NCBI GenBank assembly: GCA_034190875.2
Contig: CM067354.1
Coordinates: 43,505,275 to 43,569,274 of the forward strand
DNA: 64,000 nucleotides
Source of the DNA: Urechis unicinctus
Taxonomy: Eukaryota; Annelida; Polychaeta; Xenopneusta; Urechidae
Direction of reading: 5' to 3'
Numbering within the stretch: the stretch's first letter is position 1; each line of letters begins with the position of its first letter. The notes under the pieces are model-generated. The model ran no database searches, was not told the origin of the DNA, and was given only the letters and a program-made list of their open reading frames with translations. A program made the translations under genes and the position numbers. Below, in pieces: positions 1 through 64,000 of the stretch.

Positions 1-1876
1 CAGCAGCTTTGTATAACGTGGCACCATCGTAACAGGAATTATTTCATGAATTGCATTGCTAGTGCTGGTGAAACAATATGTTCCAAAAGACCGTTACCTA
101 TTCGTATGTTTTATCAATTTTGTAAGTTATACTCCTGGGTAAATCATTACAGTATTACCAAACTGTTACGCATTTACCACCCTACGTATGACGTGCAATT
201 TCCATCTTACCATGTGAATAAAAAAATATATAATGACAGCTATATTATTATCCTGCAAAATATTGAGAAAAAATTACACTCTCTGTTTATTATTTCTTCG
301 ACTTTGACATTGTTTCCTTAGTTTCCCATGAGCTCTTTCCTGGGCATTGCTAACGGTTCTAACACCGTGTTTGATGTCAACGAGACTTTTCGTCATAATT
401 GTGCTGATTATTTTTGCATGAGTTTTGGCAAAAAAAATAATTATTCATTACAGTTGCATATATGCAAAATGACGAAATGAATTTGGATTATCAATAACGT
501 AAATGCCGTCGGCGGCCGTCTTTAGGATGGCTGTTGCATATCAATCCTTGCCTATATAGTTACTCGGCCCTGTGTGCACAAATTGATTTGTGAGCATACC
601 GCATGATTAGTAAGTGTCAGCCTCAACGAAAAGTAATAACACATCTATTAAGTGTTATGAGCACCGCATCGCTTTGATGTAGAAAGAGATTGATTTTATA
701 GCATTGTGATAACATATGGCTATGTAGATTGTTTGTACATTACCCATCGGGTCATCTACAACTAAAACGACAGAATATTAACGCACCACAATTGGCGGGG
801 TTTTTATTCATTTATGATAGTGCAAATGAATTTCAATCCCATTCTCTGAAAGCATTTTCTGATATTCTAAGTCTCTCGTGAATTGTTCATCTCTATCTTA
901 TGCATTGTCGCCCAATCGTACGTCCAAAATAACAATATGCTATCGATTATGACAATAGTTGTTCTCATAAAAGTCAATTCTTAATCACAACAATCATAGG
1001 TATTTGGATCGTATACATACCGTTATCCGTCTCTTTCTCTGTGCAGACTTTTCGCTGGTTCTTTCAGTATGTCCGCTCGTGGCGACTTAAGCCAATCAGT
1101 GTAATTTCAGAGGGCAATGCAATAATTGATATATTGGGTATTATAGAACGCGAGAGTCATATGGAGGACATTACCTATATAAATCATAACATCAATGGTA
1201 GAGAGCACAATAGTCGACAGAATTTGCGAGTTCGCCTGCAGGCGAAAAATATTATGAATACCATGATTGATAGTTAATTGACCTCGACAGTAATGTAAAA
1301 GAATACTATATTGACTAACCACCAAGACACACAACGAGAGAATGTTACAGTAATACCAATTGTCACTGCTTGCCTTGTATTTGGGTATTGTTAATAATCA
1401 CTGGAATTTCATTAATCTATTCAACAGTTGTACATAGCTGATGCCAAGTAGATGTACCGAGAGCATATAACTAATAATAACGTATGAAGACTCTATCAAC
1501 CCATAATTCGTATTGCTTTTTAACTCAAATAAATGGCAAATCTGTTCAAATGTATTTGGACGGTAACAACCGAGTGAGTTGAGTTGTCGGTAAGCCTCAG
1601 ATAACACTGATAAAACTAAGCCAAATACCACATCCCACAGTCTGCTACATCCTTCATCTGCCATGTATCATCATTATCGTCTTTATGTCCCATTTATCAG
1701 TGATAAAACAACAGCGTATTTATAGAGTTAACGAGAAATATGATTGATTGGTGAGGTATTACGTGGCTATAAGAATAGTTGAAATACTCATAGATTATTG
1801 AGATTGTATTACTGATTGTATAAGAGAGCTTTGGTCGCCAATTTCTACTTGACCATGGTACGTAGCTATAACTCAA

Positions 1877-1916
<40 letters not shown>

Positions 1917-1928
1917 GTTATCATCATC
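1877..1928. repeat. (ATC)n trinucleotide microsatellite
   Basis: About thirteen near-perfect ATC units followed by an interrupted tail. The reverse strand reads as a methionine run in an open frame, which is an artefact of the repeat and not a gene. Confidence 0.95.
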
Positions 1929-3656
1929 TGTGTCAATAATCAATCAATACGCATCGAAATACAGATTCTTCCCATAAATAGATGGTCGTTGCTTGGGAAA
2001 AAGTAATATGTACCGACATTGTTATACTCACAAATCATAATAAACTTGTCAAATTTACTTGTCCTTGTGTTGAAGGCCAGGAGTAAATTATCACATATAT
2101 TATGGAGCAAAAGTGACCTCCTATGGTACGAACCGTCATGCTGCATTGCGTTGATCGAAATGAATAGGAACAAAGGGACAATTATATAATCACGCATTAT
2201 GCATGACTGGTTCTGGCATCAGGGCCTACCGAACCTATCACCGAGCTAGCGTAAAGTGCGCACGAGTTTGGTGTGAAAGGCAGGGAATATGTCGAACAAC
2301 TCTTAGATTCCGCAATCGTTCATGCTTTGTAATACATATCAAGTTTATGAATACGCACCTCGGTTCAAGGAGCAATTGATCTTCAATAAAATATTGTATA
2401 AACACGCGAGCGTTCGCATGAACTTCACTTGAGGTATTATAGTGAGCCTTGTAAGCGACTATAATCTGATATGACATTCAATTTGTCGAATTTCTGTAAT
2501 GTACGACCCAACCAGTACCTCATGCTATCAATTACGCCAAAGAGGCTCTGATGCCAGCTCCATTTGTCATCAAAAGGCTGCGCCCAATGATCATATTCAA
2601 TGCAAATTCACATTGAACTATAGTTCCTGTTAGCAGCCGTTGATTAATGGCTCCGTCAAAAAAGCCACTTACGTTTGGCTCAACGGATGAATATCAATGT
2701 ACTGGTATGGCATTAATGCTATGATGTATGGAACAAACTTGCTTGGTAAAAATATCCTGAAGTTCGAATATCGTCCATATACACCGATGGAAGTGTGTCG
2801 TGGGTATCTTAGTAAGTCATTTCAACGAAGGCAGAGCTTGCGAACAGCGTGACAATGGGTCCAATATGTAACACATTTAGACTTAGCTGTTGTATCCGTA
2901 GCATTTCATTATCAAAGCATCCTGTTTTTACATGAAATGTAGTTTTGAACATAGATATAAATTATCTCTACGTACTGATTGTTCAATTTGACTTTTCACC
3001 AAACCGTTCTTTAGAGGTCACGCACGTCAGGGTCATATAAACACAACGACAAATGCTGATGTAGTAATGTTTCTCTAGTGTGTATATATATGTTAGGCAT
3101 TCCATTAAACAGAGCTATACTTATGGCAATATTCTTGTTTCAGTATACTTATAAAATCTTGTTCATGAATAATTGCGATGCAACGTGGAGGTAAGTGCCA
3201 TAAGTAGTCATCTGTAAATGGACATTAATAACTATATTGTTGCCTGACGACAGGTAGCCTGTCTGTCTGACGGTCATATTAGAAAAGTTTTTATGTATAG
3301 TTTAATAAGAGGATATGGACAGATGGTGCGAGTAGTGGCGGAGAGAAGCCTCGTAGAAATCAAAATGTGTCCAATGAGTAAGATGGCATGCATTTTGTTA
3401 GTGTAGTAACATTGTTAGTCAACAGAGTATAAACATTGTATATATCATGCACTTCGTAAACATAGACAACGTGGTGCATGGTAAAAGAACATTATCGTAA
3501 CTGAGAGCGACGGATGCAGTGACATTTAATACAACAGAGAACAGCAGAAGCGGAAAAAGGATCAAATATACTAGTTACAATATACTACTTTAACAGATAC
3601 CTAATGCAAAATGAGACTTGATAGAACGACACAGTTTCATATTTGGTTGTGTTTAA

Positions 3657-3677
3657 TCTCTCTCTCTCTCTCTCTCT
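3657..3677. repeat. (TC)n dinucleotide microsatellite
   Basis: Ten uninterrupted TC units in otherwise ordinary AT-rich sequence. Confidence 0.95.
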
Positions 3678-3892
3678 GCGTTTATAGAGTATATCATAAA
3701 TTATGCTGATGATTGCTTAAAATATCATAACAGTTATTCGGTGTCTAGACGAATTATCTCTCTTCCGGTTAACGCTTCTATGTCAGACATCTATAGCGTA
3801 TGTGATGACCACATACACACATGCTGAAGAGGCCACAGCTGAATATCAATGATAACAAATCCTTTCTTTAAACCCTGCTAGCCAGAACTAGT

Positions 3893-4313
3893 AGTAGTAT
3901 AGGTAATGGCGGATCCAGCGCATCCCAACTTCGAGGGACTCCAAACAAGACTGTTGAATCGCCCACTTACACTAATGAACCCCCCCCCCCCCCCCACCAC
4001 TTCGGCATATTTTAGCCCAGTTCGACTATTGATTTTCACTGAGAGGCTCAGAATTTACGGGTACAACATACATAGGAAAGGACGCAAAATCACCACTTCG
4101 ATGTATTTTGGCCCAGTTCGACTAAAAAATCATTAGTGTAAGTGTACGTTTTGGCCCATTTCAAGAGTCGCATGGACTAGGAAAAATGAATAGTTGAACT
4201 GGTTAATGGCCAGCCTCCTCCAGCCCACAGGCCAACCTCCTCCAACCCACCAGCCATCTCCGGTGGCCACACAAAGCTTGCCTAGGGTCTCCCACTCTCC
4301 AAAGAGCTAGATT
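3893..4313 (+). repeat. Left terminal inverted repeat of the 3.1-kb element
   Basis: About 421 bp, matching the reverse complement of 6539-7002 at roughly 95 percent by eye. It contains a 13-14 base C-tract near 3980. Its middle (4065-4152) is present in the right arm in the same rather than opposite orientation; see the right arm. Confidence 0.85.
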
Positions 4314-4669
4314 TGTTGTATACTCTGCAGCGGGTGGAAAGAAAGGTCGATGGGCTGAAGAGAAAGGTGGACGCTTTTGCGGCAGACGTGGAGCAGGAAA
4401 TAGACGACAACTTGAAGGACGTGGTTGGAACCAATCTAGGAAATATTGCGGACCTAGCGACTTTTTCGACAAGATTGCAAATGGCGGGATATGTAGGATT
4501 TTCCGCATTTCTTGCATGGGTCTGGAAAATCACAAAAAGCCACACGGAAGGCGCATCGATTTTTTTTACCAACCCCAAAACAAGTGCCGACCCCAAAGCC
4601 TCGGGACAATGCAATCCGGCCTGTGCGGGACCCGTTCTACATGGAATAGGAGCCAGGGCAGGCAAATAG
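4313..4669 (+). pseudogene. Coding remnant inside the 3.1-kb element (coiled coil plus membrane segment)
   Basis: A 118-codon open frame starting at the inner edge of the left inverted repeat. It has no ATG near its start; the frame is open from a TTG. Residues ~5-45 have the charged, heptad-like pattern of a coiled coil (alternating Lys/Arg-Val-Asp and Leu). Residues ~58-72 are hydrophobic and aromatic (GYVGFSAFLAWVW), which suggests a membrane segment, and a Pro/Ala/Gly-rich tail follows. I do not recognise the family. The composition looks more protein-like than the overlapping reverse frames, but this may be a remnant of a transposon-encoded protein or chance in GC-rich DNA. The frame ends in a TAG at 4667-4669 just before the GT-rich minisatellite. 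Confidence 0.35.
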
Positions 4670-4784
4670 ATCGCTTGGGGTAGACCACCATTGGGAGAGG
4701 CTATAGGGCAGACCAGGTTTTCTGGGGCAGACCAATGTATCGCTTGCTTGGTGTAGACCAATGGATAGGGCAGACCAATGGATT

Positions 4785-5135
4785 GCTTGCTTCCTGGTTG
4801 GCTTGCGGTTGGTTGACGGGTTGTCTGGCGGTTAGGCTGGTGGGTGGTTTGCGGGTTGGCTGGCAGTGGGTTTGCGGTTGGGTTGGCTGGCTCGTGGTTG
4901 GAGGCTTGTCTTGGGTGGGTGGTTTGCGGGTTGGCTGGCAGTGGGTTGGAGGCTGGTTGGAGATTGGTCACGAGGGCTCGCTAGGCTGGAGGGTGAAAAA
5001 AGGTGGCCGAAAAAAGGGTTGCAGAAATTTGCGCCCTTGTGTATGGAGTAGGCTCTAGCCTTGCTTTGCCCTCTCCTAGCATCTTGGCTGGCGGGTGGTT
5101 TGCGGATTGGCTGGCGGTGTGGTAAGCTGGAGTAG
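4785..5135 (+). repeat. GT-rich degenerate minisatellite inside the element
   Basis: Irregular repeats of a 12-16 bp unit around GCGGGTTGGCTGGC, strongly G+T biased on the plus strand. The unit resembles the GGCTGGTGGGTTGG motif in the inner part of both terminal repeats, so it probably expanded from arm sequence. Open frames here are low-complexity Gly/Trp/Leu or Pro/Thr/Asn runs and should not be read as genes. Confidence 0.8.
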
Positions 5136-5531
5136 GCTAGGGTGGGCGGTGGTGCGTCTTGCAGCTTGGATAAGGCCGCTGGCAGTGCGTGGGTGGTGGG
5201 GTTGTGGCTTTCGTTGCATGTCCAGTTCTGTATCTCTATCGTCTTTCCTGGATGTGGCATGCGAGAAGCAAAGGTTGCCTAGCGTGCAGGAGAATGGGGT
5301 TTTGTCTATTCTGAGTGCTTCTATTCCACCATGTGCTCGAAGGGCTTCTTGTATCCTGTATCCATGGACCGGGACTGCAGTTGAGGTTTCCAAGAACAAG
5401 AGTACTCTGTTTGGATTTTATCTATCTTTGGCGACCGCAAAGTTTCTACAAAGATACTTTCCGGCTTGCAGGGCCGATGCTTTCCGCTGCTCCTCCTTTC
5501 GAGGTTGTGGCAGTTCTAGTTCTGTAGGACC

Positions 5532-6127
5532 TCAATAGTTTGGCAATGGTTTTCCCGGGGGCGATGGGCCTGGTGGCAAATTTGGAAGATCTGGATATTT
5601 GTCCTTTCCTGCGAGACATCTCCAGTGGCAGTCCTTTTGTTGGCATCCACAGTTCCCTGACAGACTCATAACGAATTTGTGTATCGCAGGCACCACACAG
5701 ACCATTCGTCGACGTAGAGATTCTGGATGTTTTGGATGCAAGACGGGATTTTTATCGTCTCTGGGACTACAAGCGGCAATGGGACCGGTCTGGGTTTGCA
5801 GACAATGTTGCGGTGGCTCCACAGCGGGCATTTCTTGCTATCGACGCAGTGGTCTGTTGCCCCACATTTGCAAGTACTATCTGGATCCTCGAAAATCCTT
5901 GGAGGTGGGCCTATTTGGAGACAATCGCCATCGCATTTGCTGTGTGGTTTGTCTGCTTTTCGGGGCCTCGAAGATACAATACAAAGGTTGCCACCGCTGG
6001 GCCCCCATTTGTACAGGTAGACAAAGTCGAGAATATGGCCTGTCCGGGCTGGGTTCTTGGAAGCTTGCAAGATATATTTGTAGAAAATCCTTTGGTATCT
6101 GGTATCGTTCGTAGATGCCAAACCCAA
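5532..6127 (-). pseudogene. Cysteine-rich decayed coding region inside the element
   Basis: On the minus strand a 153-residue frame (5666-6127) contains a run of closely spaced cysteines: pairs of the CxxxC and CxC type, a CxxxxxxC spacing, and proline-rich linkers. A second minus frame continues downstream (5532-5660) with a similar Cys-rich, then Pro/Gly-rich, pattern, as if one coding sequence had shifted frame near 5665. The plus strand also has a long open frame (5732-6652, 306 codons, no ATG) overlapping it. In GC-rich DNA both cannot be taken at face value. I favour the minus strand because its cysteine spacing recurs. The family is not recognised, and a secreted or virion-type disulfide-rich protein is only a guess. 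Confidence 0.3.
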
Positions 6128-6538
6128 GGAAATCTAGAATCTCTAGCTCTCTTTCGGATAGAAACAAGTGGGGAAACCTCTTTTCTAGCAGATCCCAGTT
6201 CTCCGCTCGTTTTTCGAAAGATGGTAGTGCTGGGCGGTCTTCTGAGTCTTGGGGTGGAACATTTTCTGGGGCTATTCCACGGAGTTTTGTGTACCGGGCT
6301 TGCGAGATGTGGTATTTCTCCTTTGCCGCGCGAACAGACAGGGCTCAAGACCGTATCTCGGTATAGGCTTCTCGGGGTAGGGTGGATCTTGGCATGGTGT
6401 ACTATGTACTCGCAAAGCTCTAAAAAGGGGTACACCGTGTGGCTGGTGGACTGGCACCTGCGACTCGTGGGCCTTCCCCATGGACTCCTGCAGCCCGTGG
6501 CCCCGCCGATAGGCTCCCCGCTTGTAGTATATTGTCCG

Positions 6539-7002
6539 GAGAATCTAGCTCTTTGGAGAGTGGGAGACCCTAGGCAAGCTTTGTGTGGCCACCGGAGATG
6601 GCTGGTGGGTTGGTGGAGGTTGGCATGTGGGCTGGAGGAGGCTAGCCATTAACCAGTTCGACTATTCATTTTCCCTAGTCCATGCGACTCTTGAAATGGG
6701 CCAAAACGTACACTAACACTAATGATTTTTAGTCGTACTGGGAAAACATACATAGAAAAGGACGCAAAATCACCACTTCGATGTATTTTGGCCCAGTTCG
6801 ACTAAAAAATCATTAGTGTAAGTGTACGTTTTGTACCCGTAAGTTCTGAGCCTCTCAGTGAAAATCAATAGTCGAACTGAGCTAAAATATGCCAAAGTGG
6901 TGGGGGGGGGGGGGGTTCATTAGTGTAAGTGGGCGATTCATTAGACTTGTTGGGGGTCACTCGAAGTGGGGGTGCGCTGGATCTACCATTACCTATACTA
7001 CT
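6539..7002 (-). repeat. Right terminal inverted repeat, with internal inverted block
   Basis: Mirror of the left arm, but longer by ~45 bp. The 88-bp block at 6745-6832 is in direct orientation relative to left-arm 4065-4152. It is preceded at ~6700-6743 by an inverted partial copy of its own end, so the right arm contains a local hairpin and a flipped segment. Confidence 0.8.
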
Positions 7003-7467
7003 GATGTGTTTAACTGGCACAAGAGGCAAATATTGCGGTAACATGGCGTAAGGGCGTTAGATATACAAACTTGCATTGTATTTGCAGTGGACACGCATGG
7101 GACGTCCTGGTAAATGGCTCGGTCACACTCAAAGGTCGTCACGAATACTGACCGGCAGTAATAAGGGCCGGTGTAAGCAATGTTGTCAAACTATTAGCAG
7201 TCAATACAGATTTTAAATGTGGTTTAGGATAGTACATAAACTTAAACTTAAATAAAATCCTCTGACTTTATTTGGCAAATTTATACTTGGGGCTGTTTAT
7301 TCCCAATATTTGGAAAGCTAGCACAGCAAATATAGAAAAGTACAACGAACATGACATTGAGACAAAAGTACTGTAAACCTAGGGGACGCTTTGTTGCAAT
7401 TATCCCGATGCGAGGACGAGATAAATTACCTTTCATCAAACCTGGTGTCCGAACGCAGTCATATATC

Positions 7468-7532
7468 GCAATACATGGCTCTCTTGTGGCTCATTATTCT
7501 ATTGATTGTGATCATTGTACCATGTAGATGGA
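7468..7532 (+). repeat. Dispersed repeat R2, copy 1
   Basis: Begins ATGGCTCTCTTGTGG and continues with ATTGATTGTGATCATTGTACC. The same block recurs at ~16995-17050 and ~30364-30420, with weaker similarity for ~100 bp on either side. Origin unknown. Confidence 0.7.
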
Positions 7533-9189
7533 AGGTAGACCTATTCCCATGGTAATCATTAATGTTATCACGATTAATGCAAAATACTGAGGTGCGTGGG
7601 TAGTATTTCTATGAAACAAATAGCCCCGGTTTATAACTTTCGCTGCCCTTGACTCGTAATGGAAGCTGTTATATCGCATTTACAAACAATTCATCTATAA
7701 TGCCTGAAAAATCAACCATAGATCGGAAGTACATTTTCAATATATTCTTAAGTGATTTTGCACAATAGCAAATACAAACATATGTAAGAAAAATATTTTT
7801 ACACTCTGCTGCAATAATTGCTTATCGAGTGACGCCGGAGATGACCAATTTTTCACTGTTGGCGATTTTTCAGGAATAAATTTTATTACATGTCTATTAT
7901 TGCTGTCATGTTTATCACTACCTTAATAAAATACATACAGTCACGTACATATTCGTATAAAAAAACTACACATTCAAACGCATGAACTGCAACAACATGG
8001 ATAATTCTAGGTTCTAAGATGTCAAGCATTTCCCTGACTCTTGTTAAGGAAAGAACTTCACCAACCATACCATGGATGCTATTAAACTTCGAAACCATAA
8101 TAGATATTATTTCTAAAGGACACGTGATGCGATTGACCTGCCATTAATTATACCAAGCTATTTTACCACAACTGCGTACCTAATGACTGAAGCAGAAAGG
8201 CAAAAAGCTCATTTACATTTACATTGATCATAACGGCGGTTAGATTAAAACCTAAAAATACTTCTATTACATATTAAATTGATAGAGCTTTGTTTGCATT
8301 CACGAAACAGAGAACTGAGAACGTCCTTCAATTCAGTTATGTTCACGAGCAAGTTCTCTTCATAAAAGCGGGGTCCAACGACTTCAAGATCATTATCTTG
8401 AATGTGATATCATTGCAATGTGACATTAAAGCCATTTTAATTGTAGATAAAACGACATTAGAAAAATGCATAAATCGAGGAATCAGCGTAGTTTTATATT
8501 ATCACGCTCTTTGGGCATTATCGCCATCCTCGTCATTCTATTTCATCATATCGTTATCATCATCAGCATCCTTCTTTTACCATCATCATTATGGTTAATG
8601 ACACCATTTTCTCATATTGAGCGATCCAATGCACTCTAGATAAGCATGCCCCATCTTGTTTTGGTCTACTTATCTTGCTTTGCCGCAATCTTCTAAAACT
8701 GCATGCAGGCATATGATGTGAAGCAGCCATATTTTTTTCTTTCTATTTAGCTCAGTCATGCAAGATTACTAAATTAACTCGTGGCGACATTCGCAAAGCA
8801 AAAATATCAGTATAGCAAATTTTGTCGATCATCACATGACCGTGATTGCCACAACGCAAGTTGACGATAGTCAGAACAGAAATTCAATATCAAATGTAGT
8901 ATTGATCAAATTCGTTTATATGCCGTTATATAGTATTGAGACGTCTCGCTGCGATTTCAAAATGGCAAAATCACGTGGGTGTCATCTAGGCCTTTAATAT
9001 ATACGTTGCGATGATGATAGTTTTAAATATTGAAATATTGATGATTGCAAGGTCACTTCATCGAACCATCAGCTTACGAGATCTCAAGATTGCCAAGCCT
9101 TTACTAATGTATAGGATAATTTGCGTAATTTTAACAATAACTAAGTTGGCTACCGTTTGTTAAGAATAGTCGACCCGGGAACGCTTTTA

Positions 9190-9460
9190 TAATTGCGGCA
9201 TTATGTAAGTTGAAGCGACTTGAAGATGGATATTGTGAAAGTTGTAGCTTTTGGAGGACCAATGGGCATCATTTCAGGCGATATTTTAAAACGATTGGCA
9301 TCATGTAAGATAATGCGAATTACTGATGGGCATCATGTACGTTGTTACAGACAGATAGACAAGTATGGTTATGTTATAGACTGAGGAGCATCATTAAAGC
9401 TTCTGAAAAAGACTGATAGACACCATGTAAGTTGATTTTAAGACTAATTGGCATCATGTG
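9190..9460 (+). repeat. Degenerate ~60-bp tandem repeat
   Basis: The phrase GGCATCATGTAAGTTG, or variants of it, recurs five to six times, each followed by A-rich sequence and GACTGAT or GACTAAT. The units have drifted, so this looks like an old minisatellite. Confidence 0.5.
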
Positions 9461-10786
9461 ACAATACATGATTAGTTATTTGCTGCACGAGCATCTGCAG
9501 TGGAAGTGCTGTGTGGTTCTGTCTGATGATCAAGGTTTTGCTTCCTCTAAAGTGAATCGGTTTAGCAATATGCCCAAAGACAATATAACCAAAGGGTCAT
9601 GCAAGACAAGTTTCAAGTCAAACGTGGACTATGTGTAAGAGGCAATGCATTAGTTGACTTCGTATGATAACAGTCACATAAACTTAACTTAATGGCATGC
9701 CTGATTGCTTGATAATTGCAACTTCATAATTATTATGTGCGTTTGTGTTTTGAACAATTGCGGGGTTAAAAGCAATCGAGGTGATCTAACATTTAATGTT
9801 AATTCAAGTTAACACAGATGCGTTGGTAAACTAATTTGACATTATCATGTTATATACAGCTGTTGATCTATTCGTAGAAAATGTATTGGATATAGTTAAA
9901 TAGATAAAATAGTTATGCAAAATAGCTTAGCCACGTGCATTCAGTTTTCAGCAGTGCATCAGTGTTCGATGACCACTTAATTGGTTTCATGTAGTGTGTT
10001 CAGGGATTGGATAATTACCATAATATGTACCCAGCAAAATCTCTTTGCAGCGTTCCCATTGCGACCGTATCTATTCACATGTCACGTAAGTGACTGAACG
10101 TGCAAATAGACGGACCAGACGAAGCTATAGTTCCTCCTAAGATTAACTGAACAACCACCAGGTTATACCTGCACATATTTAACCACAGCATTGAGTTTCG
10201 GCGATCAAAGGTTGATCCAAGGGTCATTCATTTGTATTTCTTTTATCTATCGCGAGGGTAAGTCGCACACTACCTCTGTCACACACAATGCCCATAACAT
10301 ACGTCGCCCGGGTTTTTATGTGGCTTGCAATGTATTAGTAATCTGTGCAGCAAATTGCCCGTAATAACTAATGTCAATCAATTGATTTTTGCACTGGCAC
10401 GTGTTGTGTAATAGCAAATATATCAAACATTGACTGAGATGCTGAGTTATAGTTTTCACCGAAAATTATACTGCCAGTGCGTGGGATGTAGATAATAATG
10501 AAATCAATTCAATGAGTCATTGTGCAACATATCTTAAGTATTGTTATCAGTAAATATATGCCTTGAGTATAAAGGCGTTAGAAACCTCATGAGGTTGTAT
10601 ACATAAATTAGAATAAGGATGCTGCGTAAGTATTTTATCATTGGGCTTTATTCGGAGAACCATAATGCGTAATGGGCCCTGCAGCGTCATAGAAACAGCA
10701 TAAGGTAAAAAGGTGGTATTGCTAGATGACGATATAGCATCGCTGGTATAAGACAGGAAGTTAAATGCAATGACACCAAAACATGG

Positions 10787-10957
10787 TGACTTTGATTTGT
10801 ATAATGACAGACGGAATGAACCGTTTATTGTGGCGTTTGGTCATTTTTATCAGTTTTTATGAATATATTCGATGCAACTATTGGCAAAAACTGATAAAAA
10901 TGACCAAACACCACAATAAGCGGTTCATTCCGTCTGTCACTATACAAATCAAAGTGA
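10787..10957. repeat. Long near-perfect hairpin, MITE-like
   Basis: Arms at 10787-10858 and 10886-10957 are reverse complements over 72 bp with about four mismatches, separated by a 27-base AT-rich loop. Flanks show no obvious target duplication. It is compatible with a miniature inverted-repeat element or a hairpin-RNA locus. The arms are too long and too perfect for a typical animal microRNA precursor. Confidence 0.85.
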
Positions 10958-11570
10958 TAATCATTCTTTGGGAGCCTTCGTAATGCGCTGAGCCATGTCA
11001 TTAGCGGAGTATTCATGTATGGGGATACCTTTGTAACATTTGGACCGTTGTTCATCCGTTTCTAATGCATTATCGATAACCTGTGCATCGGAATAGAAAT
11101 ACATTGAATGATTTAGATTGGGACCATAAGAATTTGACACATCGGATGATACTGACTTTAACATTTTAGCACTGAGCGTACGGGTATTCCATTGCGGGGA
11201 TTCTGCTCAGATTTTAATGATACGTTTGGAATATCCTGACGACAACAGTTAAGAGACAATTCACCTTCATGTTGGCAATACCTGTTCTATATGTACATTG
11301 CATTGCAAAACCCAATAGTTTAAAGAATACAATGTCTATCCATCTCACAATATATATTCGTTGAAGCCAACACCCAGTTGAGTTGATGCCCAGTAGATTG
11401 TGTATATAGCAAGTAATAAGATGTATCTTTTCTAATCTTGGTAACTTTTGTTTGCTTGTAACTCAACTCAATTATAGTTCCGTTCACTTGCATTTGTACC
11501 GCAAACACTGAAATTGAGATTTGTTGTTTCACGGCTTCATTGAATAAACATAATCCCATTGAGAGGTATA

Positions 11571-11579
11571 GTAAAGTCA
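11571..11579 (+). repeat. Left 9-bp target-site duplication
   Basis: GTAAAGTCA, repeated exactly at 13277-13285 on the far side of the foldback element. Confidence 0.8.
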
Positions 11580-11586
11580 GAATGCT

Positions 11587-11692
11587 GGTCAACTCGACAC
11601 CTTGCCAACTCGACCCCTTACCAACTCGACCCCTGCCACTACCAACTCGACACCCAGCCAACTCGACCGCAAGCCAACTCGACACCCTTTGA
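11587..11692 (+). repeat. Left tandem-repeat inverted end of the TU-like element
   Basis: Six ~16-bp units sharing the core CAACTCGAC, with spacers of 5-11 bp. It is the reverse complement of the array at 13179-13269. Confidence 0.9.
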
Positions 11693-12452
11693 TCGACCAT
11701 CTAAATGAGGTGTTCTGATGAATGTTCTAATATAATGTTTTAGGGTATATGTTTGAGGTTATATGTTAAGCAACGTAATGTCTGCATGTGCTGGTGTGTG
11801 ATGATTATGACCTCGTGTTCACGGGCCAAAAATATAGCATATTTTCATGGTTTTTTTATATACTGTCGATTGTGCTGAATGACGCGTACTTACAGAAATC
11901 GTGTCTCTCTTGTCTCAAACATTTGAAATAAAGAAACTCTATTGAATTTGTTTTATACGCTCGTTTATCTTTGATATTAACAAATATCAATTATGTATAT
12001 TCATGTAAAAGGATCATAATGGTAAGTAAGCTTATGTCTTTAGATGAATGTTGACGCATTGAAGTGCGATTCATAACTATTGTACCAGATGTACTAGTAA
12101 TGAAACCTATGCCGCCTAACATTGTCGTACCAAACTCATGCAAAATATTGTTTGTTACATTGCCGTATATACTTCAATACCATAGTACTATCATATGATC
12201 TGAACAAATGTATATCACTACAGTCATCTAGGAAGGTTGAAGAAAATATTTATTTAGTGCCGACGCCAAGTATACATAAGACCATATCTTATAACAAGAG
12301 TGTCTTATCTAGCAAATATCAGAAACGAGAAAGGACATCAATATTTCTTCATCACTGGTAAGCCATCTTAACACCAAAAATGTACGTTAATTGTCTTCTA
12401 TCACTTCAGAATTTTAATGTGATCATGAAAATAAAAAATTTAAATGTAGATC

Positions 12453-12640
12453 TTCACAACTCACCATGTGTCACGTCACAGTATCCCCTTGATCGTGTAC
12501 TCGCGTTTTCACAACTCACCATGTGTCACGTCATGTACCCCTTGATCGTGTACTCGCGTTTTCACAACTCACCATGTGTCACCACGTCACGTACCCCTTG
12601 ATCGTGTACTCGCGTTTTCACAACTCATTTGTCACGACGT
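12453..12640 (+). repeat. 57-bp minisatellite, about 3.5 copies
   Basis: Each unit contains TTCACAACTCACCATGTGTC, then GTACCCCTTGATCGTG, then TACTCGCG. Copies start near 12453, 12509, 12562 and 12617, the last truncated. Lies within the TU-like element. Not coding. Confidence 0.9.
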
Positions 12641-13178
12641 ACAGGACACAAACACTTTGATTTGCGCGTCATTGAATAAGCTGCGTAGTTATCAGCGAAG
12701 AAAATATGTTAACCTTCAAGCAAAGTTGTTCAAATATTGGGAGGAATTTATTGTTGGGGAAAGGAGTGCTCGGAAGCTACTGCGAGCTTGCGCACATTTG
12801 ACGGGTCCTGTCCAGAATTAAAGTGTACATTTGATTGGTTATGGTTTCAGTTGTGGCGCTGTATCCCAAGCTGTATGTGTTCCTACTTGTTTTATTGTAA
12901 TATAAGTCGTTGTATCTTAGCAGCTTACTTTCATATTCTAACTTATGTATTTGTGAAATAAAAGTTTTTGCCCCAAAATGTGTGCGGTTAACTGCTATTA
13001 GTTATCGCAGTAAAATTTCAACCATCAATGCATCGCTAACACACGTAATTATTTGATTTTAAGTATGCAGATAGATAGATACTTTTTTATTAAAACACAA
13101 AACACTTGACAGATATTGAATTGTAAATTAAAAGCAAACACATTTAGTCTATTCACATTACAATAAAAACGGAAACAG

Positions 13179-13269
13179 GTGTCGAGTTGGCGAGGTGTCG
13201 AGTTGGTAGCAGGTTAGGTGTCGAGTTGGGAATTTACTGGGGTCGAGTTGGCAAGGTGTCGAGTTGACC
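13179..13269 (-). repeat. Right tandem-repeat inverted end of the TU-like element
   Basis: Five units with the core GTCGAGTTG, the reverse complement of the left array. Confidence 0.9.
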
Positions 13270-13276
13270 TGATACC

Positions 13277-13285
13277 GTAAAGTCA
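13277..13285 (+). repeat. Right 9-bp target-site duplication
   Basis: GTAAAGTCA, identical to 11571-11579. Confidence 0.8.
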
Positions 13286-14335
13286 CACTCGTCTGATCTC
13301 GGTGCGACAGTATTGTCAATCTATTCCATCTGCCCTATGAGTGGCAAACCAGCGCAGTTAACAAATTCTATTGGTATTGATGGCTATTGCGAGGTAGTAA
13401 GGTGCTTAAAGCTTTGTGCAATGAACATAGAATATGGAGACTGTTTTATTACTGAACGAGGAAGCCGATTGTTAATTTCTACATGAACGTATGATACAGC
13501 CCAAAGTGTAGCGCAGCCATATGAGGACTGTTAACACAGATCGAGTGTCTTTCGTATCATGCAAATGATTGCATGCCATAGTGTTTCCAGCTATTATATT
13601 TATCCGATGTAGCTGTGTATATTTGAGTATTATCATCATTGCTGCATTATATCCTGTAGAGAGAGTCTACGGCGCCTAATAAAAGAGATGAGCCGCAAAT
13701 ATCTATAAACATCTATAAATGTTGTTGACTTTGGCAATCTAAATGCACGACACATGGATGACACATAGGGGACCAGCAGCAATTGTAAGCAATGATACAA
13801 TATCAATATAGCATTGAGTTGCAAGGGGACCATTTTGGGTATATGCCGTATCATATGATAATCGTTAATAACGCAGGCGCTCAAAGTTTCTTCTGAACTC
13901 GCTGCTTTATAATTCGTTCGGGCCTGTCTATTGAAACGCTCCCTCGCGACCACGCGCTGTAAAGTTTTGACAACAGGGAGACGGCGCCTGTGGCGCTGTT
14001 TATCCCTAACGAAAGCAAACGGCACAAATTAAACAAATAGATCACGATTTATTCCATAATTGCGCATATAATTATCTATTATTGTCAGCATTGAATGTGA
14101 TAAATATGGATTTAAATACACCTGCAGTAGGCATCCATTAATTGTTGAGTTACTTCCCTGTTACACGGACACGCTTTTTTACCAGGTCACAATGTTTCAT
14201 TATGATATTTATGACCTCAGTTTGAAGACCTACATAAATTATTTTGTTATCTGATTAGAACACATTCTGAGAAAACACACGTTATGATTGATCACATCAA
14301 TGTAAAAACGGTAAAATGCTGAAATATTACACACA
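13286..14335. other. Noncoding interval with a small GC-richer patch
   Basis: Mostly AT-rich. A GC-richer patch at ~13870-14030 gives a 129-codon minus frame with an Arg-rich start, but it matches nothing I recognise and its second half is AT-derived. I see no gene. Confidence 0.45.
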
Positions 14336-14467
14336 ATGTCCTTAATAAGAGAGCGCTATGCTGCTATAAATAGCTTGTTGCTTACGTACCTAGTTTGCAT
14401 TCTATTCTTCCATTCTCTAGATATTAGCTTCACAGCACTTTGTGACGCGGCATTAGCGAACAATAAG
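14336..14467 (+). CDS. Possible first exon encoding a signal peptide
   Basis: An ATG at 14336 opens 44 codons. The first twelve residues include Arg/Glu charges, followed by a strongly hydrophobic core (LLLTYLVCILFF) and small residues, the layout of a secretory signal peptide. The frame runs into AATAAG|GTAAGA at 14461-14473, a consensus splice donor at the expected place. Past the donor the frame stays open to 14590, but with ordinary composition. No promoter or downstream partner exon was found, and the nearby repeat fragment at ~15015-15120 is the only protein-like neighbour. It could equally be chance. A transcript would settle it. Confidence 0.25.
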
Positions 14468-15693
14468 GTAAGAAAACAGAATGACTGTAGCGGCGTTGAC
14501 AGTTCTATTCTTGTCGATGTCCCGTACATTCGTGTCACTGGGATTGCTCGCTATCGGAACTTTAAGCAGCTTAGTCTTTACTTATGTTAAAGGCGTGGAA
14601 TAGTGTCGTGGATTCCTACTGTGACTTCGGAACACACTGGACGAATAGTTTTCTGCGTGGTGAGATTAGTATTTTTTCATAGATGCAGCGAATTGATTTT
14701 AAAGCAACATTTGCAAAGAAAATATCTATTGTTGACTAACACCTGAATTGCTCCTCACAAACAAGGTTGACAATATAATTTTTATTTTTTGAATAAGGGT
14801 TAAGTGTTTAAAGTTATTATAATTTGTGAGTCTTGACAGGATAAAAAAAATGATAAGTTTGTGGAATGGTGTTATTCTAACATTACATCCTTCACATGCT
14901 ACATTCGCTGCGTACCATTATGTCAGTGGGAGGTTCGACATACATATATATATTGTCACTGGAAAAAAACCCATCTCACTGATCATTTGTGATAGGGGGA
15001 TGATAATAATATTTTTCTGCATCAATGAAGCGCGAAATAAGGTCTACACAAGATTAACATCTAGCTAGGTCAAACTAATTTGTGACCCCACATAACGGAT
15101 TTCAGTCAATCATTGTTCAGTCGGTATATATAATGAACTTCTTGTCAGGAAAACACCGCAGCCAGGTAAGATAGAAATAAGTCGCTTTTTTTTCAAAACT
15201 TAGTCCGTATATATAAACAACTATCAATTGATTTCACTTATTTGATATTGTCGCTCGTGTGTCAAACCCCCGCCACATCTCGAGTAATGTATGCAAGTTG
15301 CCGAAACTAACGCCTGACAAACTAATATCTACTAAATTAGTGATCTAATTCTAACTACGTGTGTGCTTCTAATCTTCCGAACTTTAAGACGCTATAGTAC
15401 TATAGCAGGATTTGTTTGCGTCAAAATAATTGCTGCACTATTATTGAATCATGCATGCTTAGTGGATTGACGATTTTAAAATTTGATTTTGCAGCTTCGT
15501 CATCATCCTGGGTCATCTATACATAACCTGGCATTTACTGCATTCTATTCATATCAATAAAACCATTCAAATGACATTGAACTGATCAAATTAATAGATT
15601 TAGTTACCATTGTCGTTTGTTACATCACGTACGATAAGCTACAACTACTCTGCAGATCGTTAATAACAGTGACACCCTTGAGGACAAAATCAT
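14468..15693. other. Noncoding interval with a repeat fragment
   Basis: At ~15010-15120 the sequence (TTCTGCATCAATGAAGCGCG and onward) matches segments at ~43385-43480 and ~56030-56130 belonging to the tandem array further right, which shows that array sequence is dispersed across the window. Nothing else recognised. Confidence 0.5.
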
Positions 15694-16035
15694 TGTTTGG
15701 TATTCTTTTGATCTATGGTGATTACCGAAAAGCTCACACACACGAAGTGATTTTCCCTGACCTGTATGCATTCTACTGATAAGAACAAGTCTGAAGCAAA
15801 CATATTCTTGCCAGACACACCAAACGCCTTGCAGCTTTATGGAGCAAATGCATGTGTTCTCTTCCGATTCAAATATTAAACATTAACTTGGATGCAAAAC
15901 TACATGCTGTGCCATTCTCGTAATGTGGTTAATGTATCTTGCAGTAGAGGTTTGTCGATAGCATTACTAACAACTGAATGCTTCTTATTCAACAGATTTC
16001 TGTTCTGCAGAACAGATTGAAATTTGCTTTTATAT
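15694..16035 (+). repeat. Direct duplication D1, copy 1
   Basis: About 340 bp that recurs at 17276-17597 in the same orientation with small indels. Shared landmarks include GTGATTTTCCCTGACCTG, TTGGATGCAAAACTACAT and ATTTCTGTTC. Roughly 85-90 percent identical by eye. No conserved long frame, so not evidently coding. Confidence 0.85.
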
Positions 16036-16984
16036 TATTTCGACGCTATAATCAAAAGCACAGCATCAGAAAACCTCTATACCAATCTTGTTTTCCCTAA
16101 TCAAGAAGAATTGGAAAATATAGATATATCTATTCATAGGTAGGGGCTTGATACAACTAGTACAACACTGTATATGAAAGAAACAGTACAGGAGTATTAT
16201 TCATCGAACGTTTCTTTGTGTTGATTAGTCTTTAATTTGACAATGATCAGTTGAAACCCAACAGAAGTACATTGCCTGCATATTTAATCATACTCTGGAC
16301 AAGAAAGCGATGTGGTTAATGCCATTATGAATCTCCCGAAGACAACGTACGTGAAAGAAAAGCGTTAGCAAGTTTACTGACAATGTGTTGCGGTGATGAA
16401 CTGTGATGCGTACCTGATAATTAGCAGCCATATAGCACTATATACACAGAATACCCAAGTCAATAATATGGTGCCCAAAAGAAAGAGTGCGCTGAAATTT
16501 AACGCTAAGCTTTCTTTTAGCCATAGAATATGCATATTTATGTATCAACATGCGTCATGTGTTGTGGGAGAGCAATAGTGGCTATCACGGAGTTGACAGG
16601 TTCTTGAAGGCCAAGAAAATAAGTGGCTTATTCGATGTATCGTAAATGTAAGGTTTATTGTCATGAACCCTTGCAAGAAACATATATTTGTTTCTTCATT
16701 CAAATTGTAGAGTAACATTTTATTCAGATAAAACAGGGCTTTTCAGATGTCAAAATAAAAATAGTGATGTGGATTCATAATGTGGCATGTGACACACTGG
16801 ATTATTTGTATCCTGCATCGTACTGGGATTTGCATGTGTAGTGAACATAATAGGTACGGCAGTCACCTCATACACATGGCTTTAGACATCATATTGCAAG
16901 TCTCTAGACGTAGAGTCTAGGTACATTAATTCCGTATACTCTACGCAGTGTCTGAGTAATGTATGGTTCTCTGAATACAATCAT

Positions 16985-17050
16985 GCATCACAGTGAATGG
17001 CTCTCTTGTGGTCGATTATCCTATTGATAGTCATCTTTGTAGTACCATTT
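16985..17050 (+). repeat. Dispersed repeat R2, copy 2
   Basis: Contains ATGGCTCTCTTGTGGTCG and CTATTGATAGTCATC, matching the blocks at 7468 and 30364. Confidence 0.7.
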
Positions 17051-17275
17051 ATCCAGGAGAGAGCCCTGGACTGAGGGAATGGTTTATGTCAATATATCGC
17101 GATAACGGTTGCTGCTTTACCGTATGTTACTTTCTGCTAAACGGAGCCTGTTAGCTACATAACACAGAATGTGATGATACGACTCAGTCGCACATAGTCA
17201 TCGAGTTGGTCCTGAAATATATATGCATCAACGCCAATTACAAGTGGTTTTTGAGTGAGGAACAGAAAATTCAAT

Positions 17276-17597
17276 CCTAGTTTGGTATTCCTTTGATCTA
17301 TCGTGTTACCGACAGGCTCACACACACACCAAGTGATTTTCCCTGACCTGTATGCATTCTACTGATAAGAACAAGTAATCAAATATATTCTTGCCAGACA
17401 AACGCCTTATAGTTTTGTGGAACAAATGCATGTGTTCTCTTCTGATTCAAATATTAAACATTGACTTGGATGCAAAACTACATACTCGTAAGATGGTATC
17501 TTGTGGTAGAGGTTTGTCGATAGCATTACGACCAACTGAATGCTTCATATGCAACAGATTTCTGTTCGCCAGAACAGATTGAAATGTGCTTTCGTAT
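17276..17597 (+). repeat. Direct duplication D1, copy 2
   Basis: Second copy of the 15694-16035 segment, about 1.6 kb downstream. Short deletions relative to copy 1 lie near 17384 and 17400. Confidence 0.85.
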
Positions 17598-20198
17598 TTA
17601 CACATTGTGTAAATTTCTCATGTCGTCGATTAGAGCATGATCAAGCTAATTCTTTCTCGCAGTCACTAACTATGATTAAATTATGCCTATTAATGTTGCT
17701 AACTGCTTTGTCGGCAGTATGAGGCGAATAGGAATGGCAATCGCGGCCAGTCAAAAGTATTATGTCTAGGCATTAATTTCACAGATGCATCTTAGTATTC
17801 TTGTCAAGCTGTAGATATTTCAATCTTAGTAGAACTATTTAATCTTCTCATAAATGTTTGGGTGCGATATAGCGCTTTGGTCGACATAATAATTGATCGC
17901 ATTTGGGCATCCAATACGTATTGGGGTATTTTCAATGTGTTTTAATGATAACACTTTATAATTAATCAATATTGTCATGGTATTCATCAATTATATCAGT
18001 TGGTGGGAGGATGTTTACGGGACAAGGTTGAAATAGCTTCTGTTTTAAAGAAAACAAGAAAATTAATGGAATTATGTCCTGCAAGCGTCTAATATTACAA
18101 AATATATCGTGTGTATGACTTCCTACGCAAAAGATTGTTGACTATGTAGCTTTCCAAAAATCGATTAATCATCCGTGCTTTGTTTTGTAGCTTCATATAT
18201 TGTACAATACATATTTTATAGGATACATGACTACAGATTGACAATATAAGCACAGGTAGGATGGAAGTTAATGTGACTCAGGTGTTCAGGGCACGGCACA
18301 CTATGCACCACGGCAGTGAAGGTACTTTTTTTAAAGCAGTGTAATTTAACCAACACCTGTCTGATTTGTCACAAAGCAACAAACGATATATTGTTCTGAT
18401 TAAAAATTAAAGAGTGATAGATAATGACAATGATTTATTTAATAGTATTTTCATCTGTGCTTGTAAGCAATGAACATTTCATCCATCATTGTAAGAGATT
18501 TTGACTGTATTACTTAATGTCAGATTTAATACAAATTATTGAATTTCCTCATGCCGTGTGTCCATACGACCACTATATTTCACTCTTACTCGCTTATGAT
18601 TGCACACGTTGCATCTGGATTATTTACGTGTACATTGGCAGTGGCAGAAAGCAAATGTCGGATTTGGCAAGACCACCGCAATAACACGTGGAACACAGGG
18701 CGGTTTTTGGCATTTCTCGCACTTGAATTGCGTGCCTGTACATTCGGGGCTAAACAAATTTCCCTTCTATGTGTAAATACATTGTACGTTGTTGTACAAT
18801 TATTTGCATGCATAATTAATCAAGCATTAAAATGTGACTGGCACATACTCTCAACAGCAAAGTAAACATAAAAAACAATGACAAAGAGTATATATTAATG
18901 CACTAACAGCAAACATCAGCAATATAATGAATTCATCTCCTCCATACTGAGATTGTTCCTAATATAAGCACCGCCACAACAGTAATATTTTTTATATCAA
19001 GGGTAAGAAAGTCTGTACTGTAGTTCATACAGACTGTTAACAGCGCATATCAATTCTGTAGAGGCAGTATTCGAAGGCGACATCATTGATATATGAATTC
19101 TGCTTATTCTTGTTTCATTATAATCGTATAATTCGTTGCATCCTGCGTGTATGATGTTGATATTGATCCTTGTATTTTTTTCATTTCTCGCTTGCCACTA
19201 CCTTCGGCTATAATAATCAAGCCGTCAAACACAGATACACGTATATATCGTGATACCAACACAATGCTTATTTCATTGAGTCTATGAGATCTTCACGTGC
19301 TAGGCTGCTTGTAGGGCATTTTCTACTATAATGCTTCGTGAGCAGTTCAGTAACATTATTATGCTGATGATGGTGACAATTACAATGACGAAATTATTAC
19401 TGACACCGCGTGATATATATTTCTAATAATTAAAGCAGTAACACTCTGATTTATTAGATTTCCTTTGCCTAATGGAGTCTGTAAGCGTTCTCCGTGGAAT
19501 GTGTTTAATAGTACAGCCATGCTAGAGTGAGTATAAAAACAATCCATTTTGCTTTCTCACAGAAGTGATAGACAAGTGATGAGTTGGTAGAGTGATGATG
19601 TTTCCGCACAAACATTTTTCCGTCGCTACATTCGCCACTAATCTACGGTCCCACAACGTGATCGGTGACGTTGCTATTTGCTATAATCTGCAATGAATAG
19701 TCGCATAACAAGCAGTAACATAATAATGTAATTGTCCATGAATCACAAACAAGACTCTCATCCCCACTCCACTTCAGAGACAACGGCAACAGAGCCTAGT
19801 ATATTATTGTGCGCACATCACACACTAACTTATTCATTATTATGTAGTGATAAATTAGCTTTAAATATACATATTGCATCATATCTATGAATTGTGTCAG
19901 TCATTAGGGCGTTATTTATCTACAGCTGCTGCTGTCGTCTAGGCAACATGGCCCTAAGAATACTGAATTTCTATATGCTAATACCTGTGCATGGTGGTAC
20001 TACCGTAATGGCCCTTACTCAAGGTTCAATGACCTACTCGCTCTATTTCAAACACGGAGGAATATGTGAACATTCAATTAACCAGACAGAAAAAACTATA
20101 CCATTGATCATATGGCACGAAACAAAGAATAAGAGAAGCATCGATACGAATTATTAACACAGTATTCAATTCACCATACAATTCCGCGAGTAAATGAC
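17598..20198. other. Noncoding interval
   Basis: The longest frame (108 codons at 18539) has an unremarkable composition and matches nothing I know. No repeat or RNA structure stands out. Confidence 0.5.
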
Positions 20199-20478
20199 CG
20201 AAATCAGATGTGACATTCTAATGACATGTTGGTTATGATTGGCGTTCTATGCAATTTGTCATGATCCTTTTGCAGTTCATGAGATTCTCTTTGTTCTCAT
20301 AATGTGATATCACCAACAAAATCAAATGAGACATTCTAATGTAATGTTATGTGATGATATAATTGATGCGACTCTCTTCGGCCGAAATACCAGAATGTCA
20401 ATATATGATGATTGGCGTTCTGTATCATTTGTCATGATTCATTTATCAGTTCATGAGATTCTCATTTGTTCTAATCTT
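20199..20478 (+). repeat. Local tandem duplication
   Basis: The segment 20199-20300 is repeated at 20320-20478, where an insertion of ~45 bp splits it. Shared landmarks are GACATTCTAATG, GATTGGCGTTCT and CAGTTCATGAGATTCTC. Confidence 0.8.
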
Positions 20479-22859
20479 AACATTGCCACCGGATTATTCT
20501 TCATATTGCATTTTCCGATGCATTGGAGAATATTCTTCCTCGCTTCATAGCACGCGGCGGTTATTATTAAAGTCCGTCTTCGATGTCACTTAGTGATTCC
20601 TGATAAAGTGCACTGTTTATTTGTGAATAATGCATTACAGCTGAAGGTAATCGCATAACGTTAAAATATAAGACGGTGTTACTGAGGTGCGCTTTAAAAT
20701 ATGAAGTGAATAAGCAAAGGTGTGAATGACATAACAATGAACAAAACAAATATATGCTCAGCAATACTGTGCAATGACTAACCTACTATATCCTTTGCAG
20801 CAGTGGGTAGTAATTTGACGCCATTGCCAGGCATCACTCAAATTAATACGTGGCTACTGTACATCCAAAGTCACTTAAAATATCTCAGCCATTGCTTATG
20901 TTGCTAAGTAGTGTTCTAGCTCCATATTGAATTATCAAACATCTGTATAGTTAATATCTGCAACCGTAACTTCTTGTATCAGATATGCAAATAATCATCA
21001 GAAGAACGGACATGTTACATAGAATTGCAGCAATTTATAGGCTACCACTGAATTTATATATGTGTACCATTCATATCAAGGCAATAGTACGCATCCGTCA
21101 GAAACCAGTACTACAATGGTTCAATGGGTGTTAACAAACAATCAATAGAAGAACACATATGAAAAATTAGCATGCAGTTACAACAATGCGTATGCCGCCA
21201 TTGACTCGGTATATATTGCCAGAGATACAATGGTCGTTCTACGGTTTTGTGACAGTATGGCGTTCTCTTAAACAAGTATCAACATGGTGTTGTTCTTGTA
21301 GGAGGCTGAGAAGTGACGGGTCGTTGAAACACCTTAACAATTATTTTCTTATCGCAGCCCATAAGTTCCACGTTGTTGTTTTCATTGATGTGCTTGATGA
21401 ATGTAGGTTTCAGCACCCATAGAATGCTGTACCTCAAACTTCAAGGTGTCATCCACTGGGGACACTTGCTCTCACTCAATACCGCAGTTCTTTTCAGTCC
21501 TAAGCGTTAATAAATCGGTCTTAATCAAATAACATTCATGCAAACGCTAACAATGCAAACAAAATAGACCATATCATGTATACTTTGTATAACTTCGTTG
21601 ACAACCGCGTGAATTAAATACGAATGACAGCACGCTTATGAAGTATAAGCGTGCTTTGAAGTGTAATAGCTTCAGAACCAAATCCCATCACCAATGGAAG
21701 TGCAATTGCACTAACAATTTCAGAGGCTAGTCATGAATATAAACCGCAGCACCATTTGTAATATTCAAGTCATATTACCGATTAATTATTTCTCATTTCA
21801 AGGACTTCAGTTTATAAGGTCTGATAATTATTCATCTATTGATTCAGGGAATCCCGATAAGAGAGCAAGATAAAAAGGTAGTACAACGACTCAAAACAAT
21901 GAATGATTTTTATCACAATTTGAAAATATATAGATGTCCCAAATAGCAACTATTTACTGAGTGATAGTTTTTACGTCACTTGCTTAAACAATGAACACAG
22001 TATACGCAAATTACCCATTCGCTTTGGTATCGTATCATGCAGCCAAACTTAGAGTGAATAACAACGTGGCTGATCAGCAGTATTATTCTGTGCCTCTTCT
22101 AACATTTGAACTGACAAACAGATATGACGAAGGTCTAATGCTATTGTTCCGCAAGTTCCATAAGTTCCATATTGCCGTCTCTAAGATGGTGTGCCACAAT
22201 CACAGCCAATCTCTGCATTATCAGAATTATTTTGACTCTGCCTTTAACTACCATCCATAAATTATGTATGTACCCTGTCAATTTCGCTTCCAGCATCCTT
22301 CCAATTGCTATAATAGAAACCATCAATCATAATAAGAAATATGTTTTGCTCATAATGAGGAAATCGGGCACAAGATAATCACACGATATGATGTTCTGTG
22401 TTAATGGGGAACAAAATGAAGGTCCGTTTCTTTGAACCGATTTGTGACCTCGCTACAATGATTAATTCCGGCAAGCTGTCAATGATCGATTAGGGTGTAT
22501 AGTGCACTGCTACCCGTGCAACACCACATCCAGATGTTATTCAATAATGCTGAATGTTTTTCAAGCCTCATTAATATGAATTAGAATGGCTTGTCGCTAT
22601 CTTGCATCTAAACCAGATAAATGATCTGTAGCATTTATAAAGAACATATAAAAGAACATAGCTCAAATATCCATAAAGACATTCAAAAGCAATGTAGATC
22701 TCTGACAGAGAAACCTTCAAAGTGGTTTTATTTCTGCAAGGGCATTTCAGCCCGTCTAGGACGACAGCCAACTTAAACTAAAGGCTACGGGCCAGTCCCC
22801 ATTATAACGCGCTTTGCTTCCGCTTTCGCCAAGAACGATATGGTAATGGCCTAAACGGA
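20479..22859. other. Noncoding interval with one perfect small hairpin
   Basis: No credible gene. A perfect 11-bp stem with a 5-base loop lies at 21629-21655. Confidence 0.5.
21629..21655. other. Perfect 11-bp inverted repeat
   Basis: AGCACGCTTAT, then a GAAGT loop, then ATAAGCGTGCT. GC-richer than its surroundings. It could be a small structured RNA or a protein-binding palindrome; there is no U-run to suggest a terminator. Confidence 0.6.
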
Positions 22860-23290
22860 AATGTATGTTGTTTGGAAACTTTCAGTGATGAGGCAGGATA
22901 TGTGAGGATTCAATATGCACGCCTATTGTTGCATATACAGAATATGAATTGATGTAGATAACAAAGAGTTGAACGCGCATTGACCGAACCGTGGCGAAAA
23001 GGAAGAATTAAGCATCTGTCTGTGCCATATGGGATGATATATATCATGCAGTGCTGAAGATATGGCTGAGTTGTTGCGTGTTATGGTTAAGGGTTTTGCT
23101 GACCAACGTAATTATGTGATACGGGACAGCGTTTAGATAATAATACCTGAAGCTTTGTTAGATGCAATTTTTAAAACGTTAATCCTGCGTTCTATCGTCA
23201 ATGAGGTGTACTTTGTAAACATTCGGAAACACGCATTTTGTGTGGTCAAATGATCATTCGAATATTCATTGAATAATTATAAGGCTTCCA
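22860..23290 (+). repeat. Dispersed copy of array segment (matches 54480-54950)
   Basis: Shares GACCGAACCGTGGC, GTGCCATATG, GGAGTTGTTGCGT-like and TTTTGTGTGGTCA landmarks, in the same order and spacing, with 54580-54950. Part of the patchwork of old segmental copies. Confidence 0.7.
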
Positions 23291-24614
23291 TAGCAGTAAA
23301 TTGAAGTGATGTATGAAATTGTTAACATCGTTACGAAAGTAAACTACTAAGTTTTATTAAGGTTAAGTTTCCCTAAGTTACAAACAACAGGGCCTAAAAG
23401 AGTTTAGTACAATCTAGTAAATACACAAGTAGTTCTGAGTATAGTCGTTATATCGCTTGCAAATAGCCCCATGTGATGTTTGGCTCTATGAACACATATC
23501 GAATGTATGCTAATGTCCCCAGAGGTTGCTAACAATACCTATCCATCAGAACTGGCACCTCTAAGAATTACTGAAATGGATTGCTTATGAATGGATTGCA
23601 TGAATAGATTTGACAGCAAAGTTGAGTCGGAAAATAATTAGATTTGTTTCTCATTGCATGGCAACGAGAAATATTACTGCTTTCTGTACCTTTTACGATT
23701 AAAGATGGAAAATTGCATTATCTTAATGTACTAAAAGAAATAAAAGGAGACACATGCCACCCTCTATGATATAATAATTGATCGATGGTTCTCATATGCA
23801 AACCGTTTCTATTTGTCACCAGTTGTCTGCGGCCAGATGATAATAATGCGGCACAGAAATACAAAATCTGAGTTATTCAGATGGTCAGGATAAATCAATG
23901 AAAAAATAAAATTTGATGTACAAACACTATCGCAAGCAAAATAGATGCCGCTGAATATTATATGACTGACATCTGGCCATAACATGTAACACACTTAGTT
24001 TATTCATGCACCCGGAACAGTTAATTTGTATTTAACAAAGACTCTATAAATATACTTTCCTTAAAAAGCCTTTTGCAAACGTCAATATTTCAAACCGTTG
24101 CAAACCATGAAAGTAACGCTCTACCCGGATATTCACCTTGTTAATTTCAAACATTGTCAATGAGAGTGGCCAAGCCAATTCATAATGGTTGTGTATGTAA
24201 TGTCAACAGGCATTGTGATACGTCTACATTGTTATAACGAAAGGTCCTAGTTTATCTATATGATGTATCAAACCATCCTGATATAACCATGCCGCATTTA
24301 AAAAGTAGTGAATTTTTAAGCAATTTCTTTCCTGCATCAAATCGCCGGGATGTTGGCTCTGGCGCACATGTAATGAGAATTCAGATGGTCATCAAAATTT
24401 GTGAGATCCAACATATATGTCGCCGTCTATAGCAGCAGGATTTACGGGCGCAATGCCCATTCCCTTTGTCACTAACATTTAACGTATAGGTCACACCTAT
24501 GCAATGCATGCTTTTCTTCTGAGGGCTGAACCTACAACTGAACACACGCCTGAGGTGCACTACAAAACTCTTGCTTACTTCGTCCCAGAAAGAGCATCCG
24601 AGCACTAGCTACGT

Positions 24615-25030
24615 GCTCATCCTATTTCACTTCCTTCTCATAACCCATCTATGCATAGCTCTCTTCCGTCTGTCCTTCTCAACTAGATCTCCTCTCCTTA
24701 TATGAACCAGCTCGTCACCCCATCTCCCTTGTTGCAATACCACCTTAATCCATTTAAATCATAACGTATCACAATGCCTGCAGAAGCAATCAGCAGTCCT
24801 ATCATTGATGCAGGATTTAAGCAAACATTTACGCGGCTTCCTTTAGAAACGAAGCGTATCTGGCAGATTATGTTTGAAGGAGCTCAATAAGAAACAACAA
24901 AGAGCCCTACATTCAATATCTAATGCAATTTTACCCTCGTGTCATAGATCCACAAATAGCAATCTCATTATAGGCGATTCAAAAGATTTTCGTGATAACG
25001 AATATCCAAGAGTCTGCAATGAGAGAAAAT
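24615..25030 (-). repeat. Repeat R1, copy A
   Basis: Shares the R1 core, which on the plus strand reads CGAAGCG-ATCTG-CAG...GAGCCCTACA...AATCTTCAATGT. Read on the minus strand, one frame gives VGLFVV...APSNIICQIRFV and later a stretch like VVLQQG..GDELV, with a stop and frameshifts between. A pseudogene-like or repeat-borne exon. See the R1 finding. Confidence 0.65.
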
Positions 25031-25440
25031 TGACAAAGATTTCCTAACATAGAAGAATGTACCCTTTTATCATATTTAGTTAAATGGTACGTACTGCATA
25101 ACCCAGCGATTGTTTCGATTGCCATATATTAAAGAAAATATCATGTTCTTTAACGGGCCCTATTCTACGGTCACATATATTTTGTAATCGTTTAATTGAA
25201 AATTGATTCTTCATAAAACGTCGTAATGGATGTTCTTACGATCTGAGGTACATGAATGAATATTATACCGTGGGATTGTTTTTTTCAGGCGACATAACGA
25301 TCCAATTTGAATTGCTTATCATGATAAATAAGATCAACATCCTAAAACGTGCAACGACCACCTCATGTAGTAAATCATAGGGAACGAATGAAGATCATTG
25401 CATTTATTCCACATATGTAACTTATTGCATACCGCAATAA

Positions 25441-25735
25441 ATGTTAGATCGGAAAAGAGCATTACCTTACTTTAATGAGGAAGAAAAAGCAGTTGTTTGC
25501 TGGCGATTTCGGGAAAAATTAAATGAGATTTGTAAAGAGTTGCACAGGAACATAACACAGAACAACAGTGTCGAGCAAATTGGAAACGATTATACAAAGT
25601 GTACGCTTAAATGTTCAGTTTTCTTGCCATATGTTTTTGAGCTTGCGCATAGCGAACACATAAAGCATGAATGTCAGGGGCACATAGAAAGAATGAAACA
25701 TGGATCCCCGAATATTAGAATGTGTCAATGATTTA
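25441..25735 (+). repeat. Repeat segment R3, copy 1 (includes a 96-codon open frame)
   Basis: 25490-25690 recurs at ~29690-29890, for example TTTGCTGGCGATTTC and CGAACACATAAAG. In this copy it lies within an open frame of 96 codons starting at ATG 25441, rich in Glu/Lys/Cys/His. The second copy is broken by stops. I do not recognise the protein, and the disrupted second copy argues against function. Confidence 0.45.
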
Positions 25736-26388
25736 TAATGGGCCTCCTGTAAATGTTGTCATAAAGACTCCGTATAAAGCAGAGCTTACATGATTATGTT
25801 TCAACATGTGGTTGTCTACATCTTATTCCATTCAACGTGAAATAATGAGCCTGAATAAACATCGGCTTCTCAAATGTATTAAACTATCCAGCTAAGCATC
25901 AAAATCTGTAATCCGTCGTTGCAATCCCAACCAACAGGGAATTATTAAATAAAGGTCAAATTTTAGTTGCATCATGCTTGAAGTAGGACATATGATGAAA
26001 TTCAACCGTGTTATAGAATTGACTAACTTACCATATTTATGCTAGATTGATAGGATTTTCTAAGGTCAAATATTGCTGCAAATGTGTTCTTCAGTAATTG
26101 CTGGAAAACGTGTTCGCATGTGTCAATTCAATAATGTTCTCATTGTTTGATGCAAGGTAATCGTTCAGTCTGACGTTTATATATTGGATGAGTTAATTTG
26201 TGTTGTTTCAACATGTAATGAGAGCACTTAGTGCGGGCAGAGGTGTAAATGAGCCAATTCATGCAGAAAGGGGCGATATAAATTGCAAGATGTGAACTAA
26301 TTGAAACTGTTGGATAATTCACTGTCGGCAAGATAAGCATAACTATGGTATCAATATTGTTGTATATTGAATATCTCCTTGTTTTTTA

Positions 26389-26620
26389 GCGGCTAGTTGA
26401 TTGCTTCTGTATTGTTTAGTGTTACAGAGAAACGCTTAATCGGCGATTGCAAATTTTACGTATATTGCACAACCATTACTCATACAATTACGCTGGTCTG
26501 CTGACAGGAGACCGTAATCACACATAAGCATGCGGCCATAATCGGGCACCCCGAGATACCTTTCTAACTGAGTACAACGCTTGGCCTTCATTTAGCCATT
26601 ATGTTAGCATATTTATGATT
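26389..26620 (+). repeat. Repeat segment R4, copy 1
   Basis: Similar to ~29920-30290 and, more weakly, ~39700-39850. Landmarks: GATTGCTTCTGTATTG, GTCTGCTGACAG, TTCATTTAGCCATT and ATTTATGATTCAT. Confidence 0.65.
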
Positions 26621-27078
26621 CATTTTATTCTCTAGGTATCCGTGGACGTGTCATAAGGGAGCTGTAGTGAATGAAAGCGACCAAAGTGACTGTTGGTTGG
26701 TTGACATTTCCAATTGACTTCTTGTCGACCAATAAACATCAAGTGCCTATTTATGGTCTCGTAAAGGCAAGCCATATTGTTGTGAACGCTTTTAGCTCAC
26801 ATTTATTTGTCATTGGGACTCTATTACAGGCCTTTATTAAGCTTTCAGACGGCTGTACCAATGGGGAAGGCGACGATTGGTGACAGATTTATAATGTATC
26901 TTTTTGGAAACACTGGACAATCGGCACCCTGAGTGTTCCATGTGGCATTTATTGGGAGCTATAGTTCAAACATGGTGTACACGATTTTGAAACTGTGCAA
27001 GGTGTAGTTACATCGCCTGTTATACTATCTTGCAATTCTTTCTAAATTTTTTAAGATCGTATGCTCCCGACAGTACAA

Positions 27079-27318
<240 letters not shown>

Positions 27319-27499
27319 ATTGCGATATATATATGATGCAGATATATGGATGCATTCGGACCCGAATATTTTCTGCGTTGTCAAATTATATACGAGGTAT
27401 ATTTGTAATAGATCTCCCATCAACTACTGCTTAAAACGTCAACAGCTGGCCTCTTATTCCGGCTGCAGAATTGTCTGAAATTAAATACACTGATATGCT

Positions 27500-27745
27500 A
27501 AAACATTATAGATTTCTAGGATGTGCTGGCCAGTCATTAATAAATTGTGCTTGGTAACTGTTCAAACCAAAACGAGAAGATAATAGCATTGACCAATATT
27601 TATACTAAGCAATGCGATATAAGACATTTGGCGATACTGAAAATCTCAGAAGCAACGTTACTTTGATATGCTTGCATTTATGGAATCATTTGTCGAGAGA
27701 TTTTGATGATGCATTACACGATACATCAGTGGTAGATGAGTTTAA
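27500..27745 (+). repeat. Repeat segment R5, copy 1, possible retrotransposon C-terminus
   Basis: Similar to ~36170-36400. In this copy the frame from 27612 reads ...LHLWNHLSRDFDDAL...VVDEFKK, which resembles the tryptophan-asparagine-leucine tail typical of the end of non-LTR retrotransposon ORF2 proteins (LWNSLP...FK). The resemblance is short. If right, this is the 3' remnant of a LINE that differs from the CR1/L2 at 48-50 kb. Confidence 0.35.
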
Positions 27746-27924
27746 GAAGATCAGTGGAATATTGTGTATTGCAATGTACGATGCACGCAATCGCTCACGG
27801 CCAGATGGACCACGCAACCGTGCGAGTGACTTGCGTTGACTACTCTCTCCCTGTTCTTGCCACTTCCTCCCCACGTTTTCAGAAAAAAACGTGGCGGCCA
27901 TGGTGGCCTCCCCAAAAACGTACG

Positions 27925-28320
27925 AACTAAAAACACGCATGGTGGGTTGTGTCCGGGCCTTTACGGGCTGTCTACGGACTGTCTACAGGCTGTCTACGGG
28001 CCAAACCCCTGAGAGTCAGAGCGGGCCCGCACGGTTTGTCATGCTGTCCCGTACGGTTTCCGTACGATTTGGAGAAGATTTTTGACCCCGTACATGACCC
28101 GTAGAGCCCGTGGCCAAAAGTTGAACATGCACTTCTTTCAGACTCGGAAAACTTACGGGTTTAGGCCCGTAGAAGGCCCGTAGTCAGTTGTGGGCCCGTA
28201 TAGTGCAAGCATTGGTTTTTTCGACCTCTTGGCCAAATCCCCGTAAAGAACCTGTGGAACGCCTACAGCCCACCGGTACGGGGCACATAAGCACCTGTAG
28301 GTCTCATGTGACTTAGGCAT
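27925..28320. repeat. GC-rich island packed with TACGGG/CCCGTA motifs
   Basis: Roughly fifteen copies or near-copies of TACGGGC and its complement GCCCGTA in ~390 bp, in both orientations: clustered direct at 27960-28003, reversed around 28040-28110 and 28160-28200, mixed at 28240-28290. GC content far exceeds the surroundings. No gene is evident. It could be a non-autonomous element or a binding-site cluster. Confidence 0.7.
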
Positions 28321-28404
28321 TACTTCCCATTCATACCGTCTTGCCAACTTAAACGTAAGACACAAATCTACTCACGATAAACTGAATATAAAAGTCAAAT
28401 ATGA

Positions 28405-28725
28405 AGTCAATAATATCTCGTCACCCCATCCGTCTCGTAGCGATACCACATTGTTCTGTTGTAATTATTTTTTAGCTAGAGCAATCAGCAGTGTTGTAAT
28501 TGATGCAGAATTAAGGAAATCACCTTCGCGTGATCCCTGAACAACGAAGCTGATCTGAAATATTGTGTTTGGAGGAGCTCCATAAGAGAACAAGTAGACA
28601 CCCACATCAAATCTTCAGGTAATATTACCATGATTACCCTCGATGACGTATCCACAAATGACAATATCGTTATTGTTGATTCAAAAGATTTTGTTATGAG
28701 GAATATCCAAAAATGTGACATATTG
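28405..28725 (-). repeat. Repeat R1, copy B (best-preserved protein-like frame)
   Basis: On the minus strand one frame reads FDVGVYLFSYGAPPNTIFQ, continues for ~35 residues without a stop through a Ser/Ile/Leu-rich stretch, hits one stop, and resumes with NNVVSLRDGWGDEI. A glycine-aromatic strand followed by an NNVV..L...GDE strand recalls C1q/TNF-like beta-sandwich domains (GxYxF...; VxLxxGDxV). The upstream part is in another frame, so the copy is broken. Confidence 0.6.
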
Positions 28726-29689
28726 CCCGACTCTACTCTGGTTATGTTACAACGTATTACATGGTCTCAGCCGTCTTAGTTGTCGACTGTATGCTGTTCC
28801 CTGTCTAATATTTGATACGATGTTCTAAAGGTTCAAACTATTTGTACAAATCGCACCATTCCTATTTATGAAGCACCCATTAGCGTAACATTCTGTATGG
28901 TTAGTGCATTTTCTGTCGAATTATAGTTATCTGATCAAAACTAACAATAACTATGCTGGCACCCGGTACACAAAAGCGGTTAAGTTACACTAGCCATTGA
29001 CTGACATAAAGATAACAAGACGTATATGTAACGTCGTGACGTATACATGGTGTAGAAACAGACCAAGGATGAACATACTTATGCTGTATGGCGAATCCTA
29101 TATACAACAAGTTTACATTACCGGACCACTTAGAGGTTTTTGGTATTTTGCAACGCCTTCTCAACTGAAGGTCAGCGCTACGATAAGCAAAGCTTGACAC
29201 AGATCCACTCCAATCACAGAGAATATACCTTTTGACCATACTTTGGTAATATATTTGGAATAGTATTCATTGTACAATGCAGCAACCGTCTCTATTGTCA
29301 TGTAAGTAGGATAATACCATGTTCCTCTACGCGAGACATACTTGTGAATCTGGTTTGTGTGGCCTAATGTATCTAAATGAATAACATAATGAGGGATGTG
29401 TGGGAAGCCGACATCATCGGGATAATGAATTATTAACATCTTACAAGGTAGAATGACCATAGCGTGTTGCAAATAACAGGGAAAGAACGCATGTCGATCG
29501 CTACAATACAGACATAATTGTATGCTTCACTAACAACAAGGAAATAATTCATGTGTGTAATGTCCAACGCCATAAGTCCACATGTGCAACAAATTACAAG
29601 GTGCAGCATAAATCAAGTCGACAAATAACATTGCCGAACATTATTGTACATGAAACAGCAGGTGCACGGACAAAAAATGAATGGCTCTC

Positions 29690-30290
29690 AGGTATTTGCT
29701 GGCGATTTCTGTAAAATTTAAGAGAACCTTATCGACACACACAACAACATGACACAAGAAACAGATTTTATAGCGGGAAGGGCTGTAATATACCACGTCT
29801 AATTGGTGTCTGGTACATTGAAAACGATATAAAAAGTGAACGCTAAAAAGTGACGATGTTTTTGGACCTCATACTAAAAGCGAACACATAAAGATGTGAT
29901 CAAATTGGAACATGCCCGTGTTGACTGCTTCTGTGTTGTAAGGGTATTGAGTATGACAGAGAAACATTATTCAAGTAACTTATTCTGGGATTTCACAAAC
30001 TTCTTTTATTGCACAGTCATTGCTCTTACTATTAGCCCGGTCTACTGACAGTCAATAAACGGGCGCCCGTGATCACACACAAGCACGCACACACCAGCAA
30101 ATGGCAATCACAATAAGCCATGCGTGCGCTCCATTATGCAAGCATACAACGTCACAAACTATGTTTAATCATATTCATACCTAAGCTGCCAAGTCCTTGA
30201 TACCACACCTCAAAATATCTTTCCACCTATATAGAACGCTTGGGATTCATTTAGCCATTGTTCTTGTATATTTATGATTCATGATATTCG
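29690..30290 (+). repeat. Repeat segments R3 and R4, second copies
   Basis: 29690-29890 matches 25490-25690 and 29920-30290 matches 26389-26620, in the same order and orientation. The ~4-kb spacing fits an old tandem duplication of the 24.6-26.6 kb block together with R1 copies A and B. Confidence 0.65.
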
Positions 30291-30359
30291 AGCACATTGT
30301 AATTAATATACCCTATCCAGTTCCTGAAATAATGTTCGCTGCACTGGATGCAATCACAC

Positions 30360-30425
30360 ATCGGTATGGATGGTCCTCTTGTGGACGATTACCATACTGA
30401 TAGTGATCACTGTACCACATAGGCT
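30360..30425 (+). repeat. Dispersed repeat R2, copy 3
   Basis: Contains ATGGTCCTCTTGTGGACG and CTGATAGTGATCACTGTACC, matching the blocks at 7468 and 16985. Confidence 0.7.
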
Positions 30426-30429
30426 GAGG

Positions 30430-31689
30430 AAAAGCACGAGTTATGGGACTGGGTAATGCAAACATATTTGTGATAACGACCATTATTATGTCATAGGTCA
30501 ATCTCTCTTCAGTCGAATCTGATAGATATTTGCACAACACTTACAGGTCAGTCTTACGATGAGTTATATGGGCCGATTCAAGGCATAGTACCGAGGTACT
30601 TCTTATGATGAAACCAGACCGCTAAGCTTGATATCCTCTTTAATTAATATGCATAATACATTGACTAAAATTATGATCAGGATCTGAGTCAGAAGGACAT
30701 TCTCATATGGTATATCAACTGATATTGCAAAGACATGGTTCATCCTTAGCCCTAAGTTTCCTTAATATGTTCAATGTTAGGAGTTAAGAAGATATCGCTC
30801 AGCGGAATATTGTGGTATTCTCTACGCACAAGCTTTTTGACTTAAGTGAGGATCAGGTACAGGTCTAGTCATAGCTTATGCCCTACGCAGCAACATTGTA
30901 CATGTTCTCAAATTGATTCCTAGAACCACGAATATCGTTCGGATCCTGACCTTATTCATTCGTCCTCGCCGCCAGACAAAACATTTCAGGAAATCTCCCA
31001 GGTAATCTGACGTTTACATGCGGAGATATTCACCACAATATGTACCCAAATTCATTCCGTTAGGTCCTAGTAATATGATTTATCACTCTTGAAAAGGTTA
31101 CGTTTGAATATTTTGTGAACAGACAAACTTTATTCTAAGTTACAGATGACATTTATTTCCACAATCATGGACAATATTCATGTTTGGGCTAATGTCGCTA
31201 GCAAACATTCCCAATGGTTGTTATTAATTTTCATATCTCAGGCCCCAAGAACACATGTCACATTTATGTTAATATCCCTAGAGGCCATACCTCATTCGCC
31301 CATAAATGTGCCATTAGATATCAAGGGAATTCTGGATGCATTGACATTTATGAAAGGTATTCAAGAATGAATTTGACATTACCTTACTTTGTAACAGGAA
31401 ATATGATATAACCAGGACGGAGATATGTTTCAACTCTTCCTTATTGGGTGTGGTAAGATAAACTATTGTTGCAGCCAAAATATTTGCCAAAATGCAAGGT
31501 TCCTTCATAATATTAAGGATATGATATGATGTGTCTGGGATATTATTCGTCATTCCGAATGTGCATAAGTATTGACGTCCGGAATATGTTACGATGTCAC
31601 GAACGCTTCTCAATGTAGTAGTTGGCATTTCCATGATATTAATGTGTCTTACAAACGGAGTAATATTGCTGAAATGCTGTTTCATACAA
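30430..31689. other. Noncoding interval
   Basis: The 123-codon minus frame at 31314-31685 and the overlapping plus frames match nothing I recognise. A short phrase AATATCCCTAGAGG near 31275 recurs near 23510 and 51700, which is further sign of shared old repeat sequence. Confidence 0.45.
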
Positions 31690-32130
31690 AGGGGCTATCA
31701 TCAAAAGGTTATTAACTCACAACAACATTTCATAACACAGCCGATAGATAGTATTTGATACCAAGGAACGCTTTGTAATACAACACAATTGGATACTGTA
31801 ATAATATGCATCATTAACCAGAATATTTTTTCGAATATGTTGGGAAGCAGCGGTAGAGTATCGACTAGGTTGCTTTAGGGCATGAGGGTACTATTACTTT
31901 GGAGATTGGATGTAGGGCTCTGCATTGCCTCTGATTGCCCTCTTACAAATACAATCTGTCAGATGTAAATAATCGCCTACATCCGGCACCAGTTATAGAA
32001 CAGCACATATTGCTTTTGCAGTGATATTGCTATAGAGAGTGTGGGGGGAAGAGGAGAACTAGGTAAGTGCGACAAGAGAGGAGACTATCGGAGAGGAATC
32101 AGTCAGTTACGAGCTTAACAGGGGTAATTT
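31690..32130 (+). repeat. Repeat R1, copy C (mirror partner of copy H)
   Basis: The only R1 copy with its protein-like frame on the plus strand. It is closest to the copy at 61680-62470: both contain CTCTGCATTGCCTCTGATTG and ACAGCC-ATAGATAGTATTTGAT. It lies ~1 kb downstream of, and convergent with, KCNMB copy 1, just as copy H does for KCNMB copy 2. So it is probably part of the same inverted duplication. Confidence 0.65.
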
Positions 32131-33123
32131 AGTCAATGATGGAGCGCTTACACAGTATTATAATATCACTATTGTATATAAAATATTTCATTCGCAAACA
32201 GCATAACATTCTAATTTGCAGTGACCTTAGTATTGTCGCCTACTTTACCTCCCATTCATGCCCTATCGGCAATTTAATCATTCCAATTCATTACTAATTA
32301 CGAAACCTGAAGGCTCACATTTTGCTTTCTAGACCGAAGCCAAAGTCGTTCCATAATATTTTTGTCTGTGACATCCATATGCAGTAAAAAATTCCTTACT
32401 GACAGACAGAAATAATATAACCCAATACGAGTAAAACCTATCCCATATAAAATTGTTATGTATTTAACCGACCTATTCATTTAGGCATAAAGATGTTTTT
32501 TTCGATATGCATTTTCCTACAAACATCAAAAGAATTTTGTGCTGGATCTGAAATACATTTAATTTTGTAATATATAACCAAACGTGTTAAAGATTGTCAT
32601 ATTATTTACTATTCATATGCTTAACGGGAATGTTTTATGATGAACAGTGCGTGATGTGGGGATGATCCCCGCTTCAATGTCAACATCAACAAGAAATATT
32701 TGCAGATTGGCCTTATCTTTTTATTCTTGTAAGGGAATATTTACTGATACATTGAAAGGTGTTGAGATGATTTGTGCAATAGGAGCGACGGGGTGACTGA
32801 CTAGATTTGAATATCATATGGCGACATGTTATGCTTGAAGATGCGATATGGAGACATACATTGACACATAAATAACTACATATACTCTGTTCCCCAAGCA
32901 AGTCCAATATGATGTAAATACTCCCTTATTCGTTAAAAGTGCACCATTATATTGTGTACATATTCGCCTGTTGAAGCAAATACCAGCCTTCATTCAAGAA
33001 ACGTATACTTAAATGCTGTAATCATATTCAGCTGGTGTTTGTCTGCATGGAGAATAACGAGTAAAAGATCAAAGTTGATAAACCCTGTCTATCATGGTCA
33101 ATATAAGCGCCGCCTGTTCCCGA

Positions 33124-33129
33124 TTTATT
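33124..33129 (-). promoter_or_regulatory. Possible polyadenylation signal, KCNMB copy 1
   Basis: AATAAA on the minus strand about 30 bases after the stop codon. The same place in copy 2 reads AGTAAA. A site so close to the stop would give a very short 3' UTR, so the true signal may lie further on. Confidence 0.3.
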
Positions 33130-33158
33130 TTAGCGCATGCGTCAAAGCGTTTATGACT

Positions 33159-34550
33159 TCATGTCAGCTCACACCCGCGGATCCTATATAGCAGACTGAT
33201 AAGCGTAAATGAGAGAAGAAAAACGAAAGAGGTCCATAGCATCCCGTGTAACACGTGATACAGACGATATCGACGTATCCTGATCACCTCGTTTGGTTTA
33301 TGCGGGTTATGGAGACAATGCAAGGTGTCGTTGGACAGAGCAAACTTCCGGGCAAACTGACGAACTGTCTCCCTGTTCTCGGATTCTGAACTCTGACAGC
33401 GGGGGTAGAATGAACACTGAAAAAACCGCAAATTTACTACACATAACGTAATGAATATGCACAAATGGCCTATGCAGTCGAGCTGTTATGTTGTCAAACG
33501 AGCATTAACATATTGTTTGTCAACAAAAGTGATAGAAATATATGCATTGCACGTGAATTATAATAACTATTATGATTTTTTTTTTTATGTGCATTACTGG
33601 TATCAATTTTAGGCAGATAAAAATGTCGCTCCCATAACGGTGTTTGTATGTCTTTTTGCCCAACAGTCTGTCATATGTACTAGACCTATGATCATTTTGT
33701 ATCCTTTTCTGCAATTATGAGATAAGGAACCTCCGTTAATGGTTACATTACGCTGAGATAATCACTCCACAGTCTCAAAGTGCTTTGTGATATATTTAAA
33801 AATTGTTGTCCATAACGTTTTTTTCACTTATCCCGAATGTAATCATTTTCGATTGTTTTCAACATTATCTTAAGCAGGCTATGGACAGAGATTTGGCATT
33901 CGCCCATTATCAATAATTTATCTGTTCTTGGCGATTGCATTTATTAGTCCCGTCATTATCAAATTCTTGATCGATTATTAATAATACACAAATTCAAGGT
34001 AGTTTACCTTTTTATGCAGTGCCCTTTCATCATTGGCCAGGTACGCCTCGTGGGTAATGTTACTGGTATCCGTGAAATTGACAGTAATGATAATACACGG
34101 ATAATGTGATGAGCAGCCTTTACCACACGAACACCTCTCCTCACCTGTAGCGTACACCATACCTACACTAGTACATTGTGTCTTGACAAACTGAGCTGCT
34201 CTCATGTATGGGGCAGTGACGAGAAACGAGATCACCATCAGAGACACGAGACTGCAAAGAATCACGAGGGATAAAAATAGATACAGACACACGCTGCATG
34301 GCCGAGATGTTATGCATCCTTTGATGCTTCCAGTGACGGTATAATATCGGTCCACATCTTCAACTGTCATTCTAAACGTCGGTATATCCTGTGTAAAGTG
34401 CACAGGTAAAGGGTGCTCTTCGTTGGCATAGGACCCAGTGTCATGGTCGCAGTTTTCAATCACTAAAGGTGTATCTTCTACTAAAGCTCGGTTCTCTTGC
34501 GTGGTATTTTCATCAATTTGGCAAAACGCACCTTCCTCGCTGTCTTCCAT
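33159..34550 (-). CDS. BK channel beta-subunit-like protein, copy 1 (two exons: 34550-34008, 33416-33159)
   Basis: Predicted auxiliary subunit of the large-conductance calcium-activated potassium (Slo1/BK) channel, KCNMB family, in the plasma membrane. The 266 residues comprise an acidic cytosolic N-terminus (1-~85), membrane helix 1 (~86-113), an extracellular loop, membrane helix 2 (~233-258) and a short tail. The loop has eight cysteines (126, 140, 142, 146, 152, 182, 188, 215), the number that forms four disulfides in vertebrate beta subunits. It also has the family pattern CS(F/Y)xPxC and an HNPHKPNEV stretch akin to NQHQRPDDV, and N-glycosylation sequons at 159, 164 and 210. Exon 1 ends AAG|GTAAAC; exon 2 starts after TTTTTTCAG; phase 0, intron 591 bp. 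The N-terminus is longer than usual in vertebrates and lacks the FIW inactivation motif. Copy 2 differs at residue 228 (Ile here, Lys there). Confidence 0.85.
33417..34007 (-). other. Intron of KCNMB copy 1
   Basis: GT-AG intron, 591 bp. Its first several hundred bases share little with the copy 2 intron. Only the last ~60 bases before the acceptor (TTTGTGCATATTCAT, then the TTGCGGTTT tract) match. The divergence contrasts with the near-identity of exon 1. Confidence 0.8.
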
Positions 34551-34582
34551 GTCTGATATTCATCGGATTATTTTTCTAATCT

Positions 34583-34627
34583 TCAATCAACATTTGTTGC
34601 TTTATTACCTGATTCTGCAGCGGGCAT
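34583..34627 (-). CDS. Upstream 14-codon ORF in the KCNMB copy 1 leader
   Basis: The first ATG of the predicted transcript opens MPAAESGNKATNVD and stops 32 bases before the main ATG. It is also present in copy 2. It could damp translation of the main frame. Alternatively the GTAATAAAG inside it might serve as a splice donor of a 5' UTR intron. Confidence 0.4.
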   Translation of the reverse strand: MPAAESGNKATNVD

Positions 34628-34689
34628 GTTGCTGTGCAAGGCGAGGATATGAAAGAGCTTGTCTGCGAATGCCCCGGCGTGGCTGCTGC

Positions 34690-34724
34690 AGTGACAGCTT
34701 CTAGTTCGGTGTGGCGCTTATATA
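34690..34724 (-). promoter_or_regulatory. Core promoter of KCNMB copy 1: TATA box and initiator
   Basis: TATATAAG on the minus strand at 34724-34717, with TCACT at 34694-34690 placing +1 about 32 bases from the start of the TATA box, the canonical spacing. Predicted 5' UTR of ~142 bases. The surroundings are GC-rich (CTGCAGCAGGGC). Confidence 0.6.
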
Positions 34725-34838
34725 CGCCCTGCAGCAGGGCACCGACCAAGTCGCGATGCTGTGGAGCCAGCAGGGGGCGAAATAATCAGCAACACACATA
34801 TACGCTTTCTCGACCCCTACAAGTTACCATCTTGAGAA

Positions 34839-35323
34839 CATGACACTGGTTGCTCGCGAGATGTCATGACCAACTGATGCTTTTGAATGGATAATTCTTT
34901 GTCATGGTGATAGTCCAGGAAAAACGCCCCTTTGATAAGTACGAATGCTGAGAGCATGTATGTATTCAATGAAATAAAATGATGATGATATTTTCTTATG
35001 CCTAGAAGAATAAACACATTGATTACAATATTAAATTGGTACATTCTATTACGTGCGTGTTTTCTCAATACTTCAAACTATAACGAGCTATTGTCGCTAA
35101 AACGTCAATTCTAGATCCAGTGTTTTAGTGGCAACACTTGCAAGAAGCAAATCAAACAATGGTTTGACTTGCACTGAATTAGATGATACAAAGAGCGCTA
35201 GGAAATTTACACAAACTCTATTGAATTTATCGCCCTCAATAAAGAAAAGTGTCATACAAATAAAGAAATAATAATGAATATGGTAATGAAGATATTTCGG
35301 TTGCTGCTGATAATGATGACGAC

Positions 35324-35357
<34 letters not shown>

Positions 35358-36169
35358 TACCAGTATCACAAACGCGAATAGAATGACCACTACTGGCATG
35401 CACAGCGCCCGCAACCAACCATACACGCAAATTTAAACACACACCTCGCCACTTCAGGCAAATGCTTGGAACCAACGCCGCTAGCTTCCCGAACTGTGCC
35501 GGCAGTTAACGATTGTCAATATTGGGGCATTCTCATACTAGTAGCTTAATTTACATAGCGTTATATTAACACCCCTGTTTGTTAAGGAACTCAAAGTACG
35601 GACGCTGGCATTATCGTCCATGAAGTGTTATTTACAACGTTTTATCAAAAACAGTAAATCGCAAAAAGACTGGGTTCTTTAAGGTGCAAATAGAGAGATG
35701 ACACAATGAATAGTTACAAAGGTGATATATTGAACGTAGGATCATTTCGTTTGCAAGCCTTTATTTATTTATGTTTCTCTAATAAATATTGCACTATTCG
35801 GGTTTACGCTATGACAGATCACAATGCAATATTCGACATGCTCGCACATTGAGGAGTCATTCGCTTTCGCTACCTGTAAAAGCGTGGACTTAAATACAGT
35901 ATATCAATTATAAGTGAATAACTCGATACCAAAAGCTATTTCCTATTTATTTGTACTCTTTCCCTGGATATGTTGATATATACTGCGCTGTCAATTTAGA
36001 ATTATCATCATTTAATCCATTATTTATATTATTTTATATCTTCATAAGCTCCCCACAAACAATGCACTTACTATGTAACTGGCCCTTAGACCGGATCAAA
36101 TTTGTTTCCATTTCGCTGCTCATATTGGACTTTCTTTTAACGTTACAGATACATCATAAGTAAATAACC
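34839..36169. other. Noncoding interval with a (GAT)n repeat
   Basis: Similarity to the other KCNMB locus stops near 34838. Apart from the (GAT)n tract at 35309-35357, whose reverse frames give His or Ser runs, I see nothing. Confidence 0.5.
35309..35357. repeat. (GAT)n trinucleotide microsatellite
   Basis: About sixteen GAT/GAC units. His- or Ser-run frames across it are artefacts. Confidence 0.95.
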
Positions 36170-36400
36170 GATTTCTTAGATGTGCCGGCCAGTCACAATA
36201 GCTTTGTTCTTCGGTTGCTGCCCGCACCAAAATGAGGAGGTAATGGCGTTTAGTAAGATTAACGTGTCGAGCCTATCAGTAATGCGACATAAGACACTCG
36301 ACGGTCCTAAAAATCCCAAACAACGCTTGCTCTGTTCGTTTGCATTTAGGGATGCATTTGCCGAGTGAGCTATCAGAGTGCGTTGCACGATCAGAGGTAA
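36170..36400 (+). repeat. Repeat segment R5, copy 2
   Basis: Matches ~27520-27720: GTGC(C/T)GGCCAGTCA, AATG(A)GGAGGTAAT-like and GCGA(C/T)ATAAGACA-T landmarks in the same order. The possible LINE-tail frame of the first copy is not preserved here. Confidence 0.6.
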
Positions 36401-38089
36401 GCGAGTAAAAATGATGACGCTAAGTGGTATATTGTGTTGTTCTCGTTACAAGATCTTATCGCTTAGTCTACTGAGGAGAAGCAGCTTTCGTCGCGGCGTA
36501 CAGACGGTTGTTTTGATAACCAATCGGTAAGGATCAATACGGCTTTGTTTAAACAATAAATGACAGTATGTTAGAGCGACGTGAAGTTACAACGTGCGTT
36601 TTTGCTGTCTTATCAAGGAATGGTTCAAATATGTACTTCTAGTCTAGCCTTAAGCTAGCTGAATCAGAGCGGTTATGTATTTACCAATCTTGTGCGTATG
36701 ACGAAGTTGTTACGTCTTATTGCTAATACTTGGTCGAATACGTGACTCCTTAATAACAAGTATTAAGTAGATATTAATACAGCCCTTCATTACACAACAA
36801 GCACTTATAGTTATAATTTATTTCAACGAAAGCCTATGTTTGCATTGGTCCATATGCACTAATATAACAATTTTACCTTATTGTCAGAAAGTTGCATCAT
36901 CATTTCAAGCATTCATTAGAAGCTCATACCTTCTGTTGATGTTTCCCTTTGCATAGAGTCATAATATAATCACGATCAGGCGGTTGTCGGCTTACTTGAG
37001 GACGAGTAGCCTTTAGCTTTTTTTAAACTTCGTGTCAACATCATACTATTAGCTTAGTTTAGTTAGATAGAAAAAACTATCAGCAATTCAGAATACAATT
37101 TGTTATAGAATGGGATACCTTCGTGTGGAAATAATAAAAAGAACATAGGCTGTAAATTTGACTAAATCATTTTTAAATAGCAACCAGTATTGTGAAACAA
37201 ACAAAGTTTAACAAACATACGTACATGCATACATGATAACAAACGGGGCGAGTTAATAATCAGTATCAGACATAACATTTGAACATACGACAAACGTTGG
37301 CCTAATTTAATGGTGATTTCAAATTATCAACTCCCTTTAGACAGCAGCATTTAAAGGTTTAAAGAGTTTTTCATATCAATTTCAGAGCAAGCCGCTCAAA
37401 ATCCTATATGTGTGTGTTCCAAGGCTTTAAATGTTAGCCAATCAATCATATCTGCTTGCAATAACTTTACTGATGTTTTGCATTCTCTTCGGGCAGGATG
37501 ATCCACCATGAATGCATTCAGCGACTTTTATTCTATGTTTATACGATGTTTATACTTTTTAAGAATGTAAATGCATGCGAACTTGGCGTATTGGCTTTTC
37601 CAATCGAACATTTGAATCTCTTTTGTTCTTACATCTGACAGTGACTGGTGATTTTAGTGGGCCCTTCTTATGAACGTTTTATTATTGTGCATTCGGTGTT
37701 AGCCAATGCGCAACATGCAGCATGAATGCCAAATCAGCAAGAGCATCGCACCTAAAGATCATGTAGCACAGGACACGAAACTAATCATAATTTTCTGACG
37801 AATTTTTCTATGATAGATGTAATACATAAACTATATACTTGACGGCCATTCGAACCCAGTGTTTACAAATTCTATCATACAATACAATAACGACAAAGCA
37901 CAAAGACCCTGTTGGGACGGAAAGGCTTCATTCTGTTATTATTCCACTAGGTTAATGCTTTTAGCACGGTCGATGACTTACTTTGCATGTTAGTATCACA
38001 GACTCATATTATGGTTTCACTAATTCTTCCAGTGTTAGAACTTCCTTGGCTGCTACTTTTCGGAGTAGCTCGTTCAGCTTATTTACTAG
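36401..38089. other. Noncoding interval
   Basis: AT-rich, no credible frame, no recognised repeat or RNA. Confidence 0.5.
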
Positions 38090-38420
38090 ATACATTTGAA
38101 TCTTTGCTGACTAGCTCTTCGCCGTCTATTCTCCTTAACTAGCTCTTATATTTTCATCTTGACTAGCTTGTCACCCGTTGTAGCAATATCACATTGTCAT
38201 ATTGAAATGATTTACAACAGAGGCAATCAGCAGTCCTATTATTGTTTCATGATTTATCCTTTATAACGAAGCGCATCTGACAGAATGTGTTTGTAGAAGC
38301 TCCAACGGGGACAATATAGAGCCCTACGTCCAATCTCCAATGTATTGTTACACTCTTGCGATAGGGAGTCGATAACTTGCCGCGATTAATAAATCCACAA
38401 ATAACATTCTGTAATACGTC
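38090..38420 (-). repeat. Repeat R1, copy D
   Basis: On the minus strand one frame reads WRLDVGLYIVPVGASTNTFC and on to QMRFVIKDK before a stop, close to copies B and H. It is flanked on its right by segments shared with copy H (TTTGGAATTCTGTAACGGC at 38952, compare ~62650). Confidence 0.65.
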
Positions 38421-39699
38421 TTGCAAGCTCTACTTGTGTTGTGTTATAGTATCAGCAAATAGTGCTCTGTTCCCAATGGCAAGCTATCGAGCGCCGAGAC
38501 GCTGTCAATATATAACAAGAAGGTATGGCATGGTTGGTCCGGGCTGCCTCAACTTTCCTTAATTTTCACTCAGGACATACATTGCGATAGGCGTTTCGTC
38601 GTTATTCGTGTATTTTCCGCGAATAAATAATCGGTGTGCGATTTTCGTATTTGATCATGAGCAGGTCCGCCACAGCGCCAGAATGATGCGTGTACATACA
38701 AAAGAGCACAATTACCACGTTACATTGTTTGTAGCGTGTATGATTTGTGTATGTTCACATTACGTTATCATTATTTAGATGCTAGAATATTAACTATACT
38801 TAAACACGGTAAAGGGTGGAAAAAACGGTGATTGAGAGAGCAAGAAGTATCTATGACGCGATATATAATGGGTGTACGAACAGTCCCATGATGAACGTAT
38901 ATTTGCGGTACCCGAGTTACACTACGTCTTATAACCAGAAAGCTTGGATGTTTTTGGAATTCTGTAACGGCTTAATTACTGCAATTTACCGCTTCAAATG
39001 AGGCTTATAGTTTCTAACACAGGATATCGTATTTACTTTTTACCCTATGTAGGAAATGTAATGTCATCGTATCAAGTGCTTAACACAGCAGTTGTCTGCG
39101 TTGTAGTAAGAATGGATATTTGGCAAGGGACATCACGATCAAAACGACGATCTCATGTTGCAAAGAATAAATAAGGATCGAAGGTGGATCATTCAATACA
39201 AAAATCACCGTGAGTCGTATGCAACTGACTTATCAAGGCAATTGCTGTCAAATTCTACATTGAAAGGATTCATCGTCATCTGTTTATGGCCCATGCAACT
39301 TGTCCACATAAATAACGTATTGCAGAGCAAAATAAAGTCGAAAAGAGCAAAAGCATTCCAGCAAATATATTTCTGAGCCAACTTTGTATCTCGACCTCAA
39401 TTATTTCTTCATTATTTAACGTCAGGTGATCCATCAGTTTGAACGAGTGATAAGAGTACATTGTGCAAGCAGTGATGTAACTTTAGCAAATAACACCTGC
39501 AGAAAGAACTGATATAGATAATACGTTTAAATACGTGAAAAGGTAGGCTGATTCACTGACAGCAAAGTAAGCATTGTTACGGGAGCAATACTGTTGCGCT
39601 GTTCTGAATAGACATAGAAATAGAGGAGTGTAAGGAACATAATTCAAAACAGCTTGTTAGCTGCAACAAATCCGTGTTTTTATATGCTTGTTTTTGCTG

Positions 39700-39850
39700 C
39701 TTCTTAGAATTAAGTTGACTGACTATAAAATGCTAACGTTAAACTTATTCCACGATTCCAAATTTTCTTGTAGATTACACAATAACTCCGGTCCTCTGGT
39801 CGTCAATACACAGACGCCAGTGATCACACAAGCATTCACGCACCATACAA
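39700..39850 (+). repeat. Repeat segment R4, weak third copy
   Basis: CACAATAACTCCGGTCCTCTGGTCGTCAATACACAGACGCCAG aligns with parts of 26460-26520 and 30010-30075; diverged. Confidence 0.45.
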
Positions 39851-40919
39851 CTTAATATGGTACTTTGTCCTCATTCCTTGGTTTTCATATTTCCTAAGAA
39901 TATTTAATCATACCCAGGGAGGCCATCTCATTCTCCTCAACCAGTGCAGCACAAAGTGATTACTGACTTATTTATAGTATGGTTGCGGTGGTGTGTGCTT
40001 CCATGGCATTCTCTGCTTCTTTATTAACATTGCTCTTTGATACCTTTGGCTGTTTTAGTGTCTGGCTTTTGCGTGATTGATTACAGTAGCCGCAACCTCT
40101 TGAACCAGATGCATGTGGTATTCTTTCTGTTTGTACATTGTAATGACACAGAATAAACACATAGCACATGCGATCCACGGGAAATCAATCGCATAACCAC
40201 CATGAAGTATTAGCAACGCCTTGGCATGTTTACGTTTGCTATCTGAAAGGTGAGTAATAAATCTTAAAACTAATTCAGCCTTATTCTTTTACCAGAAAGT
40301 GAACAGGTCTTTTGTAAATATGCTCCACTTAGTTCATGGCATTTTGAGACTCTAGGACGGTTTGTACTATATAACCTGCATATGCTTCTACTTCCAGCAT
40401 CACGGACAATACTCAGTGATCAGCAAGTGATCATACTTAAATAGTTTTTAATCGTTGGTGGAGTGCTGCAATAGTGGACATGAAATTTATTTTGGTTCTG
40501 ATTTCTCAGAAAGTGATGGATGTATAATAACTGGGCAGTATGGTGATTTTTCAACAAAGACATCTTACAGCCGCTGCATTAGTTGCGATACTAACTTTAT
40601 TCTGTCAAATGCACAATCTGGCATTCGAATTTCAAAAGAAGGGAAATATCTCAATTTATCAAATCGATCAACAGTTCTACACGCACATAACCAACCTAAC
40701 CCAAGCTTTCACAAATGTACCCTCTTTGAGTCCTATGTTTTAGATCTACGAAGTTGAAAGAAAGATCAAGCGTTATTTAGTTCGTTCAATGTGTCGTATT
40801 GTAGTATAAGATCCTTCAAACTAGCTCTACAGATAATTCTAAGCAATGCTTTGGCAGCTACAATTTCAAGTATTAATTACACAGTACGCAAGCATACATA
40901 CACGTACACGCTCCAAATC
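39851..40919. other. Noncoding interval
   Basis: The frames at 40455-40757 and on the minus strand at 39972 are unremarkable and matched nothing I know. Confidence 0.45.
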
Positions 40920-41245
40920 ATATTAGTTTGCTGCGTCGCCTGTTAACCCACAGATTGTTGGTTCGATTCCAAGGTGTGAAAACCTGATGATCACATTCAA
41001 TGGCGGTCCCATCTCTGAAAGGGGACGCACCCAACCCTGTAGCTCAAAAGTACCATGCTGGACCTTTGACCCAGCGGCGTGTAGTTCGCAGCCCGGTCTA
41101 GGCAACAAGTTTGTACCAAGTGAGCGTTGGCACTTAAGGAGAGCTGTCAAAGCATCACAGTCATCTTCATCCATCACCTCTGCGATATCACCTCGTTGTT
41201 GAACGTGAAGTTAAACCCCAATAATACCATTATCATTAACGTACA
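40920..41245 (+). mobile_element. tRNA-derived SINE-like element
   Basis: A perfect RNA polymerase III B box, GGTTCGATTCC, lies at 40950-40960. It is preceded by a degenerate tRNA-like head (GTCGCCTGTTAACCC) and followed by ~250 bp of GC-richer body. The end, GTTAAACCCCAATAATACC, looks like a LINE-type 3' tail with AAT trimers. The head, body and AAT-like tail together suggest a SINE mobilised by a CR1/L2-clade LINE. The A box is poor, and reading frames across it are shadows. Confidence 0.5.
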
Positions 41246-42839
41246 CGCTCACATCAAAGCACACACACACGCAGACATTTATCCGTAACAAAGGATTTAT
41301 TGCTCCATTGCCTTAGCACTATTGATATATTGTTGGATTAGGGTATGCTAACATGATGTCATGAGTGTATAGTAGTTAGTAGGGTTGCTGACGGTCAGCT
41401 TAATAACAGCAGTGGTTTTGGCAAGGTTATTATAGTATTGAACTAAACATCAGGAATCAAATATAACACATGCGTTTAATGTTAGTCAAAATTTACCAGA
41501 ACCCACACATACAATGTACCCTGCGGTTGATGGGTTTATTAGATGACAAGCACGCCCATGCCAAATACATTAACGATATTACGTTTGATATTCCTACCAT
41601 CACATTGCTGATTATCCCAACAAAACTAACTCTAATCCCCTTTTATTGATGATCATAGTTATCATACTGGATATCCTTGCGCAGACTGAGCCACTTTTAT
41701 TTTGGCTTGACAACCTACCTAATCCCCTGCCCCCAAACACCACCACTACCAATATACCCCACTCCTTCTTCTGAGCTTCGTACCCCCGATGGGAAAATTA
41801 TTGGAAATATACCGTCATGGATTCTATGCATTCACAACCTGTTCATCTTGGCAAAGCGCGCTTGACATATTAATAGATATTACTACCATATCTTTCTGCA
41901 GACAATAGGGATAGTGTGGACACCTCTATATGCTTGTTGTTGTATTCAAACAAATTACTCGACGAAGAATAATTGCCATTTCACATAAAGCTTAAGTGAT
42001 GCTGAACTTAAATTATTGTATTTACGTCATGGATGCCCTTCCAAAGAATGGAACCTGCCACAACTAATAAATATGTCCTTTGTCTCGAAATATAATGTTC
42101 ATACAAAACATGTTTCTCTTGCTGCAAGCGCCATTATTAGTTTATGTTCCTAATCCCCCTTATTATCATTTGCTAAGAAGCGAATTAAATAAAAATATTC
42201 GACATTATTTGAGTAGATTATAGACACTTGAATATAATCGAATACCAATATGTCAATCATAAATGAGGGGAATATCTACAGTAGGGTCCAAATTATACCC
42301 ATGCATCTCATTTAAAGTAACCAAATCTTCATATTTAATCACATTTTAACCTTTGAATGAGAAATCAGGATCGGAAAACAAGCAAGAATAGATTATAAAG
42401 CCTCAATACAATGGCTTGAATACAATCCTTGAATGTCTATGCCAAAACACGGATGTTAGTCTTTGATATAATCAATTGCTATAAAAGACAAACGCATTAT
42501 ACACGACTGACCAATTGATTTGCTAAAACTTCAATATTCATGGCATTGAATAGACAATATTGGGCGAGCCAAAGAGTAAACCCTCGATTTTGATGTTATC
42601 CATAAATATTGTGCTCTTATCAGAAGCCTGAAACTATTCAATACTCCTCCCTACCGTACGATGTTTTCACAATTGTAGCTTAACGGGTTTTCCTTTGACT
42701 GTTCAACACAGATAATTACGAATACTTTTCTATAAATATGAAAGCAGTTGATAAGAGACAAAAAAGTCATTTCATAAAACACAGGCAGCATCGTGCGTAG
42801 TGGAATATGTCGATTAGAACTTTGAATAATATATATTTA
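41246..42839. other. Noncoding interval
   Basis: AT-rich, with a short CA-rich stretch just after the SINE-like tail. No gene recognised. Confidence 0.5.
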
Positions 42840-43210
42840 TTATGATCACTATCTGCAACCTCCATATGCACCTTAAAAACAAACACCAGCCACAGAGGCA
42901 TTGGCACAAATGGACGTATCATGTGTATCATTTATCTCTATTTTATAAGTATACAGCTCCGTTATTAAGCGACAGCCCCAAAGAGAAGATGCCGTGGTTG
43001 AAGAAGCTAATTGTGTCAACATTTGCCTGATTTATCACTAGGCAAGCTAGTGGTGTTTGACATATCATAAAGGCTGATGCCAATCTAGCACGACTCGTAA
43101 CGCAGTCGAAGGCATGTCATCCATCATCCTACGACATTTGACTGATTAGGCTATTTTACTGTATATATCCGCTCCAATTGTAAAATATATATTTTACACA
43201 CGACAAATCA
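42840..43210 (+). repeat. Tandem array unit U0 (right end only)
   Basis: Matches ~55095-55432: GCCAG(C)-(A/C)CAG(A/G)GG-ATTGGCACA, ATCATG-GTATCAT, GATGCCAAT-AGCACGACTC. This is the tail of a unit whose left part is not recognisable, and it abuts U1. Confidence 0.7.
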
Positions 43211-45999
43211 TGGATAGGCGATAGATGTGCAACACAGGAACGTGTTCAATGGTATTGTTCTAGAAATGCCATCTTGGCGTCCTAATTATCACAGCCACGC
43301 ACTTGTGTATATATTTACACTCCTTAAGCTGAAAGATAATTGTAACATTTTTATATATATCAAGATACAGTTTAATCTTAATCTTTTTCTGCATCAATGT
43401 GGTTCAGAATGAAATTTACATACAATGAACTCATTGAGGCCAACCCATTCGATCTCACAACACGTATCATTGATCGACTAGGATTTGCAGGGAATAGAAC
43501 ATCGAGTTACGCACCCCGATGTTTGACATTGAGGTTGATATATATTACATATTAATGAGGGTTGGGTGGTGATGTTCGGTGGCTTTCGGTGATATGATCT
43601 CGTAGTATTCGGTTATCAACCTTATTTCGTTTTCTCGCAGAGAACACATATTTCACCTAATTGCATTAACGTTTGTTAAAAGAGCAAGTCCTCAGACTGA
43701 CACAGTATTTCGTTTCCCTTTGAATGTATTTTACAGCGGCCCTCAAATATTTAAAGTAACAGCAAAAACCAGTTTACTGTTTGACATAAAGCATTCCTAT
43801 AAACAGATGATGAAATGCCATATTCATAATAAAATACTGACCTATCAATCGCGGTTTATTGAATATTCGAGAGACTATGATTTACAGATTGCTTTTAACG
43901 AACGGTCGTTTAAAGTAAAATGGTGTTCTGTTAAGCACCCTTATTTACACAGTCAACCACATAAGGTTTGACAGGGGCGGTCAATCAGGACCATTAGCTA
44001 ATGGATGACTTGGGGAAATATTGTTAGCCCCATAAGCATCCTGCTTCCTTGAGATAAGCAGTAAGGTACCATATCTAAGAAAAGTAGCCTGACTTTATCG
44101 GATTCGAATTGCCCCACAAATGAGTAAATGTTAACCATGATGAAATTTGTTTTTGTGGTCTCCACTGGTACAAAATTATCCTTCATCTATATTTGATTCC
44201 AGCCTTTGTTTAATGAATGTAGAATGCTTAAACATCTGAAAGTTCCCATAGCGTCAATTATTTTCTGCACTTTCAAGCTATACATAAAGCATTGGTAGAA
44301 TTATTTAATCCACTGACTATCTGACGATTAATGAGAGTATATTATTGTGATGTTTCTATATCATAATAGGCCTATTTTGATTTTTTAAGTTGTCTCCTAC
44401 AGCACATTTAAGACCTACCGAATCAAGAAAGCAATACAATTTATAGTCCACTTGAGCTTATCGGCCATTAACAGCTATACAGCAGTTGGTAAATGACCAA
44501 GATGCGCAGGCAATGGCTTGAGCGAATACGCTTCCAGTAACAATTTATTAGACACTAGGTAAACCGAAAAATGACATCAATTGAATGGAAAATTGATACA
44601 CCATTAAATCACCAAATACTTTCGATGGCATGATGGTATATTCACTGCAGCATTACGAACTTGTAGTCCTCAGGCGACACGCAAATATTCTCCTGTGCGC
44701 AAATCTTTTAAATCGGTTATTATCAGATGGTCATTTGTGATTTCATAAAAATCGGTAAAGTACCAAGTCAGTTAATGTAGAGCACGAGGTTGATATTACT
44801 TTGGAGGCTCTACAAAGGCAGGGGTCATTGCCCATTGCCCCTAGATACTCTGACTTAGAAGTCTGTAAAGGCCACAGTTGTCCCCAGTCAGTAGCAGTGC
44901 ATCCTTAAGGAAACATACAAACATTCCCAAAGTCTATCTACCAGTGATGTAATAGGTCATTATATTTAAACCAAGCACATGCAACGTTTGGCCACTACGA
45001 ATTTTTGATGCTCGCTTAGTAAAAATGGTAAATGACTTTGGCTGGCGACCCCTGGATGTGACGCGTAACCCTAGATTTGTAAATGTCCCTAGACCATAAC
45101 AGCTTATTTCTATCCCTGATAGAAATAAAACGTGTAAATGGTCGCATGAATCCTGCTTCAACTACAAAACTGCGATGATTGCTGACGCAATGTAATCAGT
45201 GGAACAAGGCGGCTTTGCTACAGGGGATTTGTAATGAGGGAAGCTAGTAATGGAAGATGAAAGGCGAGGAGCAGGTCGGCGGGGATAAATCACCGATTAC
45301 TGTTCTGTTAAGAATCAGATGATTTATTTTGTCATCATCTTGTTTAATTGTATTACCTATCCTTAAAAACCAAACATCAAAGCACAGCACTGTTAAATGC
45401 ATGTCAAATTAGGATGTTTTAACATAGCTAGCCTTTATTCTTGCCATTTATGAAGGAAATAAAAGAGACTCATATGTTTTTGTGCAAACGTACGGCAATG
45501 TTTGCAAGAACGAATGATGATATTATTAAAAGGAAAAAAATCTGTGAGTAATAGTGCCAGAAGTCATTTATAGTCGGCCTTTTACTAAGCAGCAAATTCA
45601 AAACATCAGTTGATTTATTGCAGGCAGGTATGATTGATCAGCTATAGTCCTGGAGCACCCGGAACTGGCTAATGTCTTTTATACGACCGCTGACTGTAAA
45701 ACGGATATGCTAATATCCTCGTATTAGGCTAAGTTTGCACAGTGCACAGGTAATTTCATCTTTTAACAAAAAAGATGCCTTTTGTAACCTTACCGATTTC
45801 ATAGTCGTACACATTATGGTTTGGGTCAAACAGTTTCATAGACTTTGGTCCGAATTCGGGATAAAAAGTAAGTGGCAATGCATGATATGCTTAGGGTATG
45901 CAGTGTGGATTTGTATAATGTACAATATTGTTTGGCTTTACGTAGATCATAATCGTTTATGTTGATATAGTGTCCGTGCATCAAATAGTCACATAACTC

Positions 46000-46610
46000 C
46001 CTGTCTAGATATTATCCGATTGTCTCCTCTCTCGTGTCACCCGAACCTGTTCTTCTTTTCCCAATGTGAGCCAGCTCATCACAACCCTCTGTAGCAATAT
46101 TACATTATTTATTGAGTTGATTCTACCGCAAAACCAATCTATGCCCTTCTATTACTGAAACAGGATTTATGAGACAATTTATAAAACAACGATGCGCATC
46201 TGACACAGACAATACAGAGCCCTACAACCAATCTTCAGTGTAATATTATCATCATGCACCAGTCGATACCGTACTGTTGTTCTTTATTATAGCGAATGGA
46301 AAATATCCTGCTTTATTATAAATATCACAGCGATGTAAGTTACGACCAATCTCCGCCTCTGCTGTGTTACATTGCGTTCTGTTTAGTCGGGCCTCAGATC
46401 TGTCTACTGTTATAGGAAATCTTGTTCAGGGTAAACTATTTAGGGGGAGTCTATACAAAAAAAACAGCATGATTACAACATTGCTGCGTTTAAGCATGCA
46501 TGGGCATAGAGAAAATGCAATCACATTGATGGATTATTCAAAAGGACATTATTTTGTGTGTTTTATAAATGCATTATTACAATCTGGTTGAGCGAATAAT
46601 GATTATGTGT
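46000..46610 (-). repeat. Repeat R1, copy E (in U1)
   Basis: Lacks ~25 bp in the middle of the protein-like core, so it is frameshifted there. The 3' part still reads NNVILLQR on the minus strand. ~115 bp at 46028-46141 is nearly identical to 57235-57346 in U3. Confidence 0.65.
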
Positions 46611-47290
46611 AGACTCGGTGATGAAGGTAGCTGATCCATTCACAAGATATTCCAAATGTTGATGAATGAAACGAAATGTTTCAAGATTAATATGCCTAAC
46701 TTAGGCAACTCCCCCACGATCATCTGTATATCATGCACGACTAAATCAAGGCTTACTATGTTTTAGTTATAATGTACGTCCAACAAATAAATTTTTAAAG
46801 TACATCTAACTAATCGATTTTAGCGTGTTAAACCAGACACTTGCACAATATGTAATCAATACAATAAATTTAGAACATTGAATAATATTGAGATTATGAA
46901 CGTTCACGGCTGTGCTGTAAGCATCAACATTATATGAACTGTCAAATAAGAAAGCCCCTGGATCCACATTTTCCGCAACGATGTCAGTTATGATTTCGTC
47001 CTAGAGAACTGATGAATTATTTATGTTGAAACAGCTTGCTATTTGCTTTTTGTTTTTGCAAAATTCTATCAAATGGATATTTTATAATGAGGTCCGTGAT
47101 TCAAAGACTATAATTGATTCAATGTAATACCACAGTGAAGGATAACTTGCAATATTTGTAAAAGATGTAAATCGCAAATTTGTAAGGCAAACCGAATGAT
47201 GAGCAAACTGTCGTTATTTGCTCTGTCGTCCAATGCATGCAATGGGTTTTCAAAGCATTCAGCATTCATTGACTGTTAGATGTATGAATT

Positions 47291-47438
<148 letters not shown>

Positions 47439-48229
47439 GATTGGTACCTTAGTTCCAATCCAAACATTTTATACTTCCTTCGATTATATATGCAATGTGC
47501 TTGTGACTAAGCATTGGTACTGAGCATGCTCATCGTAGGTGACTGAAACACCGAATGTCACGTTGACAAAGTTCAAATGAGCCAACACCAAATGGGAATG
47601 ACCGTTCTACCTTTTTAGCGTAACGTATCGATCATAAAATGAAAAGTGTTTTGTGATGCGGCTGGAGTGATAGCTTGAATCATGTTAGGTGTGGGTTGGT
47701 TACAACTTCTATGAAAAAAAGAACTGAAAATATGATTGGTCATTGCAAATGATATATTGACATAATTATTATAGTTTGATATTATCGTTAGGAGTTAAAT
47801 CATTCACCCGAAATCGACCAAGGTTTGATTTTCCTCATACATTACATTTACCACATTCGTTTGTATAAACAGATACATTTGCCAAATAATGACATACAGT
47901 GTATATAAATGTCAGTGATACGCTGAGGATCTGGAAAGGTCAAATATACAGGCGTATTGCTTTGAATGAGGAATATGTGCGCTAGCAACAGTTTAAATTT
48001 GATAACTAATACTTAAACCATTCGCTGACCGACCCGTGGCTTAGTACAGACGAGTAGAATATACCAGTCAAGGTTAAGAAATCGATAGAATGAATAGTGT
48101 AATCGTCTTAACTCAGTCGAGGGCATGTCTTCCATCAGCGTAGGACATTATAGTCGGATACTTTTAATGGTATGCTCATTTTACTATACATCAGTTCTTA
48201 TTCTAATATGTACAATTTACGCATATTTA

Positions 48230-50366
48230 TAATAATAATAATAATAATGTCATTTATTTTGGGAGCGCAACATTATATGCATTTCTATGCGCTTGAGAGT
48301 TCATGCACGTTCTTTTGGGAAAAGTAGTGTTTTAAGACGTTTCTTGAAAGCCTCGATGCATTGCGCCTGGCGGAGGCTGTCGTCAAGATTGTTCCACAGC
48401 CGTGGCGCAACAGTCCTGAAAGATCTTTCGCCAAAAGCCCTTCTCGCCCGCGGGACTGTCAAGAGTGCTGTTGCGCTTGCAGAACGGAGTGCTCGCACTG
48501 AAACATGCGGGTTGAGGAGGGTTGCGAGGTACTTCGGTGCACCAAGATTGTGTGTGACCCTAAACACCACCAGGAGCATCTTATACACAATTCTTACATG
48601 CACGGGGAGCCAGTGAAGGGTCTTGAGTATGGGGGTGATGTGATCAAGTCGAGTCGTGAGGTAACGAGAGCGTCCACCACTCCCTTGCTCGTCTCTTTAT
48701 CCAGTATTGGCCGAATTCTTCTGATTTTTCTGATGTTGCAGTACATCGCTCGCGTTACCTGCACCACCTGAGTGTCCATGCGCATGGAGCGATCAAACAT
48801 AGCACCAAGGTTTCTCACACATTACAAAGCGCGTATCGATGCGTCACCTACACTGACACATGGGTCAAAGTCTAGTACACTATTGATGTAGTGCTTAGGG
48901 GCCACAGCCAGAAGCTCAATCTTCTCATCGTTGAGCATGAGTTTATTGCGTGACATCCACACTCTAACTTCGCTGGCGCATAATTCAAGGGATCTAATGG
49001 CCTGCCGAAGGGACAGCTGATCACCGAGCCTGAACCTTGTGTAGACCTGCGTGTCGTCTGCGTAGCTATGTCTGAGTAGAGAGTGGCTGTGAATGACACA
49101 GGCTAAAGGCAAGACATAACACAGGAAGAGTAGCGGGCCTAGGACACTGCCCTGTGGCACTCCAGTTTTCAAGGCGATCACATCCGATTCTTCTCCGAGA
49201 ACTGCGACACTCTGTGATCTGTCTTCAAGATAGCTCTTATTCCATCTGAGAGCTGTTCCCCGCAGACCGATGATGGCGAATAGTCGGTCAATAAGGATGG
49301 AGTGGTCTACAGTGTCGAACGCTGCCAACATGTCCATCAACAGCAGGAGAACCCCTTTACCTTCATCCAGTGCGACATCAATGTCATCCTTCACTCGGAG
49401 CAGCGCCGTCTCCACGCTGTGACCTCTCCTGTAGGCCGACTGTAGGGATCAAACAAACCATTGCTGGTCATGTGCTCAGTTAGACGACTAGCAACTATTC
49501 TCTCAATAAGCTTCCCCAGGAATGCCAGGTTCGACACTGGTCTGTAGTTCTTTAAGATGTTAGTGTCTAGACCATGCTTTTTGAGCAGAGGAGTGACAAT
49601 CCCTTTTTTAAGACTAGTCGGTACTGTCCCTGACATGAGAGACGCATTTACACATCTAGTCATCACCGGAGCCAGTACCTGCAAGACTTTCTCATCCTTC
49701 AGCAGCCAAGTTGGCAATGGGTCCAGAGAGCAGGATTTCGTGGGGCACTTCTTGATCAAGGCAATGACTTCATCACAGGTAACTGCAGAAAAGGACACCA
49801 GCAGCTCCCCTGCAAGTTTACAGTCTGGTAGTACCCTACCATCATCCACATCAACTGAGTTCATCATCTGACGGATACCCTCAACCTTGTCATGGAAAAA
49901 GTTCACAAAGGTGTTTGCCAGCCCAGCGCTGCTGTTTGCGATAGGTAATACAGTTGTCGTGGGCTGCAACAGTCCATTCACAGTCCTGAATGTGGCACGA
50001 ACATCACCCTCACTCAGCCTTTGACGGTAGTACCTCTTCTTTGCATCATCCACAAGTCGCACCACTTCCTTCTGCTGGGCTTGCAGCATCTGCAAGTGCA
50101 CTGTAAGGCTAGTTTTGCTAGTTCTTTCAAACTGGCGGCGGACTTTCCGCGCCTCGTGGATGGTGTCATTATACCAAGTTTTTCTCCCACCCTGCTTAGG
50201 CGAAACCAGACAGAGAGGAACATGCAGGTTCATAACAGCCAGCACTGTCCTGACATAGCTCTCTGCACATGCACCAGCTTGTGTTGGTGGTGGGTTTGTG
50301 GCAAGTGCTTGGTGAAGATCTCTGGAGAAACTGTCCACATCAATCTTTTGGAGCTTCCTCACCTTT
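48230..50366 (-). mobile_element. 5'-truncated CR1/L2-type non-LTR retrotransposon
   Basis: Comparison of U1/U2 with U3 gives the insertion edges. The left flank ends GCATATTTAT at 48230 and the right flank resumes TGCATGGTATTGCACA at 50367; in U3 the same sequences are at ~55432 and 56169. Read on the minus strand, the element ends with a GCGC-containing 3' UTR and an (ATT)n tail (48231-48248), typical of CR1/L2 elements. It starts inside the linker between endonuclease and reverse transcriptase, so the endonuclease is absent. The 736 bp present in U3 between the two flanks are missing here. Confidence 0.9.
48301..50366 (-). pseudogene. CR1/L2-type reverse transcriptase, broken ORF2
   Basis: Reverse transcriptase of a non-LTR retrotransposon, truncated and inactivated. 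The minus frame from ~50363 carries the post-endonuclease linker (WYNDTIHEARKVRR) and the fingers motif NYRPVSNL. A one-base deletion near 49440 shifts the frame. The next frame carries AFDTVDHSIL (motif A), GVPQGSVLGPLLF (motif B) and YADD at 49053-49064 (catalytic motif C). An in-frame TAA at 48822-48824 follows, then VRNLGAMFD. After TSRLDLI about 35 residues usual in the family are missing and the frame shifts. The last frame (48301-48603) has the LHWLPV...VYKMLL and LWNNLDDSLRQ...FKKRLKTLLF tail. The N-terminal MCNTM of the open frame is encoded by flanking host repeat. Confidence 0.92.
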
Positions 50367-53300
50367 TGCATGGTATTGCACATCGAGTTACACCACCGAG
50401 TGTTTGACTATAATGCTGAATGCTATCCCTTAGATATTAACAAGGGATGTGTAATCAAACTCGATGTATTGAGGCGATGTATACTAGTAAAATTAGGTCG
50501 TTAACCTTACCTTGTCATCACTGAAGACATTTCGATCCCAATTTCACTAACATATGTTTTAAGTAAGTCATGGAGGAGGCATAGACGTAATCGGGTTCGA
50601 AAAGCTCCTTATACGAGCGAATGCTATCCTAGATGAAAAGCTGTTTTATGTGGTAACAGCTGTTACGATACGATACATTATGTATCTATATTTGATTTCA
50701 GCATTTGATGAATTAGTGTAGACTGCTTAAGCGTCTGCAAGCCCTAAGATCGTTAATTCTTTTCTACACTGTCACACTTACATAAAGCATCGATATATTT
50801 ATCTAATACACTAAATATCTGGTATGCATCTAAGCAGTAACTCAAAAAGTGGCGCTGAATAGGTGTGTGGTTGGAATTTGAACACTTTCAAATGGCTGAA
50901 GACAAAGTAACCAAGCATTGGTGAAGCATTGCAAGTGAATTATATAATTCCATGATTCATTATACAGAGCGATAAGTGAAGGTATATGTTGAAATTTCTA
51001 TACTATAGTTAGTTGTTGAATTAGTCACCAACTTGCGCAGGCAATGGCTAGAGTGAAGATGTCATTTTGAAACCTTTCAATAACAATTCATTAGACACTA
51101 GGCAACCCTTAAAATCTTTTGAGGATGTTTCTTTGCTAGCTTAATGGGAACAAAATGCAGATGCAAATATTTTATGTAGTTTTTTGGGTTGGACGAAATA
51201 TTTGTTGTCGCTAAAAGTAATCATATGGTATTAATCAGCTTTCAGATAGTAATGTGTGCTTCAACTTCGGTAGGTGCAATACTTGAGATATACAAGGGTC
51301 TTACATATATACATGCGTTGTGGTAAATGGTAGAACCAAAGTAATAAGTTCATTACGCCTAATTGCTAAACTACATAAGGCACCTTTCGATCAGCAAATA
51401 GTTTCGCTGACATTGTGAATTGCTCATGTGACATTTTGACTGTGATATCAAGAACTTCTCCTTTGCCGTATTTGTCGTCAGGTTATCAATTAATGATAGG
51501 CACAAACATACTATTCGAAAGGAAAACTGTAGTATGGTTTTATTATGTATGCCTTCAGATAACAGAATATGACAGGATTTACTGTAATAAAAAAATGCAA
51601 TTATGGTTAATTTCGACTTAGATCGCAATGTTGCTCGCAAATATTAGATGTTATTAACATACATACATCGGGCTATTCGAACACAAAATGAATGTAAAGT
51701 TATGTCCCTAGAGGTTTCTAGCATTACTCATTACTCATATCATTCATAATGCCAGAAATGTAACGTGCATCAATTGTGGTAAAGGGATTACACGAAAAGA
51801 GGCTCACAAAAGAAAGTAGCATTAATCTCAATGCATGACATTGGAGATGATTGGTGCTCTTTGCGGCTAATATGATTGGTAATTGCGTTACCTAAATATG
51901 ATAAAATTAAACTGATATTCCATAAAAGAAACAGTTGCTGTTACCAAATGAGCTTCCGAATATCCCAGATGCGACTCGATGCATCTCGGATATGTTTCGC
52001 TATCCCGGATATGGTCAATCTGCGGTGTCCAGGACAGGTCACGACTTTGTTGTCCAAGTTCTCATTATTGGTAAAACGCTTTTGTAAATACAACGTTTCT
52101 TTGTCATACATCCAGATAATAGCAATTCAAGTTAAAATGCATTTTATATAGAGACGAATCATTTTTTGAATGCGTCTGCATTCCCTTAACGAATTTTAAA
52201 ACAGCAATGCTTTTGGTATGCTATTCCCTATATGTATTCTTTAAATATTCCCTTATGCTAACGAGTGTTACAAATATTATGATGTTGTCATTTTGCCCTT
52301 CCCTGTATACACTTTTCCCATAACAAATTAACCCACTTCAGCACCAGATTGCCTCTGAAACCGACTTTTAACCAGACCATGACAGCTCTTTTTACATCCC
52401 TGATAAAAAATTATTGCCTAAATCCTGTGTGAGCTATAGAACTGTCATGATTGCTTATGCGGTGAAATCAGTTGAACAGTGTGGCTTTGCTAGAGCGGAT
52501 TTGAAGTAACATGCTGGTCTACTCGCAATGAAGGCATCCAGTTATGAATGCTGAAAGGCGAGGTGTCGGTCGGTGGGGATAAATCAACGATTATTGCCCT
52601 ATATAGAATCAGGTGACTTTCCCCAAAACCCGTCATCAAAGCACTGCATTTTTGAATGCATGTCAAATTAGGATGTTTTAACAAAATTAGCCTAAAACTT
52701 GCCATTTATGAAGGAAATAAAAGAGACTCAAATATTTCATTAAAAACTTACATCAGTAAAATTCGCAAGAAGGAATGTTGATATCCTTAAAATTATAAAC
52801 ATCAATGAGTAATAGTCACAGAAGTCATTCATAGCTGGCTTACCGCCAAGAAGTAAATACAAAACATCAGTTCATTGACTATCCTTCTTGGATACAGTGC
52901 CAATCTGACTAGAACCTCAATGTGTCGCTCAATCCTAGACTCACTTTTCATTAATTACCTCTTCACTGACAAAATCCTCTACGATTGACTCTTTCTTTCA
53001 CCCAAACATCTGTACCAATAACACCTTATTTATTGAGTTGATGTAGCCGCAAAACCAATTTATGCTATACTATAACAGAAGCAGGATTTACGCGACCACT
53101 TACATGTTTAACTTAAATAACGTTTTGTATCTGACAGAGGCAATACAGAGCCCTACAACCAACCTTCAATGTGATATAAACTTCATGCCCTAGAGCCACC
53201 GTGTCAATAACGTACTTTTATAACCGATACAAAAACGCCAGCATGACAAATAGCACGGCCAATCTCCGCCTGTGTTGTGCTTCATTGCGTTCCGTAATGT

Positions 53301-55432
53301 CGGTCATCTGAGACTATCTGTCTATTGTTCCATGTTGTATGGGGTAACTATTTATGTGTAGCGTCTATACATGAGATATCATAATTGCAACATTACTGCC
53401 AAATAGAAATGCTTAATTAGAGTAATAAAAGCTCTAACACATTGATAGATTATTCAAAATAGCAGTAAGTTGTATGTCTGCTCATTGCATTATTATAAGC
53501 TGGTTTTATTAATCATAATTACATTGACACCGGACGAGAAAGGTGAAGCATGTCATTCATCAATTTGGAAACATTTGGAATCGTCCAATGAGAAAAGGTT
53601 GACACATGCTTCCTACCATTGGATATTATATTATCATTTTAATCAGAAGAATGTCATGGTCTTTTACAAACACTAGCACGATGTCAAATTTATTATTGTT
53701 ATCTTTTTATCAACATTAATGCGTCAAGCATTCCTTACCTACCGTATTGAATGGACTGATAATGGCCCTTGAGGATAGTACCATAGATGTGACTTGTAGT
53801 CTTGGAGTCATGCACATTTATAACATGCCATATGAATGTACGCAGGCGACGTCATTATCCCATTCGAGATTGCCCAAAACATGACTATATTCTATGATTG
53901 TGGAAACTCTTGTCACGCACTGTTGTCTATAACCAGGCGAATTCTAATAATATCGCAACGTCACATGATTTAGACCGCCAGGGTATATCTTAGTATGGAT
54001 ATTGATGTTTTGGCGGATATCTAAGAATTTCATGAATTCTTCTTCATTTGTTGTGATATAAAGCAGTATATATAAGTTAAAAACATATTTGTTTATGAAT
54101 CCTTCTGGAATCTTTTGTCAAGATGCGAAGACCAATGAATAAGATCAATGGATGAGAATATGCTTAACATCGCTGAGTAGGGCATAATCGATGATTTCTT
54201 AGTTTCGCAGAGATATATGCTTTTCCATGGCTTACAATCAGTATCATGCTCAGCGCCCCAGTTAGGTAGGACTACGAGTCATCACAATTAGCGCCAACCA
54301 GGAGAGTATTTTCAGGTGGATTGGGGTAATTTTGGCTTACTTCGGCAGCTTCCCCACGATCGTCTGTATATCATGCACGAATAAATCAAGGCTTACTATC
54401 TTTTACTAATTAAGTATGCCCAACTAATCAATTTGTGACATAATTTCTATATTAAAAGAATGTATTACAAGGCAAGTTAGTGCCATGCTGAGGATTTGGG
54501 AAGGTTAATATACAGGCTTATTGCTTTGTATGAGGAAAATGTGCGATAGCAAAAGCTTAAATTTGATTACTAAGGCTTGAACACACACTGACCAAACCGT
54601 GGCTTAGTACAGACGAGGTCGATAATCTATTTATTGTTAAATCTGGCGCAATTATGAAATGGTGATTGGAAAGTATAATGGCAGCATTTTTCCGTGCCAT
54701 ATGACATATCATATATAGCGCAGTGTTGCAGCTATGGCGGAGTTGTTGCGTCTTATCGATGAGGGTTGTGATATGGGACAGCATTTAAATAATAATGCCA
54801 GAATTTCTGTAAATTGCAATAATTTGTATGTGATTCCTACGTTCTAGAATCACTACATGTTGCCGTGTGGCACATTAATTAAACAATAGAAAAACAAAAT
54901 CAAGCTTTTTGTGTGGTCATCACACGACTTGTTCAATAATCATAATGCAACAGTAGTTATATATCAATTTGAGATATGGCATCGCCATCGTCGTTAGGCT
55001 ATTTTTAGTGCCGTTAATTCCATCAGCAATGGTATAAATAGAGCGGATATCGATTCTTTTGCGATATACTGATATATCCTGTTGCCATAGTTTAACGGTT
55101 GATTCATAGTTCATATGTTACAAAAAGGCACCCTAAATATAACAGCCAGCTACAGGGGTATTGGCACATATCATGCGTATCATCTATATGTATTTTAGAT
55201 GTACACAGCTCAGCAATCAAAGATGCTTTTGATGAACATTTGTCTGATTTATCACATAACAAATTAGTAGTTTACTGCTCTCGACATGTCATTAAGACAG
55301 ATGCCAATATAAGCACGACTCATGTACCTCTGAGTAGAAGAAATACATTATAGTCGGATACTTTTAATGGTATGCTTCATTTCACTATACATCAGTTCTT
55401 ATTCTAATATGTATAATTTACGCATATTTATC
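50367..55432 (+). repeat. Tandem array unit U2 (~5.1 kb)
   Basis: Collinear copy of U1 (see pairs there). It lacks the first ~280-740 bp of the unit as seen in U1 and U3, apparently lost around the retrotransposon insertion. It holds R1 copy F and no intact gene. Confidence 0.8.
52925..53510 (-). repeat. Repeat R1, copy F (in U2)
   Basis: Same core deletion as copies E and G (the AP(T/S)NT segment is absent, GACAGAGGCAATACAGAGCC). This groups the three array copies apart from A-D and H. No usable frame. Confidence 0.65.
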
Positions 55433-56664
55433 GGCGGTAGATGTCTAACGCAGGGAAATGTTTGGTACTAATAAACAGTATCACAAAGCAAATGCATTAT
55501 CAAAAAACAAACAAACACATAAACATAAGCAATGGTGGATGGATTGTGGTCATGTATTCCTATAAAGCTTGGCGGCATTATGTGTAATCTGATGATGAGA
55601 TCAGTCGACGCAACTAAGAGCAAATAACATTGCTTCGGGCCATCAGTGTAAATTGGGCGTGTTTTCCAAGACGTGCATGTGTATTTATCACAAAACAATC
55701 AAGGGCCCATTATCGCAAGTGACAAATGTGTATTGAATGCGTCCAATGGTATTGTTTTAGAAATGCCATTCTGTCGTCATGAAGATACTGTCCCATTATC
55801 AAAGCCATGCGCTTGTGTGTATGTACATTCTCGAAGGTTCATTGTACCATTTGATATGCAAAACAAATATTGTATACTTAATCTATTTCCATGTCTGTGT
55901 ATTCGTTATATGGGACAATGCACGTCACAAATATTGCAATCTACCACATGTGAATAATCCGGTTCTTTTGCCATCATCTCTTTAGGGATATAGGGGATAT
56001 CGGACGCAAGATTACCAAGCGAGATTGTGTTCTGCATCAATGAGGCACAAAATGCAATCTACATTGTATGAACTCAGCTAGGCCAAACCAATTTGGGAAC
56101 TCACAGTACGGATTAATACCGGCTAGCAACTTTCTGTCACTCCACATTATCGTTGATCGACTAGGTCGTGCATGGTATTGCACATCGAGTTACACCACCG
56201 GTGTTTGACTATGATGCTGAATGTTTTAAGTACATATTAACAAAAAAAGGGTAATCAAAATCGATGTAAAAAACTATGTTATCTAGTAAAATTTGGTTAT
56301 TAACCTCACCTTGTCATCACTGAGAACAAATATCGAAGCCAATTGCACTAACGTTAGTTTTAAAAAGTCATGGGGGTGATAAACAGTGTTTCGATGCACT
56401 TTAAATGCAGTTTACAGCGGCCCATAAATACATTCATGAACAGCAAAATCCTGATTACTATTCGGCGTCTCGCATACAGATAACCAGATGATGAAATTAA
56501 ATATCTATAAACCAATACTTTCCTGACCTTTTAAGCATGGCTTATCGAATGTACTTTGCGGTAAGTACCATATTTAAGAAACGAAGCGTGACGTAATCGG
56601 GTTCGAAATCCTCCTTATACGAGCAAATCCGAAAACTTGAGGTACCAAATGGTACCGAATGATG

Positions 56665-56932
<268 letters not shown>

Positions 56933-57184
56933 TTCAATAACAAGGCGCCAATATTTTTTGTTCTGTTCGCTTGCATATACAGAACATTCTCCGAATAATG
57001 ACATTAGCTAAGTATCTGTGAAATATTGTCTTACGTTCAATAGACATAATTTTTCGAATGATTTGTCTGATATCATAGCTGGCTTACCACCAAGAAGTAA
57101 ATATAAAACATCAGTTCTTTGACTAGCCTTCTCGGATATAGTGCCAAACTGACTAGAACCTCAATGTGTCGCTCAATCCTAGAC

Positions 57185-57600
57185 TCACTTTTCGTTAATT
57201 ACCTCTTCACTGACTAGATCCTATCCGATTGTCTCCTCTCTCATTCACCCGAACCTGTTCTTCTTTTCCCAATGTGAGCCAGCTCATCACAACCCTCTGT
57301 AGCAATATTACATTATTTATTGAGTTGATTCTACCGCAAAACCAATCTAGGTCGTTCTATAACAGAATCAGGATGTACGCGACCATTTACATGTTTTCCT
57401 TAAATGACGATGTGCATCTGACAGAGGCAATACAAAGCCCTACAGCAAATCTTCAATGTTATATATGCCCTCATGCCCTTGAGCAACCAAGTCGATACCG
57501 TACCGATACCGTTTCATTGCGATCCGTGGTGTCCGTCATATAAGACTATTTGGCTATTGTTCTGTGTTGTAGGGGGCAACTATTTATATGTAGTGTCTTT
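57185..57600 (-). repeat. Repeat R1, copy G (in U3)
   Basis: Third array copy with the shared core deletion. Ends near 57600 at GCAACTATTTATATGTAGTGTC (compare 53350). Confidence 0.6.
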
Positions 57601-57610
57601 ACATGAAATA

Positions 57611-58717
57611 GTTAAGCTAAGACGATAATAGAGCTTTCAGAGACCCTAGTCAAGGCATCTCTCAATAAACGCGTGAACAACAACCTGAACAATAAGGTAA
57701 GGCTTTGATGAATCTTATTGAAGATATAAGGAACTTACAACCGCTTGAAAAGTTGTCTTATTATTATGTATCTGTAGCCGATATTATGGGTGAAACTGAC
57801 CCATGGCACAAAGGGGGGGGGATGGGAATAAGGAAAACAACGAATATTTTTTAATTTAAGAGTGATTGTAACAGTATAAGCTAGACTTGTCAAGATACTT
57901 CTCAGTGATAAGCAGGTGGAAGGAAAACCAAGTAAAATATAGTCGATTGTGAAAATGAAATGATGATGCAGTCTTTTGACGAGAGTGTAAGGTTGTAACA
58001 AACAAACCATTTGGACAAATAGTGAGAGTGTAAAGTTGTAACATCACACCATACTGACAAATAGTGCCATAGTCTTATGATACATTGGTGTTACTCTACC
58101 AATCTAGATTTAAAAAGTCCTTAACACATGTTACATATATAAACTCATGCCAATAAATCTTCCGTAAAGTCAGACAATGTATATAATGCACACTTTGTAT
58201 TCATTCTCCCTCCACTGCTATATTTAAGACATCACAATATACCATAATGCAGAATTGAGTCATTGAAGTTGGCAACACTTCCGTCAAAGCATTTGCGTTG
58301 TGTTCGTTTTTATATTTGCAGAGAAATCACGTTTTTTAAATGCTATTTTTGTGTAATTATACGTTTTAATTATGCAAATCTAGGAGGAAATTTGTCAGAG
58401 CCGAACCTTCACAAAGAGTCAGTGAATTCGCAACAAGCAACAAAAAAACACTCAATCATTCCAATATTTCACATGATTAAATATTATCATTGACCAATAC
58501 CAATAAAACCGGATTTGTGACAAAGGGGTGTGGCTTCATTCGATGCAAATGGCGCTATACCGTCAAAGTCAATCCATTGTGTCAGTCACCATTGTACTAT
58601 TTTGCAGATGTATTAGCACACAACGCCAGCAATTATCAAGTAACGACCTTTGTGTGACAATCACCATGGCGAAGAAATGTCTGTCACAAAAACATCGGTT
58701 AGCGATGACATTTTTTC
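57611..58717. other. Noncoding interval before KCNMB copy 2
   Basis: AT-rich, with a short G-run near 57812. Nothing recognised. Similarity to the KCNMB copy 1 locus begins only at ~58718 (CAAGATGGTAACTTGTAG). Confidence 0.5.
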
Positions 58718-58770
58718 AAGATGGTAACTTGTAGGGGTCGAGAAAGCGTGTATGTGTGCTGCTGATTATT

Positions 58771-58812
58771 TCGCCCCCCCCCCCCACCCCCAATCCCCCA
58801 ACCCCCAAACCC
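58771..58812 (+). repeat. C-rich insertion upstream of the KCNMB copy 2 promoter
   Basis: A run of C with scattered A and T, absent from the otherwise nearly identical copy 1 flank, which reads GCCCCCTGCTGG at that place. It lies ~50-90 bases upstream of the TATA box. Confidence 0.85.
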
Positions 58813-58861
58813 CTGCTGGCTCCACAGCATCGCGACTTGCTCGGTGCCCTGCTGCAGGGCG

Positions 58862-58896
58862 TATATAAGCGCCACACCGAACTAGAAGCTGTCACT
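58862..58896 (+). promoter_or_regulatory. Core promoter of KCNMB copy 2: TATA box and initiator
   Basis: TATATAAG at 58862-58869 and TCACT at 58892-58896, with A at 58894 as likely +1, 32 bases from the TATA start. Identical to copy 1 across this stretch. Confidence 0.6.
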
Positions 58897-58958
58897 GCAG
58901 CAGCCACGCCGGGGCATTCGCAGACAAGCTCTTTCATATCCTCGCCTTGCACAGCAAC

Positions 58959-59003
58959 ATGCCCGCTGCAGAATCAGGTAATAAAGCAACAAATGTTGAT
59001 TGA
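58959..59003 (+). CDS. Upstream 14-codon ORF in the KCNMB copy 2 leader
   Basis: The same 14-residue frame as in copy 1 (MPAAESGNKATNVD), ending 32 bases before the main ATG at 59036. Because the whole region is near-identical between copies, its presence in both is not evidence of selection. Confidence 0.4.
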   Translation: MPAAESGNKATNVD

Positions 59004-59035
59004 AGATTAGAAAAATAATCCGATGAATATCAAAC

Positions 59036-60451
59036 ATGGAAGACAGCGAGGAAGGTGCGTTTTGCCAAATTGATGAAAATACCACGCAAGAGAACCGAGC
59101 TTTAGTAGAAGATACACCTTTAGTGATTGAAAACTGCGACCATGACACTGGGTCCTATGCCAACGAAGAGCACCCTTTACCTGTGCACTTTACACAGGAT
59201 ATACCGACGTTTAGAATGACAGTTGAAGATGTGGACCGATATTATACCGTCACTGGAAGCATCAAAGGATGCATAACATCTCGGCCATGCAGCGTGTGTC
59301 TGTATCTATTTTTATCCCTCGTGATTCTTTGCAGTCTCGTGTCTCTGATGGTGATCTCGTTTCTCGTCACTGCCCCATACATGAGAGCAGCTCAGTTTGT
59401 CAAGACACAGTGTACTAGTGTAGGTATGGTGTACGCTACAGGTGAGGAGAGGTGTTCGTGTGGTAAAGGCTGCTCATCACATTATCCGTGTATTATCATT
59501 ACTGTCAATTTCACGGATACCAGTAACATTACCCACGAGGCGTACCTGGCCAATGATGAAAGGGCACTGCATAAAAAGGTATCTATTATCAACTATCGAT
59601 CGTGAATCTAAATGCGATGGATCTCATTTAAGAGATCGCAAAAAGACGAGCAGTTATCAATCATGTGCTCATTTCTAGATTTTGTCTGCAGACAGATTAA
59701 AATATATTTCGGAAAGATTATTTCCAAGAATATCAAATAATTCGTTTTGCAATAAAAACGTGACAAAGAATATCAAATAAATCACGGAGACTCACTGTCA
59801 TTTTTGAACACTGTAGTGTGCTTGTCTCAGCGGAACTGAATACTCAACGAAGCTCCCTGTTATAGTAATGATAGTGACCGTGTCCATTGATCCCATTCCT
59901 TCTCTATCATATTACCAGAAAAAATTACTCAGAAACATACATGCATATTTAGAGTAGTTTTGTCTCCGCATAGAACATTTCCACACCAACATAATAATAG
60001 CTCTCTATTTCAATTAGAAATCACCAAGCAAAATCACCATTGGGGTCGCTGATGTGTATTGTGCTTTGTTGGTAATACACGGACATTATATTTACTATAA
60101 ATAGCCTTCTCTTCATCTATTTGTATCACCTTTGGAGCAGAGACTTTTGTGCATATTCATCATGTTTTGTATGAAATTGCGGTTTCTTTTCAGTGCTCCT
60201 TCTATCCTCGCTGTCAGAGTTCAGAATCCGAGAACAGGGAGACAGTTCGTCAGTTTGCCCGGAAGTTTGCTCTGTCCAACGACACCTTGCATTGTCTCCA
60301 TAACCCGCATAAACCAAACGAGGTGATCAGGAAACGTCGATATCGTCTGTATCACGTGTTACACGGGATGCTATGGACCTCTTTCGTTTTTCTTCTCTCA
60401 TTTACGCTTATCAGTCTGCTATATAGGATCCGCGGGTGTGAGCTGACATGA
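59036..60451 (+). CDS. BK channel beta-subunit-like protein, copy 2 (two exons: 59036-59578, 60194-60451)
   Basis: Second KCNMB-family gene, inverted relative to copy 1 and transcribed away from it. It has the same 266-residue architecture: acidic cytosolic N-terminus, two membrane helices (~86-113, ~233-258), and a loop with eight cysteines and three N-glycosylation sequons. The predicted role is to modulate gating of the Slo1 BK channel pore at the plasma membrane. Exon 1 (181 codons) appears identical in DNA to copy 1. Exon 2 differs by several synonymous changes and one replacement (Lys for Ile at 228, in the segment just before helix 2). Splice sites are AAG|GTATCT and TTTCTTTTCAG|TGC, phase 0, intron 615 bp. 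Both copies are intact, and mostly silent change in exon 2 suggests that both are, or were until recently, under selection. Confidence 0.85.
59579..60193 (+). other. Intron of KCNMB copy 2
   Basis: GT-AG intron, 615 bp, dissimilar to the copy 1 intron except for ~60 bases before the acceptor (TTTGTGCATATTCATCATG). Confidence 0.8.
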
Positions 60452-60775
60452 CGTCATGACATGGCAGCGCTTGAACGCTTTGACATATGCGCTGAAGTAA
60501 ATCGGGAAAAGGTGGCGCTTATGACGACTATGACGGACCATGTTGATCAATGTTGATCTTGTGCTCGGCATTCCCCATGCTGAAAAGCACTTGGTGAATA
60601 TATTTACTAAATGTAAGTGTACTTTTTAGGAGTAAAGGCTGACATTTGCTTCAACGGGTGAATATGTGCACAATATAATGGTGCACTTATAGATACTAGG
60701 GGCTAATATTAACTTCATATTGGACTTGCTTGGGGAACAGAGTATATGTAGTTAATTATGTGTCAATGCTTGTTT
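60452..60775 (+). repeat. 3' flank shared by the two KCNMB loci
   Basis: Matches the reverse complement of ~32858-33158 with indels: GTGCACAATATAATGGTGCACTT, ATATTGGACTTGCTTGGGGAAC and AGAGTATATGTAGTTA. Strong similarity fades past TGTGTCAATG at ~60770. Confidence 0.8.
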
Positions 60776-61679
60776 GCGTGTTGAAACATAAAATGTCTGC
60801 ACAATATATAGAAATCCAGCCAGATTCTGTGTCTGAATGACGCATCAAGGAGTCTATCTCCCTTTACATATCTCCAATCAGCAATCTGTAACTGTAATGC
60901 CCGGCGGGGGAAATTCCGTCGCCCCTATTGCACAAATCACCTCAACGCCTCTCTGTGTTTCATTAAATATTCCTTTGCAAGAACAACAAACCTCTCGGGA
61001 AATACAATAGGTAAAATAATCAAAAGCGAAGACCAATGCGCCCATATATCTTATTGTTGTAGACATCAAAATAAGCATCATTCCCAATATCACTGACTTT
61101 TCGTTATTTGGCTTTTCACATAAAGCATATGAATAATAGATGTTGTGACCTTCCAAGCCACTTTCAGTGATAAAAGCCAATTAATGCATTCTGCACCCAA
61201 AACAACAACTTTTTTATCAATAAACGAAATTAAATTTTTAGAAAGAAATTCCGTGGCCAAATACTGTACAATTTGATAGGAGATGTGTTGTATCTTTCCG
61301 CCAGTCTCGTTTGCATTCAGTTTATTTGTTCTAGGTAAACTTAAATGGTACTCGTGAGCAAAGCTAATGCTTCACATTGTCTGCTGATGTCACAGCCGAA
61401 TTTTGTATGGTTTTGGTAAGTTAGTCTCGTCCACTTTGGTCTGGATGTTTCCGGGTGAACACTCGGGTTTAGTATGATATACGATTTGTTATGAAGTAGG
61501 TGAGAATTTATTCACGAGATATAACGTTAGTGGCAATGTAAGAGTCACTGTCAGGTGGAATGATATGTTCTGAGTATGCTGTTTGCATAGATTAAATGTG
61601 CAACATTGCATGGGTTTATGCAGGTCATAAACTGATATGCTGCTTTTATCATAGTGTGCTAACTATAGTGTTCGCGCAT
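60776..61679. other. Noncoding interval with one unassigned open frame
   Basis: A 100-codon minus frame (60878-61180) has an ATG, two hydrophobic stretches and several cysteines, but I do not recognise it and no splice partner or promoter is apparent. Weak similarity to 32130-32860 (reverse complement) and to 45860-46000 suggests further decayed duplicate sequence. Confidence 0.4.
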
Positions 61680-62470
61680 CTAATATTCATATTTCTCCAG
61701 AACCACTGACCACCTCTTCCCTCATCTACTCCTCCGTGACTCGCCCTTTCTTGACTAGCTCTCCTGGCTATTGCTCCTCTCCCACTCGCAATTCCTTGAG
61801 TAGCTCTATCATTGGCAACCTTCTCCAGAATCAGCTCATCATTGACCAGCTCCTTTCTAACTCTCTCCTCTCCCATCACACTTAACTAGCTCTCCTCTTC
61901 CCCACGCGCACCAGGTCGTCGCGACATGCCGCACGGGGCGATACCGTTGAAATGATTCTTCCTCAAAAGAATCTATGCTGTTCTATAACTGATGCACAAT
62001 CTAGGCGATCATTTACGTGTTTTACTTTAATGACGAAGCGCATCTGACAGGTTATGTTTGTGGGAGCACAATCAGAGGCAATGCAGAGCCCTACATCCAA
62101 TCTCCACAATAAAAGTTGCCTCATGTACCTTACCGCTGCTCCTCATTATATTCAATATAAAAGATTCAGCTGAATGAGGAATATCATTGCAATGTGACGG
62201 ATGACCGATCTCCGCTTGTGTTGACATACATAGCGTTCCGTGCTATTGGGAATCAAATACTATCTATTGGCTGTATTATGAAATGTTGTTTTGGGTAAAC
62301 TCTGTGTCGGTAGTGTCCCTTCGAGCAACAAGACGAACGCCTCGTTGCTGCGTTTATAAAACACATTAGCATAATTGACATTCAAACCTTTGATGGATCA
62401 GTCAAAACAGTATGTCTTTGTGTGTTTCCTTGTTGCATTATAGCCAGCTGGTTGTATAAGTAATCATTTT
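61680..62470 (-). repeat. Repeat R1, copy H (mirror partner of copy C)
   Basis: On the minus strand one frame reads WRLDVGLCIASDCAPTNITC, then QMRFVIKVKHVNDR and ASVIEQHR before a stop, then RRII-like and DDLVRVGKRRAS. It is the longest surviving version of the R1 frame. Convergent with KCNMB copy 2, ~1.2 kb past its stop. Confidence 0.65.
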
Positions 62471-64000
62471 GAGGACACCCGTTGCGGAAATCGAATCGAG
62501 CGATTCAGCGATTTTTAGACATTGAGTGACGTCGTGTCATTACCCGGATGTTGAGACATACGCAGGATGAACATAGACATCCTGGAAGACGAATCATATC
62601 CGAGATACATTATGTCGCATCCGGGATATTAAGAAGCAGCCTGGGGGTTTGGGGAATTCTGTAACAGCAGCCTTATTGTATTCTGCCGCTTAAAATAAGG
62701 GATAGTTGACACATGTCTCCTTCAATAGGATATTGCATTTCCTTTAAACATATTTAGGTAATGTAATTTTATATCCTCAATCACATTAGCTGCATAACGC
62801 AGTGATACCCCTTGTAGCCATGTAATTAGAATAATATCCTTAACAAGTGCTTTTTCTATGTCAAATTCGTTCTTACAGTCTCTTCATAAAAAAATAGATG
62901 TATCCAACATTCCATTAATACTATTAAGTATAGGTTGTGATGGGGAGGGTTATGCTTGCCATCTCTAACGACAATATCATTCATGTGACTTCTGTTCTTG
63001 GGAATGTTTTCAGGATGCCCCAAATATTTTGTATCGTGGCATCCACTGTTCCATTGAATTTTAGAGTAAGGAACATAATATTACTACAATAACAAAGGAA
63101 TTACTTTTGTTTATTCTCTCATTAGCCAGTTATACATAATATGCACAGGCAAATGGCTCGTCATGACTGATAAATCATATGGGTTTAACCTGCGGAGTAG
63201 TTAGGACGGGATATCCTGGTGTTGTGGTGAATACATGACAATGCTGACGAATTTTTATCATTTGAGCAAATAGTGATATACAGCATCATCGTTGCATAAA
63301 TTTGATGATGGATTTCCAGGAACAAATAAGTCTGACACGACATGACATCATTGAATGTTCTGCTAAATGCTATCTGTTGGTTTCGTTACTGTGTAATTAG
63401 AAGCAAACTCGGTGTGCCCAATTTTCACTCACGAAATGCTGGCCCTCTGCTTCAGGAAGACATGCGTTAACATTTATGTGACAACAGAAACTGTAATATC
63501 ACAATGAGGTGAACGATTCATTGATTTTAGGTGATACAAGGTATTACACGAATTAGCCGTTCTCTTGTCGAGTTGATATACGTCTTCAATGATGCTATTT
63601 CACAAAGCCGCATCGGCACGAAAGCGTGGCATTTTACAGGGTTATATCAGCTAGCTACTTACAGATGCAAGCATATCATGTTCAGCTTAAGATGTCAAAG
63701 TACTACAGCGCGTTATGATTTTTTTTCATACAAGATACAGCATCAGTTAGTCTGGAATACAATGATCTCTCATTTTCAGACAAAGGATGAATAATATTCA
63801 CTAGTTTTGACCGAGATGGTTAAAAAATCTTTGTCTCTGGCTATTTTGAAGGAACTAGTCTTATTTGTACGAGCCGCGTGTTCCAGCAAAAATGTCCGCT
63901 ATGATGACTGTGTGGATTTAATATAGCATAACGTTTGACGTCTCGTTGGTTTTGTGGAACACTGTATCTCCGCCTAAAAATGCATGGCAACCTTTTGGCA
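62471..64000. other. Right end, noncoding with repeat traces
   Basis: 62640-62700 matches 38940-39015 (GAATTCTGTAAC(A/G)GC). 62580-62630 matches the reverse complement of ~51955-52010. The 87-codon frame at 63531 matches nothing I recognise. Confidence 0.45.

Follow-up and report, generated by a model that had tools for sequence, protein, structure and literature searches.

In Drosophila, the linked and palindromic amylase paralogues Amy-p and Amy-d are reported to evolve in concert only within their coding sequence, while their flanks evolve independently, and the Hsp70 pairs are said to be similarly palindromic (PMC3924832). Inverted gene pairs of Caenorhabditis, such as F44E5.4/F44E5.5, are kept alike, for which gene conversion has been proposed (PMC1803023). 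Three human gene pairs, including the inverted BMP8A/BMP8B about 235 kb apart, are described as mosaics of concerted and divergent parts with gene conversion (PMC2720389). In a literature search that included the gene-family name, and outside which many subscription papers lie, none of the matches listed was by its title a paper on the gene pair described here. We propose that, very probably, an old inverted duplication of a CaKB gene gave rise to this pair and that ectopic (non-allelic) gene conversion has recently passed sequence between its two divergently transcribed copies.

The window, the whole stretch of 64,000 nucleotides that was analyzed (38.4% GC), is read as eukaryotic DNA from its intron-containing genes of an animal family. 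It carries two complete two-exon BK-beta (CaKB) genes, copy 1 (34776-33159, minus strand) and copy 2 (58810-60451, plus strand), modeled from open reading frames and splice-site consensus. They are divergently transcribed, with 24,486 bp between their start codons (34550 and 59036). Both copies have a TATA-like box, an exon 1 of 543 nt, a phase-0 GT-AG intron, and an exon 2 of 258 nt including the stop codon. Copy 1 has, in addition, a possible start further upstream. A preliminary description had reported an inverted, divergently transcribed BK beta-subunit pair about 24.5 kb apart, each copy with promoter, both exons, and 3' flank. Self-BLAST matches and gene models bear this out, as TATA-like boxes, both exons, and flank homology are found in each copy. 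Its estimate of about 4 kb for each arm also holds, with homology reaching beyond the position 62470 given there. The feature it missed is the limitation of near-identity to promoter and coding parts. GC content at third codon positions is 0.49, versus 0.33 and 0.35 in the introns, which fits a prediction of GC-biased conversion, yet exons are often GC-richer anyway.

Each copy encodes 266 amino acids, and the only difference between the proteins is at residue 228, with Ile encoded by copy 1 and Lys by copy 2. BK beta subunits have two membrane spans flanking a cysteine-rich, glycosylatable loop. Here, hydropathy peaks at 93-111 and 239-257 enclose eight cysteines (126, 140, 142, 146, 152, 182, 188, and 215) and three NxS/T sites. 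The encoded protein is a CaKB family member and a predicted BK channel beta subunit, with a match to the Pfam CaKB profile PF03185 (80.6 bits versus a gathering cut-off of 25.1, E=1.5e-22, residues 95-256) and to the solved beta2/beta4 subunits 9czh (E=7.4e-15, residues 86-256) and 6v22 (E=1.1e-14, residues 89-256).

Self-BLAST places the strongest inverted match at 34005-34776 / 59581-58810 (772 bp, 99.6%, gap-free), alongside matches at 34773-34845 / 58778-58706 (93%) and 32859-33465 / 60768-60146 (85.9% over 629 alignment columns). Arm homology starts near 34912 / 58659, with an edge piece at 34915-34861 (75%, E=1.9e-4). Outward from the genes it is patchy through 31721 / 62290 and is followed by a distal collinear piece (31562-31376 / 62577-62764; 67%, E=4e-11) and by weak outermost pieces to about 31073 / 63180 (E=0.002 to 0.02). 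We put the arms at about 3.5-4.5 kb, and they may run beyond the window end. A spacer of ~23.7 kb lies between them. For the 700 bp inward of the arms (upstream of 34900), the alignment score of 276 compares with 259 +/- 13 for shuffles, 23 of 200 of which reach the observed value; further inward there is a single 41-bp match (76%, E=0.008).

Table 1. Positions in the window of the inverted arms, the two CaKB genes, and the homogenized tracts.
Feature	Position	Strand	Remark
Arm 1 of inverted duplication	31376..34912	-	Weaker collinear pieces to about 31073
Arm 2 of inverted duplication	58659..62764	+	Weaker collinear pieces to about 63180
R1 copy C (repeat within arm 1)	31841..32092	-	
R1 copy H (repeat within arm 2)	61901..62140	+	
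Copy 1 TATA-like box	34719..34724	-	Pattern match only
Copy 2 TATA-like box	58862..58867	+	Pattern match only
C-rich insert, 35 nt, copy 2 only	58775..58809	+	Borders tract 1 on its upstream side
Copy 1 coding exon 1, 181 codons	34008..34550	-	ORF/splice-site model; start codon at 34550
Copy 2 coding exon 1	59036..59578	+	ORF/splice-site model; start codon at 59036
Copy 1 intron, 591 nt, GT-AG, phase 0	33417..34007	-	Strongly diverged from copy 2 intron
Copy 2 intron, 615 nt, GT-AG, phase 0	59579..60193	+	
Copy 1 coding exon 2	33159..33416	-	First 15 nt (33402-33416) with 4 silent differences
Copy 2 coding exon 2	60194..60451	+	First 15 nt (60194-60208) outside homogenized tract
Homogenized tract 1, copy 1: from promoter and 5'UTR through exon 1 to intron nt 3	34005..34776	-	3 differences/772 bp
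Homogenized tract 1, copy 2	58810..59581	+	
Homogenized tract 2, copy 1: exon 2 sixth codon to last stop base	33159..33401	-	1 difference/243 bp
Homogenized tract 2, copy 2	60209..60451	+	
Copy 1 3' flank	32859..33158	-	Identity of 80% with copy 2 from 60452 to about 60768

Pairwise alignment of the gene region gives 1960 aligned columns with 241 differences. Sharp-edged tracts of near-identity lie inside older, diverged homologous sequence, the pattern expected of conversion. The copies are identical at 224/226 positions of promoter and 5'UTR, at 542/543 of exon 1, and at 242/243 (99.6%) from the sixth codon of exon 2 to the stop. By contrast, identity is 99/112 aligned columns in the distal promoter part (34911-34777), 360/520 aligned columns in the intron (~69%; the copy 1 intron has 591 nt), 11/15 in the first 15 nt of exon 2, and 241/300 (80%) in the next 300 nt of 3' flank. 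On the far side of copy 2's C-rich insert, going upstream, the interval 34777-34835 adds only two differences, so tract 1 may end nearer 34835. Tract 2 ends exactly at the stop codon, a slightly uncomfortable coincidence for a reading as conversion; a 15-bp indel separates the copies 5 nt past it.

The five longest runs of identical columns (376, 192, 172, 124, and 118) compare with a maximum of 105 in 2000 column permutations. Column permutation weights every column equally, although constraint varies along the gene, so the weight of the argument lies with the contrast at silent sites. Silent differences occur in four of the first five exon 2 codons versus one of the other 261 (Fisher p=1.2e-7), a contrast whose 5-codon boundary was picked after data inspection and which has just five codons outside the tracts. 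Across those other 261 codons, the two genes show a single silent difference and a single replacement. Low silent divergence within the tracts and high divergence outside, from the small number of sites there, is what conversion would leave. Jukes-Cantor distances are 0.004 for the tracts (4 differences in 1012), 0.23 for the 3' flank, and 0.40 for the intron, a 58- to 100-fold difference that presumes similar mutation rates region-wide.

The introns are homologous, with an alignment score of 369.5 versus a mean of 241.7 for shuffles (sd 11.8, maximum 286; 0/200 reach 369.5). Replacement of an intron is ruled out, as the introns align better than 200/200 shuffles. Since intron and 3' flank are strongly diverged and the tracts near-identical, the duplication appears to be old, with two patches homogenized recently. 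We give almost no credence to the alternative of a recent inverted duplication without conversion, in which intron and flanks differ for other reasons: the 99.6% identity of exon 1, 5'UTR, and promoter, and likewise of most of exon 2, would suit it, but a recent copy is expected to be uniformly alike, whereas the homologous introns are ~31% and the 3' flanks ~20% diverged, and the silent differences in the first five exon 2 codons belong to the old divergence. A very recent duplication is strongly disfavored, given that intron and flank, though homologous, have diverged.

The analysis compared the two copies with each other within one assembled sequence, and reliance on a single assembled sequence leaves room for an assembly artefact, in which two alleles of one locus were both placed, one of them inverted, or the exons were overwritten in polishing. 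We regard this as very unlikely. The window contains no N, similarity across the 700 bp inside the arms does not exceed that of shuffles, and the Jukes-Cantor distances in flank and intron stand far above allelic levels. Overwriting in polishing is further opposed by the extension of the homogenized tract upstream of the TATA-like box, beyond the reach of transcript-based correction. As far as the sequence allows, these data also contradict the haplotype merging considered in the preliminary description: differences of ~31% in the intron and ~20% in the flank beside 0.4% in the homogenized parts form a non-allelic pattern, because alleles would not pair exon differences of 0.4% with observed differences of 20-30% in flank and intron.

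We infer that the mosaic reflects gene conversion, with two conversion tracts as its simplest reading. Pairing of the inverted arms would allow one gene to serve as repair template for the other over the promoter-exon 1 segment and the greater part of exon 2. Strong purifying selection on the protein would have kept the exons alike enough for pairing while intron and flank drifted, and exchange would halt where the copies were already too different, at the diverged intron and at the indel 5 bases past the stop; heterology thus probably set the tract ends. Selection on the protein alone would not preserve silent sites, nor the 5'UTR and the surroundings of the TATA-like box, in such near-identity.

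The three points at which near-identity ends (3 nt beyond the splice donor, 15 nt into exon 2, and the stop codon) would suit repair of the exons from a spliced transcript or its cDNA, leaving the intron untouched. We nevertheless hold this to be exceedingly unlikely: tract 1 takes in the TATA-like box and upstream sequence, both copies keep their intron, homogenization does not extend beyond the stop into the 3' flank, and the scheme would require a minimum of one additional DNA-templated event. It seems improbable that both genes were converted by a third, unseen CaKB copy at another genomic location, as each has its nearest known partner in the inverted neighbor at 24.5 kb and the window yielded no third copy or fragment. 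By tblastn, no further CaKB match beyond chance was found within the window (other hits had E of 0.3 or more). Arm BLAST detected no CaKB copy or fragment in the interior; the gene part gave just 15-27 nt matches, the best of them (E=0.004) outside the interior, and significant matches to the interior come from distal arm sequence related to R1. The conversion partner was presumably the opposite arm and not a third copy, with the inverted neighbor as the likeliest donor.

Beyond the genes, the preliminary description had held that R1 copies C and H resemble each other most. In a multiple alignment of eight copies this pair stands at 81% over 154 columns, with next-best values of 77% (C) and 72% (H), and highest mutual identity is expected if R1 copies were duplicated along with the arms. 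By local alignment score, however, C matches G (174) better than H (162), which weakens the claim, and the most alike pair overall is E and G (83%). The tandem array said to lie between the arms is present and old, linking 43.0-48.2 kb with 50.4-55.4 kb and 55.2-57.5 kb; its aligned pieces are 67-90% identical, with one 87-bp block at 96.6%. Reverse-transcriptase remnants occupy 48822-50407 (RVT_1 with E=1.5e-20 in one open reading frame and, below threshold, E=0.0033 in the next). Pfam searches of 10 chosen open reading frames (six at 43.6-58.0 kb, two at 40-41 kb, and two in the 4-6.6 kb element) gave no match at or above the curated cut-off and one below threshold (Clathrin_bdg, E=0.092).

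The sequence supports arm-to-arm exchange in the form of patchy conversion, which is indirect evidence for recombination between the arms. Inversion of the interior, suggested in the preliminary description together with polymorphism of the pair in the species, may be possible. A stronger version, which we consider doubtful, casts the arms as an active recombination device, combining exon-limited exchange with occasional crossovers that flip the ~24 kb interior. Both orientations would then occur in the population, the promoters would face alternating distal regulatory surroundings, and exon-limited exchange would keep both subunits near-identical in protein and proximal promoter. If the arms do cross over, the locus would be a natural setting in which to test whether an ordinary gene pair can drive inversion.

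With ectopic gene conversion as the preferred explanation, the pair is a clear case, at a single locus, in which apparent conversion is confined to exons and proximal promoter. It contains an internal clock, as intron and 3' flank would record the old duplication and the exons the recent exchange. Exon-based trees or dS would misdate the CaKB pair as brand new.

Comparison with the systems introduced above places the CaKB pair closest in pattern to several of them. Like Amy-p/Amy-d, the copies are linked and palindromic, with homogenization in coding sequence and diverged flanks; unlike them, the homogenized part adds promoter and 5'UTR, a diverged intron splits the tract, and the gene family is another. 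With BMP8A/BMP8B the pair shares inverted orientation and a mosaic of homogenized and diverged parts, although there the intron is homogenized with the exons (as the search rule of that study required), whereas here it is excluded. Divergently oriented, near-identical paralogues for which conversion is proposed are likewise found in F44E5.4/F44E5.5, but with a spacer of 126 bp and nearly perfect arms, in contrast to a spacer of ~23.7 kb and patchy identity. Drosophila Hsp70 similarly involves inverted neighbors exchanging sequence by ectopic gene conversion, with evidence that includes silent polymorphisms shared between paralogues. The Drosophila systems have comparative or population proof, while the CaKB pair is known from one sequence; in its arrangement and its mosaic, the CaKB locus looks like these Drosophila, Caenorhabditis, and human pairs.

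Upstream of the main start codon of each of the two inverted CaKB (BK beta-subunit) genes lies an ATG followed by six and a third codons and then a 56-nt stretch bounded in copy 1 by GT...AG, the removal of which would place this candidate start in frame with the main ATG. The AG of copy 1 (G at 34553) reads AA in copy 2 (59033), one of the three differences between the copies within tract 1, their near-identical promoter, 5'UTR and exon 1, and the upstream start would therefore be usable by copy 1 only. We speculate from this pattern that copy 1 alone could have an in-frame spliced upstream start; otherwise, the ATG would open a 14-codon upstream ORF.

Features of CaKB copies and surrounding DNA
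Feature	Position	Strand	Basis
Candidate upstream start and GT...AG stretch, copy 1	34627-34553	-	sequence pattern
Corresponding region, copy 2 (AA for AG)	58959-59033	+	sequence pattern
87-bp block, two array units	48145-48230; 55345-55431		alignment
Reverse transcriptase remnants, two overlapping ORFs	48822-50407	-	RVT_1 (Pfam)
Inverted repeats bounding 3.1-kb stretch	3893-7002		self-comparison of window
ORF with sub-threshold zinc-finger match	13636-14028	-	ANM3_C2H2_Zf
Direct repeat pair, ~340 bp	15688-16030; 17273-17592		self-comparison of window
Long (TA)n array	27080-27316		
Long (TA)n array	47294-47435		
Long (TA)n array	56666-56932		

Between units of the old tandem array, the 87-bp block is 96.6% identical, yet the adjoining flanks are dissimilar; it could be a mobile element of short length, or a further minor tract of gene conversion. 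The reverse transcriptase ORFs match RVT_1 at E=1.5e-20 (48822-49448) and, below cut-off, at E=0.0033 (49391-50407).

The 3.1-kb stretch, perhaps a DNA transposon, is bounded by inverted repeats, one piece aligning over 174 columns at 91% identity and another over 217 columns at 94%, among which a 98-bp direct match also occurs; the three of its ORFs that were compared with Pfam had no match at E 0.01 or 0.1. The zinc-finger match is sub-threshold (E=0.00069; 19.9 bits, cut-off 27). The direct repeats share 84% identity, and the three long (TA)n arrays span 142-267 bp each.
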